Of a stretch of 64,000 nt of DNA, positions 1-64,000 are shown piece after piece; the first letter of the stretch is position 1, and every line of letters begins with the position of its first letter. Below the pieces are notes generated by a model. That model ran no database searches and was not told the DNA's origin. It saw nothing but the letters and a program-made list of their open reading frames with translations. The DNA comes from a virus. Made by a program: the position numbers and the translations under genes. The DNA is taken from IMG/VR virus record IMGVR_UViG_3300048586_000294, positions 1 to 64,000 of that record, one strand, 5' to 3'.

Positions 1-40
1 TTGCAGGACAATAAAGATAGGGCGCTGGCAACGAGGCAAA

Positions 41-72
41 AAAATAGCCCAGTCGTGTGACTGGGCTATTTT
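41..72. terminator. Terminator of the original host tRNA-Pro gene
   Basis: A perfect 14-bp stem (41-54 with 59-72) and a 4-nt loop, with A-tracts and T-tracts on the two sides. On the minus strand it lies just downstream of the tRNA-Pro 3' end at 82, so it is probably the terminator of the interrupted host tRNA gene. Bases 1-40 show no gene. Confidence 0.75.
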
Positions 73-81
73 CGGGGAAAA

Positions 82-127
82 TGGTCGGTGTGAGAGGATT
101 CGAACCTCCGACCCTCTACACCCCATG
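82..127 (-). pseudogene. 3' part of host tRNA-Pro(GGG), separated by prophage insertion
   Basis: The minus strand reads from the anticodon loop through the 3' anticodon stem (GTAGA), T-arm, acceptor 3' strand and CCA. It matches the intact copy at 61332..61408 over 46 positions except position 117. That base makes this stem half pair with TCTGC in the fragment at 61543..61582 and not with TCAGC of the intact copy. The two fragments are therefore the halves of one original gene. Confidence 0.88.
119..127. other. attL core (anticodon-loop 9-mer)
   Basis: The sequence caccccatg is shared exactly with 61543..61551. Joining 1..127 to 61552 onward rebuilds a full tRNA-Pro(GGG), so the crossover lies within this 9-bp core in the anticodon loop. 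That the strand exchange occurs here is inferred from this reconstruction. Confidence 0.75.
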
Positions 128-148
128 AGCATGAGAATCTCCGTAAAG

Positions 149-222
149 CCTTGAAATATAAGGGGCCAAAAGTCTGTTGATATCAAAGCTAATTTTGATA
201 GCAACCTTTTGGTGTTTCAAGG
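149..222. repeat. Nested inverted repeat between attL and integrase 1
   Basis: Three concentric inverted pairs are present: CCTTGAAA (149-156) with TTTCAAGG (215-222), CCAAAAG (166-172) with CTTTTGG (206-212), and TATCAAA with TTTGATA at the centre (181-200). The position next to the attachment core suggests integrase or excisionase arm sites, or a folded leader for the integrase mRNA. Sequence alone does not decide between these. Confidence 0.55.
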
Positions 223-292
223 GTGAGTAAATCACTCGCCATACCACTATCACATAATGTAGTGTGGTCTGAGAGTGACAAGGAGACAACAA

Positions 293-1381
293 ATGGCGTC
301 ATATGCTCAACGCGCTAACGGCAATGTTTGGGTTAGAGTCAGCGTTAAAAAGGATGGGAAATACAAGCAGTTAACCTACACCGCCAAAAGCATGGAAGAG
401 GCCAAGATGTGGGCCTCACGGCATGAGGCGGGCGAACAAATGGAGCGGGATGGCGGCCAAGGGATGACAGTGCTCCAGCTGCATAATGCCTACATGCTGC
501 GCACCATTTCAGAGTCAACTCGGTCTATGGATGAATACCGGATCGGTCGGCTGCTGGACTACTTCGGTGGGGCCAAGAAAGAAGAAGGCGAGGTTAAGAG
601 GCTGGCCAAGTGGATGATGGTGATACCGACCGACATCAAGCCACAGGGGGTTGAAGAGTACCTGCGTCAGACCACCAATGACTTCAACACACTGCGCCGC
701 GACATCTTCCATCTGCGCCGGATCCTGCGCAATGGTGACTTCACTCATTTGGACAAGGTGAAGATCGGCAATGAACGGATACGAGCCAAGCGGTTGATCA
801 CCGAGGCTGAGTACAAGACGCTACTGAGCTTTGCATTGCCCTATCATCGGTGGCTTATCCGGCTCTTGTGTGAAAGTGGTTGGCGGCGGGGTGAGGTCTT
901 CAACCTCCGGCCATGCGACATTCATTTCGGACAGGTGCCCATCGCTGACTTTAAGGACGTGAAGAGTGGCGAACCTCGGGTGCGCTACATGACTGATGCA
1001 TGCCAAGCGCTACTGCGTGACGTGGTAGCCGAACACTTGGCGTTGGGACGTAGTCGTGAGGCTCGCCTGTGCCAATTCAAGAGCGCCCATGAGATCACCC
1101 AGATGATGCGCAAGACTCGGGAGAAGGCTGGGCTGGGGGATCACATTCATCCCCATGCCTTCCGTCACCTGTTCATCACCAAGGCCCAGGGGGTGCTTGG
1201 CCTGACAGCCAAGGATGTCATGCACTTCACCGGCCATGAGGATGTGCAGACCGTCATGCGCTATACGCAGCCAGACATGCGACTGGCGCTGGACAAGATG
1301 CGTGGTGGTATCAATGGGTCAGTGAGGGGACCAACACAACCGCAGCCCTACACCTATGATCCGACGTTCTTTATGAAGTAA
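293..1381 (+). CDS. int: Tyrosine site-specific recombinase (integrase 1)
   Basis: A 362-residue phage integrase of the tyrosine recombinase family, expected to cut and rejoin DNA at attP and attB. The catalytic set is visible: Arg198 in GWRRGE, the HAFRH box (His288, Arg291), the following GHE motif and the nucleophile Tyr324 in RYTQ. The N-terminal third fits an arm-binding plus core-binding layout. ATG at 293 follows AAGGAG at good spacing; a GTG at 275 is in frame but lacks this. It is the first gene inside attL, with its 5' end about 165 bp from the core, the usual int-attP geometry. A terminator follows. Confidence 0.93.
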   Translation: MASYAQRANGNVWVRVSVKKDGKYKQLTYTAKSMEEAKMWASRHEAGEQMERDGGQGMTVLQLHNAYMLRTISESTRSMDEYRIGRLLDYFGGAKKEEGEVKRLAKWMMVIPTDIKPQGVEEYLRQTTNDFNTLRRDIFHLRRILRNGDFTHLDKVKIGNERIRAKRLITEAEYKTLLSFALPYHRWLIRLLCESGWRRGEVFNLRPCDIHFGQVPIADFKDVKSGEPRVRYMTDACQALLRDVVAEHLALGRSREARLCQFKSAHEITQMMRKTREKAGLGDHIHPHAFRHLFITKAQGVLGLTAKDVMHFTGHEDVQTVMRYTQPDMRLALDKMRGGINGSVRGPTQPQPYTYDPTFFMK

Positions 1382-1388
1382 CCAACGA

Positions 1389-1412
1389 AAAGCCCCTCGA
1401 TTGAGGGGCTTT
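1389..1412. terminator. Bidirectional terminator after integrase 1
   Basis: A 10-bp stem (AAAGCCCCTC with GAGGGGCTTT) with loop gatt sits between the converging integrase gene and the leftward early operon. It can end transcription from both sides. Confidence 0.8.
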
Positions 1413-1487
1413 GTCTAGGCGGCTCACTGATTTTTTTCAATGAAATCAAACTGCTCAATTTTGAGCACAGACTTAGAACGGCAATTG

Positions 1488-2045
1488 TTAAGCCGTCTCT
1501 TGGTCAAGGAGCAAACGCAGTTGCACCTCACCTCGGAGCTGAATTTCCTCGATAGCCAAGTTGAATTTTTCAATCCGGCGTTGGGCCAGCCCACGTCCGT
1601 GGTAGCTGCCATCGTTGGCAGAACGGAGTGATCGGGCGGAGTGGTCGTTGATCCGCCGATCCAACTCGTCACGTTTGCGGGTCATGGCCTCCATCCAGTC
1701 GAAGGCATTGATGAACGCCTCTTTGAATGCACCTGCTCTGGCTCCTGTAAAGCCCATGATGAGGAACACACAGCCGTTACGGGTGAGCAGGTATTCCGGC
1801 ACCTCTTTAGTGCCGCCCCCAGGTAATTGCTGGAGGTAAACTGCTCTCTCAAAATTAAGGGCTCGAAACTTGGCACTGCATTCCATGTTAGTGATTGCTC
1901 GCATGACGTTATCATGGCGCTTTCCAAACACGTCCGCGATGGTGCGTGAAGTGGTAACAATATTATCGCCTCTGACCGAAACCAAAGCGCGGATCATGCC
2001 CTCGCTCAGTTGGTCTTCCATGGTATTTTGTTTGACTTCAAACAT
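1488..2045 (-). CDS. Rha family phage regulatory protein
   Basis: A 185-residue protein whose N-terminal 110 residues match the Rha (pRha) family: VTTSRTIADVFGKRHDNVMR, then a strand-rich middle and an FKEAFINAF segment. The C-terminal part is a basic, probably helical tail. Rha proteins are phage regulators; in P22-like and phi-80-like phages they interfere with growth in hosts lacking IHF. It is the last gene of the leftward early operon, overlaps the nuclease gene by 8 nt and has an AGAAGGGA-type ribosome site. Confidence 0.8.
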   Translation of the reverse strand: MFEVKQNTMEDQLSEGMIRALVSVRGDNIVTTSRTIADVFGKRHDNVMRAITNMECSAKFRALNFERAVYLQQLPGGGTKEVPEYLLTRNGCVFLIMGFTGARAGAFKEAFINAFDWMEAMTRKRDELDRRINDHSARSLRSANDGSYHGRGLAQRRIEKFNLAIEEIQLRGEVQLRLLLDQETA

Positions 2046-2430
2046 GATGGATCCCTTCTAGTTGTAAGAGAGCCAAGTAGAGAATGCGCCAGTGCTTGAG
2101 GCGCATCAGGACAAGGCTGTCGTCTGTTGTCATTCGGTTGCGCCGGTTGATGACCACCGGTACTTCCGGCCCGCCGCTTCTGGCGAGACTGCGCTCGGCC
2201 TGCGCCATGGCCTCCAGGAAGTTGAGGCGCTCCACGCGCTTTGCCTCCACATGAATGAGGGGCGTCCCCACCAGGTCAGCCCCTCCCGTCATGCGCTCGT
2301 TCACGCCACCCCCGCCACCCGATAGCGGGGCTCGAAACGCGCTATCCCTGCCGTACACCTGCTGGTTGAACCACTCGGCCAGCTCGCGCTCGAACTTCGC
2401 CCCTTTCTCCTTACATCCTCGGCCCTTCAT
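2038..2430 (-). CDS. PD-(D/E)XK endonuclease, Hjc-like resolvase
   Basis: A 130-residue small nuclease. Conserved elements are an N-terminal Glu in KFERELAEWF, then GGADLVG, then HVEAKR, the order E ... D ... ExK of the PD-(D/E)XK fold seen in archaeal-type Holliday junction resolvases and their phage relatives. A glycine-rich turn precedes the catalytic Asp. A role in resolving recombination or packaging junctions is inferred from family and from lying in the early operon. The ATG follows GGAGACGCT. It overlaps the upstream gene by 20 nt. Confidence 0.72.
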   Translation of the reverse strand: MKGRGCKEKGAKFERELAEWFNQQVYGRDSAFRAPLSGGGGGVNERMTGGADLVGTPLIHVEAKRVERLNFLEAMAQAERSLARSGGPEVPVVINRRNRMTTDDSLVLMRLKHWRILYLALLQLEGIHHV

Positions 2431-2701
2431 AGCGTCTCCAAAATGGCAAGTAAGTCACGATGACGATGCCCTTGACCACGAACACCCCGCAGTTATCCGC
2501 CGCTACTATTCCCCACATCTTGGAGTGGTCTCGTCCCCAGTAGTCGTTGTTGAACGCCTCCTTCACGGAGCTGTAGCCGTTGAACGCGCCGCAACGTCTG
2601 AGCTGCCCCTTGCTCGCCCGCTTCCCGTCTTGGATGTTGGCGATCAACAGGGGCAGATGGCCAAGTCGTTGGTGCCACCGGTCTATGGCGTGTTGTGACA
2701 C
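2411..2701 (-). CDS. Conserved hypothetical phage protein, 96 aa
   Basis: Not recognised. The frame stays open upstream to about 3028, but that extension overlaps the well-formed gene at 2740..3057. The start is taken at GTG 2701, which follows GGGGGGA and gives a protein beginning VSQHAIDRWHQR. The C-terminal half has a beta-rich pattern (VFVVKGIVIVTYLPFW). Fourth-class function unknown; it sits between two overlapping early genes and is presumably cotranscribed with the resolvase-like nuclease. Confidence 0.65.
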   Translation of the reverse strand: MSQHAIDRWHQRLGHLPLLIANIQDGKRASKGQLRRCGAFNGYSSVKEAFNNDYWGRDHSKMWGIVAADNCGVFVVKGIVIVTYLPFWRRYEGPRM

Positions 2702-2739
2702 CTTCAATTCCCCCCACTCGGTTGGTACAAGGCGCGGGA

Positions 2740-3057
2740 TCAGTGCCTTCTGGCGAGTAACCCAGCCACTGCCGACTTGGCCTGACGGCAAACTCTGGCC
2801 ACCTCGGTCGATGACTGGGCCAAGGGAGTACGCAGGTTGTATCCCTTGCGCGATGTCACCAGCGGCAAGCTGTGCATGATGATGTCGATCTCCAAGCGCA
2901 GCTTCTCCAGCTCGTTCGATGGTGTCGTGCTGTTCACATTGGCCAAGGTAGAGAGCATCTGATGGATCAGCGGTGCCTCGTTCAGGTTGCTGATGTGATG
3001 GGTGATCCGGCTCGCCTCGGTCAAACATTGGCGCACTCCCAAAGGTTGATGGTTCAT
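2740..3057 (-). CDS. Hypothetical early protein, 105 aa
   Basis: A mainly helical, charged small protein of unknown function. ATG 3057 overlaps the stop of the preceding gene (ATGA) and follows GAGGG. The C-terminus is rich in Arg and Ala (VCRQAKSAVAGLLARRH). No domain was recognised. The tight coupling to both neighbours supports it as a real member of the leftward early operon. Confidence 0.65.
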   Translation of the reverse strand: MNHQPLGVRQCLTEASRITHHISNLNEAPLIHQMLSTLANVNSTTPSNELEKLRLEIDIIMHSLPLVTSRKGYNLRTPLAQSSTEVARVCRQAKSAVAGLLARRH

Positions 3058-3437
3058 TGCAGACCCTCGATCAGGTGGAGGAACTTACGGGAAAATGTGC
3101 TGAATCTCGGGCTCGGCCTTTGCAGGATGGAGCGGTATTCGTGGGCCAAGTGGGTCAGCTCGGCAATGCGCTCCTTGCTTTGCACATTGCGCAAAATGAT
3201 GGGCCGCTGATCTGGCAGCCCCTTGATGACGCGGCGCGTGAGCGGTTCATCGTAGTTGCTGCCATCATGGCCAAGCTCGATGGTCTCGACCGTGGCCAGA
3301 TACTTGCGGCCACGGTTATCCTCTTCGCGCTGTGCTGCGAACAGGGCGGCCTTGTCGGTTGGGAAGATGCCAACGAGGTAGCTGTGGGCTTCCCTGTCCC
3401 CCCAGCGGTACATGGTGGTCACGTACAGTTCGGTCAT
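3054..3437 (-). CDS. Hypothetical early protein, 127 aa
   Basis: The N-terminal 60 residues have alternating beta and helix (YVTTMYRWGDREAHSYLVG, then FPTDKAALFAAQREEDNRG), followed by a basic C-terminal region. No family was recognised. Both ends overlap neighbours by ATGA-type junctions, including one with the 28-residue gene upstream, so translation is probably coupled along the operon. Confidence 0.68.
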   Translation of the reverse strand: MTELYVTTMYRWGDREAHSYLVGIFPTDKAALFAAQREEDNRGRKYLATVETIELGHDGSNYDEPLTRRVIKGLPDQRPIILRNVQSKERIAELTHLAHEYRSILQRPSPRFSTFSRKFLHLIEGLQ

Positions 3438-3520
3438 TCTTCTTCGTCCATGTCTGGTTCACATCGCTCACACCCTGGATGGTCAGGGTCTCGGCAACTC
3501 GGGTGCCTGAGCAGCTTCAT
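3434..3520 (-). CDS. Microprotein, 28 aa, Cys-rich and acidic-tailed
   Basis: A 28-codon gene filling the only gap in the early operon. Its ATG overlaps the stop of the upstream gene (ATGA) and its TGA overlaps the ATG of the downstream gene, so both borders are coupled. The peptide has Cys at positions 9, 17 and 20 (SCRDPDHPGCERCEPD) and ends DMDEEE. The Cys/His spacing could bind a metal ion, but this is inference. Too short for family assignment. Confidence 0.6.
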   Translation of the reverse strand: MKLLRHPSCRDPDHPGCERCEPDMDEEE

Positions 3521-3936
3521 TTGGTAGCGGATGCGGTGCCGGTACTCGGCTTCACTTTCTGCTCGCCACTCTTCTTCCCACTCGGCCATAGCCCCGTCTC
3601 CCGCAAGAAGTGAACACGCTTGGTTGACAGGCCAAGGCGTTTAGCCACGGTTGCCGCTGACAATGTGCCGTTCAGCATGTCCAGCTCTGTTTGGGTGAAG
3701 ACGCGGGGCACCGCCTTGAGCGTTCGCTTACCGATACCAAGCTCACGCGAACGGACGGAGGCTGCATCTGGCGGCAGCCCCATGAGGATGGTGATGCGGG
3801 CATAGGTCATGCCCGCCTCGATGTGCTCACGTAGGCGCTTGTCCATATCGTTCGTCCACTGGAAGGTGCCGGACGGACGATTGACCAAGTGCTTCTGGGT
3901 GATCAGGCGCTTCCAGTGCTCAAGGATGGTGCTCAT
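3517..3936 (-). CDS. Helix-turn-helix protein, probable early regulator, 139 aa
   Basis: Two segments look like helix-turn-helix units: residues about 37-62 (HIEAGMTYARITILMG then DAASVRSRELGI) and about 83-106 (MLNGTLSAATVAKRLGLSTK). The pattern of 'many sites, weak specificity' domains resembles GcrA or MarR-adjacent phage HTH proteins, without certain assignment. A basic, Ser/Thr-rich tail ends the protein. It overlaps the neighbours at both ends by ATGA junctions. Confidence 0.65.
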   Translation of the reverse strand: MSTILEHWKRLITQKHLVNRPSGTFQWTNDMDKRLREHIEAGMTYARITILMGLPPDAASVRSRELGIGKRTLKAVPRVFTQTELDMLNGTLSAATVAKRLGLSTKRVHFLRETGLWPSGKKSGEQKVKPSTGTASATK

Positions 3937-4304
3937 GCCGGGATCTCCTGCAATGAGGCCACCGGCACGGACATGACCGGCATCATCATGCCAAGCGGGT
4001 GATGTGGCAGGATGGGCAGCTTGGCTTGGGCCAAGTTGGTGAAGAACTCGTAACGCAAACTCGGGCCTTGGTTGGCGACCAGAACACAGTGCTTGAGGGT
4101 CACACCACTGAGGCCATGCGCGTGGCTCAAGATAGCCAAGTCGAGGTGAATGACCTCGTCACTGGGCTCCACGTAGTAGATGAAGATGTCCACGCAACCA
4201 TCTTTATTGACGCCAGCGAAATGGAATGGATGCCGCTCGGCCAACAGGGTGAGCGTGACATCGAAGTACCCTTCAAGGGCACTGCGGGCCTGCTGTTTCA
4301 GCAT
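3933..4304 (-). CDS. Hypothetical early protein, 123 aa
   Basis: A beta-rich small protein (CVDIFIYYVEPSDEVIHLDL, LKHCVLVANQGPSLRYEFF) with a Met/Pro/His-rich C-terminus. No family was recognised. It starts 12 nt after the zinc-finger gene and overlaps the HTH gene by ATGA. Confidence 0.65.
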   Translation of the reverse strand: MLKQQARSALEGYFDVTLTLLAERHPFHFAGVNKDGCVDIFIYYVEPSDEVIHLDLAILSHAHGLSGVTLKHCVLVANQGPSLRYEFFTNLAQAKLPILPHHPLGMMMPVMSVPVASLQEIPA

Positions 4305-4315
4305 AACGATCCTTG

Positions 4316-4603
4316 TTAGTTATCCCGTTGCTTCATAGATCTCGCGCACTTGTCGCAAATGAATTGCCACTTCGGGCGCTTCACGCACCGTTTGCAAAAC
4401 AGGCACGGACGAGTCCAGTCATTGACCTTGAGAGGGGCGACAAACTTCGCGCCGTCAAACTCTCTGATGCCTTCACGCACCAAGATCCTTTTGAGGGTGT
4501 CAACGCACACACCCATTCGCTCTGCCTGTACGGGTAGACTCTCTTGTGGTAACGAACGGAGCCAATCAAGTTGCTCGGTCGTCAGTTTGGTTTTCTTCGG
4601 CAT
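4316..4603 (-). CDS. HTH plus zinc-finger early protein, 95 aa
   Basis: The first gene of the leftward early operon. Residues about 8-45 read as a helix-turn-helix (LTTEQLDWLR ... QAERMGVCVDTLKRILVREG). A C-terminal zinc ribbon has the spacing CLFCKRC ... CDKC. The combination suggests DNA binding and a regulatory role. A candidate promoter with an internal palindrome lies 28-55 bp upstream. Confidence 0.7.
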   Translation of the reverse strand: MPKKTKLTTEQLDWLRSLPQESLPVQAERMGVCVDTLKRILVREGIREFDGAKFVAPLKVNDWTRPCLFCKRCVKRPKWQFICDKCARSMKQRDN

Positions 4604-4630
4604 AGTGACCTCTCACGCTAAGGCATAAAA

Positions 4631-4658
4631 AACATACCACAGAGTCACCCTGTTGCAA
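4631..4658 (-). promoter_or_regulatory. Candidate promoter of the leftward early operon, with operator-like palindrome
   Basis: On the minus strand TTGCAA (4658-4653) and TATGTT (4636-4631) are 16 nt apart. The spacer contains the imperfect palindrome CAGGGTGACTCTG, a plausible repressor site. Inferred from sequence only. Confidence 0.5.
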
Positions 4659-4978
4659 TCTGAAAGAACATAAATGGGCTAGTGTGTTTTTTTATAGCAT
4701 GATAGAAGGTCGAATAGGTGTGATAAAGACAACAAAACAAGCAATAGCCTTTGTGTTTAAGACGAAAAAATGCTACCCTCAATTCACTTCTTGGATCTCC
4801 TGAAAACCTCCGACTCCCTTGCTTCACCGCTGGCGCGGTTACGCAAGGTCGTGACTAAACTTCACTACGTCAGGCAGGACATCTAAGGAGTCTTGGATTC
4901 CTCTTGATCTTGAGAGACCTAAAATCCTCAAGAGATACAGAGGCCCAAGGCGAAGTGAATTGGAAAAAGGGGGGCCGC
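4659..4978. other. Intergenic region between divergent genes
   Basis: AT-rich to about 4780, then mixed. Short open frames here (for example 4645..4827 minus) have no ribosome site or coding character. It probably holds promoters for the divergent transcripts; nothing else recognisable. Confidence 0.5.
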
Positions 4979-5131
4979 GTGTCCGCTGACATGTCGCTGG
5001 AAGAACGGCGTCAGTACGTCCGTGACAAGTACCCAGATGTGGCAGAACTAATCAGACTCGCCCGCCTTCACTTCGGTGAGTCTGTTGAGATAGTGGTTAC
5101 ACTGGACGAACCAATAACAAAGGGGCCGTGA
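4979..5131 (+). CDS. Small hypothetical protein, about 50 aa
   Basis: An open frame continues upstream to a TTG at 4904. GTG 4979 is preferred because GGGGGG lies just before it. The product has a helical region (SLEERRQYVRDKYPDVAELI) and an ending EIVVTLDEPITKGP, acidic overall. It stands alone on the plus strand and ends inside a strong terminator that also ends the converging helicase transcript. Function unknown. Confidence 0.5.
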   Translation: MSADMSLEERRQYVRDKYPDVAELIRLARLHFGESVEIVVTLDEPITKGP

Positions 5132-5142
5132 GCCCCTTTGTT
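5116..5142. terminator. Bidirectional terminator
   Basis: An 11-bp stem (AACAAAGGGGC with GCCCCTTTGTT) and loop cgtga between convergent genes, overlapping the stop codons of both. Confidence 0.85.
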
Positions 5143-7061
5143 TATTCCTCAATTCCCAGGATGTGGTTCACCGTTCGCTGCGGTAGGCCAAGCATTCGGG
5201 ATGCGTCCTGTGCACTGTGGCCATCGTTGATAAGCCGGTACACGTTGAAGCGTGGCGAGCTAGTGGTGACAACGAACTCACGCCCATCAAAGTCACTGCG
5301 GGCCAAGCCGACTAGCATCGGCCCCTGCATGTATTCATCCGTCATGTTGCGGGTCTTGCCATAGCTCAACTCGCACACGAACTTGATGCGCGTGTGGGGC
5401 GGCTTGATGGCATCCAGCGCATCGAAGGCGTTCGGGCTAAAGCTGTCAGCCGACTTGCCGCCCTTCTCCTTGGCGATGTCCGCATTCTCGAACACCTGCG
5501 TAATCCTGATCTGAGTCTCGGTAACGGTCAGCTGGTTGGAGCTGCCCGCCTCACGCCCGAGACCAAACTGGGTCGGCTTGTTGGCATGGTGCAGCCAGAT
5601 GACCGCAAAGCCTGCGCTGCGTAGCTTGGTGAGCAACAGGTTGAACGGAGCCCACGCCGCCGCATCGTTCTCCTGCAAGCCCCCCATGGCCGAACGCACC
5701 GTGTCTATGACCACCACATCCGGCATGGCCGCTTTCACCCACTTGGCGAACTCGGTCACGCCCTCCATGCTGGTCAGGTTGAAGTCGCCCAGCGGTGGCA
5801 ACCACAAATTGAAGTTGCCGTTGGTGCGCCCGTAGCTGCTGCGCATGGTCTCAATGTGGTTGACCATGGTGTGTGGCGAGTTTTCCCAGTCGAAGTACAG
5901 CACCTTGGCCGGTCGCTCGATCTGGAACAGCCGCCCGAAGTCACGGCCAACGCAAAGGTGATAGAGGATTCGATAGAGCATGGTCGATTTGCCATGACCG
6001 GTGTAGCCGTACACCTGCGTGATAGACCCCTTGGTGAGCCAAGGGCGGACGAGGTATTGCAGCTCCTTGGTCTTGGCCTTCAACAGCTCAAGGTCATCAT
6101 CGGTCAGTGGCCGGTACGGCTCACGCACAATATCAACCTCGGTACTCTCTGCCTCAACATCACTCAAGTCGATGTTGAACTCGGCCTTGTCGGTGGCGTA
6201 AGCGGGGTGGACATAGGTGTAATTACCCTGCGCATCGAACCGCTCGGGATGGTTGCGTAGCTCCAACGCCCACGCGCTTTTCAGGCTGGCTTGGTAGTAA
6301 TACTCTTCAAGCGGTTCATCAAAGAACGTCTCCATGAAGCGGCGGCCCTCGGCCTCTAGCGCCTCACCTCTGAACCCCTTCAAAATGCACTGGCTCAGGT
6401 ACTTGAACACCCGATCATTACGACCGTTGCCGCCACCCGTGGGCAGCTTGCCGGTCGGGTACTTGCCTTGGACGTACTCGGCTGTCTCTGTCCACACATC
6501 CAGTAACTGCCCTTGCGGCAGCACGCCCGAGAGATCAAGCAAGTCTTTGTACTCCTGCTTGCCTTGAAGCTGTACCCACTCCGGCCATTCGCTTTGATCG
6601 GCAAAGTCTACGTGTGGCTGGATCTGCCATGCCAAGTCCGGCGAATTGGATGACGGCACCCGCACATAGCCGCCATCACCACGCAAGTCGAGGCCATCCA
6701 CGGCGTACCAGTGCGCCCCAGGATTGCCGCCCTGATGGTTCTGCACCCGCTCCCCAGGGTGGCGGAAGTATTGGTGGACGCCGCGCTTGGTCTTCACCTG
6801 AATGGGTGAGCAATAGCCAAGCTCGGCCACGAACTCGATGGCTTCATCGTTGTCGCAATCCAGCACCACAACACCCGATTGCTGGCCCGTGATCAGGCCA
6901 AGTTGGGCATTGGGGAATACCTCTGCCCATCCCTCCAACTCTTCCTCGGTCGGTAGTCTGCTTTGGTAGGCCCGCCACTTCACGGCGGGTCTCTTCTCGA
7001 TCAGCGGAATGACAGCCCAACCCCGATCACGGTACTCAAGGGCTTCATCCAGCCAACTCAT
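5142..7061 (-). CDS. Primase-polymerase / RepA-like helicase fusion
   Basis: A 639-residue replication protein. Residues 1-160 form a bifunctional primase-polymerase (PrimPol) domain with the acidic pair in VVVLDCDND (64-72), a TKRGVHQYF segment and GLDLRGDGGYV. Residues about 340-560 form a RecA/RepA-type ATPase: Walker A GYTGHGKST (about 352-360), FDWEN, a VVVIDT Walker B, WLHHANK and a Gln/Glu finger near REAGSSNQL. A short C-terminal HTH (HSAQDASRMLGLPQRT) may contact the origin. Expected to prime and unwind phage DNA. Its start overlaps the small HTH gene by ATGA. Confidence 0.88.
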   Translation of the reverse strand: MSWLDEALEYRDRGWAVIPLIEKRPAVKWRAYQSRLPTEEELEGWAEVFPNAQLGLITGQQSGVVVLDCDNDEAIEFVAELGYCSPIQVKTKRGVHQYFRHPGERVQNHQGGNPGAHWYAVDGLDLRGDGGYVRVPSSNSPDLAWQIQPHVDFADQSEWPEWVQLQGKQEYKDLLDLSGVLPQGQLLDVWTETAEYVQGKYPTGKLPTGGGNGRNDRVFKYLSQCILKGFRGEALEAEGRRFMETFFDEPLEEYYYQASLKSAWALELRNHPERFDAQGNYTYVHPAYATDKAEFNIDLSDVEAESTEVDIVREPYRPLTDDDLELLKAKTKELQYLVRPWLTKGSITQVYGYTGHGKSTMLYRILYHLCVGRDFGRLFQIERPAKVLYFDWENSPHTMVNHIETMRSSYGRTNGNFNLWLPPLGDFNLTSMEGVTEFAKWVKAAMPDVVVIDTVRSAMGGLQENDAAAWAPFNLLLTKLRSAGFAVIWLHHANKPTQFGLGREAGSSNQLTVTETQIRITQVFENADIAKEKGGKSADSFSPNAFDALDAIKPPHTRIKFVCELSYGKTRNMTDEYMQGPMLVGLARSDFDGREFVVTTSSPRFNVYRLINDGHSAQDASRMLGLPQRTVNHILGIEE

Positions 7062-7285
7062 TGGTGCCCCTCGCCACGGCTCTCTTCAACGGGCTTGAAG
7101 TATTTGTCAAACCTGATGCGTGGCCACTTCTCCTTGATTTCCACATAGCGTTTCGCTGGCAAGCGACCCTCTTTGCGCCATGTCCAGACGTACACCCGAG
7201 GCACACCCAACGTCCGTGATACCTGCATGATCCCACCGAGATCGACCAGCATCTGATCGATGTCGAAGTAGTATTTTTCACCCAT
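7058..7285 (-). CDS. Cro-like helix-turn-helix protein, 75 aa
   Basis: Residues about 18-45 read QVSRTLGVPRVYVWTWRKEG, a YdaS/Cro-like HTH with the typical 'W..G.LP..' ending used by small phage repressors. It is translated together with the primase-helicase gene and faces the divergent recombination operon, so control of the intervening promoter region is likely. It is the best Cro-like candidate in the phage. Confidence 0.7.
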   Translation of the reverse strand: MGEKYYFDIDQMLVDLGGIMQVSRTLGVPRVYVWTWRKEGRLPAKRYVEIKEKWPRIRFDKYFKPVEESRGEGHQ

Positions 7286-7326
7286 CCTTAATCACCCCTT
7301 TGGTGTGTTTCTAGTAACAAAATATC

Positions 7327-7355
7327 TTGTGAAGCTGTTAGGTTTACGCTACAAC
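7327..7355 (+). promoter_or_regulatory. Candidate promoter of the rightward recombination operon
   Basis: TTGTGA (7327-7332), 17-nt spacer, TACAAC (7350-7355). AATCACCC-type repeats occur at about 7290 and 7358 and as CAATCAAGGGG near 7390, possible operators for the adjacent Cro-like protein. Confidence 0.45.
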
Positions 7356-7409
7356 AATCACCCGTAACACATCAAATGGTTTATGAAAACAATCAAGGGG
7401 GTGGGTGTA

Positions 7410-7823
7410 ATGCGTAAGGATGCGAACCAAGAGGTGACTCGTTTGACGAGTAAGGAAATCGACCAGCTGCTCAACTACTTCGAGATGCTGGAAGAGAAAG
7501 AGGACGCGATCAAGGAAGAGGTGGCGCTGGTCAAAGCCAAGATTGGCGAGGCTTTGCGGGCCGAGCATGGGGAGCTGCACCCAGGGGGATACGTTCTCCA
7601 AGGTGAGCACTACACCCTCGATGCCGAGGTGGGCGAAACGTGGCGCTGGGACGCTGACATGCTGATGCACTTGGCAGAAGTGACCCCCAACCCACACATC
7701 AAAGTGTCTGCCACCATCGCCAAGGCCAAGTTCCAAGCCCTGCCCGATGATCTGAAACTCAAGTTCTACGATGCGCTGACCATTAAGACCGGCAAGATCA
7801 AGCTGACTGTGCGGGGTGGCTGA
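7410..7823 (+). CDS. Hypothetical protein of the recombination operon, 137 aa
   Basis: A helical, acidic N-terminal half (LTSKEIDQLLNYFEMLEEKE) with coiled-coil character and a compact C-terminal region. The position before a Sak4-like ATPase recalls Gp157-like or Gam-like accessory proteins, but no defining motif is visible. ATG 7410 follows GGGGG at good spacing; ATG 7383 in frame has no ribosome site. Confidence 0.7.
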   Translation: MRKDANQEVTRLTSKEIDQLLNYFEMLEEKEDAIKEEVALVKAKIGEALRAEHGELHPGGYVLQGEHYTLDAEVGETWRWDADMLMHLAEVTPNPHIKVSATIAKAKFQALPDDLKLKFYDALTIKTGKIKLTVRGG

Positions 7824-7825
7824 TC

Positions 7826-8605
7826 ATGTTCACCTTCAAGACCTGCGCGGTCAGCGTCTCGCGCCAAAAGACCCTGCTTTACGCGATGCCTGGGTGGGGC
7901 AAAACCACCCAATGCCGCAACTACCAAGAGCGGTACGGCAAGGGGCTGATCATTTCCGGTGAGAGCGGCCTGTCGGCTATCGCGGATTGCGACATCGACT
8001 ACCTGCCGTTCACCTCCTACAACGGCGAACACAACCCCGAGGCGGGCGTCTGCTCCTTCGTGGGCATCTTGCAGATGATCGACTCACCCGAGTTTGCCGC
8101 TGTGGGCTACCAGTGGATCGCCCTCGACTCGCTCACCGAGTTGAGCGACCGGCTTATCGAACACCTCGAACACAAATACGAAGGCGAGAAGAACCGCTTC
8201 GCCGTCTGGGGCGACTACGCCCGCTTCATGTTGGCAGCCCTCAAGTGGTTGCGTGACAAGCCCTATCACATCCTCGTCACCGCCCTTGTTGAAGAGGACA
8301 CCGAGGGGGATGACCTGAACGGGCCAACCGTCACGAACTACTGGCCGCTGGTCAAAGGCAACCGCGTCAGTCGGCAGATCCCAGGGATCTTCGACAACGT
8401 GTTCGCGGGCCTGCGTCTGGTGACAGAGAACCCCGAAAACAAAGCCACTCCCACTATTCGCCGCTTCGTGATCACTGATGAGGTGCGCGGGTATCACGGC
8501 AAAACCCGTGATCCAAAGAGAACGCTCAAGGCAGTTGAAGAGTGCGATGACATCACCCTACTGCTTGAGCGCATCCGTACCGGCAACAAGGACGCAACTG
8601 TATGA
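7826..8605 (+). CDS. Sak4-like RecA-fold ATPase (AAA_24), phage recombinase
   Basis: A 259-residue P-loop protein with Walker A AMPGWGKTT (about residues 20-28), a Walker B-like WIALDSL and a conserved DYARFM helix. This is the pattern of phage Sak4/AAA_24 ATPases, RecA-like proteins that promote single-strand annealing with a phage SSB. It starts 2 nt after the preceding gene and overlaps the SSB-like gene by ATGA, matching the common Sak4-SSB pairing. Confidence 0.82.
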   Translation: MFTFKTCAVSVSRQKTLLYAMPGWGKTTQCRNYQERYGKGLIISGESGLSAIADCDIDYLPFTSYNGEHNPEAGVCSFVGILQMIDSPEFAAVGYQWIALDSLTELSDRLIEHLEHKYEGEKNRFAVWGDYARFMLAALKWLRDKPYHILVTALVEEDTEGDDLNGPTVTNYWPLVKGNRVSRQIPGIFDNVFAGLRLVTENPENKATPTIRRFVITDEVRGYHGKTRDPKRTLKAVEECDDITLLLERIRTGNKDATV

Positions 8606-9105
8606 ACCAAAAATGGCAAGGCTTCGCCAACCTCAACCTCTGTGGCGTAGAAGAAGAACAAGGCTCCCGCACTCTGTCAGAGGGGGATCATGTGTGCCGC
8701 ATCAGCTCGGCCAAGCTGGAGAAAACAGTCAGCGGCAGCGGTATCAAGTTGGTACTGCAATTCGATGGCATGAATGGGGGCTACGTGCGTGACGTGATCA
8801 ACGTCTTCAACCCGTCCGAGAAGGCCACCGAGATCGGTCGCAAGCGTCTCAAGCATCTGCTGCTTCAAGCGAACCACCCGAACCCAGACCAGCCTGGGGA
8901 TGTCGCCACCATGGTCGGCCTGATTGTCGGCGTCCATGTGGTCAAGGGTGAGGACTGGCGTGATGACACCGGCAACGTCCGCTCCGGTGGTGGTGAGCCG
9001 CGTAACTTCGCTCCTTACTTCAAAGCCTCCCAGCAAGGTCAGCCGTCTGTGCTGCAACCAAGACCCGCCGCGAACGACTCGTTTATGGACGAGATCCCCT
9101 TCTGA
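8602..9105 (+). CDS. Single-stranded-DNA-binding protein, DUF669-like
   Basis: A 167-residue protein with an OB-like beta-rich core (residues about 25-115) and a disordered Gly/Pro/Gln tail ending in MDEIPF, close to the SSB C-terminal tip that recruits partner proteins. It overlaps the Sak4-like gene (ATGA), so it is the probable partner SSB. A weak hairpin follows the stop codon. Confidence 0.78.
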   Translation: MNQKWQGFANLNLCGVEEEQGSRTLSEGDHVCRISSAKLEKTVSGSGIKLVLQFDGMNGGYVRDVINVFNPSEKATEIGRKRLKHLLLQANHPNPDQPGDVATMVGLIVGVHVVKGEDWRDDTGNVRSGGGEPRNFAPYFKASQQGQPSVLQPRPAANDSFMDEIPF

Positions 9106-9117
9106 ACGGCCCTGTAC

Positions 9118-9136
9118 GGGAGGCGTTAAGCCTCCC
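9118..9136 (+). terminator. Hairpin between SSB and nuclease genes
   Basis: A GGGAGGC/GCCTCCC stem with loop gttaa followed by gattt. A short T-run makes it more likely an attenuator or mRNA-stabilising hairpin than a full terminator. Confidence 0.5.
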
Positions 9137-9150
9137 GATTTGGAGTGCCT

Positions 9151-9975
9151 ATGAGTGCTTTAGTGTTGCGAATTGACGAGGCTTACATGAACGAGCCAGT
9201 GCAGTCACCACGCCGCTACATCGGGGCCAGCTCGATGGGTGAGTGCGAGGCAGAGATCGCGTTTAACCTGCGGGGTTTCCCTGGTGCCAAGCCCGAACCT
9301 CGGATTGCTCGCATCTTCAAACTGGGTCACGCCCTTGAAGACATGGTGCTGGGTGATCTCAAGCTGGCCGGTTACAGGGTCTACCCGACTGACCCAGCAA
9401 CGGGCCAGCAATGGACGTACACCGCCTTTGGCGGCCATGTGGTGTGTCACCTTGACGGTATTGTGTGGCTGGAGCCGATGCCGGAATGGGACATCCCGAG
9501 AGCCAAGGCAGTGCTGGAGGTCAAGAGCATGAACAAGTCCATGTTCGCCAAGCTCCAGCGCGAAGGGGTGAGAAACAGCCATCCCAAGTATTTCAACCAG
9601 ATGCAGGTGTGCATGATGCTGGCCGGTCTGGAGTGGGCCATGTTGGTGGCCTACTGCAAGGACAACTCCGATTACCACATCGAGATCGTGGCGCTTGACC
9701 AACTCACCGTGTCGCACCTTGAGTTGATGATCCATCACGCCCTGACCAATCAGGCTCGCAAGGTGTCGGACGTACCCTCGTTCTTCAAGTGCAAGCTCTG
9801 CTTCAAGCGGCAGGTCTGCCACGGCGAGGTGGATGTGCCCCGCTGCTGTGCCACTTGCCAACATGCCATCGCCCATAAGTCGGGTGGCTGGTTGTGCACC
9901 TTGATCGATGAAGTGAACTACGCGGATGACGTGTGCCAAGGCTACAGTAGATACACCCCACTTCCTGCATGCTGA
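9151..9975 (+). CDS. Cas4/RecB-like PD-(D/E)XK exonuclease
   Basis: A 274-residue nuclease. Features in order: GHALEDMVLGDL helix, CHLDGIVW (catalytic Asp), AVLEVKSMN (ExK), YFNQMQVCMML (QxxxY-like helix). The C-terminal Cys cluster (CKLCFKRQVCHG, CCATC, one further Cys pair) could hold an Fe-S cluster or zinc, as in Cas4/AddB relatives. Probably the 5'-3' exonuclease working with the annealing ATPase and SSB upstream. ATG 9151 follows GGAG; the GTG at 9145 lies inside that site. Confidence 0.82.
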   Translation: MSALVLRIDEAYMNEPVQSPRRYIGASSMGECEAEIAFNLRGFPGAKPEPRIARIFKLGHALEDMVLGDLKLAGYRVYPTDPATGQQWTYTAFGGHVVCHLDGIVWLEPMPEWDIPRAKAVLEVKSMNKSMFAKLQREGVRNSHPKYFNQMQVCMMLAGLEWAMLVAYCKDNSDYHIEIVALDQLTVSHLELMIHHALTNQARKVSDVPSFFKCKLCFKRQVCHGEVDVPRCCATCQHAIAHKSGGWLCTLIDEVNYADDVCQGYSRYTPLPAC

Positions 9976-9977
9976 AT

Positions 9978-10011
9978 AAAACCAAGCCCCTCAGTTGAGG
10001 GGCTTGGTTTT
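9978..10011. terminator. Strong bidirectional terminator
   Basis: A perfect 15-bp stem (9978-9992 with 9997-10011), loop agtt, and A/T runs on each flank. It separates the converging recombination operon and late region. Confidence 0.92.
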
Positions 10012-13000
10012 AGAAGTCACTGTCGAACTTGGCCTTGAAGCGGGCGTCAAACTCGCCGCCACCATCCGGCCCTTGCCGCACACCGGCCACCGCATCCACG
10101 GTTCCCTCGCGCAGGCTGGCATTACGTCCGACCACCGGCACCCGTCCCAGCAGGGCACGGGTTCCCTCACGCTCCTTGCTGTTGCTGGGCTCAACGTCAA
10201 CCAAGCCAGCGGCCACCTTCATCACATCCGTGGCCAAGCCGTAGGATGGGCCAAGGAAGGTTGAGGCCACGCGCTCACGCCCGTATGCGCCGTTATCCAG
10301 CTGCTCGGTGGTGGCGCTCAGTACGTCAGCCAGGATACCCAAGGCACCGGCTTGTAGTACGGATTGTGTCACCCACGCGCTTGCCTCACGGTCACGCAGC
10401 GTCATCGACTGCTGATCTTCGCCACCACGGGAGAGCATCACATCCTTGACGGCCAATGATGCGGCACCGGCCAGCGGCAGCGCACCGAGGAACGCGACCT
10501 GACTGCCAAGGCGACCGCTCTTGGCGACCCGCATCCCCATCCGACCCATCATCATCGGGAAGGTTTTGAACTGGTAGATCAGTGACCCGACCGGCGATTT
10601 GGCCCACAGCGGGATGTCGTTCGGGTTCGGCGCGAACACCGCTTCGTTGGTGAAGCGCAGCACGGCTTGGCGCACCTTCGGATCGTTCATCACCTCGGCA
10701 CTGGAGAGATCGCCCGACTGAATGTAACCGGCCAAGCCGTAGCGGCGCAGGAACTGCACGGCATGTTTGCGGCCCGCGTCTCCGGTGCGGCTGGAGAGCG
10801 CACGGCGCTGCTCGGCCTTGAAGGTTTCCATGGCGACCGACCCCGCGATCCCGCGCCACATGTCCGTCCATGGAGTCAGCAGGGTGGCGTTAAAGAAGGC
10901 GTTGGTCAGCTTGCCCGCGTCCTGCCCATAGAGGTTGGCCATCCGGTTGTGGACAAGGTTCTCCATTGCCACCCCGATGTTGCGCATGGCGACACGGTAC
11001 TCGGGATCGCGGGCGTAGTGGGCGATCCCCTTCACGTAGGCTTTGAAGTCACCGGAGTTAACCAGCGGCATGACGGCATCCGACATGGACGAGAGGATGG
11101 TCGAGCCAAGCAGGGTGATGGAGTTGAACGAGCGCAGCGCGTGGCTGGTCGCATTCTTCCACTTAAACCCTAGGGTGTGTCGGTACGGGTTCTTGCCTTC
11201 CACCGACTCGAACATGGCGACCATGTTCTTGCGCACGTTCTCCGGCACCTTGTTGCGCTTGCCGTCTGTCTCGGCCAAGGCTTCCACGATGGCGCGGATA
11301 CGGCGCTCCATGTTGGGGCTGTCGTCTTTTTGCTTGAGGTAGCGCACGGCGTTTTCCTTGCCGTCCCGCTTGATGATGGTCTTCACCTCGTCCAGCGCCA
11401 GCCAAGCCTCGGTGCTGTTGGTGAACAGCGCGGGGAAAGTCGGGAAGCGGGCTTCCAGTCTCTCACCGCCAGCCCCCTGAATGTGTCCTTGGGTCTTGCC
11501 GGAGGTCAGCAGTTCAAAGGCAGCGTTGTCGCCATCGACCAGCACTTGCATGAAGTCATGGAAGGCATGGTTGCCTTGGCCAAACTGCTCATGGAACAGG
11601 CGGCGGCGGGTGGTGCCCTGGAAGTATTTGACCAAGACCCCTTCCAAATCATCTTGCAGGAACTCGCCCACACCACCGGCCATCATGTGTCCTGGGTGCT
11701 CATGCAGACGCAGCACACGGGCCGCATCCACATGATCGGAGGCCGTGCCCTTGAGCTGACTGGCGGGGCTGTAAACGCCATCATTGCCGATCAGATTGTC
11801 GTAGATGGAGACTGCACGGTACACCGCATCTGGCTGGGACAACGGCGCACCTGTGTCGGAGCTGTAGCTATCCATCAGGAAGTTGGCAAGACGATGAACA
11901 AACTCGTCTCGGTTGCTTTCCAGCTTTTCGATGTCCCACACCTGCGGGAAGTAGTTGCGGATACCGCCATCCTCGTTGGCTAAGGCGGTGTTGACCAGCA
12001 ACTGCCATTCGCGGGCGAAGGTGTCGCGGGTCATGGTGAATGCCTTCACCTCTTGTGGCTTGAGGCCGGTGCTGTCACCCAAGCGCAGCGCCATCACCAC
12101 GCGGGAAAAGCTGGCAGGCTGGCCCTTGTTCGGGCGGATCGCGTTGAGGGCACGACCAAAGAAGGTCTCGTTGCCCTCCAGCTTCTTGAGCTGTTCGATC
12201 ACCGGCATCAGCTGGGCACCCATTTCACTGTCAAGGCGTTCGAAAATACCGCCGCCTTCTTCGGGCTTGATCCAGTCGGCCACCCACTTCGCCTTGTTGT
12301 TTCTCATGTAGACCGACAGCTCACGGAACAGCTCCTTGAACTGGAACGGCTTGAGCGCCTGCTCGTCCACCTTGCTCATCTTGCGCCCCTTGGCAGCAGT
12401 AACCAGCGCATCACCCACGCGGCGCGGTAGCCCCTGATCTTCCATGGCGGCCACAATCTCGGGCACGTTCACCTGATCACCCTTCACCAATGCGGCGTTG
12501 GCATGGCGCATCGGGTTCCCTTCCACGTTGAAGCGGTCTGTACGGGCCATCGGCTCGAAGTCGTCCAGCATCGAGCGGATGTCGCTCGGGTTGAACACGG
12601 CCATACGGGTATCGTCACCCTTGCCAATCATGGCCGAGTCAAAGCCCATGCCGCTCAGGAACTCGCGCAGCACATCCCCCTTACGGGCACGGAGCGTGGG
12701 CTCCTTGGCGATCCACGCTTCCATGCTGGCCACGAAGTCAGGGCCGCTTTGGTCACGCACAATCGCGTCAGCCAAGTTGGAGAGGGTGCTGTGATTGAGA
12801 CCGAGGCGCTCGGCCATGTCGATGATCCCACCGACCAACGGGCTGTTGCCTTCGACCACGGCTTCGCCGGTCAGGTCGATGGTGTGCTTGGCACGGGTCA
12901 CGACCACTTGCACGCTGGGGGCGTTGACACCTAGCGCGTCAAAGCGTTCCAGCCATTCGGCTTCGCTGGCCAGCAGGTCAGTCAGCTTGTCACCGGCACG

Positions 13001-16000
13001 GTCAATCCCTTCCACATCGCTGGAGTCGATCATTTCTATGCTGCGGCGATGTTCGGCAATCGCGTTGCGCACACCGGCAAGGGCGTGGGCGTACTCGCGG
13101 GCTACCTCTGCCACCTCGGGGGCCAAGGAGGAAAACGCCTGCTCGGGGTCGAGCCCCAGAGTGCTGGGCCGGTCAGTGGTGTAGAAGGCGCGACCGAGCG
13201 GGCCGGACTTGGAACCGGTCGCCTCACGGGTGCTCACGTAGAGTGGACGGATCGGGCCACCTACCCAACGGGCCATCCCTACCTTGGCGTGGATGTCGAG
13301 GTTGTCGAGGTAGTCATAGGCGTGAAGCTGTGCCACTGCCGCCCCCACGCCATCCTTGTTCAGGTCGGCCAAGGTGCGAACTGTGTCCGGTTGCAGCGGG
13401 TCGCCATACGCACCCAGCCAGCGGTACTTCTGGTAGATGTCGGCGCGGTCGATGGTGCCGCGCAGGACGTAGGCCATCGACTCGGCAAACTCGCCCATCG
13501 CCTCGTTGAACTTGCCAGCAGTGAACACATCCACGTTCTCGGTCAGCACATCCAGCCCTTTCTGGCCACAGGCGATAACCTTCCATTGGTTGATGAACCA
13601 TTGGGTGACGTTGCCGCTCTCGCCATGGCTGGCGAACACCTTGTTGATGGCGTTCGCGTCCACCTGCCCGTTGATGGCGCGGGCCACCATTTGTCCAATG
13701 TTGGACAACGCCCCCTCAAAATCGCCATCCTTGCGCAGGGCGGTCAGGTCGCGGCGCAGGGCATTGCGCAGGGTCTTGAACGAGTCATCGGCAGTGCTGG
13801 CCATGACGGCGGCAGGGCTGCGGTTCACTCCGGCCAAGTTGTCGAGCACATTGGCTGGCAGGTTGCGCGTTACCTTGTCGGTCAGCGCCAGCAGGCGATA
13901 GAGCACGGTACGCATATCGTGCGCGGTCTGTGGATCACGGTGTGTCATGTCCATCTGGATGGCGCGGATGTTCGCGGGGGCGCTCGGCATGATGCCGGTC
14001 TCAGCCACACCTCGGCTATCCTCCAGCTCACGGGCCACGGCCTTGGTTGCTACCTTGCCGGAGAACTTGGGCTTGAGCATCTGATAGACATCAGCCTCAA
14101 TGATCTCGGAGCCAAGCATGGCACGGCCCAGACCGGCCTTGGAACCGGCCACCTTGGCCGCCGCTCGCTGGGCGTACACCCACTCGACTTGATCCAGGGT
14201 GGGGTGGTCGGCCAGCTTGAGGGCATTGATATACTGCTCGCGCAGCTCGTTGCGGGTGGCGCGGTATTGGGCCAGGGAGATCTCGACCCGCTTCTTGCCC
14301 ACCATGCTCTTGGTCATTCGGGCGCGACGGATCATTTCGTCCGCCATCGCTTCATGGTCTTTGGCGATCTCGTCCGGTTTGACCAGGGCGACCTTATCGG
14401 CCAGCTTGGCTGTCGGCTGGCGCTTGACGGTCGGGGCGCTCTCGGCAGCCTGCGGGGCGACCGGAGCATGGGAAGCGCGGGCCGGTTTCTCGGCAATCTC
14501 TTGCGCTTTGTTGACGGCCCCAGCGGTCTTGACCACTCGCTCGCGGCGTTTCTTGTTGACCGTCTTGACTGTCTTTGTCATCACCTCTTGAGCGGCCTTG
14601 GTCTTGACCATGGCAGCCTTCACCTGCTCGATAAGGGCAGGGTCAACCACGCTCGGGGTCTCTTTCCCAAGTACCTGATTGGCCTGCTCGGTCACGGCCT
14701 CGACTTCCGGCACAACCTCCGGCAGCGTCTGGGGTGGTGCCACCGGTTCGGCGGTCGCCTTCACGGCATGACGGGCCTTCTGGGCCAAGGCGTAGTTCCA
14801 AGCGGTCTGGCTGGTCGGCATCGCATCGCGGCCCACCCATACCCCATGCTCTGCCAGCATGGCATCGCGCAGCCCCTGTTTCATGATGGCCACGGCGTAG
14901 GGGACGGATGATGGATGGTTCGGGTTGAACAGCACATCGCGCATGAAGAGGGCCGGATCGTGGTTGCCGGTCTTCTTCACGTACTCCAGATAGGCCTCGC
15001 CGGTCATGGTGCCGGATTGCTCGATGGCCTGTGGCGAGTCGCGCAGCGTCCCCAGCTCGTTGATGATGGTGTGCGCCCGCTGCTGGCTGTCCTTCGCAAA
15101 GCGCAGGTTGGCCAGTTGTTTGCCGTCTTTGTTCTTGAAGGTAAACACGTTGCGCATGTTGAACAGCGCCATGCCAAGCTGGCTATCCTGGCCAACGTGG
15201 GACGGCCACTGGTCGGGACTCTGCGCCAGATCATCGAACACCTGATCGAACTGCTCAAGCTCGGCCAAGGCGTTGGCACGAATGGCCAAGCTCTCCTTGC
15301 TGCCCTTGGTCTTCACCTGCTCAACCTGCTTGAGCAACGCCTGTGCGTCATCAAACACCTTGCCTTCAGGCAGGCCAAGGCGGGTGATGATCTGCTCGTT
15401 GTCCGGCAGGATGCGGGCGAACAGTTCGTTGAGCGCGGGGTCTTCTTTGATCCCGCTGGCCTTGCCCTTGTTGATGATGCGGTCGAACACGGCACGGATC
15501 TTCTCGGTCAGCGCCACCCAGAAGGATTGGTCGAGCACGGTCGCTTCACGGTTGTTCATCGCCCAACCGGCACCCGCCTCGGCAAAGATCTCGTTGAGGC
15601 TGTTTGACACATTGGATGTCAGGCCGGTGTCAGTGGTTGGCAGGATGTCACCGATGGTGCCGGTCTCAAGGTGGCCACGTACCGCGTTGACGAACAGGCG
15701 GCGCTCACTCGGGGTGAGGATGTTCGCGTAACCCCAGTGCATCAGCTCATGCAGCAGCGCATACGGACGCGGACGCTTGTCGGGGCGGTCGCTCTGTGGC
15801 AGCCGGACGGTGTTGAACCCTTCCTTCTGGCTGTAGACGCTGTAATGCGGGGCTCCTGCTGTCTTCTCGACGTTCGGCACCTTGCCATCGGGATGGGCAA
15901 TGGCCACACGATTGAGGGTGTCCCAGACAAACTTGGTGGTCTTGTGGTCGTAGTCGGCCATCAGGTCGTTGAGGGCTCGCATCGACTTGACCCGCTCGCC

Positions 16001-19000
16001 GTTGGGCAGCAGCAGACCACGGGGGTAGAGGCGTTCCTCCATCGCCAGGACCTGATCCAGCTTGTCCAGTGTGGCCGCTGCCACCTCGGGGTCTGTCCAC
16101 GGGATGTTGCTATCGAGTGTGACGCGGGAGAGATAAAGACCTTCCACGCTCAGGTCGCCGTCACCCAACAACTCGCGATCGACCAGAATGCGCTCCAGCT
16201 CGGCCATGCGGCGGTCAAAGGCCAGTACGCCGGTCGGCTTGAAGAAGTCCGCTTGCCATGTGGCAGCCAAGGGGAAGCGTTTGGTACGGGCGTTGGCCCA
16301 TGTGTCGATGGTCGAACCGGCCACATGCTCCAGCTTGGGGGCGTCCTGTTGCTTGGGGGCGTCCGGTTGCCACACCATGTCGGCCAGTTGGCGCGGGGTG
16401 ATAGCGCGGCCACTGCGGGCTTTCTCGTAGGGCAGCGAGTTTTTGGTGGAGAGCCACACCACATCCCACTCATTCGCATCGGCCTTGCCAAGCAGGTTGC
16501 GGGCGGTCAGGGTACGCTTGCCCGCTTGGGCCTGCTGCATCTGGGCGTTGGAAACGAGGCGGACGGTGTGCTTGCCCTGCTCGGGAGACTTCTTCACCAG
16601 CGCCAAGGCAAAGCCGCTTGGGGCTTTCATGGCGTCCGAGTCTAGGCTCGGCCTCTGTGGCGAGTCAGTGTCGGTGGTGGTCAGCGCCACGATCCGCTTG
16701 GCGGTCACGTCCGGCTTGCGGCCCATCAGGATGGCGGCGCTCGAAGGTGTGTCCACGAAGGCAACTTGGCCTGGGCGGTTCGGGTCAACCACGGCGAATA
16801 CCTTGTCACCACGGCGGGCCAACACCCGCTCACCGCTGGCGTTGAGGTAGGTCACTCGGGTATCAGCCACGAACGGGGTCGGCTGCTTGGTGGCCAGTAC
16901 GGTAGCTTTGGCCTCTACCATCTGCGGTAGCTTCTTGAGGTTGTCGAACCGCTGGCGTTGACGCTCAACGGCGGCAGCCTTGCGGGCCTTGTCCGCGACC
17001 ACTTCATCAGTGGCGAACTGGCTCTGGCGCTCCAGCGAGTCGGTGTTGCCTCGGATGTTCTTGCGACCGGTGGAGCCCTTGGTTATTTGTGCTTCAATGC
17101 TGTTGCGCACATGGTTGATGACCCACTGGGTTTGCAGGTTGGCATCGAGCAGCGGGTCGCCGCCACGTTTGGCTACCAACTTGACCATGGCATTGCGGGA
17201 CTCAATGTTGGCAAGCTCCTGACGGGCTTGGCGGCCATAGTGCATGATGTTGTCGGGGGTGATCTCCACGCCCTGACGCTTGGCCTCCTGCACCAGGATC
17301 AGCAGCTCGTGACGCAGCTCACCCATCACCTGTTCGGACTCGTAGCCCTGACGGACGGCCTCGGCACCGGCACTGGCCGTTACTTTCTCACTCGCGTCTG
17401 TGGCCTTGCTGGCGGCACGTTCGGCGTCAATCTCGTCAATCAAACTGTCTTCATTGCCAACGGCCAGGTCATCGGGGTCGATGTCATCCTCGTCCAGCAT
17501 CTTCGAGACAATCTGCTTACTTTCGGCCTCGACCTTGTTGGACTCGCGGAAGGTCTGGAGGATGGCGTCTTTGTTGCTGGCGTAGGTATCGCGTTCGTCA
17601 AGGAACTGCTGGAACGGGACGCTTTCGGATTTACCATCAAGGCTGACTTCTTCGAGGTAGTCCTCAAGCGCCTGACTGGTCATGGCCTTCACGCCTGCCT
17701 CACGCTGGTCGGCGTGGTTGGTCATCTGGTAGTAAAGGGTGTTGGTGTCTAGTGAATCCGAGTCTTCGATGCCGAACTGGGTCTTGGCTACGCGGCGGAT
17801 CAGCTTCTGGGCATCCTTCACCGCGTTGATGTCGGCACCGGCAAACTCGGGCATCCCTTGCAGGCGAGCCTTCATCACGGCGCTGAAAGGGGTCCGGCGC
17901 TCGATTTCCTGGGCGGCCTCTTCGGTGGCTTGTCCGTCCTCTTTGGCCGGTGTCTCACCTTGTGCCTTGGGGTCGGCAGTCACTTCATCAGCGGCGGCCT
18001 CTTCCGGTGTATCGGCCCACTTGCCGTCACGGATCATCCGCAACTCGCGCTCGGCGTTGTTGATGCGGGTCAGCAGCTCGTTGGCTGTCTTGTCATCACC
18101 TGCGGCGATGGCGGTCTCGGCTTCGGCTTGCAGCTTGTCACGCTGGCCAAGGATGATTTTGCCAGTCAGACGGGCGTTTCGCAGCGCGATCAGCTGGTCA
18201 TACTCGGGGTCCTCTGGGTTGGTAACAGAAAGGTCGTCTTCGATGCTGGCCAAGTCTTCATCGAACTCGGCGGCGATGCGCTCGGCCTCGGTCATTTCCG
18301 GCTCCATCACGAAGTCGGTAGACTGCTTGCCCTCGGGGCCGATGCGCTGGGTGGCATACGGGCCGAGGGTGTTCTCGCGCATGTATTCGTTGAGCGCCTT
18401 GCGGTCAATCGGCCCAAACTTGGTTTCGGTGATGGTCTTGAGGCTATCGCGGGGGATGTCGAGGATCTGGTCGGCTGTCAGCCCCTGACCCAGCATGGCC
18501 TCAATGGATTGGTCGGCAGTCTTGATACCGGTGCGGGCGGCCAGCAAGCCAACCAGCCCCCCCATACCCGCCCCAAGCACACCCGAAAGGGCTGCATCCG
18601 AGCTAACCTGACTCATTGAAATCTCGTCCTGCAAGCCAAGGCGAACATCCCTTGTCTGTTGCAGGCCGCTCATTGCGCCACCCACACCGGTTCCAACAGC
18701 ACCCACGGTCAGCGCCCCGTTAACGGCTCCGGCACGGTAGGCTTGGGCGGTGGTCTTGCCAGAGAGACGAGCCATGTTGGCGGCAGTGGCTGCCTTGCCA
18801 AACGGGATCAGGTTGATGGGGTCAAGTACCAGGGCACCCACGATGGACTTGGCGGTTTCCCAGCCACCAACGCGATCAATCGCGCCGCCATCTTCGAAGA
18901 ACAGGGGCATTTTGTTGTAGGCGTCTTGCAGCCGTTTGGCGCGGGCGCGTTCTTCTTCGTTGGCGCCGTATGCTGCCGCAGTATCGGCCACCATGCCCGC

Positions 19001-19222
19001 GCTGTTGAGGTTCGAATAGGTGCGGTCTGAGTACCACGCCTTAACCATGTCATCATCGTTTTCAAACTGGCGGCCCTTAGACCAAAAGTGCCGTCTGAGA
19101 TCGTCTTTGAAGTTAGGGTCGTCAAGGGGGTTGCCTTGGTACGATGTGCTAACTTTTCTTTCAAAATCAGTTGTTTCATTTGGATTTAGAAAGTCAGACG
19201 GAATGTTGAATTTGATTTCCAT
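10010..19222 (-). CDS. Giant internal virion / polyvalent protein with HExxH metallopeptidase motif
   Basis: A 3070-residue protein, by far the largest gene here. The N-terminal 250 residues have Gly/Ala-rich hydrophobic stretches (GALTVGAVGTGVGGAMSG, GVLGAGMGGLVGLLAA) suited to membrane passage during ejection. A long charged, Gln/Ala-rich helical region follows. His1158-Glu-Leu-Met-His1162 is an HExxH zinc site, with Glu1211 or Glu1215 as possible third ligand. The last 400 residues resemble large polyvalent-protein-associated regions (PVGSLIYQFKTFPMMMGRMG). Probably carried in the capsid and injected. No viral RNA-polymerase motifs were found. Late promoter-like site E lies 40-70 bp upstream. 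Confidence 0.8.
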   Translation of the reverse strand: MEIKFNIPSDFLNPNETTDFERKVSTSYQGNPLDDPNFKDDLRRHFWSKGRQFENDDDMVKAWYSDRTYSNLNSAGMVADTAAAYGANEEERARAKRLQDAYNKMPLFFEDGGAIDRVGGWETAKSIVGALVLDPINLIPFGKAATAANMARLSGKTTAQAYRAGAVNGALTVGAVGTGVGGAMSGLQQTRDVRLGLQDEISMSQVSSDAALSGVLGAGMGGLVGLLAARTGIKTADQSIEAMLGQGLTADQILDIPRDSLKTITETKFGPIDRKALNEYMRENTLGPYATQRIGPEGKQSTDFVMEPEMTEAERIAAEFDEDLASIEDDLSVTNPEDPEYDQLIALRNARLTGKIILGQRDKLQAEAETAIAAGDDKTANELLTRINNAERELRMIRDGKWADTPEEAAADEVTADPKAQGETPAKEDGQATEEAAQEIERRTPFSAVMKARLQGMPEFAGADINAVKDAQKLIRRVAKTQFGIEDSDSLDTNTLYYQMTNHADQREAGVKAMTSQALEDYLEEVSLDGKSESVPFQQFLDERDTYASNKDAILQTFRESNKVEAESKQIVSKMLDEDDIDPDDLAVGNEDSLIDEIDAERAASKATDASEKVTASAGAEAVRQGYESEQVMGELRHELLILVQEAKRQGVEITPDNIMHYGRQARQELANIESRNAMVKLVAKRGGDPLLDANLQTQWVINHVRNSIEAQITKGSTGRKNIRGNTDSLERQSQFATDEVVADKARKAAAVERQRQRFDNLKKLPQMVEAKATVLATKQPTPFVADTRVTYLNASGERVLARRGDKVFAVVDPNRPGQVAFVDTPSSAAILMGRKPDVTAKRIVALTTTDTDSPQRPSLDSDAMKAPSGFALALVKKSPEQGKHTVRLVSNAQMQQAQAGKRTLTARNLLGKADANEWDVVWLSTKNSLPYEKARSGRAITPRQLADMVWQPDAPKQQDAPKLEHVAGSTIDTWANARTKRFPLAATWQADFFKPTGVLAFDRRMAELERILVDRELLGDGDLSVEGLYLSRVTLDSNIPWTDPEVAAATLDKLDQVLAMEERLYPRGLLLPNGERVKSMRALNDLMADYDHKTTKFVWDTLNRVAIAHPDGKVPNVEKTAGAPHYSVYSQKEGFNTVRLPQSDRPDKRPRPYALLHELMHWGYANILTPSERRLFVNAVRGHLETGTIGDILPTTDTGLTSNVSNSLNEIFAEAGAGWAMNNREATVLDQSFWVALTEKIRAVFDRIINKGKASGIKEDPALNELFARILPDNEQIITRLGLPEGKVFDDAQALLKQVEQVKTKGSKESLAIRANALAELEQFDQVFDDLAQSPDQWPSHVGQDSQLGMALFNMRNVFTFKNKDGKQLANLRFAKDSQQRAHTIINELGTLRDSPQAIEQSGTMTGEAYLEYVKKTGNHDPALFMRDVLFNPNHPSSVPYAVAIMKQGLRDAMLAEHGVWVGRDAMPTSQTAWNYALAQKARHAVKATAEPVAPPQTLPEVVPEVEAVTEQANQVLGKETPSVVDPALIEQVKAAMVKTKAAQEVMTKTVKTVNKKRRERVVKTAGAVNKAQEIAEKPARASHAPVAPQAAESAPTVKRQPTAKLADKVALVKPDEIAKDHEAMADEMIRRARMTKSMVGKKRVEISLAQYRATRNELREQYINALKLADHPTLDQVEWVYAQRAAAKVAGSKAGLGRAMLGSEIIEADVYQMLKPKFSGKVATKAVARELEDSRGVAETGIMPSAPANIRAIQMDMTHRDPQTAHDMRTVLYRLLALTDKVTRNLPANVLDNLAGVNRSPAAVMASTADDSFKTLRNALRRDLTALRKDGDFEGALSNIGQMVARAINGQVDANAINKVFASHGESGNVTQWFINQWKVIACGQKGLDVLTENVDVFTAGKFNEAMGEFAESMAYVLRGTIDRADIYQKYRWLGAYGDPLQPDTVRTLADLNKDGVGAAVAQLHAYDYLDNLDIHAKVGMARWVGGPIRPLYVSTREATGSKSGPLGRAFYTTDRPSTLGLDPEQAFSSLAPEVAEVAREYAHALAGVRNAIAEHRRSIEMIDSSDVEGIDRAGDKLTDLLASEAEWLERFDALGVNAPSVQVVVTRAKHTIDLTGEAVVEGNSPLVGGIIDMAERLGLNHSTLSNLADAIVRDQSGPDFVASMEAWIAKEPTLRARKGDVLREFLSGMGFDSAMIGKGDDTRMAVFNPSDIRSMLDDFEPMARTDRFNVEGNPMRHANAALVKGDQVNVPEIVAAMEDQGLPRRVGDALVTAAKGRKMSKVDEQALKPFQFKELFRELSVYMRNNKAKWVADWIKPEEGGGIFERLDSEMGAQLMPVIEQLKKLEGNETFFGRALNAIRPNKGQPASFSRVVMALRLGDSTGLKPQEVKAFTMTRDTFAREWQLLVNTALANEDGGIRNYFPQVWDIEKLESNRDEFVHRLANFLMDSYSSDTGAPLSQPDAVYRAVSIYDNLIGNDGVYSPASQLKGTASDHVDAARVLRLHEHPGHMMAGGVGEFLQDDLEGVLVKYFQGTTRRRLFHEQFGQGNHAFHDFMQVLVDGDNAAFELLTSGKTQGHIQGAGGERLEARFPTFPALFTNSTEAWLALDEVKTIIKRDGKENAVRYLKQKDDSPNMERRIRAIVEALAETDGKRNKVPENVRKNMVAMFESVEGKNPYRHTLGFKWKNATSHALRSFNSITLLGSTILSSMSDAVMPLVNSGDFKAYVKGIAHYARDPEYRVAMRNIGVAMENLVHNRMANLYGQDAGKLTNAFFNATLLTPWTDMWRGIAGSVAMETFKAEQRRALSSRTGDAGRKHAVQFLRRYGLAGYIQSGDLSSAEVMNDPKVRQAVLRFTNEAVFAPNPNDIPLWAKSPVGSLIYQFKTFPMMMGRMGMRVAKSGRLGSQVAFLGALPLAGAASLAVKDVMLSRGGEDQQSMTLRDREASAWVTQSVLQAGALGILADVLSATTEQLDNGAYGRERVASTFLGPSYGLATDVMKVAAGLVDVEPSNSKEREGTRALLGRVPVVGRNASLREGTVDAVAGVRQGPDGGGEFDARFKAKFDSDF

Positions 19223-19261
19223 GTGCGCACCTATACGGGTCTAAGTTGCCGTTGCGCCCGC

Positions 19262-19292
19262 AGTGTGCGTTTCGCTCGCCTCTCTGTCGTCC
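19262..19292 (-). promoter_or_regulatory. Late promoter candidate E (giant-protein gene)
   Basis: Minus-strand AGGACGA (GGACGA at 19292-19287), 19 nt, then a weak -10-like CACACT (19267-19262). The weakest member of the family of seven late sites because its -10 is poor. Confidence 0.4.
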
Positions 19293-19401
19293 TTTTGGTT
19301 TGCAATGAGTCGCCCATTTAGTTATTTTTTGTTGATCCTTTTGTCGCTCTTATTTAATGTATTCACATAAAACAACAACATGCCTGCCAAGGAAGAAAGA
19401 A

Positions 19402-19893
19402 ATGAGCGAAACGCTTGCTGTATTGATGAATAAGAGACGCCTAAAAGCAACTTTAAATGGATTGACACTCTCTCAGTTAGATTCACTGAGTCTCATTTTT
19501 CAGGAAGTCCACCAAGAGATTAGGTCAGATGAATTGGACATCATTCGAGCCAGGGAGGAGCATGAAAGGAAACTGCAAGACGCCATGAGCACCCTCGAAA
19601 AGATGGGAATAAGCAAGGATGAATTGAGGGACTTCCTTGGCATGGCCGGTGACGCGGAGCAGCCGAAGGCCAAGCGCCAGTACAAGAAGCGCGACCCAAA
19701 CGCGGTGAAGGATAACGCCGTCAAATCCAAGAGTGGCGTAGAGTATCGCTATCTCAACAAGCATGGCGATGAATCCTCATGGTACGGGCTGGGCCGTATG
19801 CCGGTGCCAATGAGAACCGCGATCTTTAATGGTGAGAAGACGCTGGAAGACTTCGTTTATCAGCCACAGCCAGAGTTAGAAGGAGCGGTATAA
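19402..19893 (+). CDS. H-NS-like nucleoid-associated protein
   Basis: A 163-residue protein with an N-terminal coiled-coil oligomerisation region (residues about 1-85), a basic linker (AKRQYKKRDPNA) and an H-NS C-terminal DNA-binding domain: EYRYLNKHGDESSW, then YGLGRMP in place of the usual TGQGRTP loop, then NGEKTLEDF. It probably silences AT-rich DNA or modifies host H-NS. It is on the plus strand inside the minus-strand late block, AT-rich in its first 150 bp, with AT-rich promoter-like sequence before it and a terminator after: a moron. ATG 19402 follows AAGGA. Confidence 0.85.
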   Translation: MSETLAVLMNKRRLKATLNGLTLSQLDSLSLIFQEVHQEIRSDELDIIRAREEHERKLQDAMSTLEKMGISKDELRDFLGMAGDAEQPKAKRQYKKRDPNAVKDNAVKSKSGVEYRYLNKHGDESSWYGLGRMPVPMRTAIFNGEKTLEDFVYQPQPELEGAV

Positions 19894-19900
19894 CCGCTCC
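19882..19900. terminator. Terminator of the H-NS-like gene
   Basis: An 8-bp stem GGAGCGGT/ACCGCTCC with a 3-nt loop overlapping the stop codon. It lies between convergent genes and may also act on the minus strand. Confidence 0.65.
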
Positions 19901-19905
19901 ATTCC

Positions 19906-22032
19906 TTACCGATAGTTGGCCAGTTCTTTCTTGAGCTGGCTGACCACATCCGCGAATGCCCGTTTGTCTGCATTGCGCGTTGACGCATATTCCCCGCGAT
20001 CATAAGTCACCACGGAGCCGCCATTCATCAAATTGATGTAGGCGTTTTCCAACATCCGCAACCGCTTCACACTGCCCGCGTAATCCGGTGAATTGGGGAT
20101 GGCCAAGGTGCGAGTGCCGGACAGGATCAGCGAGAGCTTGCTCGCTTCCTCCATGGTCAGCTTACCCTCCTGGTCTGCCCGATAGAGCCCAACTAGCTTC
20201 TCACGCTGGGTGGTCTGGACAAGCCGTATCTGCTCGGTCGGGTCTTTGGTGAGTGCTTCAATTGGCAACTGGCCACTGGCGTATTTATCGACCTGCTGGG
20301 CTTTGTGCTCCACCGCGTTGAACAACTCTTGCAGTTGAGCGGTCAAGTCGATTTCACTTTGCGGGTTAGCCAAGAAGGGGTGGTTCATCCCCTGTCGCTG
20401 CATGTTCGTTTCCAAGGTAAACGAGGTGTCCCACTGGCGGCTATTGGCGGCACGGGACTCAGTTTCCTTGGCGAACGAGGCCACCTCACTTTTGAGGGCT
20501 TGAAGCTGGCGGCGCAGTTCGCCCACTTTGGCCAGTGGGATCTGGCTGGCAGGCAGCTGGACGAGGGTGGCAATCTCCTGCTCCAGCTGCTGGCGTTCAC
20601 TGGCTAACTCGTGGCGCTTGGTGTTGCTCCAAATCATCGGGTCGGTGGGTTTGTACGCACCGCCTTGCGTTTGCATCCCCGTTATCACCTCGCGGTCACG
20701 CGGGATCCCCATTTCCTGGGCGACTCTTTCCACGGCGGCGACCCGCTCGGTGGGGTTGTCCTTGACCAGCTCGGTCACTTTGTTGATGAACTCGTCCACC
20801 TGCTCTTGGCGCGGGGCGTACTCGGCGGCAATGTTGCCTACGCCTTGTGCCTCGGTGTCCTTGGTATTGAGGTTCAGTCGCGCCTTCACCAGTTCATCGG
20901 TGGCCTTCTGCTCGGTGGTGAAGTCGGTGACGGCTTTCTGGCTGGCCGCTTGTCCGGTAGCCTGCCAGTCGCTTCGCTGTTTGGTCTGCATCAGAGTGCG
21001 GGTGCCATTCACCATGTCGGCAACCTGCTTCTCGTCTGCGTAGATGCCACGGGCCTTGAGCCCTTCACCGATCTCCTGCTCGGTCTTGCCGGAGCTTATC
21101 AGGGTGGCCAACCACTCCTGTGCCTTGGGGTCGGTCGAAAAGCGGGCCAAGGATCCCTGATTGAGCGACAGCGCCTCTTGCTCCCAGGTGCCAACGGTGG
21201 TGTTAACCAGCTCGTTAAGCATCTTCGGGTCCGCATCGCCAATGGTCATCTTGAGCATCGCGTTAAGGCCGTTCTTCACCTTATCCGACTCTCCGGATTG
21301 CAGGGCCGCCATGCCGCTTTGGCGGTACGACTCTGCCACTCGCAGCGCCAAGGAGAGGTCGCTGTTGCGCCGTTCGCGGGCAAGCTGAGCCTGACGTTCA
21401 CGCTTGGCCTCAAGCACTTGGTTAACGCGCAAGTTGGCCATTTCCACCTGTTGGCCGGTCGGGGTGTAGCCAAGCACACTCTTGAGGTGGCCTGCGGTCA
21501 GGCGCTGGCCAGTCTCGCCAAGCTGGATGATTTGATCCCAGCGGCTGTCCATGATCTCGGACTGGGTGCGCTGCCACAGATTGGAGTAGTTGGCATTGCC
21601 GAACTGGCCGCGCAGGTCGTTGGCAATGGTCTGGTCGCCGCCGCTCATTGCGCCGATGGTGCGCTCCAGCGCCTGCTGGGTGTCGCCGTCCGTACTCAAC
21701 AAGTTGTCGGCCATGTCGCGCTCGAAGACGCTGGAGAGCTGGGCTTGCTTGCTGATCATTTCCATCCGCGCCATACGGTCGGATTGGGCCTTGGCCTGCT
21801 GGTTGCTTGCCGCGTAGGCTTGCAGCTGCTGTTCTTGCGGCAGTGCATCACGCAGCCACGGAGCGCTCCCCGTGATGGAGCCGATGAAGGTTTGATAGTC
21901 TTGGAAGTTGGCGTCTGGGTTCGCCTTCTTGAACTCATTGAACAAGCGGGCCGCCTCGACCCGCTTGTTATTGTTACGTTGGCGGCCTTCTTCAAAGCCT
22001 TGGGCCATGTTGGCCCACATCAAAGCGTCCAT
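19906..22032 (-). CDS. Internal virion protein, coiled-coil, 708 aa
   Basis: A long, largely helical, Gln/Ala/Glu-rich protein without recognised enzymatic motifs, including FEEGRQRNNNKRVEAARLFN near the start and repeated QAQ/EQE runs. The order capsid ... hub ... three long helical proteins ... giant protein matches the ejection-protein genes of podoviruses. ATG 22032 follows AAGGGGG; an in-frame TTG upstream overlaps the previous gene and is less likely. Confidence 0.7.
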   Translation of the reverse strand: MDALMWANMAQGFEEGRQRNNNKRVEAARLFNEFKKANPDANFQDYQTFIGSITGSAPWLRDALPQEQQLQAYAASNQQAKAQSDRMARMEMISKQAQLSSVFERDMADNLLSTDGDTQQALERTIGAMSGGDQTIANDLRGQFGNANYSNLWQRTQSEIMDSRWDQIIQLGETGQRLTAGHLKSVLGYTPTGQQVEMANLRVNQVLEAKRERQAQLARERRNSDLSLALRVAESYRQSGMAALQSGESDKVKNGLNAMLKMTIGDADPKMLNELVNTTVGTWEQEALSLNQGSLARFSTDPKAQEWLATLISSGKTEQEIGEGLKARGIYADEKQVADMVNGTRTLMQTKQRSDWQATGQAASQKAVTDFTTEQKATDELVKARLNLNTKDTEAQGVGNIAAEYAPRQEQVDEFINKVTELVKDNPTERVAAVERVAQEMGIPRDREVITGMQTQGGAYKPTDPMIWSNTKRHELASERQQLEQEIATLVQLPASQIPLAKVGELRRQLQALKSEVASFAKETESRAANSRQWDTSFTLETNMQRQGMNHPFLANPQSEIDLTAQLQELFNAVEHKAQQVDKYASGQLPIEALTKDPTEQIRLVQTTQREKLVGLYRADQEGKLTMEEASKLSLILSGTRTLAIPNSPDYAGSVKRLRMLENAYINLMNGGSVVTYDRGEYASTRNADKRAFADVVSQLKKELANYR

Positions 22033-22042
22033 CGTGTCCCCC

Positions 22043-23881
22043 TTATCGTCTGCCAATCTGGCCGGAGCTTGGCATCATCGCGTAGTGGTAAGCGGGCACG
22101 TTGCTGCGCCCGTTCCACCCGCTGCTGTTCTTCTTGAGGTAGCTGTCCAGCCAGCTGCCCGCTGTGCTGCCCAAGTCGGCCAACGCAGAGCCTGCGGCCT
22201 GACCGGCACTGGCTGCGGCGTTCAGGTAGGCTTGGTTGTTGTTGGCGTAGCCGTTGCTCATGCCGCCGTACACGTTGCTCATGCCCGCGTAGGCTTGGCT
22301 GTAGGCGTTGTTCACGTTGATTTGCGGCATGTTATAGACCGGCGCACCCATGTAGCTGGCGTTGAGGCCAGGGATACCCAGTTGCTGCGCGGCCCCGCTG
22401 CCCACCTGCCCGTTGTAGATCCCGCTGCCCACGCTCAGTGGCGATTGATAGTTGTTCGCACTGCGGGTGTCGTAGCCGCTGTAGCCGCTGCCAATCTGGA
22501 CTGGCGCGTTGGCCATGGCGGACTGGATAGCGCGGTCGTACACCGTGCTGGTTCCTGGCTGGTAGAAGGCGGCATTGGTCTGCGGGCTCATATACTGGCC
22601 TGCACTGGTCAGCTGCTTGTCGTAGATGGCAGAGCGAACCTGCGGCGCTTGGTTCAGATACTGGAGTGGCTGCAAGAAGGCTTGCATCGTCTCGTTGACG
22701 AGGTTGCCACGGCGCTCGAAGGTGGCCCGCTCGTTACCGGCGTTCAGCTCGTTGAGACCCTGCACTTGGGCCAATGCCTCGTTGTACGAACGGGTCTGTG
22801 CTTCGATGTAGCTGGCGGCTGCCTGCTGGGCCACGGCGGCGCGGCTCATGTCGGCAGCCGTGGACACATCCATACCGGACGCAATCAGGCGGGCCTCGTT
22901 CTGGCTGCTCACCCGATCCACGGCGCGATCCGCCAGCTCGGTGTACTTGCTGGCCAAGACGGCTTGACGCTGGGCCACATCCGCATCACCGAACCGGCGC
23001 ACCTCTGCCGGTGTCCCCATGTTGGTCAGGAGGTCTTGCACTCGCTGGGTGCCCGACTGGGCTTGGGTCAGGTAGAGGTTACGCAGCTGCTGATCGATGG
23101 CCCGTTCTTCCATGGCCAAGGCCTGGTTCTGGCGCAGGGTGTCGATGTCGAAATCGCGCTCGTCCCCGAGGATGCCTTGCACCCGCTTGATCTCGGCAAT
23201 CTCGTCCGCTCGCTGCTGGAGCAATTGTTGCTGGGCTTTATACAGCTCGGAGCGGTCGAAGGCGGCATCGGCCTTCTTGTCCGCGCTGGCCTGCTCGAAC
23301 TGCTTGATGTCAAACTGCCGCTCCATGTCGGCAATCTGCTTGGCCCAATTGAACTGGTCGATGGCATAGCCGCGCTCGTCATAGGCCATGCCGTCCAGAT
23401 ACCGCTGACGATCCTGGGAGTATTGGGCTTCCTGCTGGGCGATCTGCTGGGCTCGCATCAGCTCCAGCATGGCTTGCTCGCGCTCCTTCTGGGCCATGCT
23501 CTGGTTGCCAAGCAGCTGCTGCATCTGGAACTGCCGATCCTGCTGGGCCAAGTAGTCATACTCGGCCTGCCGGTCGTACATGTACTGCTGTTGCTGGTAC
23601 TGGTTGCCCATCAGCTCGCGCTGGAGACCGAGATTCTGATAGTAGTTGTCGAGGGTCAGTTGCTGATTGAACAGCCCCTGATCCCACGCCTTCTGGTTCC
23701 ACTGCTCCTGGCGTTGCTGCTCCTGGTAGGCAGCATTAAGCCTCCCGCTTTCTACGCCAAGCTGGGCCATCTGGGCTTGATATTGCAACTGGGCCTGATA
23801 CTGGGCCTGCTTGGCTGCCGAGTTGGAACTCAGCATTGAACTGGCGAGTGAAGCCCCCGCCATGGCAACCATTCCCCACAT
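22043..23881 (-). CDS. Gln/Ala/Tyr-rich internal virion protein, 612 aa
   Basis: Short hydrophobic N-terminus (MVAMAGASLASSML), then about 300 residues of Gln-rich coiled coil (QAQYQAQLQYQAQMAQLG and similar), then a Gly/Tyr/Asn-rich flexible C-terminal half (SGYSGYDTRSANNYQSPL). Such composition is typical of podovirus ejection or internal core proteins. It lies 10 nt after the 928-residue protein gene and just before another internal protein. Confidence 0.7.
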   Translation of the reverse strand: MWGMVAMAGASLASSMLSSNSAAKQAQYQAQLQYQAQMAQLGVESGRLNAAYQEQQRQEQWNQKAWDQGLFNQQLTLDNYYQNLGLQRELMGNQYQQQQYMYDRQAEYDYLAQQDRQFQMQQLLGNQSMAQKEREQAMLELMRAQQIAQQEAQYSQDRQRYLDGMAYDERGYAIDQFNWAKQIADMERQFDIKQFEQASADKKADAAFDRSELYKAQQQLLQQRADEIAEIKRVQGILGDERDFDIDTLRQNQALAMEERAIDQQLRNLYLTQAQSGTQRVQDLLTNMGTPAEVRRFGDADVAQRQAVLASKYTELADRAVDRVSSQNEARLIASGMDVSTAADMSRAAVAQQAAASYIEAQTRSYNEALAQVQGLNELNAGNERATFERRGNLVNETMQAFLQPLQYLNQAPQVRSAIYDKQLTSAGQYMSPQTNAAFYQPGTSTVYDRAIQSAMANAPVQIGSGYSGYDTRSANNYQSPLSVGSGIYNGQVGSGAAQQLGIPGLNASYMGAPVYNMPQINVNNAYSQAYAGMSNVYGGMSNGYANNNQAYLNAAASAGQAAGSALADLGSTAGSWLDSYLKKNSSGWNGRSNVPAYHYAMMPSSGQIGRR

Positions 23882-23890
23882 GCTTCCTCC

Positions 23891-26677
23891 TTACACCAGA
23901 CCCATGGCCGCCGCGAAGGACGAAGCGCCGCCGTACATTTCTTTCTCTTTGCGCTGTTGGAGCAGGGCGAGGTATTCGGCCTCGGTCAGCGGTAGGCCAT
24001 TGGCACCTGTGCCAAAGGTCGGCTTGTTCTGCTGCTGGTTCTGCTGGTTGACCCAGTTGGCTTCACCCTGCTGGGCGGCCTGTGATTTCTGGAGGTCGGT
24101 CTCAATGCGCTGGCGTTCGCCAGTTAGGCGCTTGGTCATGGCGTCCAGCTCGTCCATGGCTTGCTGGGCGTTGTATAACTCGATGGTCGCTTTGATGTCG
24201 TCCATGCTGCCCTTCTCGCCATCGAGGTTGCCGAGGTTGTAGTAGCTGGTCTCGTTCATGCGCTTGAGCATCGCTTGCGCCTGCTTCTCAATCTCGCCAC
24301 GCTTGGTCGATAGCTGGGTCAACTTGTCGTTCACCGAGGTGATCGCATCGTTGTAGCCCTTGCTCATGGAGGTGATGTCGTTGCCCGAATACATCGACAG
24401 GCTGGAGAGGTGCTTACTGAGATCTGTCAGGTAGCTCTTGAGGTCGGCCTCGTTCTGGATCGGCGCGTCCTTGACCTTGCCTTGCAGGCCACTCAGGGTG
24501 GTGTTGATGGTGTCCAACTCGCCTTGGCGCTTGGTCTGCATCCCCGTGATCTCGCCAAGCAACGCGGAATAGCCCTTGTCGCTGGCCAGCTTGTCGAGGG
24601 AACCCTGGGCCTTGGTCAGGGCGTCAGCCCCGTCATAACCCATGGTGGTGGCTCGCTCTTGCAGCTTGGCCAACTCGCTACGCCAATCACCGGCCAACTG
24701 CTGGCGTTCGGCAATCTGCTGACGCAGGTTGTTCAGCGCGGTCAGGTCGCGGTAGTTGGCCCCGTCCACGCTGGTATCCATGCCAATCAGGCCGCGCTCG
24801 GCCTCCTTGGCTTGCGCCTGCATCTGGGCTAACTCGTTCTCCAGCTTGGCCAAGGCTTGGGTGCGCTTGTTGCTCAAGCCTTCAAGGTCGCTTTGCTCGC
24901 GCCCCAGCTGGTTCATCAGGGTGCCCATCTGCGGGTTCAACTCGGACTTGAAGCCAGCCAGCTGGTCGGCCAGGGAGCTGTAGCGTTTACGCAGCGCATC
25001 GATCTTGCTGGCATCGTTGATACCGGCGGTGTCGATGTCGTTGGAGAGGCCACCGATGTCGAGCCCGAACTGCTTCTGGAAGTCATCGACTCGTTTCTGT
25101 TCGGTGGTGCGCTTGTTGCCAAGGTCGGTGAGCTGGCCACGCAACTGCCCCAAGGTGGCGTTCTGGTTGTCCCACTTCACCCCGAGTTCGGAGTTAAAGC
25201 GGCCCATCTGCTGCTGGAGGGTGTCAAGGTAACGGCCATAGTTGCCCATTGCCTTGTCGTCTGCGATCCCGAGGCCCCCGATAGCGTTCTGGTACTGGTC
25301 AAGCTGGCCGGTAATGGCGTCCTGGTAAGACTTCACCCGCTGACTCTCCATGTCATAGGCGCTCTTGTAGCCTGCTAACTCGGTCTGGATGCGTTGCAGC
25401 ATCTGGGCCTGCTGGCCGCCGTTGTAGTGTTCATAGCTGGACTTGAATCCGTCGGCTTGGCTGCGGTAGTCCTCGAACTGCTTGGCCGCGGCCTTGTAAA
25501 CCTTGTCGTACTCGGCCAGCCCCGCATTGCTCAACTTGCCGTAGAGGCTGTTGAGGTTGCCGGTCATCTGCTGCTGGAAGTTGCTGACCCGTGCGGCTTC
25601 GGTCTCGCGGTCTTTCTCCAGCTTGGTGATCTGGCCCAGCAGGGATGAATAGCCACCCTTGATGGAACTGCTGTAGTCACTCACGCTCTGGCCGTTGTAC
25701 TCGTAGCCAAGGTTGTTTGACTTCAAGAAGTTGTAGTAGTCATTGTTGATGCTGCCGAGACCTTGCTGGGACTGTTGCAGCTTGCGCTTGAGGCTGGCCC
25801 CGAGGTCATCCACGTTGTTCATGTTCAGGCCAAAGACCTGTTCCTCCAGCTGATTGAAGTTGCTGCCCCAGCCAGCCAAGGTGCTGTTGATGCTGCTCTT
25901 GTCCTGCGCAATCCGCTGATCAAACTGGCCCAACTTGTTGTTGGCCTGCTGGAACATGGCGTTCAGCTGGTTGAGGTAGTCGTTGCCTTGGTAGTTGGCC
26001 AGGGTGGGGGTGTCCACGGTCAGAGGGCGGTCATAGCCCTGAATGGTCGGGGCAAAGTTCACCTGCTGGACTTGTCCCTTCCAGTTGCTCAGCGTGTCGA
26101 AGTTCTTGAGCAGGCTCTGATAGCCTTGGGCAAACTCGTTGGTGTCCCAGACGCCGGTCTGACCCAACCACGCATTCGCGCCACCAGTGTACTGGCCGCC
26201 CGTCATGTTCTTGATGGTGTAGGTGGTGTCATGGGCAGCGGAGGCAGCCTGCTCGTTGAGGGCGGCAAGTTCTCTATCAATGTCCTGGATCTCGGCGGAC
26301 ACACCTTGACCATTGGCACGGCTCAATCGGTCACGTGTGGCCTTCAGCGAATCACGCTGGCTCTGCATGTCCGGCGACCAGCCATCAAAACGCCCCCCTG
26401 CATAGGTGGCGTCCTGCCAGCCGGTTGGCGTCCAGAATTTGCTGGCGTCGCTCGCTTGGGTGTTGATGGCCTTGAGGTAGTCGTTATAGCCCCAGCCGGA
26501 CAGGCTATTGAGGTAGTCACGTCCTTGCGCGAAGGCGCTATTTGCAGCGTTGTTGAGGCTATTGATCTGGGTGTTGTACTGGTTTGCCTGATCCTGCCGC
26601 TTCTTGTTCTCGGTATTGACCAGATGTTGGTTCTGGCTGGAGTAGTCCGGTACGCTTGGTGAACTGTGGCCGCCCAT
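23891..26677 (-). CDS. Repetitive coiled-coil virion protein, 928 aa
   Basis: Nearly the whole length reads as successive helical segments separated by short Gly/Asn turns, with recurring patterns such as KLEKDRETEAARV, QLTDLGNKRTTEQKRVDDFQ and QLSTKRGEIEKQA, each followed by 'Q ... G.L..' units. This suggests an internally duplicated rod-like protein. Likely an internal or tail-tube structural protein by position; no enzyme motif was seen. The start is ATG 26677, 10 nt after the acetyltransferase stop. Confidence 0.7.
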   Translation of the reverse strand: MGGHSSPSVPDYSSQNQHLVNTENKKRQDQANQYNTQINSLNNAANSAFAQGRDYLNSLSGWGYNDYLKAINTQASDASKFWTPTGWQDATYAGGRFDGWSPDMQSQRDSLKATRDRLSRANGQGVSAEIQDIDRELAALNEQAASAAHDTTYTIKNMTGGQYTGGANAWLGQTGVWDTNEFAQGYQSLLKNFDTLSNWKGQVQQVNFAPTIQGYDRPLTVDTPTLANYQGNDYLNQLNAMFQQANNKLGQFDQRIAQDKSSINSTLAGWGSNFNQLEEQVFGLNMNNVDDLGASLKRKLQQSQQGLGSINNDYYNFLKSNNLGYEYNGQSVSDYSSSIKGGYSSLLGQITKLEKDRETEAARVSNFQQQMTGNLNSLYGKLSNAGLAEYDKVYKAAAKQFEDYRSQADGFKSSYEHYNGGQQAQMLQRIQTELAGYKSAYDMESQRVKSYQDAITGQLDQYQNAIGGLGIADDKAMGNYGRYLDTLQQQMGRFNSELGVKWDNQNATLGQLRGQLTDLGNKRTTEQKRVDDFQKQFGLDIGGLSNDIDTAGINDASKIDALRKRYSSLADQLAGFKSELNPQMGTLMNQLGREQSDLEGLSNKRTQALAKLENELAQMQAQAKEAERGLIGMDTSVDGANYRDLTALNNLRQQIAERQQLAGDWRSELAKLQERATTMGYDGADALTKAQGSLDKLASDKGYSALLGEITGMQTKRQGELDTINTTLSGLQGKVKDAPIQNEADLKSYLTDLSKHLSSLSMYSGNDITSMSKGYNDAITSVNDKLTQLSTKRGEIEKQAQAMLKRMNETSYYNLGNLDGEKGSMDDIKATIELYNAQQAMDELDAMTKRLTGERQRIETDLQKSQAAQQGEANWVNQQNQQQNKPTFGTGANGLPLTEAEYLALLQQRKEKEMYGGASSFAAAMGLV

Positions 26678-26686
26678 GATGCCCCC

Positions 26687-27142
26687 TTATTCGTATGCGT
26701 AAAGCGCCCCAAAGGGGGCAAAGCCGACTCGCTTCATCAAGCGGTCGTACACTCGGCTGTTTGTCACTCTTGCCCCATTGGCCAAGGTGATGCGGTCTGC
26801 CCCGTTGGCCTCGGCCCATGCCACGTAATGGGCAATCATCTGGCTCGCTGCGTCATTGCGGCCCCGACACTCGGGGCGCACGTAGAGCGACAGGTCGTGG
26901 GCGATCTGGATGTCGGTGGCGAAGTGGTTGACGATGTAAGCACCCATGAAGCCGACCGGCTCTTGCTCGTCCATGGCAATCAGGCCGAGGTAGTAGTCGG
27001 GTTCATAGACGGTGGCGAGCAGGGTGTTGACCATGCGCTGATAGCTAAACCGGCCATAGAGACCGGTTTCGTTGACAAGGTTTTCGGCCATCTTGGCCAC
27101 AAGCGGGGCGTCTGCCTCCACCATGTTGCGGATGGTGATCAT
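26687..27142 (-). CDS. GNAT-family acetyltransferase in the virion operon
   Basis: A 151-residue GNAT fold: strand beta4 LSLYVRPECRG with the acetyl-CoA loop RxxGR-like ECRGRNDAAS, then a long helix and ITLANGARVTNSRVYDRLMK. Small GNAT proteins recur beside tail genes in podoviruses; the substrate is unknown. It overlaps the fibre-like gene by ATGA. Confidence 0.85.
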   Translation of the reverse strand: MITIRNMVEADAPLVAKMAENLVNETGLYGRFSYQRMVNTLLATVYEPDYYLGLIAMDEQEPVGFMGAYIVNHFATDIQIAHDLSLYVRPECRGRNDAASQMIAHYVAWAEANGADRITLANGARVTNSRVYDRLMKRVGFAPFGALYAYE

Positions 27143-28695
27143 GCGTTGATGACCTCCGCCACGATGGTGATCTCCAGCTTGTTGGCGGCGTTGGCGTTCT
27201 CCACCTCAAAGCCGATCCCGATACTGGTAGCGATGGCATCCACGCTGACCGGCGACCCCAGCGGGAACTCGGACGGCGTAGAGCTGGCGGTGAAGGTGCT
27301 GCCAGTCTTGACGCCGCCTACGGTCAGGGTGACGGAGGCCGTGCCGGACTCGGTACGCAGCGAAACGGCAATCAAGCGCAGCTTCTGCTTGAACGGGCGA
27401 ACCACGGTGTACTTGCCGTTGGTGATCCCCGCGCCACTGGCGTAGTAGAAGGATTGGGTGGTCAGCACTTCGGGCATCTGGGTCTTGATCAGGCGCCCCT
27501 GGTTGTCCAGACCCGCCACGCCGTTGGATGCGCCGATCCGGTTGATGGAGAGGTAGCCGGAAAGGTCGATGTTGCCCCATTCCAGACCGGTGCCGGTTGG
27601 AGAGACGCGCAAGATCTGGTTGATGTTGCCGGTGCCAAAGGGCGGCAGGCGATTCTCTGGGTTGATCTGCACCCACGCCAGTCCGTTGTAGTAGAACAGC
27701 GCCGGAGAGGCCAAGGCGGTGTTGAGCCAGAAGCTCGGGGTCACGGGGTTATTCGGCTGGGACGCATTCACGTAGATGCGGGCGCGAGCCTCCAGTGAGG
27801 GGAGCAGGCTATCGACCTTGCTCTGCGGGATCTGGTCGTTGCTGATGGCCAGGCGGTGGAAGGCAATCAGACCGCTTTGCGGGTCAACGTAGTCCTTTTC
27901 CATCATGAAGCCCGCAACCGTCTGGCTCAGGCTGTTCTCGAACTTGACGATGGAGAGCCGATTGCCCGCCGTGACCGGCTGCATCATGGAGAGGGTGGAG
28001 GTGTCGGGGCTGGCTACGTAGTCAAAGCTGCCCCCCTCACGCAGCAACACCCCGTTCTTGTAAACGTTGATGTCGCTCTTGTTCTTGTGATTGATAGGGA
28101 AGATGACCTGCGCCGTGGTGACGTCAAAGTCCACGCGGCTGTAGCTGTTCATCGCCTCGGTGCGGATCTTGAAGGCGGTCACAAGGTCGGTGGTCAGCAG
28201 CGGGGTATTCAGCTCGATGCGACCGGCGACCCCAGCATTGGGGTTGCCAAGGTAGTCGTAAGCCACGCCCTCACGCTGGAGGATGCCGTTCTTGAACACC
28301 ATCAGGGTTTCCCCTTCACGGTGGGCGTAGTCGAGGAAGGTCGCGCCTGCCTTCTGGGTGTAGTCCACGCGGCCATAGAAGACCGGCGCGGTCAGCTCAC
28401 CGATGTTGAGACCGGCAGGGCCACGTACTTCGGACAAGGTGGCGATGTTGCGCCAGCCCTCGTCCTCGTCCAGGTAGTCACCTACGCGGTACTGCAGGCC
28501 GTATTCGGGGTCGAGGCGCATTTCGATAGGCGCAGAGAGTTCGCCCTGTTCATCGAACAGGACGCGCAGCAACTCGGCCAAGGTCTTGTTACCCAGCTCG
28601 GCGGCGTTGAGGTAGCGGATGATCTGCTCGAAGTCCCCATTGATGGCCGAGTTGGTCAGGTAGGCCAAGGGGTACAGCTGGCGGATGCGGGGCAT
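27139..28695 (-). CDS. Tail fibre-like protein sharing the N-terminal domain of the S74 fibre
   Basis: 518 residues. Residues about 20-100 (YLNAAELGNKTLAELLRVLF ... LQYRVGDYLDEDEGWRNIA) match in order the N-terminus of the 1017-residue fibre at 40250..43303, suggesting a common virion-attachment domain. The middle has two similar beta units with the pattern VFKNGILQREG / VYKNGVLLREG. The C-terminal 110 residues are beta-rich and may bind the receptor or trimerise. Second fibre, or fibre adaptor, by inference. Confidence 0.75.
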   Translation of the reverse strand: MPRIRQLYPLAYLTNSAINGDFEQIIRYLNAAELGNKTLAELLRVLFDEQGELSAPIEMRLDPEYGLQYRVGDYLDEDEGWRNIATLSEVRGPAGLNIGELTAPVFYGRVDYTQKAGATFLDYAHREGETLMVFKNGILQREGVAYDYLGNPNAGVAGRIELNTPLLTTDLVTAFKIRTEAMNSYSRVDFDVTTAQVIFPINHKNKSDINVYKNGVLLREGGSFDYVASPDTSTLSMMQPVTAGNRLSIVKFENSLSQTVAGFMMEKDYVDPQSGLIAFHRLAISNDQIPQSKVDSLLPSLEARARIYVNASQPNNPVTPSFWLNTALASPALFYYNGLAWVQINPENRLPPFGTGNINQILRVSPTGTGLEWGNIDLSGYLSINRIGASNGVAGLDNQGRLIKTQMPEVLTTQSFYYASGAGITNGKYTVVRPFKQKLRLIAVSLRTESGTASVTLTVGGVKTGSTFTASSTPSEFPLGSPVSVDAIATSIGIGFEVENANAANKLEITIVAEVINA

Positions 28696-28697
28696 GA

Positions 28698-30227
28698 TTA
28701 CTCCTTGCGCGTCATAATGGCGAACCCGTTCAGGCGGGTGGCCTGCTCGGCTTCGATTTCAAACTCCAGCTGGATGCCCCGATAACGCACTTCAAAGCGC
28801 AGCTCGTAGCTGTCTGTGAGCGGGGCAGTCGAGAAACTGCCGTTGTCGATGGCGCTGATCTCCAGCCGTTGCGCATACAGCTCAATGCCTGCCTCGTTGC
28901 GGGCGCGGATGGTGATATTGCCGCCCCCTGTGGCTTGCACCAGCAGGCTGTACGCCGACTTGGTTCGGGTCATTGTCCCGTTCCACAAGATGGGGGTCGT
29001 CACCCTTGCCACGGGGTAACTCACGCGGGTGTCTTGCTGGCTTTCGTTGTTGAGGGCGCGGGTAAACCGCTTGGCTTTGAAGATGCCGGAGCGGGTGCCC
29101 AGCATCAGCTGACCGCCAAGGGAGTCGGCGCAACGGGCATAGAGGAAGTCGCCGGTATTCCAGCGGGGCTTGGTGCTCTCTTCATCGACCGGCATGGTCA
29201 TGGAGAGGCGCAGCGTGCGCAGGTTGTCACGCTGCACAAAGAAGATGTGGTATTGCCCTTCGTCCTGATCCCAGACTGCGCTTATCTCCTGCGGGGTTGC
29301 CACCGAATCGAACAGGGAGCGGTAAAGGCTCTCCACGTCTTCTGACATCGGGTAGCTGTAAACCATGATCCCGTTCTCGGCAGAGCGGCGTATGGAGTGG
29401 ACGCCAAAGCGCGAGCAGAACAGCACATCGTTGCCCGCGTTGGCGATGGAGTTGTGACTCACACAGCCCACGTTCACGTTGGCGCGGTCATCAAGCCCCC
29501 AGTCCTCGATCCCTGGGCTGGTCACATAGATAAACGTCCGGTCGTGGGTGAACACCAACAGCCGGTTTTGCTCGAAGGTGGCGAGGCCGGTGATGATGTC
29601 GGCGGTGCCAAGCAGGTTGGCGATGTCTACCTTGCCGGCCTTGAGGACGCTGGTGCTCTTGGGGTCTTCCTCGGCGGGGAAGATGGCGTGGTTGTCCACG
29701 CGGGAAATGTAGAGGCTGGTCTCGTCCCCCACGCAACCGGCCAACACCAGACGGCGTGAGATACTGACGCCAAAAGCGGGGCCAAGGGTGCGCATCGAGG
29801 GGGCCGGAAACTCGCGCCATGTCATGCCGTCAAACTCACGCGGGATGCTCGCGTATGCGTAGAAGCCCACCTTGCGGTTGAAGATGGTGCTGGTCAGCAC
29901 GGCAGGCCGAACGAACAGGAAGTCGGTCGCATCGCCTCGACTGCTACGCAGACGGGTGCCCCCATCCATGCGCTCGGCCCAACATAGGGTGTTGAAGTCG
30001 TAGTGACGCAGGTGGGAGACGTTGCTCGCGTCAAGCGCCTTGTAGGCTCCATTGTCCAGGGTTATCTGGCCGTTCTTGTCACAGAAGGCATTGTGCAAGC
30101 CAACGAGGGGTTGGTTCTCCCCCACGTCCATGGAGGTGGGGTCGAGCTTGGTATCCAGTCCGCTGAATTTGAAGTAGGGATGGGTATCAAGCTGGAGGCT
30201 GGGATCGGAGTTGAGCAGGCTCATCAC
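28698..30227 (-). CDS. Beta-propeller tail hub / stabilisation protein
   Basis: 509 residues, strand-rich with spaced blades (LVLAGCVGDETSLYISRVDN, RLLVFTHDRTFIYVTSPG, DVLFCSRFGVHSIRR), resembling P22 gp10-type packaged-DNA stabilisation / tail hub proteins. It starts with an ATGA overlap after the head-tail adaptor gene, the usual podovirus order. Confidence 0.72.
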   Translation of the reverse strand: MMSLLNSDPSLQLDTHPYFKFSGLDTKLDPTSMDVGENQPLVGLHNAFCDKNGQITLDNGAYKALDASNVSHLRHYDFNTLCWAERMDGGTRLRSSRGDATDFLFVRPAVLTSTIFNRKVGFYAYASIPREFDGMTWREFPAPSMRTLGPAFGVSISRRLVLAGCVGDETSLYISRVDNHAIFPAEEDPKSTSVLKAGKVDIANLLGTADIITGLATFEQNRLLVFTHDRTFIYVTSPGIEDWGLDDRANVNVGCVSHNSIANAGNDVLFCSRFGVHSIRRSAENGIMVYSYPMSEDVESLYRSLFDSVATPQEISAVWDQDEGQYHIFFVQRDNLRTLRLSMTMPVDEESTKPRWNTGDFLYARCADSLGGQLMLGTRSGIFKAKRFTRALNNESQQDTRVSYPVARVTTPILWNGTMTRTKSAYSLLVQATGGGNITIRARNEAGIELYAQRLEISAIDNGSFSTAPLTDSYELRFEVRYRGIQLEFEIEAEQATRLNGFAIMTRKE

Positions 30228-30670
30228 TCATTCTCCAGTTGGGAGCCACCATCAACCGGACGCACTTCGATTGGCCCATTGCCAATGGTGAGGCGGGACA
30301 AGATGCGGTTCATGGTGAGGTAGAACTTGGCGCGGTAGGTGCCTGCCTTCTGGCTGTTCTGCTGCTCGGCGTAGAGGTAGAGCACACCTGCGATGACGAT
30401 GGCATCCGCGATGGGGCGCACGTCTTCGGTGTGGATGTAGTAGGGCGTGACCGTCTTGGTGTAGGGGTGCATGTTCACCTCTTCCACCACTTCGTTGGCC
30501 ATTTCGAGCAACATGGCCTGCGTCTCGGGATAGGCTGCGCCCGCGCTCACATCACCATAGCGGCGCAATGCACAGCGCAATAATGAACTGAGGGGCGAAT
30601 AGTCTCGCCCCCCTGCCACATGCGTATTGACTGCCTCAGCGGTGCCAAAGGGCTTATTGTTGCGGCTCAT
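30224..30670 (-). CDS. Head-tail connector / adaptor protein
   Basis: 148 residues, helical, beginning MSRNNKPFGTAEAVNTHV; the AMLLEMANEVVEEVN and ADAIVIAGVLYLYAEQQNSQ segments recall phage head-completion (gp6/gp4-like) proteins. ATG 30670 is preferred over an upstream in-frame start because GGAG precedes it. Overlaps the upstream 85-residue gene by 17 nt and the hub gene by ATGA. Confidence 0.65.
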   Translation of the reverse strand: MSRNNKPFGTAEAVNTHVAGGRDYSPLSSLLRCALRRYGDVSAGAAYPETQAMLLEMANEVVEEVNMHPYTKTVTPYYIHTEDVRPIADAIVIAGVLYLYAEQQNSQKAGTYRAKFYLTMNRILSRLTIGNGPIEVRPVDGGSQLENE

Positions 30671-30911
30671 AGTCGTACTTCTCCAGTCGGCCCTGTCTAA
30701 AGAACAGGTGGCGTTCAAACCGCTCGGTGTCTGCCTGCTTCACGCGAAAGATCAGGCGGCGGTCGTTGTCGTAGCCAAAGGGCAACCAGCTGTCGCCACT
30801 GGCGCACGGGATGGAGAAAGAGGTCTCTACCGGTAACGGGGTGCGGTAGTAACTAAAGGATTCGGTTTCAACGGGCTTGCGGGGGCGGGCCGGTTTCTCT
30901 TGGTCAGTCAT
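30654..30911 (-). CDS. Small virion-operon protein, 85 aa
   Basis: Begins MTDQEKPARPRKPVETESF, a basic disordered N-terminus, then a beta-rich region (RRLIFRVKQADTERFERHLF). ATG 30911 has GGAGG at optimal spacing. Located directly after the capsid gene, it could be a capsid-decorating or joining protein, which is inference from place only. Confidence 0.62.
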   Translation of the reverse strand: MTDQEKPARPRKPVETESFSYYRTPLPVETSFSIPCASGDSWLPFGYDNDRRLIFRVKQADTERFERHLFFRQGRLEKYDYEPQQ

Positions 30912-30956
30912 GGGAACCTCCATAGAAAAAGGGCTGGCCGAAGCCAACCCCAGTGA

Positions 30957-32132
30957 TCACACGCGCTTTTGCCAGTTGCGAATGACGGTGTGCACCTTGT
31001 CTTGCAGCAGCTCCAGACCACATTCGGTCAGGTACTCATGCTTTTTCAGGTCTTCGTCATTGCCTTGACGGTCTTTGAGCAGCTGGGTATCGCGCCCGTC
31101 CATGTACCGGTATTTCAGGTATGGGAAGTCCACGATCACCATGCAGTCGTCCATCTCGCGGATCTGGCGGAACTGCGGGTGCAGATGCACCAGGAGGTCG
31201 CCCGCGAAGGTGGCGTATTTGGTGAACTTGACGCCGTAAGCGCCAGACACCTGCTCCGGTTGCCAGCGGTCTTTGGCCATGGCTTGCAGTTGGGCCGCCA
31301 CGGTCGCCCCCACGAAGGCCACCTTCTGGTTGGAGCCGTATGCGAACACGGTCTTGATCAGCAGGCTGTCGAACTCTTCTTCGGTGATGCGGTTCGCCAC
31401 GGTGTTGGTGGCCGCATCGACCTGGGTGCCGATGCTGGACAACAGGCCGCCCGTGTAGCGGGTCGGGGTGGCGGTGCTCGGGTTGACGATGTACTTCTTG
31501 CCGAAGAACATGGCCCGCTCGATGTCACTCATGTGCATCTTGAGCGCCTTCGCCGCGTTCTCCTGTTCTTTATCGCCCAAACGCAGGCGAGTGTGCTTCA
31601 AGGTCTCAGTGACCGCGAAGGAGGTACGGAAGATCTGGGTGTAGTTAAACACGCGGGTCGGGTCGAAGCTGATCGGGCTGGGCGATCTGTCGCCTTCCGC
31701 CGCCGCGTAGCCAGCCACGATGATTTCATCGCCGTTGGCAATGGCGAAGTTGGTGCCACTGATGTTGCGGGTCACGTTCACGGTGCCCACGGCGGGGTTG
31801 GCGTCAGCCGTCAGCTGCATGACTTCGCCGGTCACGGTGTTGACCAGCAGCGCACCCTTGACGCAGAAGGCCAGGGTATCGGTGACGGTGACAGAAACCG
31901 CAGTCACACCGGCAGCGGCAGCCGCAGAGGCAGCCAGACGGCGCTCCGGCATTTCGTCACGGAAGTTATGGTATTGCGGGTCGTCCGTGGACTCACTGCC
32001 GGTCATCGCCAGCAGGGCGTTCAATGGGGCAGTACCGTTAGGCTCCAGCATGGTGAAGGCTTCACGGTAGTTCTGGGGGCGGAAGTGCTGGTCAAACTCG
32101 CCAGTCCCGCGCAGACCGAGGATTGCAGGCAT
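30957..32132 (-). CDS. Major capsid protein, SU10 / DUF5309 type
   Basis: 391 residues. The N-terminal signature LGLRGTGEFDQHFRPQNYRE, then NGTAPLNALLAMTGSESTDD, matches SU10-like (DUF5309) HK97-fold capsid proteins. Internal IERAMFFGKK and the C-terminal YLTECGLELLQDKVHTVI also fit. ATG 32132 follows AGGAG; an in-frame start at 32192 lies in the leader. A late promoter and overlapping terminator hairpin lie upstream, giving this highly expressed gene its own transcript start. Confidence 0.88.
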   Translation of the reverse strand: MPAILGLRGTGEFDQHFRPQNYREAFTMLEPNGTAPLNALLAMTGSESTDDPQYHNFRDEMPERRLAASAAAAAGVTAVSVTVTDTLAFCVKGALLVNTVTGEVMQLTADANPAVGTVNVTRNISGTNFAIANGDEIIVAGYAAAEGDRSPSPISFDPTRVFNYTQIFRTSFAVTETLKHTRLRLGDKEQENAAKALKMHMSDIERAMFFGKKYIVNPSTATPTRYTGGLLSSIGTQVDAATNTVANRITEEEFDSLLIKTVFAYGSNQKVAFVGATVAAQLQAMAKDRWQPEQVSGAYGVKFTKYATFAGDLLVHLHPQFRQIREMDDCMVIVDFPYLKYRYMDGRDTQLLKDRQGNDEDLKKHEYLTECGLELLQDKVHTVIRNWQKRV

Positions 32133-32213
32133 GATGATGCTCCTGAAAACTGAATGCTTGTGTTTGGGTTCTGGTGTCAGCGGAATGGTCAACGCTGGCG
32201 AGCGAGCAAAAGA

Positions 32214-32246
32214 AAAGGAGCCGTAGCGCCATTGCTCGGCTCCTTT
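32214..32246 (-). terminator. Terminator hairpin overlapping the start site of the capsid promoter
   Basis: A 10-bp stem AAAGGAGCCG/CGGCTCCTTT with a 13-nt loop. The 5' arm (32246-32237 on the minus strand) abuts the -10 element of promoter F, so transcripts starting there lack part of the arm; RNA coming from the scaffold gene carries both arms. Confidence 0.65.
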
Positions 32247-32274
32247 ATATCGGGCAACTAGATTGCTTTCGTCC
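32246..32274 (-). promoter_or_regulatory. Late promoter candidate F (capsid gene)
   Basis: Minus-strand AGGACGA (GGACGA at 32274-32269), 17-nt spacer, GATATA (32251-32246). The best-spaced site of the family. Confidence 0.6.
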
Positions 32275-32294
32275 TAGTCAAACGGTTTTTTAGA

Positions 32295-33293
32295 TTAACC
32301 GCGTCTTGATTTGATGAAGCCGGTCAGGGCGTCCAAGTCGGGGTTGCTTGCGGCGGTGGCGCCACCTCCCAGGGCAGCTTGGTCGGTAGAGCCGGTGTAG
32401 GCTTGACGGCGCTGGGAGATCTCCTTGAGCCGTGTCATTTCGCCAGACTCCATGGAGTTTTTGAAGTCGGTGGCAACCTTGATGGCCAAGGCGGGATCGA
32501 TGAAGTCTTCCAGTGAATAGCCGCGCTCTGCCGAGAAGCTCATAAAGTCGTTGGCTGTTTCATCAGGGAGGCCAAGCTGTTGCTGCACTCGGTTGAGGTT
32601 GTTGGCAATCGCATCCCGCAGATTCATGCCACCCTGTTGCTGGGCTTGGCTGTTCACCTCGGCAGCCGCTCGCAGCTGGCCGTTTTGACCGGCGATCAGT
32701 TGCTGCATCATCTGCTGCATCTGGGTCATGCCGGTGGCCATCTGGCGTTGCTGGGCCAGCATGTCCTTATACATCGGCGGCAGACTGGCGGCGTTCTGGT
32801 CTTCCCACGCCTTCAGCTGGGAGTCAAAGTCGGGGTCAGCCCCTTGGTTGGGTGGCGCACCTACCTTGTTCGGGTGCTCATCCTTGCCACCGAATTGGGT
32901 GTTCTTCTCTTTGGCCTTGGCCATCAGCTCCTGCATGTGACCCAGAAACTGATCCTGGCTCATCCCGAGGTCTTGCATCGCCTGAGTGGCCGCATCGAGC
33001 AGGGGCTTTGATTGCATCTGCTGATAGTTCAGGTTCTTGTACCTGTCCATCATGCCGAGGATCTGGCTCTCTGTGAGTTGGCGCTTCTGGCCGTTCCCCA
33101 CGTTCAGCTCGAACACGGCGGCGGATTGCTGCTGCTGTTCACCTTCGGTCTTGGGGGCCAGCTGCTCCATTACCTTCTCTTGCCTGGTTGGCTCTTGGGA
33201 GGCTTGCGGCTTTTGCTGCGGCTCGCCTCGCGCCATGTTGGCCATCGCGTCGAGGGCGGATTGCTGTTCTTCGGGGGATTGAGGGGTTGCCAT
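32295..33293 (-). CDS. Capsid scaffolding protein
   Basis: 332 residues, very rich in Gln and acidic residues, largely helical, no catalytic motif, immediately before the capsid gene. Features: EQQQQSAAVFELNVGNGQKR, a Met/Gln-rich middle (MTQMQQMMQQLIAGQNGQL) and a basic C-terminus ending GFIKSRRG, typical of the capsid-binding end of scaffolds. AAGGAG precedes ATG 33293. Confidence 0.82.
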   Translation of the reverse strand: MATPQSPEEQQSALDAMANMARGEPQQKPQASQEPTRQEKVMEQLAPKTEGEQQQQSAAVFELNVGNGQKRQLTESQILGMMDRYKNLNYQQMQSKPLLDAATQAMQDLGMSQDQFLGHMQELMAKAKEKNTQFGGKDEHPNKVGAPPNQGADPDFDSQLKAWEDQNAASLPPMYKDMLAQQRQMATGMTQMQQMMQQLIAGQNGQLRAAAEVNSQAQQQGGMNLRDAIANNLNRVQQQLGLPDETANDFMSFSAERGYSLEDFIDPALAIKVATDFKNSMESGEMTRLKEISQRRQAYTGSTDQAALGGGATAASNPDLDALTGFIKSRRG

Positions 33294-33338
33294 GATACGT
33301 GCTCCTTGTTGCCCAGCCGTAGCGGGGATGGACGCACC

Positions 33339-33366
33339 TTAAAGCCGTGATGGTTTCTTATCGTCC
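33339..33366 (-). promoter_or_regulatory. Late promoter candidate G (scaffold gene)
   Basis: Minus-strand AGGACGA (GGACGA at 33366-33361), 16 nt, CTTTAA (33344-33339). It overlaps the end of the upstream small gene. Confidence 0.5.
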
Positions 33367-33614
33367 TTGATAAGCAGTGACGCCATGGCCTGCTGGTTCT
33401 CGGCGGCCAACTTGAGTTTGGTAGGCAGGGTCAGCATGTTCTGCGCCGCCCAGATGGCACCACGACGAAAGTGCATTTCGGCCTCGCTCATGTTGGGCGT
33501 GGCGCCAAGCGAGAGGGCCGCCCGCATCACATCTTCCTTGAGGACGGTCTCGGCCACAGGCCAGCTTTTCACCAGGGAGTCGATGGCGCGGATCTGATCG
33601 TTGGTCAGGGTCAT
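33339..33614 (-). CDS. Hypothetical protein near lysis genes, 91 aa
   Basis: Helical, with a patterned LTNDQIRAIDSLVKSW start and a basic end. No family recognised. Overlaps the spanin-like gene by ATGA, so it belongs to the same unit. Confidence 0.62.
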   Translation of the reverse strand: MTLTNDQIRAIDSLVKSWPVAETVLKEDVMRAALSLGATPNMSEAEMHFRRGAIWAAQNMLTLPTKLKLAAENQQAMASLLIKDDKKPSRL

Positions 33615-33901
33615 TTGTGTTTCTCGGCTTTAAGGAGTTCGATGCTGCGGCGCACTTCCACATAGAGGGCTTGTTGCTGCTCCATCTGGTAGCGCATCAG
33701 TTCTGTTGTGCGGGCCAAGTCAGTGCTCGCTTTCGATAGGTTCTCGGTGGCCTGCTGGGTGCCGCTGATCTCGTTGGTGATGTACTCCAGTCGTGCCTCT
33801 ATCACGCTGATACGCTCACCTGCGCGGTAAGCAAACGCCGTGACGGCCACAATGCCTGCGGTGACAAGGCCAATCAGCCCGCTCAGGAAGTTGTTGGTCA
33901 T
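33611..33901 (-). CDS. Membrane-anchored coiled-coil protein, spanin- or holin-like
   Basis: 96 residues: an N-terminal transmembrane segment (about 6-26, FLSGLIGLVTAGIVAVTAFA) followed by a long periplasmic coiled coil. This is the architecture of i-spanins and some class III holins. Its ATGA overlaps join it to the DUF5675 gene and to the 91-residue gene, supporting a lysis role. No Rz1-like lipoprotein frame was found inside it. Confidence 0.62.
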   Translation of the reverse strand: MTNNFLSGLIGLVTAGIVAVTAFAYRAGERISVIEARLEYITNEISGTQQATENLSKASTDLARTTELMRYQMEQQQALYVEVRRSIELLKAEKHK

Positions 33902-34323
33902 AGCATTCTCTCGATGGTCAGTGTGTGCTCACCGTCGTTGTGCAAGCCAAGCAGGTCATTGAGGTGGTAGAGGGCGCGGCGGCTTTCGCGCACCCCCCAA
34001 CCGGAGCGATGCCAGCCAATACCAGGGGCAATGCAGCCCTCCAGTTCGGTGGGGAAGTTAGCGGCGTGAATGAGGATGCGGGTTCGTTTGCTTGGGCCGT
34101 GGAGAGTCACGTCAAGCGCTGGGTTTTCGAGGCCATAGCAGAGGCCAAACTTGGGGGAGATATGCGGGATCAGGCGGTATTCACCAGCAGGGACGCACGA
34201 TACTCGGGGCGTGTTGTTCAGCCACTCACGTTCGCAGGTGTAAGCGACCACTTGCCCGCTGAGGAGGAATTTGCCGAAGCTGCCGATGCCATCAATGTTG
34301 TGGGTGCGAAGTGTGAGGTGCAT
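33898..34323 (-). CDS. DUF5675 family protein, probable lysis-module enzyme
   Basis: 141 residues from ATG 34323. Motifs CVPAGEYRL, LIHAANFPTELEGCIAPG and the WGVRESRRAL stretch fit DUF5675, a small family usually placed in phage lysis cassettes; residues His/Glu/Cys around HAAN ... EGCI may be catalytic. The start is uncertain: no ribosome site is clear and an in-frame ATG at 34353 lies inside a hairpin. Late promoter D is just upstream. Confidence 0.62.
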   Translation of the reverse strand: MHLTLRTHNIDGIGSFGKFLLSGQVVAYTCEREWLNNTPRVSCVPAGEYRLIPHISPKFGLCYGLENPALDVTLHGPSKRTRILIHAANFPTELEGCIAPGIGWHRSGWGVRESRRALYHLNDLLGLHNDGEHTLTIERML

Positions 34324-34326
34324 GAA

Positions 34327-34354
34327 AATGGCCCCGCTGGTTGGTGGGGCCATT
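34327..34354 (-). terminator. Hairpin overlapping the start region of promoter D
   Basis: A 9-bp stem AATGGCCCC/GGGGCCATT with a 10-nt loop followed by TTTTC on the minus strand, ending 4 nt before ATG 34323. Its 5' arm overlaps the expected start of RNA from promoter D. Confidence 0.6.
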
Positions 34355-34355
34355 A

Positions 34356-34383
34356 TTTATGCGGTGTTCTTACAGGGTCGTCC
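34356..34383 (-). promoter_or_regulatory. Late promoter candidate D (lysis module)
   Basis: Minus-strand GGGACGA (GGACGA at 34383-34378), 16 nt, CATAAA (34361-34356). Confidence 0.5.
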
Positions 34384-34390
34384 CTGTTGA

Positions 34391-34455
34391 CGCAATCTGG
34401 CGTTCAAGAAAGAGGCCAGGGAAACGCGCCGCACTGAGTCGAACGCCAGATTGCG
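34391..34455. repeat. 15-bp perfect inverted repeat with 35-nt centre
   Basis: CGCAATCTGGCGTTC (34391-34405) and its exact complement (34441-34455). It is at the edge of the inserted cargo region. Could be a small hairpin RNA, a terminal-repeat remnant or a recombination scar. Confidence 0.55.
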
Positions 34456-34974
34456 CGCAGATTATTGACAGCTTCATTGGTAAGCGCAAGCGTTTTACAG
34501 ATGTTGCCTATGGGCAGAAGCATTTACAACCTTGTCGTACCAAGGAACATGGGAATAAAGGCTAAACACGCCAAGTGATGACGTAGGGTGACGTCATTAA
34601 TGCTGGTCTCATATTGCGGACAAGTTTGTCGAAGCTAGGGAAGGTGCGAACAAGTCATATGGCGCAAAAGCGCCACTTTATAGTCCATTGATATTAAGTT
34701 GATAACGTTTTAATTTTTTTATGGGTAACTTGTTAGCAACTTGCCTTGAGATTTTGGTGGAATTAACCATTCACGAGATGGCGACAGTTCATGAGGGTGG
34801 TACGGTCGGAAATGGGTTGGTCGAATGAGAACTTGGCAAGCGGGCGCATGAAGGGAGTCCTCATTAGTCACAGCGAGGTAGAACAAGGTTTAAATATGAT
34901 ATAAAAATAGATGAGGCAGGAATTATCCCACCTCATCCAACCCTAGTTTGATACGTTAATTCTTAATGTAACTA
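34456..34974. other. Non-coding edge of the cargo insert
   Basis: No convincing gene. Contains an IS5-like end motif (ggaaggtgcgaacaagt, about 34639-34655; inferred from memory of IS5-family ends), a GGCGC-AAAA-GCGCC hairpin at about 34661-34674 and AT-rich sequence to the lipoprotein gene. A possible plus-strand frame 34341..34565 lacks support. Confidence 0.45.
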
Positions 34975-37581
34975 TTATGGTGTAATTATGGCTGCGAATG
35001 TACCCGGGCCGCTATATATGGTCTGCACATTGGTGAGTTGGGCCTGCACGGCACTGCTGTCACCACCACCCCCACTCGCCCCCCATGTCACGACTGTTCC
35101 ATCCTGCTTGAGGGCAGCAAAAGCAGACACAGTTGAGAAAATGGTCTGCACATTGGTGAGGTCCACGCCACTACTGTCACCGCCTTTGGTCGCTTCCCCC
35201 CACGTCACGACTGTCCCATCCAGCTTGAGGGCTGCAAAAGCAGTCCCAGCTGAGAAAATGGTCTGCACATTGGTGAGATCCACGGCACTGCTGTTACCAC
35301 CATTGGTAGCACTCCCCCACGTCACGGCTGTCCCATCCTTTTTTAAGGCAGCAAAAGCAACTTCATTTGAGAAAATAGTCTGCACATTGGTGAGTTCCAC
35401 GCCACTGCTGTCACCGCCCAAGGCTGCAAACCCCCACGCCACGGCTGTCCCATCTTGCTTGAGGGCAGCAAAAGCAACCCCAGTTGAGAAAATGGTCTGC
35501 ACATTGGTGAGTTGGGCCTGCACGGCACTGCTGTCACCACCACTCCCACTCGCCCCCCACGTTACGACTGTCCCATCCCGCTTGAGGGCTGCCCAAGCAG
35601 TATTATTTGAGACAATGGTCTGCACATCGGTGAGATCCACGCCACTGCTGTTACCGCCATAGTTGGCATCCCCCCACGTCACGACTGTCCCATCCCGTTT
35701 GAGGGCTGCAAAAGCAGAGTTACCTGAGTAAATGGTCTGCACCTTGGTGAGATCCACGGCACTGCTGTCACCGCCATAGTTGACATGCCCCCACGTCACC
35801 ACAGTTCCATCCTGCTTGAGTGCAGCAAAAGCCTGGTTAGATGAGAAAAGGGTCTGCACATTGGTGAGCTGGCCCTGCACGGCATTGCTGTTACCGCCAT
35901 AGTTGGCATCCCCCCACGTCACCACAGTCCCATCCTGCTTGAGGGCAGCAAAAGCACGCTGAGTTGAGGCAATGGTCTGCACATTGGTGAGATCCACGGC
36001 ACTGCTGTCACCGCCATTGATAGCATCCCCCCACGTCACCACAGTCCCATCCTGCCTGAGGGCTGCTAAAGCATAGTAAGTTGAGAAAAGGGTCTGCACA
36101 TTGGTGAGCTGGCCCTGCACGGCACTGCTGTCGCCACCAGCGGTGGGATTCCCCCACGTCACGGCTGTCCCCAGGTTTGTCACTGTCAAACTGCCGAACA
36201 CACTGATGTTATCAAGGAGAGCGGTGACTGTGGTACTGCCCGCCGTGACGCCTGTTGCAACTCCTGCTGCGCTAACGGTGGCAATCGTCTGAGCACTGCT
36301 GCTCCAGGCAACCAGGTCAGTGACATCCAGGGTGCTACCGTCGCTATAAGTCCCTTGAGTGCGATAACTCTGGGTCGAGCCTCTAGGGATAGTCGCACTC
36401 GGCGGCGAGATGGTGAGCCCGGTCAGCACAGCCGCTGTGACGGTCAAGCTGGCAGTGTCACTTTGTCCATTCAACAGGGCTGTTACCTTGATACTGCCTA
36501 CGGTCACGCCAGTGGCAACGCCTATGGCGCTGATGCTGGCGACAGCAGGCGCGCTGCTGCTCCAGTCAACCTGGTCAGTGACATCCAGGGTGCTACCGTC
36601 GCTAAACGTCCCCTGAGCGCTGTAACTCTGGGTCAAGCCTTTCGGGATAGTCGCACTCGGCGGCGTGATGGTTAACCCGGTCAACACAGCCGCAGTGACG
36701 GTCAAGCTGGTAGTGGCACGTTGTCCATTCAGCTGGGCTGTTACCGTGGTATTGCCTGCGGTCAGGCCCGTGGCCACCCCTGCGGCGCTGATGCTGGCGA
36801 CAGCAGGAGCACTGCTGTTCCAAGCAACCAGGTCAGTGACATCCAGGGCGCTACCGTTGTTAAACGTTCCCTGAGCACTGTAACGCTGGGTCAAGCCTTT
36901 CGGGATAGTCGCACCCGGCGGCGTGATGGTGAGCCCGGTCAGCACAACTGCTGTGACCGTCAAGTTGGCGCTGGCACTTTGTCCATTCAACTGGGCTGTT
37001 ACCGTGGAGCTGCCCACGGTCAGGCCCGTGGCCACCCCTGCGGCGCTGATGCTGGCGACAGCAGGCGCACTGCTGCTCCAGGTAACCAGCTTAGTGACAT
37101 CCAGGGTGGTACCGTTGCTATACATCCCTTGAGCGCGATAACCCTGGGTCAAGCCTGTCGGGATAGTCGCACTCGGCGGCGTGACCGTCAGTGCGGTCAA
37201 TGTAATATCAGAAATATCCAATGTTCGCTCACCAATCAGATTATCTAATGAAGCAATAATTTGTACGCTACCCACCGCGACTGTCGAAACCACCCCGGTT
37301 GCCGAAATCGTTGCATTGGCATTAGAAACAGACCATTTGACGCCGTCTGTTGTCACTTTTGTGGAGCCATCACAGTAGGTCAGCGTTGCTTCATACTGCT
37401 CGCTCACGCCAACAGGAAGTTCATCACTACTCATCCCTTGGAGTAATGGTTGTTGTGGGGCAACCTGAATAGAAACAATGCGGTCACAGGCTTCTGGTTG
37501 AGCAGGTAATCCGCTACCCCCCCCACAACCAGTGAGTATCAGCACACCTGCACTAATTAAAAAACGTATAATTGATGTCAT
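34975..37581 (-). CDS. Surface lipoprotein with Big2 and RCC1-like repeats
   Basis: 868 residues. A signal peptide ends in the lipobox LTGC (Cys about 19), followed by a Gly/Ser linker. Then one degenerate and four near-identical Big2 (bacterial Ig-like) units, each starting like LTGLTITPPSATIPKG. The C-terminal half holds ten RCC1-type units with the core AFAALKQDGTVVTWG and spacing alternately about 38 and 42 residues. Predicted to be outer-membrane anchored and displayed. The repeats are almost identical at the DNA level, so copy-number change by recombination is likely. It is not a virion gene: it lies in an insert that splits the lysis genes, beside an OmpA fragment and an IS remnant. 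Confidence 0.85.
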   Translation of the reverse strand: MTSIIRFLISAGVLILTGCGGGSGLPAQPEACDRIVSIQVAPQQPLLQGMSSDELPVGVSEQYEATLTYCDGSTKVTTDGVKWSVSNANATISATGVVSTVAVGSVQIIASLDNLIGERTLDISDITLTALTVTPPSATIPTGLTQGYRAQGMYSNGTTLDVTKLVTWSSSAPAVASISAAGVATGLTVGSSTVTAQLNGQSASANLTVTAVVLTGLTITPPGATIPKGLTQRYSAQGTFNNGSALDVTDLVAWNSSAPAVASISAAGVATGLTAGNTTVTAQLNGQRATTSLTVTAAVLTGLTITPPSATIPKGLTQSYSAQGTFSDGSTLDVTDQVDWSSSAPAVASISAIGVATGVTVGSIKVTALLNGQSDTASLTVTAAVLTGLTISPPSATIPRGSTQSYRTQGTYSDGSTLDVTDLVAWSSSAQTIATVSAAGVATGVTAGSTTVTALLDNISVFGSLTVTNLGTAVTWGNPTAGGDSSAVQGQLTNVQTLFSTYYALAALRQDGTVVTWGDAINGGDSSAVDLTNVQTIASTQRAFAALKQDGTVVTWGDANYGGNSNAVQGQLTNVQTLFSSNQAFAALKQDGTVVTWGHVNYGGDSSAVDLTKVQTIYSGNSAFAALKRDGTVVTWGDANYGGNSSGVDLTDVQTIVSNNTAWAALKRDGTVVTWGASGSGGDSSAVQAQLTNVQTIFSTGVAFAALKQDGTAVAWGFAALGGDSSGVELTNVQTIFSNEVAFAALKKDGTAVTWGSATNGGNSSAVDLTNVQTIFSAGTAFAALKLDGTVVTWGEATKGGDSSGVDLTNVQTIFSTVSAFAALKQDGTVVTWGASGGGGDSSAVQAQLTNVQTIYSGPGTFAAIITP

Positions 37582-37627
37582 TTTAATGAACTCTTAAACT
37601 ATTAATAGTTGATTAGTCTTCGGACGC

Positions 37628-37942
37628 TTATCTTGCCTTCATATGGAGCACTACGTTCTGGTGCGCCCAGCGATTGTACGTCGCCTTTATTTGCCCGAAA
37701 TAATCATGGCCAGCCTTAAATGAGATGTGGGGAGCTAGAATGTATCCAGCATAAATACCCGCGCCCAGCTCATTGTTCTCACAAGTAAGCCTAGATGGTT
37801 CACAGGCATTATGGGCATGAACCCATCCCGATTTCACGCCGATGTAAAATGGCTGTGGTTCCGCGTGCACTTCTGGGATAAATACCATGGCGGCCATGCA
37901 CACAAAGGGATTTTCCTTATCATAAATTATCACCTTATTCAA
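37628..37942 (-). pseudogene. Truncated OmpA-like porin
   Basis: 104 residues: residue about 28 onward (AEPQPFYIGVKSGWVHAHNA, then ENNELGAGIYAGYIL and SFKAGHDYFGQIKATY) match the first strands of Vibrio/Aeromonas OmpA barrels after the signal-peptide cleavage site. A full protein would be about 330 residues; the barrel breaks off after the third or fourth strand and the C-terminal peptidoglycan-binding domain is missing. The signal region is also altered. A non-functional fragment. Confidence 0.75.
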
Positions 37943-38366
37943 GCTTGCTGGCTTGTTTTATACAAAGTATATTGACATCCTTAACAGTTCAAACCTCACC
38001 GGAAGAGGCGAAATTAAAAAGGGAGTCAATAGGTCCACTTCTGATCTTTTGCTCAATAATCATACCAGTAGCGCAGAGTTGCTGAATATAAATTTTTTCA
38101 CTCAGTTTTTGTGCCTAAAGTCAGGCATTTCCGATATATGCCGCTGCACTGAAACGAAATGATGGGCTATTTAATAGGAAAAATAGCGTTTAGCCAGTGA
38201 AAAGTTCTTTTATTCATAGGTGGTCTCCCCCGTTTGCCAAGCGAAATATTCTGTGGTGGCTTGACACAGATCATAGATTACAGCCATATATCCGAACTGA
38301 GGGGGGGCAAACAAGTCCCGGATGTGAGGTGATTAGCTCCACTTGGTATCATGAATGAGGTTCAGC
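37943..38366. other. AT-rich non-coding stretch before the IS remnant
   Basis: No supported gene; the frame 37953..38162 has no ribosome site or family. Probably decayed insertion-sequence flank. Confidence 0.5.
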
Positions 38367-38993
38367 ATGAGTCACCAGCTCACCTATCACGGATAGCGAG
38401 TTCAATGGTAAACACCGCAAAGAGATATTCTTGACCCTCATGGACGCTTTGCTCCCATGGGCCAGAATGCTCGGTCTCATCGAACCTATCTACCACAAAA
38501 GGCAATCAGTGGTATGTCGGTATGAAGGCCCAGATCGGCGTCGATGCCAAAAGTGGGCTGACTCACATTCTGGAAACCACGTCAGCCAACGAGCACGACC
38601 TCAATCAGGTGGGCAACCTGCTCCATGGCAAGGAAGCGTTTGTGTTCGCCGATGCGGGATATCAGGGGGCAGAAAACCGTGAAGCGCTGTCACGTGAAGG
38701 CTGAGTGGGCGATTGCGATGCGCCCCGGCAAACTCGAGGAGATCAAGGGGCTCAAAAAGCGCCTCCATCAAAACAAGGCGGTGATTGCATTTGAGAAGCT
38801 CAAATCCAGCATTCGCGCCAAGGTGGATCACCCGTTCCGGCTCATCAAATACCAGTTTGGCTTTGTGAAAACGTGGTACAAGGGGCTCCGAAAGAACGCC
38901 AACCAATTGGCGATATTATTCACGCTGACGAACTTGTTTCGAGTGGACCAGATGATACGGGCATGGGATAGCTGCGCCCAAAATACGAGGTAA
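38367..38993 (+). pseudogene. IS5-family transposase, internally deleted and frameshifted
   Basis: Pieces in three frames follow the order of an IS5-group transposase: a start MSHQLTYHG then a stop codon, [60 protein letters not shown], then [32 protein letters not shown] and [11 protein letters not shown]-like ends. About a third of the usual protein between IEP and the GMK segment is missing, and frame changes occur near 38700. Not active. Confidence 0.82.
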
Positions 38994-39196
38994 GCCTCGA
39001 AAATAGGGAGGACCGTGGGCTAAAAAGCTGTATTTTGGAGGGAATGGGACGGATACATGGAATAATGAAAACTTAAAATGTGGGCAGTCACTCATGATGG
39101 CGGTCCGACCAACTTGATCGCACTCTCCCCAACCATGGATTCGATTTGCGGTTCGAACTATTGAGCCTGCGTACCCAATATAATGTAATGAATCGC
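38994..39196. other. Non-coding region
   Basis: Between the IS remnant and the holin gene. No gene or clear IS terminal repeat seen. Confidence 0.5.
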
Positions 39197-39703
39197 TTAT
39201 TTATCATTACTCACGCCACCAAAGAAAAATGAAATCACGCTGTTGCGCTCGTTCAGGAGTGCGCCGATCACCACGCCAATGAGGTTGGAGATCAGCGCGA
39301 CCAGCTCGGCCCTGTCGCCAAGCAGGGAAAGCGCGGCGAAGTTGGCGGCGACCAGAATGAGGATCAGCAGCAGGCTGCGATTCATGATGCTGGTGGCAAT
39401 CAGGTCGGCAGTGCCTGACTGTTTGGTGTAGGTCTCCCGCGCATGCTGGCGGTCGTTGAGGTAGAGCTGATCGCGGGCTTGCTGGAGCTTGAGGACGTCA
39501 AGGCGAAACTCGTTGCCGAGGGTCTTGTCGTTGATGAGTGCATCGGCGGCGTACTCGTCCTCTTCGGTCTTGGTGATCTGCTTGGCGACATCGAGCAGAT
39601 CGCGGGCGGCTTCTTCGGCTTTGTCGCCCTTGAGCCAGCCAATGGCTTCGGGGAGGTAGCGGCCAGCAAGGCCAAGGGCAAGGGGAACGATGGAGGGCAA
39701 CAT
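39197..39703 (-). CDS. Three-TM type holin (GTA_holin_3TM-like)
   Basis: 168 residues from ATG 39703 (GGAG before it). An N-terminal hydrophobic helix (MLPSIVPLALGLAGRYLPEA), a charged helical domain, and two C-terminal membrane helices (LLLILILVAANFAALSLLG and LVALISNLIGVVIGALL) as in the 3TM holin family. It should permeabilise the inner membrane late in infection. It is followed by the cargo insert and lies about 5 kb from the other lysis-type genes. An in-frame upstream extension overlapping the next gene was rejected. Confidence 0.78.
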   Translation of the reverse strand: MLPSIVPLALGLAGRYLPEAIGWLKGDKAEEAARDLLDVAKQITKTEEDEYAADALINDKTLGNEFRLDVLKLQQARDQLYLNDRQHARETYTKQSGTADLIATSIMNRSLLLILILVAANFAALSLLGDRAELVALISNLIGVVIGALLNERNSVISFFFGGVSNDK

Positions 39704-39764
39704 GGCGGTCTCCTGGTGGGGGCTTGTTGCCATGTTGCCGCTTGGGGGGAGCCCAGTCGTCCCA

Positions 39765-40253
39765 TTAGGGCGGATAAAAGGTGATGGGCATTGCGGCACC
39801 CACTCTCGCGTCAAACCAGCTATAGGTACTCAAGCCGGTGTTGAAGAACCGGTTGCCGGAACCGGCGGCGATACTTAACACCCCAAGCCCCGCGATCTCC
39901 AAGCGAAATGCTGGCGAGTAGTTCGATCCCGTGCTCACCGAGATGTGAGTGGGGTAAGCCGATTGCACCGCAATGTACGTTATCGCTACGCCAACTTGGG
40001 CGGGCGTGGTGTTCGTCAGTGAGCCTTTCCCTGTTGTACTGTCATACCCCACAATCATGTTGCCAGCCGGAATACCCGATGCCCATTTCACCGTTGTCAG
40101 GGTGGTGGACGTTGAGGCGCTCCGTCCCGCCAAGTCTCCCGCATTACGGGGGGCAGGGATGCCTGACTTGCTCAGGGTATCGCTTGTCCAACCATTGCTG
40201 CTGTACTCGGCCTTGGCGCTGGAGAGCCAAAAGGGTTTGGCGGGGACCGTCAT
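39765..40253 (-). CDS. Tail-fibre-associated protein, 162 aa
   Basis: Beta-rich, beginning MTVPAKPFWLSSAKAEYSSN, a start common to proteins encoded just after phage tail fibres. It may be a receptor-binding tip or chaperone. Overlaps the fibre gene by ATGA. Confidence 0.6.
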   Translation of the reverse strand: MTVPAKPFWLSSAKAEYSSNGWTSDTLSKSGIPAPRNAGDLAGRSASTSTTLTTVKWASGIPAGNMIVGYDSTTGKGSLTNTTPAQVGVAITYIAVQSAYPTHISVSTGSNYSPAFRLEIAGLGVLSIAAGSGNRFFNTGLSTYSWFDARVGAAMPITFYPP

Positions 40254-43200
40254 TGCAGCGCCTCCACCTTCTCATCCAGCTCCTTGATGGCCTCGACAAT
40301 CAGCGCCAACGCGCCCGCGTGAGCGATAGAGAGGGAGCCGTCTGCGTTGAGGTAAACCGACTCGGGTTGCACCTCGGCCAGCTCCTGCGCAATCAGCCCC
40401 GCTTCACGCGCACCCGCCTTGTCGTAAAGATTGCCAGTCAGGCGCTTCACCTTGGTCAAGGCATTGGTGATGGTCACGATGTTGGACTTGAGGCGGATGT
40501 CCGAACGGATGTAGACATCGTTGAAGTTACCGTTGCCTGACGCATAGACGCCGCCCGCCGTGTTGAGCGCGTCCCCATCTGTGCTGGCGACATAGACCTT
40601 CTTGCCGTTGTAGGCGCGGATCCAGCTGGTGTCAGTCATGTGCCAACCGCCGCCGTAGCTCTCGTTGTACCAGCCGGTTGCACCGGTTGTCCGGATCCAG
40701 TTGCTCAGGGTCACGGTGCCATAGCTGCCACCATCGGCCATGTAGGCGTGGGTATGGCTTGTGGCAGCCTTGCTATCGAGCGCGGCTTGCAGACCGGTCA
40801 CGTTGGCGATGGTGTGTGCGTGACCATTGTCGGTCACGGTGGCAGTCAGCGAGACGTTGGCCGAGCCATCAATACTGACGCTGCCGGTCACATCCCCCAT
40901 GAGGGTCAGGGTTCTTGCTGTTGCCCACTTGGCCGCACTCACGGCGCTGGCACTGGCGGCCAAGGCGTCAGTGATGCCGTAGCCTGCCAAGGTGGTCGGC
41001 TTGCCAGTGGTGATCTTGCCCCAGTCGAGCGCCGGTATGTCGGCAGCAGCGAGGGGGTTCCCGCCCGTCACGCGCCCCTTGGCGTCCACTGTGACCTTGG
41101 GATAGGTGCCTTCGGTTACGCCCGAGGCGGCCAAGATGAGTGTGGGGGTGGCGTCCACGCTGCCGTCAAAGGCGAACGTGGCAGTGCCGTCACCGGACAA
41201 GGTGATGGTGCGGGCCGTTGCCAGCTTGCTGGCGCTCACGGCATTGCCAGTGTTGGGGAGTGCGTCGATGATGCCGTAGCCTGCCAGCGTGGTGGGTGTA
41301 CCCGAGGTGATCTTGCCCCAGTCCAGACTAGGGATGTCACTGGCAGCCAAGGCGGTGCCGCTGATCACCCGCCCTTCACGGTTGATTGTGACTTTGGTGT
41401 AAGTGTTAGGGACAAGATCCGGCACGAAGGTGAATTGGGTGGCGGTGTAGCCACCAGGGATGCTGCCCGCTGTGTTCGGCGCGGTCAGTGTCCAGCCAAA
41501 GGGATCGAGCACTTCGGTGTTGACCACACATGAAGCCATCGCCCCCACAGCCCGCACGTCGAGATAGGCATAGTTGCCGGTCGCGGTCGGGTGGTAGACA
41601 AGACGCATCGCGTCAAAGCCGAGTGTGCCTTGCTCAGCATACGCAATCTGTTCGATGGAGATCGCTGCCGCGTTGATGATGTCGCAGGTAAAGCGGGCAT
41701 GACCCATTTCGGTGCCCACGCTCCAGTAGAGCCGGAAGGTGCCACTGTTGCGGCCAATGTTGAGGGCCGAGGCGGCAATCCGATACCACGAACCGGCCAC
41801 GGTGGTGAAGGTGGCTGTCGCGGTCTTGCGCTGCGGTGTGTCCACGGATGGCGATACGCCAAGGGTGGTCTGCATCGCGGTAATGCTGGTGTCATCGAGC
41901 AAGGTGCGAGCGGTCGCGGTCACGACCATGGTGCTTGCCACGTCCACGCCCGTGAAGTAGATCACCTTGTCCGCTGCGGTGACTTGGGCCGCCATCGCCG
42001 TCAGGGTGGGGTCGTTTGGCTGGAGGGTCGGCAGGTCCGCCGCGACCAGGGAGACCACACCGCTCTTGCCGTTCACGCTGGTGACGGCTTCGGTGTTGTC
42101 GATCTTGTAGTAGCTGGCCAAGGTCTTGGAGTAAACCAGCGTGTCGCCCACGCCATAGGTCTCGGCCCCTGCGATGCCGCCTACGGTCACTTTCCAAAAG
42201 GTTGTCAGGTTCTGGCCGCCCGACTGGAGCGGGGCCGGATAGACGCCGCCGCTGAGATCCACACTCCCGCCATCGACCATCGCGCCTGTGGCGACCGTTG
42301 CCGCGTTCTCGGCACGCACGGCAGATGCCTCGGCTTCAGTGGCCGCCTGCGAACTCAATTCATACATGGCGACCGCGTTATTGGACGCGCTGTTGGCGGT
42401 TGCTGCGGATCTCGCGCTGTTCGCCTCGCTGATCTTGGCGTTGGTGTCGCTCAGGTTGGCGGCAGCCTCGCTCGCTTTGCTGTTGTTCTCAGAGGTCTTG
42501 GCGTTCACCTCGGCGGTTTTGCTATTGGACTCGGCGGTTTTGGCTGCGGTCTCACTCGCCTTGGCGTTGGTCTCGCTCGTCTTGCTGTTGGTTTCAGAGG
42601 TCTTCGCGTTTGTCTCGCTGGCTTTGCTGTTGATTTCGGCGGTCTTGCTCGCCATCTCGCTGGCCTTGCTATTGGCCTCGCTGACCTTCGACATGTTCTC
42701 GGAGGTCTTGCTGTTCACTTCACTGGTCGAGGCGTTGGCCGCACTGGTCGCAGCCTGACCCGCAGCGGTAGTCGCCGTGGTCTTGTCTGCCACGACTTGG
42801 TTCATCATGGTGGTGACATTCGCCTTGTTGGCGGCGACTTGCGCGGTGTTGGTTGCGACCTCTTGGCGCAAACTGTCCAAGTAGCTGAACTCGATCAGGC
42901 GCTGCCAAAGGGAGGTGTTGAAGGTCACGCCGCTGTGCTTGACCAAGCAGAGGTAGACATCGCCGTTGTGGGTCACAAGGTCGGTCTGCTCATAGGGCAT
43001 ATTGGATTGCCACGCGCCTCGGCTTTGCAGCAGGCTGCCACCGGCTACGTCATGCCAACCATCCTCGGGGGCGATGAAGACGCCGAACCGGTATTGCAGG
43101 CGGCGGGTACTCTGGTTAACCCGAAACTCGAAGTTGTCCGGATCCAGCTCGCCAAGCTCATTGAAGACCAAGGAGAGCAGCTCGGGCAGCGGTTTGCCCC

Positions 43201-43303
43201 CCATTTCGCAGGCTTCAAGGTAGATGTCGAGAATGTGCTCGCCGGTCGCGTTGGAGCGAAAGCGAAGGTCTTCCGCTGCGGGGCGGGTGCGCTGGTCGCT
43301 CAT
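40250..43303 (-). CDS. Tail fibre with C-terminal S74 self-cleaving chaperone
   Basis: 1017 residues. N-terminal about 100 residues form a virion-attachment domain shared with the protein at 27139..28695. Residues about 140-300 are short coiled-coil repeats (NSKTSETNAKASE pattern). The shaft contains repeated LDWGKITSGTPTTLAGYGI units. The last 90 residues are an intramolecular chaperone of the Peptidase_S74 type: IRSDIRLKSNI with the Ser-Lys pair, then EAGLIAQELAEVQPE. Autocleavage at that Ser after trimerisation is known for the family. Host recognition is the expected role. Confidence 0.9.
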   Translation of the reverse strand: MSDQRTRPAAEDLRFRSNATGEHILDIYLEACEMGGKPLPELLSLVFNELGELDPDNFEFRVNQSTRRLQYRFGVFIAPEDGWHDVAGGSLLQSRGAWQSNMPYEQTDLVTHNGDVYLCLVKHSGVTFNTSLWQRLIEFSYLDSLRQEVATNTAQVAANKANVTTMMNQVVADKTTATTAAGQAATSAANASTSEVNSKTSENMSKVSEANSKASEMASKTAEINSKASETNAKTSETNSKTSETNAKASETAAKTAESNSKTAEVNAKTSENNSKASEAAANLSDTNAKISEANSARSAATANSASNNAVAMYELSSQAATEAEASAVRAENAATVATGAMVDGGSVDLSGGVYPAPLQSGGQNLTTFWKVTVGGIAGAETYGVGDTLVYSKTLASYYKIDNTEAVTSVNGKSGVVSLVAADLPTLQPNDPTLTAMAAQVTAADKVIYFTGVDVASTMVVTATARTLLDDTSITAMQTTLGVSPSVDTPQRKTATATFTTVAGSWYRIAASALNIGRNSGTFRLYWSVGTEMGHARFTCDIINAAAISIEQIAYAEQGTLGFDAMRLVYHPTATGNYAYLDVRAVGAMASCVVNTEVLDPFGWTLTAPNTAGSIPGGYTATQFTFVPDLVPNTYTKVTINREGRVISGTALAASDIPSLDWGKITSGTPTTLAGYGIIDALPNTGNAVSASKLATARTITLSGDGTATFAFDGSVDATPTLILAASGVTEGTYPKVTVDAKGRVTGGNPLAAADIPALDWGKITTGKPTTLAGYGITDALAASASAVSAAKWATARTLTLMGDVTGSVSIDGSANVSLTATVTDNGHAHTIANVTGLQAALDSKAATSHTHAYMADGGSYGTVTLSNWIRTTGATGWYNESYGGGWHMTDTSWIRAYNGKKVYVASTDGDALNTAGGVYASGNGNFNDVYIRSDIRLKSNIVTITNALTKVKRLTGNLYDKAGAREAGLIAQELAEVQPESVYLNADGSLSIAHAGALALIVEAIKELDEKVEALQ

Positions 43304-43304
43304 A

Positions 43305-43577
43305 TCACTGACCCTCGCTTAGGATCTCGCGCACGATCTTGCGCAAGGCGGCGCGGTTGGCCGCGTACCGGTCAACGGACTGGACGCCTTCGACTTGGCG
43401 CTCAATGACACAGAGGCGGGCATAGATCTCGTCTGCGGCAGTGTCGATGGATGCCTGGCTCGGCAGCGTGGCCACGGCTTGCTTGATGATGTCCAGCTCG
43501 CCATAGACGGCACGACGAAACTCGGACTGGCTCTGGTTGATGGCCTCAACGGTGGCGGTCAGTTGCTCGATGGTCAT
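43305..43577 (-). CDS. Small coiled-coil protein after the portal, 90 aa
   Basis: MTIEQLTATVEAINQSQSEF followed by heptad-like helices and a basic end. The start at ATG 43577 overlaps the portal stop; longer in-frame starts run into the portal gene and are unlikely. Function unknown, possibly a connector accessory protein. Confidence 0.62.
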   Translation of the reverse strand: MTIEQLTATVEAINQSQSEFRRAVYGELDIIKQAVATLPSQASIDTAADEIYARLCVIERQVEGVQSVDRYAANRAALRKIVREILSEGQ

Positions 43578-45472
43578 CACTGCTTCCTCGCTTGACGGAG
43601 CGGGATCAGGTTGCCCTTCTGTACGTCGGACTGGATCTGATCCTCGGACTGGACGGATGCGCCACGCATCTTTTCGAGCATGGCCAGCTGCTGGGAGGGG
43701 GACGGCCCTTGGGCCTGCTTCTCTTGGGTAATGCGAAACTGGTCGAGGTCGGGGACACCCATCGAGCGGATCGCTTCTTCCACGATCCGTGGCATGTCGA
43801 ACTCCATCATCATGCCGGTCTGGTTGAGTACCTGGAGCATGTTCATCCACGTCTCGGGGCTGCGGGTCGGCTCGATGGGAAGGGTGCCGTCCACCACCAG
43901 ATAGTCGATGTTCCCTTGCAGGTCTTTCACCCCGTAATCGAGGTAGCCCTCCTGGGTCATACCAGCCAAGTTGCTGGGCATGTTCGACTGGTCGAGGCGG
44001 ATGCTCCCCTCATAGGCCATCGCGTCTTGGATGTTGCTGACCATCATCCTCACCATGGGCCGGACGGTGGTGGCAGAGAGGACGCGGCTGATGACACCAA
44101 GGCGTTGGCTGCCAAGTTGGGTGAGGCGCTGGATCTCGGTGGCGGTACGGATGCCATCGGCGGTCGGCATGCCTTGCTGGGCGTCACTGGCAGCGGCGAG
44201 GCGCTGCTTCATGTCACTCAAGGCGGCGATGTCGTTCCAGTGGCCACGGGTGATGTCGGGCACTTGGGCCACGAAGAAGCCTTCTCCAGGCTTGGCTCCA
44301 GGCATGGTCTGCACCACACCCCACGGGTTGCGGTCAATCAGGTCGTTGATGTTGACCATGGTGGGGTCGGCAAAGATCAGGTTGTTGAGGGAGGCTTGCA
44401 CGTTGTCCACGCGGCTTCTGAGCAGCCAAGTAGCGATGTCGTGCAGCGGCAGCAGCAAGTCGTAGAGGGACTGGGCATGGCTCTTGTGGACATCGTTGAA
44501 CAGGCCGCCGATGGTGACGGGGAACTGTCTGCCGTAGGGGTTGAACTGGAAGCGGATGACGGCCTCTTCGTCATAGACGGTCATGACCAGCCACACCTCG
44601 TCCCAGTCGGGGATACCAATTTGATAACCGGCCACTCGAAACCAACACTCGTCCGTGACGTGCGCATTGCCAAGGTTGAAGTAGCTGTCGCTCTCCTTGC
44701 TCCATTCAGTGTTCGGGTCGATGGAGAGGCCGCGTCCCTCTTCCCGTGTCCACTGGTGGGCACTCCAGCCGAAGGAGGTGGGCGACTCGCCAAGCTGAGG
44801 GAACAGCTTGAGCTTGGGGTACAGGCCGGTCTGGATCAGGGCGTGGTAGCTGGCGAAGTCGGCAAAGCAAATGAACTGCATCCGCTCCCAGTCGCCCCAG
44901 TTAACGCGGGGGTCGTGGAATGAGCGGCGCGGGTCAACGTTGATCAGCTCGTTGCTGTTGGTCTTCTTGTTCCACACCACCTTGGTGGGCGCGTAGCCGT
45001 AGCGGATGGAGTCAAGGCAGAGCTGGGCCACCCGCGCCTCGGCGGCAGTGCGGCGTATCTGCTGGTGCAACACCCGCTCCATGATGGCGCTCGCCTGTCG
45101 GCTCTTGCGGTTGAGTCCTTCCAGTTGGAAGACGGGATTGCGTCCTGTGAGGGCCGCCATCATGTAGGTGAGCACGGTGTCACTGATGGCACGGGTGTCG
45201 GCAATCACCGCCTTCTCACGGAACTCGGTGGCCTCCGGTGGCACGTACACATCATGGGCGCGGTCGGCCTGCTTCCAATGGCTGTAGCGTTTGCTGATGC
45301 TGGCGTGGCTCATGTCGAGCATGGCCTTGGCATAGTCAACCAGCTTGCGCTCCTGCTCATCGGTCAGTAGCGGGCTGATGTCGTCATAGTTCTCAAGGGC
45401 GGCCTTGAATTGACTGAGATCGACCAGTAGACCCTGATCGGCTTGGGCGGGGCGGTCACGATAGTTGGCCAC
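43577..45472 (-). CDS. Portal protein
   Basis: 631 residues, the podovirus portal size. Typical segments: YMMAALTGRNPVFQLEGLNR, a beta-rich wing (DRNPWGVVQTMPGAKPGEGF), helix RHLAA-like DMKQRLAAASDAQQGMPTAD ... ATEIQRLTQLGSQRLG (crown entry) and a disordered basic tail. Forms the dodecameric DNA channel at one capsid vertex. GTG 45472 is the start; its GGAG lies in the loop of a hairpin and late promoter B lies upstream. Confidence 0.88.
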   Translation of the reverse strand: MANYRDRPAQADQGLLVDLSQFKAALENYDDISPLLTDEQERKLVDYAKAMLDMSHASISKRYSHWKQADRAHDVYVPPEATEFREKAVIADTRAISDTVLTYMMAALTGRNPVFQLEGLNRKSRQASAIMERVLHQQIRRTAAEARVAQLCLDSIRYGYAPTKVVWNKKTNSNELINVDPRRSFHDPRVNWGDWERMQFICFADFASYHALIQTGLYPKLKLFPQLGESPTSFGWSAHQWTREEGRGLSIDPNTEWSKESDSYFNLGNAHVTDECWFRVAGYQIGIPDWDEVWLVMTVYDEEAVIRFQFNPYGRQFPVTIGGLFNDVHKSHAQSLYDLLLPLHDIATWLLRSRVDNVQASLNNLIFADPTMVNINDLIDRNPWGVVQTMPGAKPGEGFFVAQVPDITRGHWNDIAALSDMKQRLAAASDAQQGMPTADGIRTATEIQRLTQLGSQRLGVISRVLSATTVRPMVRMMVSNIQDAMAYEGSIRLDQSNMPSNLAGMTQEGYLDYGVKDLQGNIDYLVVDGTLPIEPTRSPETWMNMLQVLNQTGMMMEFDMPRIVEEAIRSMGVPDLDQFRITQEKQAQGPSPSQQLAMLEKMRGASVQSEDQIQSDVQKGNLIPLRQARKQ

Positions 45473-45497
45473 GGCATCGACTCCATGTTAGATGCCG
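45472..45497 (-). promoter_or_regulatory. Hairpin over the portal ribosome site
   Basis: CGGCATC (45497-45491) pairs with GATGCCG (45478-45472), placing GGAG in the loop and the GTG start at the stem base. RNA from promoter B should start at about 45493-45492, losing most of the 5' arm. Confidence 0.5.
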
Positions 45498-45498
45498 T

Positions 45499-45529
45499 AT
45501 TGTCAGCACTCGGAAAACATGGGTCGTCC
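45499..45529 (-). promoter_or_regulatory. Late promoter candidate B (portal operon)
   Basis: Minus-strand AGGACGACC (GGACGA at 45529-45524), 19 nt, GACAAT (45504-45499). Confidence 0.5.
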
Positions 45530-45592
45530 TGATGCGCTACTCAAACGGTTGCGAATTATGGTAGCTTTTGGACCTCATATTCAGGGGGTGAG

Positions 45593-46162
45593 ATGAAGAA
45601 CGGATCAATTATTGTGGCGGTTGTTGGGCTATTGTCGGTGGGGGCTATCATGGGTGCAGTGCTCACGCGCGAGCACGGTGACTATTTATCATTGCTAACC
45701 ACCATCGCAACAATATTACAGACATGTATTAGCGGATTGACGCTATGGGTTGCATTTTGGGCCTTTCAATCTTGGCGGCGTCAGTTCATTTATCCACGGT
45801 ATGTGGATGCCATGCTTGAAATTCGTGCTGCATTTATTCAGTGCGTTGATTCTTTTGATCCGACCATCCGAACCTATGGGCTATCTCAATACACAATTTC
45901 TGGAAAACAAGAAAAGGCAGAAATGATGCATGGCTTATTGGAGTCACTGCAAATTGTTATAACCCGTAATAACTTCCTTATTAAACGCTTTGCGTCAGAT
46001 GAATTGCTGTGGTTCTTTCAATCGTTGGAACAACGGTTTAGAGATATATTTCACAACATCGTGTTTGCTAAAAATAAAAGTGACAGACTTGCCGCTGTGA
46101 ATAGCTTACTCCAGCTCAATGCCAAGTTTTCAGACATGTACGACAGTGGTTGGCCTCGGTAG
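45593..46162 (+). CDS. Two-helix membrane protein, moron
   Basis: 189 residues with transmembrane segments at about 6-24 (IIVAVVGLLSVGAIMGAVL) and about 38-60 (TIATILQTCISGLTLWVAFW), then a soluble helical cytoplasmic domain (FIYPRYVDAMLEIRAAF ... LWFFQSLEQRFRDIF). AT-rich and opposite in strand to the portal and terminase genes that flank it, with GGGGGTGAG before ATG. Such genes are often lysogenic-conversion or superinfection-exclusion factors; this is inference. No family recognised. Confidence 0.75.
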   Translation: MKNGSIIVAVVGLLSVGAIMGAVLTREHGDYLSLLTTIATILQTCISGLTLWVAFWAFQSWRRQFIYPRYVDAMLEIRAAFIQCVDSFDPTIRTYGLSQYTISGKQEKAEMMHGLLESLQIVITRNNFLIKRFASDELLWFFQSLEQRFRDIFHNIVFAKNKSDRLAAVNSLLQLNAKFSDMYDSGWPR

Positions 46163-46167
46163 GCAAA

Positions 46168-47859
46168 TTAGCTGCCAAGACGGCGCATCGGTCTGACATT
46201 GCTGGCGTTGAGAGACTGAGGGCCGGAGAGGCGCTGGCTGTTCTTGACGGTCTGAAGCAAGCTGGCGCCACCCAGCGCATCGAAGTTGGGCGTGGCGTAC
46301 CGGCTCAGGGTATCGAGGGTGATGGTCAGCGCGTCCACTTGGTCGTCATTGGCACAGTTGGGGAACTGGCTGCATTCGAGGGTGAACACATCGAGCCAAG
46401 GGGCGGAGCGCGGCAAAAAGACGCGGCCCCCTTCGATCATCGGCGTGACCAGACTGGCCCGCGTTACCTTGTCACCTGACGGCAGCTTGTAGGGAATGAC
46501 GCTCACACCGGACTCGCGGCGCATTTCCTGGATCAGGCTCTGGCCACTGGCCTTGTCTTCCACGTAGAAGCCGCGCAGCCCTTGTCCGCGATACATGGCG
46601 TTGAGCTGGAGCATCTTGCGTTTGAGGGCGGGGAAGTCCCATTTGCCTCGGTGCAGGTCAAGTACGTAGATGTCACCGGAGCGGCTGAGACCGGCGACCA
46701 GCATGACCGAGTAATCGGCACGCTCGTTGGTCTTGAAGGCGGTATCCACGCCGATGATGATGGCGCTCATTTCGAGCAGGTCGGTGTAGAACTGCCACCA
46801 GGATTCCTTGATGAGGTTGCCCCCCTTGATGTAGGGGGTTTGCTGGTAGAGCGCTTCAAAGTCGCGCTCGTTGAGGCGCTTCTTCTTCTTGAGCCAATCG
46901 AGGGGAAACCGCTCTGGCCAGAGGGCCGACTCAAGGGGCTTATAAACGTAATTGCCACCGCCCGCCTTGAGCTGGTCAGTAGGCCGGTACTTGGGGTGAT
47001 CTTCTGGAAGCGTGTCACGGCGCACCCTGATGCCGGAGTCTTGATACTCGATGGCCTTGAAGTTGATGTGCAGCCACTCGCCATCCTTCCATTCATCGGT
47101 ATCCTGAATGCGCCCGCCAAGGTCGTCAGGATGCCAACGGGTGAGAATGACCAAGCGTTTTGGGTGAGTACCGTCCACTTCGGGTTGAAGACGAGTATCC
47201 AGGGCCGAGGTGTAGAAGTCCCACACACGGTTGCGCTGGGTGAGCGACTCTGCCTCGATGCGTGACTTCACGGGGTCGTCCACGATCAAGAGCGTTGCCG
47301 GTCGGCCCGAGGTAGTGCCACCCACACCAATGGAGTAGTACGCGCCACCGTCGGTGGTGCGCCAGTTGTCCACGGCGGTGGCCTTGGCATTGAGGATGAA
47401 GTCGGGGAAGACCTGGGAGAACTTTGGGTCTTCGATGATCATCTGTATGTTGCGGCCAAAGCCGCTGGCCAAGTCGGAGTTGTACGCCGTGGTCATGCAG
47501 TAGCGTGAGGGGCGGCGGCCCATGTAGTAGGCGGGGAACAGCTCGGTGCAGTAGCTCGACTTGCTGTGACGCGGTGGCATGTTGACCATCGCATTATTGA
47601 TCTTCTTGGCGTCCGGCTTGCGCTCGTAATGGAAGGGGACGCCCTTCTGCTTGCACGTCCAGAAGCGGGAGAACTCGGCCTCAAAGTCGCTATACAGGAT
47701 GTCCTTTTCGAGCCGGTCCAACAGGAGTGCGAGCTTGTAATGGAATTTTGGGATCACCCAGTCTGGATGGAAGAGGGTGACAAATGAGACGAAGGATTCG
47801 CCCGCATCACGGATCTGGAGAAGGTACTTGGCGAGTTCGGTTTTGTTGTGTTGTGTCAT
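46168..47859 (-). CDS. terL: Terminase large subunit
   Basis: 563 residues. ATPase domain: Walker A-like PPRHSKSS (about 95-102), Walker B LLIVDDP (about 190-196) and RLVILTRWHPDDLGG. Nuclease domain: IIIGVDTAFKT (about 360), FYVEDKASGQSLIQ and the C-terminal NDDQVDALT acidic motif. Cuts concatemers and drives packaging through the portal. A hairpin covers its ribosome site and late promoter C lies upstream. Confidence 0.93.
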   Translation of the reverse strand: MTQHNKTELAKYLLQIRDAGESFVSFVTLFHPDWVIPKFHYKLALLLDRLEKDILYSDFEAEFSRFWTCKQKGVPFHYERKPDAKKINNAMVNMPPRHSKSSYCTELFPAYYMGRRPSRYCMTTAYNSDLASGFGRNIQMIIEDPKFSQVFPDFILNAKATAVDNWRTTDGGAYYSIGVGGTTSGRPATLLIVDDPVKSRIEAESLTQRNRVWDFYTSALDTRLQPEVDGTHPKRLVILTRWHPDDLGGRIQDTDEWKDGEWLHINFKAIEYQDSGIRVRRDTLPEDHPKYRPTDQLKAGGGNYVYKPLESALWPERFPLDWLKKKKRLNERDFEALYQQTPYIKGGNLIKESWWQFYTDLLEMSAIIIGVDTAFKTNERADYSVMLVAGLSRSGDIYVLDLHRGKWDFPALKRKMLQLNAMYRGQGLRGFYVEDKASGQSLIQEMRRESGVSVIPYKLPSGDKVTRASLVTPMIEGGRVFLPRSAPWLDVFTLECSQFPNCANDDQVDALTITLDTLSRYATPNFDALGGASLLQTVKNSQRLSGPQSLNASNVRPMRRLGS

Positions 47860-47886
47860 GGTGGCCCCCGCTTACTGGGAGCCACC
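47860..47886 (-). promoter_or_regulatory. Hairpin masking the terL ribosome site
   Basis: GGTGGC (47886-47881) pairs with GCCACC (47865-47860), extendable by a CCC/GGG pair across one bulge, directly before the ATG. Promoter C should start RNA at about 47879, downstream of the whole 5' arm. Confidence 0.5.
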
Positions 47887-47914
47887 ATAGGGAGAATGGC
47901 GGGGGCGGTCGTCC
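47885..47914 (-). promoter_or_regulatory. Late promoter candidate C (terL)
   Basis: Minus-strand AGGACGACC (GGACGA at 47914-47909), 18 nt, CTATGG (47890-47885). It begins within the stop codon of the XRE-like gene. Confidence 0.5.
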
Positions 47915-48171
47915 TACAGGGCGGGATGTCCGAAGAGAATGAAATCCCTCTCTTCGCTGCTTATGAGGCCGTTCCTATGCCATGCCAAGATGGTCAGAAC
48001 GTTCACTTGCCGGTATCCCTTTTCCCAGTTCTTGAGGGTGGTCTCTTTTGCGCCAATTCGTTCGCACACAACGGCTCTGGAACCACATGAGTGCCTCCAT
48101 TCACTGAGGCGATGACGGATCTCGTTGTTGAGATCTTCCTCCGCCTTTTGGTTGTTCATGTAATTTACCAC
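47914..48171 (-). CDS. XRE-like helix-turn-helix protein, 85 aa
   Basis: HTH of the form VVCERIGAKETTLKNWEKGY, residues about 34-53, with flanking helices. Too short for a CI repressor; a Cro-sized regulator. GTG 48171 follows AGGAGG closely; ATG 48159 in frame is an alternative. It lies between packaging genes, an unusual place for a lysis-lysogeny switch. Confidence 0.65.
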   Translation of the reverse strand: MVNYMNNQKAEEDLNNEIRHRLSEWRHSCGSRAVVCERIGAKETTLKNWEKGYRQVNVLTILAWHRNGLISSEERDFILFGHPAL

Positions 48172-48224
48172 CGATCCTCCTTTTGGTTTTCAAGGGCGAT
48201 CCTCACACAACACAAATACCCCTT

Positions 48225-48464
48225 TCAAGATAGTGACAGGGCCATTTTCTTTCTAAATTCCATCGTTTCGATGGCTTGGTTTAGTTGTTGTTGTGTCTTC
48301 GGGTCGTCAATTGTGTGTGCCATGATCCTCATCAAGTGTTCGTGCATCGCATCACTGCGTCGGTCCAGTGGGATGCGGGTCAGGTCAAGGGACTGAATGG
48401 CCTCTACGAACCACTGGAGGCTGACGTTGGTTGGGATACGGTTCTCTTCGCTCTTGGTGATCAT
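48225..48464 (-). CDS. Hypothetical small helical protein, 79 aa
   Basis: Helical with a Met-rich C-terminal half (QLNQAIETMEFRKKMALS). No family recognised. Overlaps the upstream gene by ATGA. Confidence 0.6.
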   Translation of the reverse strand: MITKSEENRIPTNVSLQWFVEAIQSLDLTRIPLDRRSDAMHEHLMRIMAHTIDDPKTQQQLNQAIETMEFRKKMALSLS

Positions 48465-48922
48465 AGGAGCGGGTTCTCCATTTCAATGGCACGGTCGATA
48501 AGTGCATCGCTATAGGGCTGGCAACCGTTCTCCTCGCGGATGATCCCCTTGATGACCCGCCGCATCGTCTTCGGACTAAAAACGTTGAAGGGTTCACCAG
48601 GGTTGATGCCGCAGTAACTGGCCAAGCGCCACACGTAGCGGTTGGTCTCGTTCTCGGCAGGTGGAGCCCAGCGCATGATGATCTCGTATACGGTGTCGAT
48701 GTTGGCTGCGCCGTAGCCTGGGAGTCCCTTCTGTTTACTGTAGCTACGCAAGATGCGTACCATCGCCCTAATACCGTACTCGGGACTGACGAAGACACAG
48801 AACTTGCCATCATGTTTGCTCTCGGCCAGGCCATCCCATTGGGTGCCGTTCCAGATCACGTTGCCTGGGTTGTGGTTGCGGATGCCACGAACCTCGAAGG
48901 CCAACGGCTTGAGCAGCTTCAT
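48461..48922 (-). CDS. P5-like structural / muralytic-type protein
   Basis: About 153 residues. RGIRNHNPGNVIWNGTQWDG, then FVSPEYGIRAMVRILRSY and the YVWRLASYCGINPGEPFNV segment match the 'structural protein P5' group of phage proteins, thought to be related to peptidoglycan-active enzymes. Its place upstream of terL is unusual for an endolysin. Start chosen at ATG 48922 (ATGA overlap); ATG 48931 is also possible. Confidence 0.65.
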   Translation of the reverse strand: MKLLKPLAFEVRGIRNHNPGNVIWNGTQWDGLAESKHDGKFCVFVSPEYGIRAMVRILRSYSKQKGLPGYGAANIDTVYEIIMRWAPPAENETNRYVWRLASYCGINPGEPFNVFSPKTMRRVIKGIIREENGCQPYSDALIDRAIEMENPLL

Positions 48923-49203
48923 TCGTCCCATGGCTCGTCCTCGTCTTCTGCGTTTTCGTCTACGTAGATGGGCGTGGAGGGGCCAAGGTAGGCGCCCTCG
49001 ATGTTGAAGCCAAACCATTCCACGGCGTCATCGGGTGTCATGCCTTCGTGGTCAACGAGCACTTCCAGGATCTTGTCGATGGAGTAGACGGCGCGGGCTT
49101 GATGGCTGTCGCCGGTCTGCTCGACCCGATAGCCAATGAGAGCGCGGTCAAAGTGCGACGGCAGCACGGAGGCAGGGTTAAGCCAGCTGATCCCTTTGCT
49201 CAT
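48919..49203 (-). CDS. Hypothetical acidic protein, 94 aa
   Basis: Beginning MSKGISWLNPASVLPSHFDR with a strongly acidic end (DENAEDEDEPWDE). The acidity could mimic DNA, but there is no family match. Overlaps both neighbours at start and stop codons. Confidence 0.62.
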   Translation of the reverse strand: MSKGISWLNPASVLPSHFDRALIGYRVEQTGDSHQARAVYSIDKILEVLVDHEGMTPDDAVEWFGFNIEGAYLGPSTPIYVDENAEDEDEPWDE

Positions 49204-49577
49204 TAGCTTCTCCCTGCCAGTTCGCCCTCGATGGCACGGGACTCGGCCACCATCCGCTCCAGTTCTTCACGGGTCAGCTGGTCAGGGCGAGAGTGGGTGT
49301 GCTCAATGGTGGCTTGGCTCACCTTGAGGTCGGGCAGCACTTTGTTGAGCAGGGCGGTAAACAGGCGAGTCTGGTTGGGAGACCAGATCACTGCGCCATC
49401 CAGGACATCGCGCACGGTATCCAGACGGGACATGACGGTGTGATAGCAGGATCGGCGCACCATCATCTGTTCTTCTTTGGTGATGGCCAGCTCGGAAGCG
49501 GACTTGCCGCGATAGGCTTCGATTTCGGACGGGCGGCCACGGGCGCGGCGGCCCGATGGACTGTCGGGGATCTTCAT
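49203..49577 (-). CDS. Probable terminase small subunit
   Basis: 124 residues: basic N-terminus (SPSGRRARGRPSEIEAYRGK), a helical core (SRLDTVRDVLDGAVIWSPNQ ... LLNKVLPDLKVSQ) and an acidic C-terminal helix. It is the first gene of the packaging and late block, the usual place of terS; no motif proves it. ATG 49577 is preceded by GGAGCGCC; the upstream in-frame extension is low-complexity and rejected. Confidence 0.55.
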   Translation of the reverse strand: MKIPDSPSGRRARGRPSEIEAYRGKSASELAITKEEQMMVRRSCYHTVMSRLDTVRDVLDGAVIWSPNQTRLFTALLNKVLPDLKVSQATIEHTHSRPDQLTREELERMVAESRAIEGELAGRS

Positions 49578-49636
49578 GGTGGCGCTCCCAGCGTTTCGAA
49601 AAAATGGCGCGAATGTAGACGGTGCTGGGTGACAAA

Positions 49637-49664
49637 ATAATGAGCGTGCTCGGCGGGGTCGTCC
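49637..49664 (-). promoter_or_regulatory. Late promoter candidate A (terS operon)
   Basis: Minus-strand GGGACGACC (GGACGA at 49664-49659), 16 nt, CATTAT (49642-49637). It would start the first late transcript. Confidence 0.55.
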
Positions 49665-49925
49665 CACCCCCCCTTCCTTTTTCCGACCCTCTCCCCCCCC
49701 CCCTTTTTTCCCTCTCATGCCCTTCTTTTTTCTATTTCTGCGCCTAACCATCCTCTAAGTCATTGATTGAATTGGAAAGTACGTTTCCTGTCATAGGAAA
49801 CGAACCCACTCTTTTTGATATGTTTATCCTATTAATTTCGCATCAATCAATGCCATTCCTCGATTGATATCCACGTTACGAATGGCTTAACCCAGATCTG
49901 CAAAATGTTCTCAATTCCCCCAACA
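49665..49925. other. Divergent control region with homopolymer and palindromes
   Basis: Holds a C11-T6 run (49693-49708), a CATTGATTGA/TCAATCAATG inverted pair (49761-49770, 49843-49852) and, between them, the palindrome CGTTTCCT-GTCAT-AGGAAACG (49782-49802). These look like operators for the late block on one side and the right arm on the other. No gene. Confidence 0.55.
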
Positions 49926-49990
49926 ACCCCCTAAAGGGGGTATTAAATCTTGGGGCGACCGACTCGGATAGTCCGACCGGATTTACTTCG
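49926..49990 (+). ncRNA. Two-hairpin leader element, copy R1
   Basis: ACCCCC-TAAA-GGGGGT (49926-49941), then attaaatcttgggg, then a second hairpin TCGGA-tag-TCCGA (49965-49977). The first hairpin with its TAAA loop and the linker recur at R2 and R3. Unlike those, no T-run follows. A later stem, CGACC with GGTCG, covers GGAGG of the next gene. Confidence 0.55.
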
Positions 49991-50005
49991 ACCATGGAGG
50001 TCGCT

Positions 50006-50464
50006 ATGAACGCCATCGCAACTACCGCTATGACCGCCCAACAGCTCCACTCCGCCATTGTGGAGGGCACCGTCTCCGTCACCGAAGGCAAGGCCGTGCT
50101 CCGTGCTCGCATTGCCAAGGCCGAGGCCGAAGGCCGCAAGCCACGCGCTCCGAGTGTGCAGCTCCTGAAGGAGCTGGAAGACCTCAAGCCCAACGCGAAA
50201 CCCACGAAGTTGCCCAACCCCGTTGACGCACTCAAGGCCGCCAAGGCTGCAAAGCAGCCCGAGCAACCGGAGGCCAAGCCGCAAGCTGCGAAGCAGCCCG
50301 CAAAGCAACCTGCGAAGCAGGCTCCTGCCAAGGCCGCTGATGCCAATGCCACCGTGCTTACCAACGGGCAACTACTCAACCTGCTCCGCGAACGAGCCAG
50401 CGCAGATGCGTCCTTCCTGTCCGCCCTTGGCAGTCTGTTCATCGAGCTGACCCAAGCGAAGTAA
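50006..50464 (+). CDS. Ala/Lys/Pro-rich linker protein, 152 aa
   Basis: Helical N-terminal 70 residues (EGKAVLRARIAKAEAEGRK), a flexible repeat region rich in AKQPAKQP units, and a compact C-terminal helix pair (LTNGQLLNLLRERASADASF). Resembles phage DNA- or protein-binding adaptors, without family evidence. ATG 50006 follows GGAGG; first gene of the rightward arm. Confidence 0.65.
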   Translation: MNAIATTAMTAQQLHSAIVEGTVSVTEGKAVLRARIAKAEAEGRKPRAPSVQLLKELEDLKPNAKPTKLPNPVDALKAAKAAKQPEQPEAKPQAAKQPAKQPAKQAPAKAADANATVLTNGQLLNLLRERASADASFLSALGSLFIELTQAK

Positions 50465-50486
50465 GCCCGTTCGTCTGGTTATCAGA

Positions 50487-50510
50487 GGCAGCCACACCGG
50501 CTGCCTTTTT
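50487..50510 (+). terminator. Terminator fused to a conserved ribosome leader (module 1)
   Basis: GGCAGCC-acacc-GGCTGCC then TTTTT, followed directly by cgtttcaaggagaaacacc and ATG 50530. Hairpin, T-run and leader form one unit that recurs downstream. Confidence 0.85.
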
Positions 50511-50529
50511 CGTTTCAAGGAGAAACACC

Positions 50530-51063
50530 ATGTCCGCCTACATGAACAGCAACACAGACGTTGCAAGCTTTGGCTCCTTCCTGATCCGCTTTCTCAGCTA
50601 CCACTCATGTCTCCACGGCCACAAGACACGCGCTTTGCTCAACAAGGTGTGGCCGTACTCGCCATGGGCACCCAACTACAGCCACGCGAGAGATAACCAT
50701 CTGCCGTGGCAAGTAGGCAGGTTGTGCCGCCTCATGTTGCTGATGAATCGCCGAGGGGTATGGCATCGCTACACCTTGGGCCGCACGGGGTCGAGCCGCC
50801 ACGACACACCGGCCTGGGAGCACACCCGCGTTGCCAAGCTGCGCCACAACTGCGCTCCACCACTGGAGAAGCAGCTCGTAGAGATGGCCAAGTTCATGAG
50901 AAACGTGACCTATCAGTGCGCCGAGTTCAGCGACAACTGCAAGCCACGCAACTATGACCTGTTGTGTGACTTCGAGCTGACCATCTACTGCGATGTGATG
51001 TGTTCACTCAAGGTGTGGGAGGACGCACCGTGGGGCGGGTTCAGCTCTGTGCTGGGTAACTAA
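50530..51063 (+). CDS. Hypothetical protein, 177 aa
   Basis: Rich in Cys, His, Trp and Arg (SYHSCLHGHKTRALLNKVWP, VTYQCAEFSDNCKPRNYDLL). No family recognised; the Cys/His content hints at metal or disulfide structure. Strong AAGGAG leader, terminators on both sides. Confidence 0.68.
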   Translation: MSAYMNSNTDVASFGSFLIRFLSYHSCLHGHKTRALLNKVWPYSPWAPNYSHARDNHLPWQVGRLCRLMLLMNRRGVWHRYTLGRTGSSRHDTPAWEHTRVAKLRHNCAPPLEKQLVEMAKFMRNVTYQCAEFSDNCKPRNYDLLCDFELTIYCDVMCSLKVWEDAPWGGFSSVLGN

Positions 51064-51065
51064 TC

Positions 51066-51119
51066 CTCTCCCTAAAGGGAGAGTTCAATCATGGGCTGCC
51101 AATTCTGGCGGCCCTTTTT
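51066..51119 (+). ncRNA. Two-hairpin element R2, ending in a terminator
   Basis: CTCTCCC-TAAA-GGGAGAG (51066-51083), linker ttcaatcat, GGGCTGCC-aattct-GGCGGCCC (51093-51114), TTTTT, then gtttgatggagaaacatc and ATG 51138. The first stem covaries with R3 at four positions. Confidence 0.65.
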
Positions 51120-51137
51120 GTTTGATGGAGAAACATC

Positions 51138-51500
51138 ATGATCGAGTTCAACGATTCATTCAGCCAAGCCGCAGTGGCCGAGGCCCTGCGAGCACACGAC
51201 AGCCTGCAAGAGATAGTCAGCCGCAACCTGATGGTGCGTGGCTGGGAGTTCGACCACGACAGCGAGGGCAAGCGCACCAGCCCACCGCACATCAAGCCCG
51301 TGCCAATGCTGCACAAGACCACCCTCTACGTGAACCCGAGCGACATGATGGACAACTTGCCCCGTGAGATTGGCTTTGCGTGGTGGGAGCGTGAGTGCAA
51401 CGAGCGTGGCTATCCCATTGGGGAGTGGCGACGCACCATCGTGGGAGCCTACTTCAACCATGGCACCAATGAGCAACCCAACTGGGGGAGTCACACATGA
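51138..51500 (+). CDS. Hypothetical protein, 120 aa
   Basis: FNDSFSQAAVAEALRAHDSL, then a VNPSDMMDNLPREIGFAWWE segment. No family found. Overlaps the next gene by ATGA, so the pair is translated together. Confidence 0.66.
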   Translation: MIEFNDSFSQAAVAEALRAHDSLQEIVSRNLMVRGWEFDHDSEGKRTSPPHIKPVPMLHKTTLYVNPSDMMDNLPREIGFAWWERECNERGYPIGEWRRTIVGAYFNHGTNEQPNWGSHT

Positions 51501-51820
51501 GCATCTTCGAGCACATGACATGGGGACTGGGCACCCCGAACCTGCCCAAGCTGGGGGCTCGGGCCATCCTGCAACGTGGTTACGTGGACTTCCTGGGCGA
51601 CCGTGCCGGTATGTACGGTGAGCCAAGTGACGAGTGGCGGGCCGAGTGCGACAAGGTGCTGCCGTACTTCCTCAAGCAGCTGACCAAGATGGCCAAGGCA
51701 TACCAGATATGCACCGACATGGACGAGGTGTTTCGCCTCGAACACAAGGGCTGGGTGTGTGAAGCCAACCCAAGGGCCAGCTATGGCTACCTCTACCTCG
51801 ACATCTACCGCCCCGCCTAA
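51497..51820 (+). CDS. Hypothetical protein, 107 aa
   Basis: Helical centre (DEWRAECDKVLPYFLKQLTK) and aromatic C-terminus (GYLYLDIYRPA). Unknown. Its stop lies inside the next terminator hairpin. Confidence 0.66.
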   Translation: MSIFEHMTWGLGTPNLPKLGARAILQRGYVDFLGDRAGMYGEPSDEWRAECDKVLPYFLKQLTKMAKAYQICTDMDEVFRLEHKGWVCEANPRASYGYLYLDIYRPA

Positions 51821-51833
51821 CAGCGGGGTTTTT
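51811..51833 (+). terminator. Terminator fused to a conserved ribosome leader (module 2)
   Basis: CCCCGC-ctaaca-GCGGGG, TTTTT, then gtttcaaggagaaacatc and ATG 51852. The preceding stop codon is in the loop. Confidence 0.85.
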
Positions 51834-51851
51834 GTTTCAAGGAGAAACATC

Positions 51852-52397
51852 ATGAGCAAGTTCTACAACGTGGGCACGCTGGGCCGCCGTGAAGTCACGG
51901 CCCTGTTGAACAAGCTGACTCACAACGCTGCCGACAACGCCGCCCACACCCTCGACTACGTGGGCTGCAAGCTGAATCCCTACGACCAGCGCAAGGGGAA
52001 GGCCAAGGCACGACACGCCTTGCGCCGCCTCAAGAAGGCCATCAAGGCGGGCCGCATACCGGTCGAGACCAACGAGCATGGCAGTCGCATTGACCGTGGT
52101 TTCCATTCCGCTGACCGCTACTACTACGATGCGCGGCTCACCTCTGCCGATGGCTGGGAGCAATACGACACCGACCAAGATGCGTGGTATTTCGGGGTCT
52201 GGGTCAACACCACCAAGCTGGAGACCTTCACTTACGCAGAGGGGGACACACGACACCTGATTGCCCCGAGCGTTGAGGCATTCCGCGCCGAGCTGGCCGA
52301 CCTCTACAAGTTCTACCCACAAGCGCCCGCGTTTCGTTCCATCGACACCAAGACAGGGCAAGTCACCCACTACTACGAAGCCAAGCCACAAGTCTAA
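51852..52397 (+). CDS. Hypothetical protein, 181 aa
   Basis: Starts MSKFYNVGTLGRREVTALLN; a basic helical region (KGKAKARHALRRLKKAIKAG) and aromatic-rich C-terminal part. Could contact nucleic acid. No family found; the longer frame from 51759 overlaps the previous gene and the terminator and was rejected. Confidence 0.66.
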   Translation: MSKFYNVGTLGRREVTALLNKLTHNAADNAAHTLDYVGCKLNPYDQRKGKAKARHALRRLKKAIKAGRIPVETNEHGSRIDRGFHSADRYYYDARLTSADGWEQYDTDQDAWYFGVWVNTTKLETFTYAEGDTRHLIAPSVEAFRAELADLYKFYPQAPAFRSIDTKTGQVTHYYEAKPQV

Positions 52398-52410
52398 ACC
52401 TCGACCCAAC

Positions 52411-52433
52411 GCCCCTCACATGAGGGGCTTTTT
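52411..52433 (+). terminator. Terminator fused to a conserved ribosome leader (module 3)
   Basis: GCCCCTC-acat-GAGGGGC, TTTTT, then gtttcaaggagaacatc and ATG 52451 of the methyltransferase gene. Confidence 0.85.
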
Positions 52434-52450
52434 GTTTCAAGGAGAACATC

Positions 52451-53335
52451 ATGTTCAAACCAACCGTTCACTCTTACTTCTCCGGCGCTGGCCTGATGGA
52501 CACCGGCCTTATCTTCGGTGGCCTGCCCATTGCCCGCTCGTTCGAGTTAGATCCGCTGGCCTGCAAGGTGCAGGCTGCCAACCTTGGCGACCACGTTGAG
52601 AACGTGGACGTGACCCAGCTCTGTGTGACTGGCCAAGGTGAAGCGGATGTGATCATCGGCACCTACCCATGCACCAAGTACAGCAACATTGCTGACATCA
52701 AGGGCACCCGCACGGGTGACGACCTCTTCCTCCACTTCTTCCGCCACATCGCATTGATGCGGCCCGAAGTCTACGTGGTCGAGAACGTGCCTGGGATGAC
52801 CAAGTTTCCGGTGGTGATGGAGGCCATGACCCAGTTGCCGGACTATTACGTGACCACGTTCAACCCAGTGCGGGCCGAGCACATGGTTCCCCAACGCCGT
52901 GACCGGCTGATCATCATGGGCAGTCGCCGCCCGTTCACATGGAATGCCCCCGACAAGGGCAAGGTGCCAAGCCTGATGTCTCTGTTAGAACGTGACCCCG
53001 AGATAGTCATCCCGCCCTCGGTCTATGCCCGCCTCAACGGGCAGTATCGTGACAAGCCAATCATTAGTGACCCCTTTAAGGGTGACATCGCACCCACCTG
53101 CCTAGCCCACTATGCCAAGGACAAGGGCACACGGCTGGTGATAGACCCAGTGACCAGAAGGCCGCGCCCTTACACGGTTCGTGAGTACGCAAGGTTGATG
53201 GGGTTGCCTGATTTCTTCACCTTTGACGCACCCGATAGTGATGCTTACCGCATGATTGGTAATGGTGTGGTGTTCCACAAGGGTGTGTGGGTGGCAGGAG
53301 AGATCGTGAGATGCTTCACAAAACATGCAGTGTGA
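52451..53335 (+). CDS. C5-cytosine DNA methyltransferase
   Basis: 294 residues with the ordered motifs of the family: I SYFSGAGLMDTGL, IV GTYPCTKYSN (catalytic Cys), VI VENVPGM, VIII PQRRDRLIIMG, IX/X VREYARLMGL and YRMIGNGV. Transfers methyl from SAM to cytosine C5. The target-recognition region between VIII and IX is short. No restriction endonuclease is next to it, so protection of phage DNA or gene control is more likely than a restriction system. Confidence 0.93.
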   Translation: MFKPTVHSYFSGAGLMDTGLIFGGLPIARSFELDPLACKVQAANLGDHVENVDVTQLCVTGQGEADVIIGTYPCTKYSNIADIKGTRTGDDLFLHFFRHIALMRPEVYVVENVPGMTKFPVVMEAMTQLPDYYVTTFNPVRAEHMVPQRRDRLIIMGSRRPFTWNAPDKGKVPSLMSLLERDPEIVIPPSVYARLNGQYRDKPIISDPFKGDIAPTCLAHYAKDKGTRLVIDPVTRRPRPYTVREYARLMGLPDFFTFDAPDSDAYRMIGNGVVFHKGVWVAGEIVRCFTKHAV

Positions 53336-53371
53336 TATGTCAATTACAGATGGCAAAACATAACATGCCGC

Positions 53372-53400
53372 CCAAAAGGATGTGTTAATCATCCTTTTGG
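53372..53400. other. 11-bp stem hairpin after the methyltransferase
   Basis: CCAAAAGGATG/CATCCTTTTGG with a 7-nt loop. No T-run follows, so it may be an operator or RNA-stabilising hairpin instead of a terminator. The rest of 53336-53509 shows no gene. Confidence 0.55.
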
Positions 53401-53509
53401 TATGTGGTGGGTGTATTTGGTGGTGAGGGTGATTAAATAGACGCCCAATTTGTTTGATAAATCATAACCAACACACCTGTATCGGTTCGTTAAGAGGGGC
53501 AACCCATAG

Positions 53510-53713
53510 ATGTTCCAACCAGTCACCGACCCAGCGCAGTTCCCCGCCTACCTTGGCGATGGTGTCTACGCCTCCTTCGACGGCTACCAGATATGGTTGC
53601 GCACAGAGGGAATGGATGGGGTCAACGAGATCGCCATAGATGACCAGTCGTGGGCGGCGTTACTCGCCTACCGCGACAGGCTGATGGTCAAGTGTAACGA
53701 GAGCCAAGAATGA
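53510..53713 (+). CDS. Small hypothetical protein, 67 aa
   Basis: An FQPVTDPAQFPAYLG start, GYQIWLRTEGMDGVNEIAID strand region and a helical end. Unknown. Overlaps the next gene by ATGA. Confidence 0.6.
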   Translation: MFQPVTDPAQFPAYLGDGVYASFDGYQIWLRTEGMDGVNEIAIDDQSWAALLAYRDRLMVKCNESQE

Positions 53714-54420
53714 ACCACGTATTTATGAACGCCGTGCTCAGTGGCAACGCCACCGCAATGCGTCACGAGGACATCAGCGAGCTGGAATCGCTGGTCATGG
53801 AGAGCCACGGCATACCCAAGGTGGTGAGTGCCGAGGTGTTCGCCCCGTTCTCCGACAACCAGCGCATGATCCTCATGGTCAAGCACGGGCTCTACGTCTT
53901 CCCGACGACCGAGCTGGCAGGCTGGTTGATAGGCGAGTGTTGCTGGCAACCGGTCATCGAGATTGGTGCAGGCAACGGCGCACTGGCCAAGCACCTTGGC
54001 ATCAGGGCGACCGACAACTACAGCCAAGCACCTGACTACCGGCCCGAGCCCAAGCTCCAGCAGTTGTGGCTACAGGGGCAACAGGCGATGCGCCAGATGG
54101 GTCAAGCCTTCGTGACCTACGGTGACAACGTGGAGCGCCGTGAGGCAATGGATGCGGTCATCAAGCACAAGCCCGAGGTGGTGTACGGCCTGTTCATCAC
54201 CCACAAGTACCGCTCTGGCGACCAAGACGGCAACGTGTTTGGCGTGGAAGAGGACAAGATCATCCGCCGTGCCGATTACATCATGGTTGGCAATGCCAAG
54301 ACCCACCGCAACAAGCGCATCTTGGCGTTGCCCCACGAAGAGTACCGAATACCTGGGCTTGTGACCCGCAGTGCAGATCAGGAGTTGAACCGGATATGGA
54401 AATGGAAGAAGACGCGGTAA
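53710..54420 (+). CDS. SAM-dependent methyltransferase-like protein
   Basis: 236 residues with motif I VIEIGAGNGALAKHLG (about residues 80-95) after an N-terminal helical domain. The following region has ATDNYSQAPDY and a central VVYGLFITHKYRSG strand, compatible with a Rossmann methyltransferase whose substrate is unknown. A second methyltransferase close to the C5 enzyme suggests DNA or protein modification by this arm. Confidence 0.7.
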   Translation: MNHVFMNAVLSGNATAMRHEDISELESLVMESHGIPKVVSAEVFAPFSDNQRMILMVKHGLYVFPTTELAGWLIGECCWQPVIEIGAGNGALAKHLGIRATDNYSQAPDYRPEPKLQQLWLQGQQAMRQMGQAFVTYGDNVERREAMDAVIKHKPEVVYGLFITHKYRSGDQDGNVFGVEEDKIIRRADYIMVGNAKTHRNKRILALPHEEYRIPGLVTRSADQELNRIWKWKKTR

Positions 54421-54791
54421 TCGAAGGGCTCAGTTTCAACCCCAAGAACGAGCAGTGGATGGCCACCTACATGGGGCAGCGTGTGGCCTACAGTGAGCGG
54501 CGCTTTGGCAAGGCAGCCAAGCGGCTGGCCGAGCGGGCCTTACTTGCCTTGCAGGCTGGCACCTATGACGAGGTGAAGGACAACCTGCTGTTCAAGCAGT
54601 CGTACAACATCGACCTCGCCGCCAAGATGCTGAACCTGCATGTGGGTGAGCTGCGCCGCTGGCTGCTCAACGGGGTGGTGCGTGGCAAGGAGATCATGCC
54701 GCCAAGAAGGGATGACTACAGGGGGGCAGACAAATTCACCGGCTACGAATTGATCGTGGCACGGGAGAGCCTAAAGGGGATCACATGGTAA
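54396..54791 (+). CDS. Hypothetical DNA-binding-like protein, 131 aa
   Basis: An AP2-like or integrase-arm-like opening (SFNPKNEQWMATYMGQRVAY) followed by a helix-turn-helix segment IDLAAKMLNLHVGELRRWLL. Overlaps the preceding gene by 25 nt, unusually long for this phage; ATG 54402 is an alternative start. Confidence 0.62.
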   Translation: MEMEEDAVIEGLSFNPKNEQWMATYMGQRVAYSERRFGKAAKRLAERALLALQAGTYDEVKDNLLFKQSYNIDLAAKMLNLHVGELRRWLLNGVVRGKEIMPPRRDDYRGADKFTGYELIVARESLKGITW

Positions 54792-55096
54792 CGCTAAGGA
54801 TGGGGCAACTGGTTGAAGCCGGTGAACCCGTGATGGATGAATTGCCCAACGAGATTGGGGTGTGCCTGCACATAGACGAGGACTATTACGGCCTGTTGTT
54901 TCGGGGTGGCAGCTATGACGAGTTCACCCAAGCGCAGCTGGCCGAGTTCAAGATCCGCCCGTTGGCACTGGTCGATGAAGCTGCCGCCAAGCACACCTTC
55001 ACAGGGGTTGTTGATGCGATGTTCTGTGTCAGTCGTGGCCAGTTCCTGACCTTTACCTCGTCGGTGTTCCCGAACGGGAGGCCGTATGCTGACTAG
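54785..55096 (+). CDS. Hypothetical protein, 103 aa
   Basis: Short beta-rich protein (IGVCLHIDEDYYGLLFRGG, CVSRGQFLTFTSSVF). No family found. Overlaps both neighbours. Confidence 0.6.
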   Translation: MVTLRMGQLVEAGEPVMDELPNEIGVCLHIDEDYYGLLFRGGSYDEFTQAQLAEFKIRPLALVDEAAAKHTFTGVVDAMFCVSRGQFLTFTSSVFPNGRPYAD

Positions 55097-55397
55097 GTTC
55101 GAGCGGTTGGAGTTCTTCATCCACCCGATGGCGCAGGATTTGGCTGACTTGGGCAAGGACTACGAAGACATCGCCGCGCAGATGGCCAAGATGGGGGTGA
55201 CACCGGAGGACTTCGGCCACCAAGCCATTGAAGAGAGTAGCGAGCTGCATTTGAGCGTGGTGCGTGGCAAATACTGGGGGCCAGGATATTTGGCCATGAT
55301 CACCCGCCTCGACAATGGACATGTGGTGGCGATGGGTGAACGGATGACGCCCGAAGAAGTGGATGGCCTGATGGCAAGGATGGATGATCAACTATGA
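55086..55397 (+). CDS. Hypothetical protein, 103 aa
   Basis: A helical acidic N-terminus (DLADLGKDYEDIAAQMAKMG) and a compact C-terminal half. Unknown. Overlaps the previous gene by 11 nt and the next microprotein by ATGA. Confidence 0.6.
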   Translation: MLTRFERLEFFIHPMAQDLADLGKDYEDIAAQMAKMGVTPEDFGHQAIEESSELHLSVVRGKYWGPGYLAMITRLDNGHVVAMGERMTPEEVDGLMARMDDQL

Positions 55398-55462
55398 GCA
55401 AGCGGCGTTATTCACAGCATTGCCCCCAATGCACAACACAGGGAGGACGATTCCATGATTGA
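55394..55462 (+). CDS. Microprotein, 22 aa, CxxC
   Basis: A 22-codon frame beginning MSKRRYSQHCPQCTTQGG. ATG overlaps the previous stop (ATGA), its stop overlaps the next gene, and its sequence supplies that gene's GGAGG site. The HCPQC pair may bind metal. It may also serve chiefly to couple translation. Confidence 0.5.
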   Translation: MSKRRYSQHCPQCTTQGGRFHD

Positions 55463-55841
55463 AGAAACTATCGGGTTGAGCGGTGTCCAGCTGGCCGACG
55501 ACGAACAGATGTATATACAGGGTGACAATCTGGTGTCCATCCGGCCAAGCGGGATGCACGTCATCCCCCTTAGCGATCTGCCTACCTTCATCATTGCCTT
55601 GCAAGAGGTGGTCAAGTGGCGTGAACGTGAGCGCGACCCCGAGGCACAGCGCAAGACGCACAAGTTGTTTACCATCCCAGTGAGCAGCCTCAGTGAGGCC
55701 GAGATGTATATGTCGGTCTTGCAGATGTTCAAGCTGGTTCCCCAGGATTGCGTGTTGGCGGGAGTCAAACCTCGCGCTGGCGTTGACGCAATATACGTGA
55801 GCCCCGTACCGAAACAGTTGATGAACGGTAAGGCTCAGTAA
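55455..55841 (+). CDS. Hypothetical protein, 128 aa
   Basis: VSIRPSGMHVIPLSDLPTFI, a basic helical middle (EVVKWRERERDPEAQRK) and a VLAGVKPRAGVDAIYVS end. No family found. A terminator follows. Confidence 0.62.
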   Translation: MIEETIGLSGVQLADDEQMYIQGDNLVSIRPSGMHVIPLSDLPTFIIALQEVVKWRERERDPEAQRKTHKLFTIPVSSLSEAEMYMSVLQMFKLVPQDCVLAGVKPRAGVDAIYVSPVPKQLMNGKAQ

Positions 55842-55871
55842 GTCCGCCTTGTAGTAAGTGGTGTCAGTTTT

Positions 55872-55895
55872 CCCCGCCTTCGTGCGGGGTTTTTT
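55872..55895 (+). terminator. Terminator after the 55455 gene
   Basis: CCCCGC-cttcgt-GCGGGG then TTTTTT. Confidence 0.88.
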
Positions 55896-55900
55896 GTCGA

Positions 55901-55926
55901 GTTCCCCTGCAAATGAACAGGGGAAC
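55901..55926 (-). terminator. Hairpin ending the minus-strand membrane gene
   Basis: GTTCCCCTG/CAGGGGAAC, 9-bp stem, 8-nt loop, lying just after the stop codon of 55932..56138 in its own direction. Confidence 0.55.
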
Positions 55927-55931
55927 CAAAT

Positions 55932-56138
55932 TTACTTGGAGAAGTAAATCCATGCCATGCCTGACAGCGCCAACGCAAGCATGATGGTGAGCGACATTCT
56001 CTCAGAGCTATCAACGCTTTGAGCACAAGGATTACAAACCAGTGTGTCTTTGCGATCGTCTCTATTCCCTGTCTTCAAACGGCGGATCTGCCCGTGTTCG
56101 TTGGCAAGATTCCGACCACATTTACCGCAATGTGACAT
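55932..56138 (-). CDS. Zinc-ribbon single-TM protein, opposite strand
   Basis: 68 residues: SHCGKCGRNL and CNPC make a zinc ribbon, then a C-terminal membrane helix (SLTIMLALALSGMAWIYF). GAGGA precedes ATG 56138. It is the only minus-strand gene in the right arm and probably expressed independently of it, as expected for a moron. Function unknown. Confidence 0.66.
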   Translation of the reverse strand: MSHCGKCGRNLANEHGQIRRLKTGNRDDRKDTLVCNPCAQSVDSSERMSLTIMLALALSGMAWIYFSK

Positions 56139-56225
56139 AGTTCCTCTCTTGTAGTTATAACCAGGAAGTGGCCCAAACGAGTTCGGCCTCGTCGATTATT
56201 ACACGCATACAGAACCATGTTAAGG

Positions 56226-56280
56226 GAGACCCTAAAGGGTCTCTTAAATCTTGGGCTGACCATTCCGGTCGGCCCTTTTT
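56226..56280 (+). ncRNA. Two-hairpin element R3, ending in a terminator
   Basis: GAGACCC-TAAA-GGGTCTC (56226-56243), linker ttaaatctt, GGGCTGACC-attcc-GGTCGGCCC (56253-56275), TTTTT, then a ribosome site GGAGG before ATG 56299. Confidence 0.65.
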
Positions 56281-56298
56281 ACATCTGGAGGAAATGTG

Positions 56299-56382
56299 AT
56301 GAACACCGATGTGAACACTCAAGCCAACGAGTTGAAAGTCATGATGTGCTGTCTCACCCGAAGCACTGGTCTTCATAGGTGA
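56299..56382 (+). CDS. Short frame after R3, 27 aa
   Basis: MNTDVNTQANELKVMMCCLT, with a strong GGAGG site. It may be a leader peptide or the start of a gene lost by deletion; nothing in 56383-56500 continues it. Confidence 0.4.
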   Translation: MNTDVNTQANELKVMMCCLTRSTGLHR

Positions 56383-56596
56383 GTAGACCGGTGCACGAAG
56401 CCGACTGAGGCGGGCGAGCGAAGCGAGTACGCTGAAGGAGGCGGAGGCCAAGAGCGAGAGTCACATACCAAGACGGAGGGGTGATAGGTGTGTCATGTGA
56501 TTTAAGTGAGGGGTTCACATTTTTTGATGTGTGGTAGAAATCACCCAAAAAGATGTGGACTTGGGCGTTGTGATTTTTTAATGTGAGGACTATCAA
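56383..56596. promoter_or_regulatory. Non-coding region with repeated operator-like motif before the CobS-like gene
   Basis: TGTGATTTAAGTGAGG (56496-56511) and TGTGATTTTTTAATGTGAGG (56569-56588) are related direct copies, and CACAT-6-ATGTG (56516-56531) is an inverted repeat between them. Suggests regulated transcription of the AAA+/VWA pair. The first 80 bp are GC-rich and purine-rich, with no gene. Confidence 0.45.
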
Positions 56597-57844
56597 ATGA
56601 ACGATGTAGATAATACTCTTATGGAGCCAGTTGCGATCGCCTCATTGATCATTGAAGCCAGCAAGCACGTCAACAAAACGTGGCAGGAGCTGGCCGAATT
56701 GGCGTCAGGCTGGTTGATAATCCATGGGCTGGAGACGCAGGTTAGCAAACAAGACCTCGCCTCACTGGCGGCTTGCATGAGGTTTACCGGCAAGCCCAAC
56801 GCCCCTGATGCTGGCGACCGTGACTCGTTCTTTGAGTTCATCGGCATCAAGCGAAAGCCCAGGGAAGACCTGGGTGCTGGGGTATCGGTCGAGATAGACG
56901 GGTGCAAGGGGACGTTGCGTTATCGTCTGGCCAAGGACATATTCGATACCACGCTACACATACCCATTCCCACCATTGAATGGGCTGAACAAGCCCCGCA
57001 CTCCGTCCCCCAGATCAATCCCTTCTACGAAGTCACTCCGACTTTTCACGATGTCTTGACCGCGCTGGCTATGGGCTTTCGCTCATGGTTGTTCGGTCAT
57101 ACCGGCACAGGTAAGACGGCGGCTATCAGGGAAATCTGCGCACGCTGCGGCTTGCCGCTTGTGCGCATCAACTTCGATTCGGAAATGACCCGTGCTGATC
57201 TCGTTGGCAAGACCGAGCTGCTTAACGATGGCGGCACGACCGTGAGCCGGTTCATTGAGGGGGTGCTCCCTCGTGCTCTCCCGCATGTTGGGGTAGTGCT
57301 GCTCGATGAACTGGACTTCATCCGGCCCGACCTTGCCTACGTCATGCAGGCGGTGCTTGAGGGCGATGAACTGGTGCTGACTGGTGACAACGGACGCTGT
57401 GTGCCAGTGCATCCCCAGTGCTGGATAGTGGCTGCTGCGAATACCTGTGGCCAAGGTGATGATGTGGGCCTGTACCGTGGGGCGCGTGAGCAATCCGCTG
57501 CATTCCTCAACCGCTTCCAGACCTTCATCGAGTTTGAATACATGGAGTGGGCCAAGGAGGCCGCCTTGCTGGAGCGGGAAACCCGCTTGCCTATGCACCT
57601 GTGCGAGAAGCTGTGCCTCTACGCCAAGGAACATCGTGAGGCGTTCAGCAGGCGTGAAGTCCTCACTCCATTCTCGTATCGCCAGCTGGCCACGATGGCC
57701 AACCGGCTGATGTTCTTGTCCCGCCACTCGGGCGAGCCACCGAAGGACGGCATGATGGACGCCATGGAGCTGGTCATCCTCAACGCTATGCCTGTCTATG
57801 AGCGCGTCAAGATGGCGGGTATAGCGCAACGGTTAAGCATCTAA
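56597..57844 (+). CDS. CobS-like AAA+ ATPase
   Basis: 415 residues. An N-terminal helical domain (1-150), then Walker A GHTGTGKTA (167-175), RADLVGKTELL, Walker B VVLLDELDF (233-241), sensor-1 IVAAANT (277-283) and an arginine-finger region NRFQTFIEFEY. This is the MoxR/CobS clade, ATPases that work with VWA proteins such as CobT to insert metals or remodel targets. The downstream VWA gene makes a complete pair, but no metal-chelatase large subunit is nearby. Known for some large phages; role there is unsettled. Confidence 0.85.
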   Translation: MNDVDNTLMEPVAIASLIIEASKHVNKTWQELAELASGWLIIHGLETQVSKQDLASLAACMRFTGKPNAPDAGDRDSFFEFIGIKRKPREDLGAGVSVEIDGCKGTLRYRLAKDIFDTTLHIPIPTIEWAEQAPHSVPQINPFYEVTPTFHDVLTALAMGFRSWLFGHTGTGKTAAIREICARCGLPLVRINFDSEMTRADLVGKTELLNDGGTTVSRFIEGVLPRALPHVGVVLLDELDFIRPDLAYVMQAVLEGDELVLTGDNGRCVPVHPQCWIVAAANTCGQGDDVGLYRGAREQSAAFLNRFQTFIEFEYMEWAKEAALLERETRLPMHLCEKLCLYAKEHREAFSRREVLTPFSYRQLATMANRLMFLSRHSGEPPKDGMMDAMELVILNAMPVYERVKMAGIAQRLSI

Positions 57845-57854
57845 GGAGGATGTG

Positions 57855-57959
57855 ATGGGTTTGAAAGTCAGCCTGACCCCAGGCGAAAGGTGGTCAGGGA
57901 TGTTTGTTATCACCCTCGGGTGTACCAAGGAAGGAGAGAAAGATGTTGTCTATTGGTGA
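57855..57959 (+). CDS. Microprotein between AAA+ and VWA genes, 34 aa
   Basis: MGLKVSLTPGERWSGMFVIT, a beta-like sequence with AAGGAGG at best spacing and an overlap of 17 nt with the next gene. It resembles a short carbon-storage-type strand pattern without certain assignment. Confidence 0.5.
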   Translation: MGLKVSLTPGERWSGMFVITLGCTKEGEKDVVYW

Positions 57960-58200
57960 GTTGGTTATGCGTGGAGATCGCGGTGATTGGTATCGGTTTT
58001 TTCGCCGTTCTCGTTGTCACGAAACCTTGGATACTGCCATGAAACGGGTCGAGCGTGAGCTTGAACAGAGCGGTGCCAAGGTGGCCAAGCTGGCAGACAT
58101 GTACCTTGCCTACGATGACCGTGAGCAAGAGCTGTACCGTGAACGCGCCCCGTTGCTGCGCAGGGATACCCCCAACGCAAAAAGCTGGGGGTTCTTCTAA
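57943..58200 (+). CDS. Hypothetical basic helical protein, 85 aa
   Basis: MLSIGELVMRGDRGDWYRFF then a long charged helix with a Tyr-rich part (YLAYDDREQELYRERAP). ATG 57943 has GGAGAG. The stop overlaps the next start (TAATG). Confidence 0.62.
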   Translation: MLSIGELVMRGDRGDWYRFFRRSRCHETLDTAMKRVERELEQSGAKVAKLADMYLAYDDREQELYRERAPLLRRDTPNAKSWGFF

Positions 58201-58400
58201 TGGCGTCTCCCCCCTTCGTTCAATTCAAGAAGACCCACAAGGAACTCAAGATCATGTGTGAAGAGTGCGGCGTGGTGTTCACTCAGATGACCGAAGAGAT
58301 CCGACCAAGGGCATTCGTGACATGCCCATGTGGCCGGTCATCCTTTGACTGGGGGGATGGGTACTACACCCGTTCCATCGGCAAAGCGAAGCGAATGTAA
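58200..58400 (+). CDS. Zinc-ribbon protein, 66 aa
   Basis: Two Cys pairs CEEC and CPC with Gly after each (MCEECGVVF ... VTCPCGRSS) form a zinc ribbon, as in small phage nucleic-acid-binding or transcription-linked proteins. Ends in a basic tail before a terminator. Confidence 0.66.
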   Translation: MASPPFVQFKKTHKELKIMCEECGVVFTQMTEEIRPRAFVTCPCGRSSFDWGDGYYTRSIGKAKRM

Positions 58401-58415
58401 CTCAGCGTTAGCAAC

Positions 58416-58440
58416 GGGGGCCAGAACGGCCCCCTTTTTT
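58416..58440 (+). terminator. Terminator before the VWA gene
   Basis: GGGGGCC-agaac-GGCCCCC then TTTTTT, followed by tatgtcatggagat and the start codon: another terminator joined to a ribosome site, but with a different leader. Confidence 0.85.
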
Positions 58441-58460
58441 TATGTCATGGAGATATGAAA

Positions 58461-59678
58461 ATGAACTCGACTGATTTGGTAATTGAGTGCAACGCGCCCG
58501 AGCAGGCCAAGGACAGCAAGGAAGATAGCCAAGGTCTGGGCCTACCCAAGTTCAACCTCCAGTTGTTCGAGTACAAGCACAATGACCCTCATGTGTACGG
58601 CGTAGCCATGTCTGCCAAAAACAAGGTGACGATTAGCCCGATGGGTTCCCATGCCAAGAGCATCCTGAAACGGGCGCTGATTGGCGTGGATGACAGCCGC
58701 TGGTTGGGTGGCCGTGTCCATGGCCTGCTCGATGCCAACGACTTGGTACGGGCCTATCAAGGCGAGGATGACGTGTACCGGCAGCGTACCAAAGACCCCG
58801 AGCTTGATACCGCAGTGACCTTGCTGATCGACATGAGCGGTAGCATGAAGGGCGAGCGGATTGAATGGGCCACCAAGACTGCGCTGATGTTGGGTGATGC
58901 ACTCGACTCGCTGGGGGTGCCGCTGGAGATCCTGGGGCACACCACCATGGCCCTGCATAACTACGCGCTCTATCCCAAGGGGGATGTGGATCAGGTGTTC
59001 GAGTTTGCCAACACCAACCGCCACCCAGAGCTTGCCCAGTTTAAGTTTCAGAACGCCGACCAGACGGGCAAGCGGTTGAAGGGAGGGCGCAGTGGCAAGG
59101 TGGTCGAACGGCTGGCTATCAAGGCGTATGAGCGGTATGTACTGGGTCATTCTCTGAGCGCTGAAGAGGTACACGCACTGGGCTGTGCGTTGACGAGTGC
59201 CCCAAGGTACATCTCATCGGACCCGTTGGTGATGTTTAATTTGCTAGGGTTTGGGGTGAGGATTAGAAACGCCCGAGATGTGATCGAAAGGTTGCCATAT
59301 TTAGTGGGTGTGTATGGAGAAAATAATATAGATCCGAGAGCTATTGAATTTGCAGTCAATAGAATTAAGGTCTGTAAACAGAAGCGGAAAATAATTTTAA
59401 TGCTATGTGACGGCATCCCATATGCGCGTGGGATGTTATCTAAATCATTGAATAACTACACTGTTGCCGCCACGATCGAGGCACAGAAACAAGATGTAAC
59501 AATTATTGCCATCGGGTTCGGGGAATCTAAAGTTGCAGAGTTTTTCCATAATCATGTAGCATTAGGCTCAATCGGGCAGATGGAGGATGTTGTTCTTTCT
59601 GTTGTCAGAAAAGTGTTAAGGGCGTCACAAACCGGCTCGAAGTGTACTATGGTTGGTGGTGCGGGGATGAGAGTATGA
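58461..59678 (+). CDS. CobT-like VWA-domain protein
   Basis: 405 residues. MIDAS motif LLIDMSGSM with DxSxS at Asp124, Ser126, Ser128. The second half follows the CobT order: EILGHTT, GENNIDPRAIEFAVNRI, IILMLCDGIPYARG, AIEAQKQDVTIIAIGFGESK. A segment of about 60 residues (RYVLGHSLSAEEVHALGCAL ...) sits in the region where CobT has a short link. Expected partner of the AAA+ ATPase. The last about 450 bp (from 59220) are clearly AT-richer than the rest, a sign of recombination. ATG 58461 has better spacing from GGAG than 58455. Confidence 0.85.
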   Translation: MNSTDLVIECNAPEQAKDSKEDSQGLGLPKFNLQLFEYKHNDPHVYGVAMSAKNKVTISPMGSHAKSILKRALIGVDDSRWLGGRVHGLLDANDLVRAYQGEDDVYRQRTKDPELDTAVTLLIDMSGSMKGERIEWATKTALMLGDALDSLGVPLEILGHTTMALHNYALYPKGDVDQVFEFANTNRHPELAQFKFQNADQTGKRLKGGRSGKVVERLAIKAYERYVLGHSLSAEEVHALGCALTSAPRYISSDPLVMFNLLGFGVRIRNARDVIERLPYLVGVYGENNIDPRAIEFAVNRIKVCKQKRKIILMLCDGIPYARGMLSKSLNNYTVAATIEAQKQDVTIIAIGFGESKVAEFFHNHVALGSIGQMEDVVLSVVRKVLRASQTGSKCTMVGGAGMRV

Positions 59679-59881
59679 AGGCGAGACCGACTCTAAAGAT
59701 CAGGCTTAGCTGGATTAGGATGGCCCCCTCACACAGGCGGAGTCTTGTAAAGAACCCCAATTGGTGGGTTCTTGTCGCCCTGCGGGTCAAGGCAGGCGTG
59801 AAAATAGAGGATGCAATCAGCCAAGTTGAGAGTGAGTGCGAGGCTAGATTTGCAGCTTTGCGAAAAGCTAATGGAGTTTAA
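59675..59881 (+). CDS. Hypothetical protein, 68 aa
   Basis: A basic N-terminus (MKARPTLKIRLSWIRMAPSH), then WWVLVALRVKAGVKIEDAIS and an acidic helix. Unknown. ATGA overlap with the VWA gene. Confidence 0.62.
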   Translation: MKARPTLKIRLSWIRMAPSHRRSLVKNPNWWVLVALRVKAGVKIEDAISQVESECEARFAALRKANGV

Positions 59882-59882
59882 G

Positions 59883-60437
59883 ATGGGTGATTTAGAACTA
59901 GAACAAATCCTGCACAAGTTTCAAGGTTTGGAACTGCAAAACCGCGTTTTGGATAAGAAGTTTTCCAACCTCATGGAAGACCATTCCAAGGCGATGGACA
60001 CCATAAGGCAGCTCGAAGCGGGTCTGTCTGAAATGAAGCATCAGTTAGCTGCATTTGGCGCAGCTCCATCCCATGATAACGACTCGCTACGTGTCCTTAG
60101 TGATTTGACCCCACGCCAGCATGTGATCCTGCAATTGTTTATTGAAGGATTTAACTACGACCAGATGGCTAATCGGATTGGTGTTTCAATCAACACGATC
60201 AAGACGCAAGCCAAAGCCATTAGAACCAAGTGGGGTGTCGATAATCGCTCCGACCTGATATTCAAGGCGCGCCGTGCAATTGGTAGCGTTGCCGATAATG
60301 TCTATGTCGAGATCAGCGGCGGCTTGCCGAAGAACTGGGGTGAAGAGTACGCTCACTTGGCCAAGGAAGAAGACCCGAACTATGTGTTGTACCGGCCAAG
60401 CAAAGGGAGAGGTGCAGGACATGGCGAAGAAGACTGA
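59883..60437 (+). CDS. Coiled-coil LuxR-type helix-turn-helix regulator
   Basis: 184 residues. Residues 1-55 form a coiled coil (dimerisation). Residues about 80-135 are a LuxR/GerE HTH: LTPRQHVILQLFIEGFNYDQ, MANRIGVSINTIKTQ, KWGVDNRSDLI. No receiver or autoinducer domain is present, so control is by other means. It overlaps the second recombinase gene by 17 nt. It is a candidate activator of phage promoters, including the RGGACGA sites (speculative). Confidence 0.78.
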   Translation: MGDLELEQILHKFQGLELQNRVLDKKFSNLMEDHSKAMDTIRQLEAGLSEMKHQLAAFGAAPSHDNDSLRVLSDLTPRQHVILQLFIEGFNYDQMANRIGVSINTIKTQAKAIRTKWGVDNRSDLIFKARRAIGSVADNVYVEISGGLPKNWGEEYAHLAKEEDPNYVLYRPSKGRGAGHGEED

Positions 60438-61275
60438 TAGCAGGGGACGTGCCACACACACGTCCTCGCCAACCATGGCACACGCTGCCGAACGTTATCT
60501 CTCCGATAGAGAAAGGTCAAAATCGACCTCCCATATCGTTTCGAAACTGGCCCCTTTCTGGGGTCAGTTTCGTTTGGAGGAGGTGACGCAGCGGGTGATG
60601 GATGATTATGCCAAGGGATTGGCTGACATGGCCCAGGCGACAAGGGCAAGGATGTGCAGGCAGGCTCGCACGGTGTACCTGTTTGGCTGCCGTGAGTTTG
60701 ACCTTGCGCCCAAGGGGATCAAGGTGCCGACCGAGGGCAGGCACAGGGTCGAGTTCCTGACCAAGGAGGAGCTGGCCAAGTTGTTGGAGGGGCTCACGGA
60801 TGAAGCCAGAGCCATTGCAACCTTCATGGTGTATACCGGTGCACGGTACTGCGAGGCCCGACTGGTTGAAGCTGATGACCTCAAGCAGATGGGCACGGCA
60901 TTGATGTGCCGACTGCGCCACAGGAAGGGACGTGAGACGATTTGGCGCGAACGCTGGGTGCCGGTACACCCACAGGTGGAAGACGCTATTCGGCTGCACG
61001 GTAGCGCGACCGGTGTACTTTGGCGCAATGGTCTGGGTCAACAGTGGCACCAAGATGCAGCTTCGCTTCGCAACCAAATGAAACGGGTGTCGGCCAAGCT
61101 TGGGTTTGAGGCTCGGCCTCATGTGCTGCGGCATACCTTCGGGACGCTACTGGCCAATGAGGGGGGAGACCTGCGGATACTGGCGGAACTGATGGGTCAT
61201 GCCAGCTTGCAGCAAACCCGAAGCTATATTAATGCAGGCAATCAGGAGGCGGCCAAACTGGTCGGGAAGTTATGA
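60421..61275 (+). CDS. Tyrosine recombinase (integrase 2)
   Basis: 284 residues, XerC/D-like size. Catalytic residues: Arg142 in TGARYCEAR, the HVLRHTF box (His234, Arg237), GHASLQQTRSY with Tyr269. An N-terminal SAM-like core-binding domain (ERYLSDRERSKSTSHIVSKL ...). ATG 60421 follows GGGAGAGG; a longer frame from 60274 overlaps the regulator and was rejected. It lies on the other side of the attachment core from integrase 1 once the phage is circular. It could do excision, integration or dimer resolution. Confidence 0.88.
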   Translation: MAKKTDSRGRATHTSSPTMAHAAERYLSDRERSKSTSHIVSKLAPFWGQFRLEEVTQRVMDDYAKGLADMAQATRARMCRQARTVYLFGCREFDLAPKGIKVPTEGRHRVEFLTKEELAKLLEGLTDEARAIATFMVYTGARYCEARLVEADDLKQMGTALMCRLRHRKGRETIWRERWVPVHPQVEDAIRLHGSATGVLWRNGLGQQWHQDAASLRNQMKRVSAKLGFEARPHVLRHTFGTLLANEGGDLRILAELMGHASLQQTRSYINAGNQEAAKLVGKL

Positions 61276-61299
61276 TGACAGGGAAGCAGAATGCAGAAA

Positions 61300-61318
61300 G
61301 GGCTCCATGATGGAGCCC
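61300..61318. terminator. Bidirectional terminator between integrase 2 and phage tRNA-Pro
   Basis: GGGCTCCA-tga-TGGAGCCC, followed on the minus strand by TTTCT, so it can end the tRNA transcript. Confidence 0.8.
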
Positions 61319-61331
61319 TCCTTACTGAATA

Positions 61332-61408
61332 TGGTCGGTGTGAGAGGATTCGAACCTCCGACCCTCAACACCCCATGCTGATGCGCTACCTGGCTGCGCT
61401 ACACACCG
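61332..61408 (-). tRNA. tRNA-Pro (anticodon GGG), phage-borne replacement
   Basis: 77 nt with encoded CCA. Acceptor CGGTGTG/CACACCG, D-stem GCGC/GCGC, anticodon stem TCAGC/GTTGA with loop ATGGGGT (anticodon GGG), T-loop TTCGAAT. It lies inside the prophage, 134 bp from the core. Its anticodon stem differs from the split host gene by a compensatory pair (A-T in place of T-A). Host promoter -35/-10 boxes lie on the same strand upstream, beyond the 5' fragment. Confidence 0.95.
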
Positions 61409-61542
61409 ACGTATCTATCATCTTTGATAAACGAGGGGGGTGGTTAGATAAACCATCTCGTTTAGATGCTGCTAGATAAAATCTGATAAGCTAGGTTATG
61501 TTTTTAATTACATTTCATAGCTTTACGTCAAGTTCTCAACTC
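61409..61542. other. Phage attachment-side region between tRNA-Pro and attR
   Basis: 134 bp, AT-rich, with repeated TAGATAAA/TGATAAA/TTAGAT motifs (about 61426-61482) that may be recombinase arm sites. No gene. Confidence 0.45.
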
Positions 61543-61582
61543 CACCCCATGCAGATGCGCTACCTGGCTGCGCTACACACCG
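61543..61582 (-). pseudogene. 5' part of the split host tRNA-Pro(GGG), with attR core
   Basis: Acceptor 5' strand, D-arm and 5' anticodon stem TCTGC up to the anticodon loop, then the match ends. TCTGC pairs with GTAGA at 82..127 but not with GTTGA of the intact tRNA. 61543-61551 is the 9-bp core shared with attL. Confidence 0.88.
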
Positions 61583-61610
61583 ACGAGGTCAGTTCGAGCT
61601 GACGAAAGGG

Positions 61611-61639
61611 AGTCTAATGATATGGATTGGTTGGTGCAA
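61611..61639 (-). promoter_or_regulatory. Host tRNA-Pro promoter
   Basis: On the minus strand TTGCAC (61639-61634), 17-nt spacer, TAGACT (61616-61611), about 28 bp before the tRNA 5' end at 61582. It now faces the 5' fragment and, 174 bp further, the phage tRNA-Pro. Confidence 0.6.
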
Positions 61640-61696
61640 CTCCTTTTTTATCAGGGAGATGCCGACTGCTTCTTTATTGTGCAACCAAGATGTAGC

Positions 61697-61725
61697 TTGG
61701 GGCTGCAGGTGAGATTTGGCATAAT
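61697..61725 (+). promoter_or_regulatory. Candidate tadA promoter
   Basis: TTGGGG (61697-61702), 17 nt, CATAAT (61720-61725). The following about 130-nt leader holds a GGGTGAT/ATCACCC stem and other GC-rich hairpins. Confidence 0.5.
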
Positions 61726-61857
61726 CGCCGCCCCGTGTTGTGGTGCGCGCAGCCACTGCCAGGCGCGCAGCCTCGCCGGGTGATCATGCTCGTTGTCATC
61801 ACCCGCCGGGCAGGGACCTGTCCCGGAGAACCACATCCGCATAAAGAGAAGAGACGG

Positions 61858-61902
61858 ATGAGCGCCATCAGTCAGGCCGGGAGGCAGGGCAAACCGTCAT
61901 GA
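61858..61902 (+). CDS. Leader peptide frame, 14 aa
   Basis: MSAISQAGRQGKPS, with GAAGAGA before ATG and an ATGA overlap with the next frame. First link of a four-frame overlapping chain leading to tadA. Confidence 0.4.
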   Translation: MSAISQAGRQGKPS

Positions 61903-61928
61903 ACATGCTGTCGAGAGAGGACAAGGGC

Positions 61929-62814
<886 letters not shown>

Positions 62815-62964
62815 GGCCAACGGGGGGGAGCCGCCTTGCCCCGCGTTTGATGCCTTCATATATCCCCATATAAAACAGATGGTTAGCACTGCTGATTGCC
62901 CACAACATCCTGCCTGAATGCCCCTCAAAATAGCCTATTCGCAGAGGGCCTTGATGTAACAAAA

Positions 62965-62987
62965 CTGTCATGCAACCGCCATATAAT
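62965..62987 (+). promoter_or_regulatory. Pho box and -10 of the pst operon
   Basis: CTGTCAT-gcaa-CCGCCAT (62965-62982) resembles a PhoB site (7-bp repeat, 4-nt spacer; second repeat 5/7), directly followed by TATAAT (62982-62987). Implies phosphate-starvation control of the gene at 63019. Confidence 0.6.
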
Positions 62988-63018
62988 GCCGCCAAGCTAG
63001 CGCACATTGAGGTCTTGC

Positions 63019-64000
63019 ATGTCATCGGAATCGATAAACTTGGGTATGGCGGGCAGTAGAAAGCGCCGTATCAAGGATAAGTTGGCCAAGTACGGGGTCA
63101 CCGCAGGTGGTGCCCTGGTGCTGGTGGCCCTGTTGCTCATTTTCTTCTACCTGCTCTATGTGGTGAAACCCATCTTCAATGGTGCCACGATGGAGCCGAC
63201 CGCGTCGTTTACGCTGCCCCTTGAGGGCAAGACGGCCTGGCTTGGGGTAGAGGAGCAGAACGAGATTGGCTATCGCTTCAGCGACAAGGGGCTGGTCAAC
63301 TTCTTCGCCGTCCAGGGGGATGGCAAGGTCAAGGTGGGGCAGGCCCTGGGTCAGGCCCAGGTTGCCGGCGACATCACTACGGTCGCGTCACCCGCGCCGG
63401 GTCAGAAGCTCATCGCTTACGGTTTTGCCGATGGCACAGCGCTGGTGATGCAGCCCTACTTCAAGGTCTCCTATCCCAACGATGTGCGGGTCATAGAACC
63501 CAGCCTGCAGTATCCCTTCGGTGAAACACCAGTGGTGATTGATCCGCAAGGAAAAGCGTTGCAGCTGATGGTGTTCGCGGCGACCAAGGAGAAGATGGCC
63601 ACCGCCGCTGTGACCGAGGATGGTCGCGGCGTGATGACGGTGATGACCGGCGAGGAAAATTTCCTCTCCGGCGAGGTGGAGTGGAGCGTCCAGAACTACA
63701 GCATTCCCTCCCTGCCGCGTCATGTGGATCAGCTGTTGCTGACCCCCAATCTGCGCATCCTGTTCGTGCGTGACGGCAACCGCCTCTCTGTCTACGACAT
63801 CCACAACCTCAATGACATCTCCCTGCGCAACGTCATGGAGATCAATGCCCCCAATGCCAACGTGACCCGGGTTGAGCTGCTCTCCGGTGCCTCCTCCCTG
63901 CTGGTGGGCAACGACAACGGCGTCATCTCCCAGTGGTTTGAAGTGGCCAAGGATGGCAAGCGCCAGTTCACCCAAATTCGTGACTTCAAGGGCGATGGCC
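63019..64000 (+). CDS. pstC: Phosphate ABC transporter permease PstC, long form (partial)
   Basis: The first 327 residues, cut by the window end. Short cytoplasmic start with basic residues, a membrane helix (about 33-52, LVLVALLLIFFYLLYVV), then a large extracytoplasmic beta-rich domain still running at the edge. E. coli PstC (319 residues) lacks this domain; Vibrio, Shewanella and Aeromonas have long PstC proteins of about 730 residues. With PstA and PstB it should import phosphate. A Pho box lies 37-54 bp upstream; no pstS is seen before it. Confidence 0.8.
   Translation, partial: MSSESINLGMAGSRKRRIKDKLAKYGVTAGGALVLVALLLIFFYLLYVVKPIFNGATMEPTASFTLPLEGKTAWLGVEEQNEIGYRFSDKGLVNFFAVQGDGKVKVGQALGQAQVAGDITTVASPAPGQKLIAYGFADGTALVMQPYFKVSYPNDVRVIEPSLQYPFGETPVVIDPQGKALQLMVFAATKEKMATAAVTEDGRGVMTVMTGEENFLSGEVEWSVQNYSIPSLPRHVDQLLLTPNLRILFVRDGNRLSVYDIHNLNDISLRNVMEINAPNANVTRVELLSGASSLLVGNDNGVISQWFEVAKDGKRQFTQIRDFKGDG

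Follow-up and report, generated by a model that had tools for sequence, protein, structure and literature searches.

A CRP-810-type prophage in Aeromonas splits the host tRNA-Pro(GGG) gene and carries a whole replacement tRNA

When a temperate phage integrates within a host tRNA gene and cuts it in two, what becomes of the tRNA? In canonical restoration, a tyrosine integrase directs a crossover in the anticodon loop of its tRNA target, and a 3′ half carried on attP rebuilds the gene. The virus examined here is a prophage integrated in an Aeromonas chromosome, and the window, by which we mean the whole stretch of 64,000 nucleotides analyzed, comes from an IMG/VR virus record 64,183 bases long. 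The prophage shares the tyrosine integrase, the tRNA target, and the anticodon-loop crossover with the canonical scheme, but its core comes without the 3′ half that some of its relatives (L127, L129–L133) carry. The host tRNA-Pro(GGG) gene lies in halves 61 kb apart, both on the minus strand and each ending in the 9-bp core CACCCCATG. The 3′ half, including the CCA end (82–127), has been displaced to attL, where the core occupies positions 119–127. The 5′ half (61543–61582) is still attached to the host upstream region and includes the attR copy of the core (61543–61551).

Comparison with uninterrupted loci established the state of the site before integration. Joined together, the halves reproduce loci retrieved with the 5′ half plus its upstream flank from seven Aeromonas species, A. 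popoffii among them, and each of these seven loci holds a single intact tRNA-Pro(GGG) with the stem TCTGC/GTAGA exactly at the join. Both flanks in A. popoffii (L008) are almost identical to those of the window. An intact gene was also present in 30 site loci from a genus-wide search of 37 Aeromonas genomes, which overlap in part with the species of the seven loci. The preliminary description of this DNA had proposed a split in the anticodon loop at a shared 9-mer and had suggested this very comparison; the Aeromonas loci bear the split out, and the coordinates, stems, and 134-bp distance it gave are all correct. It had also stated that a split would be contradicted by uninfected relatives lacking this tRNA at the locus or having two tandem tRNA-Pro genes there, and neither was seen at the Aeromonas loci. 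With one intact gene per uninterrupted locus, a tandem arrangement of tRNA genes before integration is rejected.

Neither junction restores a tRNA: the phage copy at 61332–61408 is the sole tRNA that ARAGORN and Rfam detect in the window. This complete tRNA-Pro(GGG) lies on the minus strand, convergent with the integrase gene int2, and 134 bp separate its 5′ end from the core. Its sole difference from the host gene is a flipped pair, 29–41, in the anticodon stem (TCAGC/GTTGA vs. TCTGC/GTAGA), confirming the earlier claim of an identical loop with a compensatory stem. With identity limited to 9 bp and no tRNA at the junctions, the proposal that the phage supplies a whole tRNA in place of a 3′ end likewise holds. 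In a match run with positions 29 and 41 left free, 53 of 54 Aeromonas chromosomal sites had the host form of this pair, one had another form, and none had the phage form; from this comparison, the phage tRNA either derives from an Aeromonas gene or closely resembles one. A viral contig scan found no other contig carrying this tRNA-Pro arm. The 3′ side of the phage tRNA is marked by a hairpin (61300–61319, minus strand, z = −4.2), a probable terminator. A terminator of its own had been described for this tRNA: the hairpin is present and strong, but its T-run is short, and a terminator consensus scan made no call there.

The closest deposited phage is Roseobacter phage CRP-810, with identities of 67% for the portal, 60% for the capsid, 56% for the AAA ATPase, 51% for the terminase, 42% for the PD-(D/E)XK nuclease, and 39% for the primase-polymerase. 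All six CRP-810-type core genes are present in conserved order, and family membership was assigned from identity and gene order; CobS, CobT, LuxR, and the integrase also occupy the same place as in CRP-810. According to the available part of the CRP-810 report (PMC11288001), these six genes are the basis of the family phylogeny and the hosts named are alphaproteobacterial; by that part of the report, the Aeromonas member widens the host range of the family. No capsid relatives were found in the 37 Aeromonas genomes.

The whole-tRNA layout recurs in this family. In CRP-810, the integrase gene is followed at 8 bp by a whole, convergent tRNA-Thr(GGT), whose arm core CCTTACCAAGG recurs 22 bp beyond the 5′ end of the tRNA. 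The available text of its report describes a 13-bp match to the middle of the host tRNA-Thr and integration junctions verified by PCR (PMC11288001, mSphere 2024). In five metagenomic members (G409, G424, G412, G430, and G434), a whole tRNA-Thr occupies the corresponding position and points the same way. These five, CRP-810, and the window make up the seven whole-tRNA members compared, all of which combine an integrase, a convergent whole tRNA, and a short core; in every case, the core-to-tRNA distance is 22–134 bp and the tRNA is transcribed away from the core. The core repeat was significant in CRP-810, G424, G412, G434, and the window (0–5 of 1000 shuffles). It was not significant against shuffled controls in G409 and G430, whose shared stretch is just 7 bp long and whose layout was assigned from position and family resemblance.

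These arrangements can be joined into a single mechanism. In this account, a temperate CRP-810-type phage recombined the 9-bp core of its attP with the identical 9-mer in the host tRNA-Pro(GGG) anticodon loop. Integration at this 9-mer by a tyrosine recombinase separated the host gene into halves that neither end rebuilds, a loss that would be offset by the complete phage tRNA-Pro(GGG), which the attachment region holds on the stretch from int2 to the core. The host promoter, together with the stranded 5′ half, would come to face the phage tRNA 134 bp downstream, and read-through from this promoter followed by normal tRNA processing would presumably yield the phage tRNA, this being the simplest explanation of its expression. 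We hold this explanation as a whole with high confidence, covering the split and replacement of the host gene, the probable action of int2, the presumed read-through, and a role in tRNA dosage.

Given that the tRNA is transcribed away from the nearby core in all seven members, the host promoter falls upstream of the phage tRNA upon integration and likely drives it. The competing possibility that the tRNA has its own promoter in phage DNA, active independently of integration, would leave the replacement itself standing; it deserves serious consideration, although we lean against it. The tRNA of mycobacteriophage Fionnbharth has its own strong promoter, and the 134 bp preceding the phage tRNA in the window could be cited in the same direction. 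However, the tRNA–core gap of CRP-810 is only 22 bp, which leaves almost no space for a separate promoter, and a promoter scan found no promoter-like site before the phage tRNA, although it gave no sigma-70-like promoter elsewhere in the region either, the host gene included. Of the two options in the preliminary description, a host or a phage promoter, the captured host promoter has the better support, and the arrangement suggests that some lysogens make the tRNA only once the phage has integrated.

The flipped stem pair raises the further question of how a phage could keep a near-identical tRNA beside its own attachment site. The core and the phage tRNA copy are in the same orientation, 176 bp apart, and recombination between them would therefore delete the intervening DNA. 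The flip keeps the tRNA recognizable and paired and alters bases just outside both ends of the core, which is where an integrase would bind; judged from these positions, it may blunt self-recombination. The phage form of pair 29–41 is missing, as noted, from all 54 matched Aeromonas sites, and four of the six phage tRNA-Thr genes have stem pairs at 30–40 or 31–39 that were absent, by hand count, from about 140 bacterial tRNA-Thr genes, a sample that may not include the true hosts of the metagenomic phages and that comes from a comparison in which 62 of 200 genomes were unmatched by the pattern. The combined reading, in which integration places the phage tRNA under the host promoter and compensatory stem changes prevent the phage's own integrase from recombining attP with it, is offered tentatively and with considerable doubt. 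Drift after acquisition could produce such stem differences as well, and so could escape from tRNA-cleaving defenses.

Two tyrosine recombinase genes flank the attachment site. The first, int2 (60421–61275, plus strand), is the integrase of the CRP-810-type backbone, in the order CobS-CobT-LuxR-int, and is most likely the acting integrase, judging from gene order and the attachment region. A sibling Aeromonas prophage, G406, is informative here: its capsid is 96% and its int2 68% identical to those of the window, and it has no tRNA and no tRNA cassette. A putative attP arm in the window (61459–61493, plus strand) consists of CGTTTAGAT and GATAAGCTA, in the same order and with equal spacing in G406, and the distance to the junction is similar in both prophages. 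Measured from the int stop, these motifs lie 134 bp farther out in the window than in G406, a difference equal to the length of the tRNA cassette (61276–61408, minus strand), which itself matches an insertion of about 134 bp relative to G406. Each shared 9-mer is weak alone (E = 0.18, in the small comparison of G406 and the window), and the weight lies in order, spacing, and offset together. Taken together, these features argue for int2 as the actor and suggest that the cassette was inserted or lost as a module between the integrase and the attP arm. No repeated 7-mers above chance were found as candidate arm sites in the window attP, leaving the G406 comparison as the only informative one.

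The second recombinase gene, int1 (293–1381, plus strand; the open reading frame is listed from 275, with an ATG at 293), looks intact and lies on the opposite side of attP from int2. No close relatives of int1 emerged from a pattern scan of genome and viral contigs or from a search of 369 gammaproteobacterial genomes. It is unlikely that int1 catalyzes integration and that int2 is a leftover or has another role. The start of int1 is about 165 bp from the core on its side of attP, its catalytic motifs are kept, and the G406 record ends before the region corresponding to it; however, int2 is the backbone integrase, its CRP-810 counterpart adjoins the tRNA and is the only integrase annotated there, and the arm motifs common to G406 and the window sit on the int2 side. 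The presence of two separate tandem elements in the window is unsupported, int2 being part of the phage backbone.

The purpose of the phage tRNA can be considered in light of host redundancy. Two genes with this exact anticodon arm were found in 26 of 37 Aeromonas species, a count that does not include the window strain itself. The second tRNA-Pro(GGG) gene lies at another locus, as seen in A. popoffii, where it adjoins a gene whose product we take to resemble dihydroorotase. In Salmonella, tRNA-Pro(GGG) is dispensable, another proline tRNA reading all four codons. Because Aeromonas species usually have a second gene, the loss of one tRNA-Pro(GGG) is unlikely to be lethal, and the phage tRNA probably restores dosage and is not strictly essential for viability. 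The same redundancy weakens the case for selection on the phage copy. It also lends something to the view that the phage tRNA serves lytic growth, through codon supply or escape from tRNA-cleaving defenses, roles already published for phage tRNAs, and that its proximity to attP is incidental; this view is nonetheless very improbable, as the single tRNA of each of the seven whole-tRNA members adjoins int and agrees in isotype with the known or apparent target, while G406, with a terminator as its target, carries none.

Related integrases in this family are associated with other integration designs. In L129–L133, just the 3′ half of a tRNA-Thr(GGT) comes after the integrase; of these, L129, L131, and L132 are near CRP-810 (57% identity for the integrase and about 80–83% for the primase-polymerase). 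In L127 (2487–2817), a related integrase is followed by a 3′ half that reads as tRNA-Ser(GCT), in the orientation of the family's whole tRNAs. G406 meets its host at TTATCCCCAGAAGCTGGGGATAA, a terminator-like palindrome directly after a host gene, and its predicted integration target is a transcription terminator. A recognizable tRNA part is absent from most other integrase-bearing members found. The family thus holds 3′-half restoration, whole-tRNA replacement, and a non-tRNA target among related integrases, and the change from one integration mode to another, a question posed in PMC10865867, becomes approachable by comparison within it.

Whole-tRNA replacement has published precedents, among them integration of this type within the CRP-810-type family itself. 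The term tRNA-dependent lysogeny was introduced in 2024 for actinobacteriophages (Guerrero-Bustamante and Hatfull, mBio, PMC10865867), which have a tyrosine integrase, an attB in a tRNA gene with a core of 8–17 bp, no reconstruction of that gene, and a phage tRNA of the same isotype. The window likewise has a tyrosine integrase and an attB in a host tRNA gene, with a 9-bp core, no rebuilding, and a phage tRNA of the same isotype, and so works like tRNA-dependent lysogeny. In the phages of that study, the disrupted host tRNA has no redundant counterpart and the phage-borne copy is needed, whereas the Aeromonas host copies are usually redundant, and a requirement for the phage tRNA here is doubtful. 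The Fionnbharth tRNA is located in another gene region with its own promoter, whereas the window tRNA belongs to the attachment region and follows the captured host promoter. As far as the available text of PMC11288001 describes CRP-810, the window shares its six core genes, the CobS-CobT-LuxR-int order, a whole tRNA convergent with int, and a short core in the anticodon loop; CRP-810 uses tRNA-Thr(GGT) in Alphaproteobacteria, whereas the window uses tRNA-Pro(GGG) in Aeromonas and has int1 in addition. That available text is silent on whether the host tRNA is lost or replaced. Sinorhizobium prophages (PMC11476347) also inactivate a host tRNA by integration and replace it with a phage-borne isoacceptor, but the phages and isotypes are different, and their tRNAs resemble genes of distant species, whereas the window copy is nearly identical to that of its host. 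What is new here is a gammaproteobacterial member using tRNA-Pro, a whole-tRNA layout common to all seven members compared, and the existence of relatives with only a tRNA 3′ half or, in the sibling Aeromonas prophage, a terminator target.

Several further features were observed. A single open reading frame of 3070 aa (10010–19222) matches three separate CRP-810 proteins, gp34, gp35, and gp36, which suggests that internal virion proteins have been fused. Long tandem arrays, with repeat periods of 117 and 258 bp (35018–37184), lie inside the gene for an 868-aa structural protein with an Ig-domain match. A tRNA-Val(CAC) (L160, 1498–1572) is located near the end of contig G441, with about 50 bases following it in the record. 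In the host flank of the window, a 173-bp unit is repeated 2.4 times with 97% matches (61965–62370); it copies the start of a tadA-like deaminase gene (62275–62814) and lies upstream of the intact gene.
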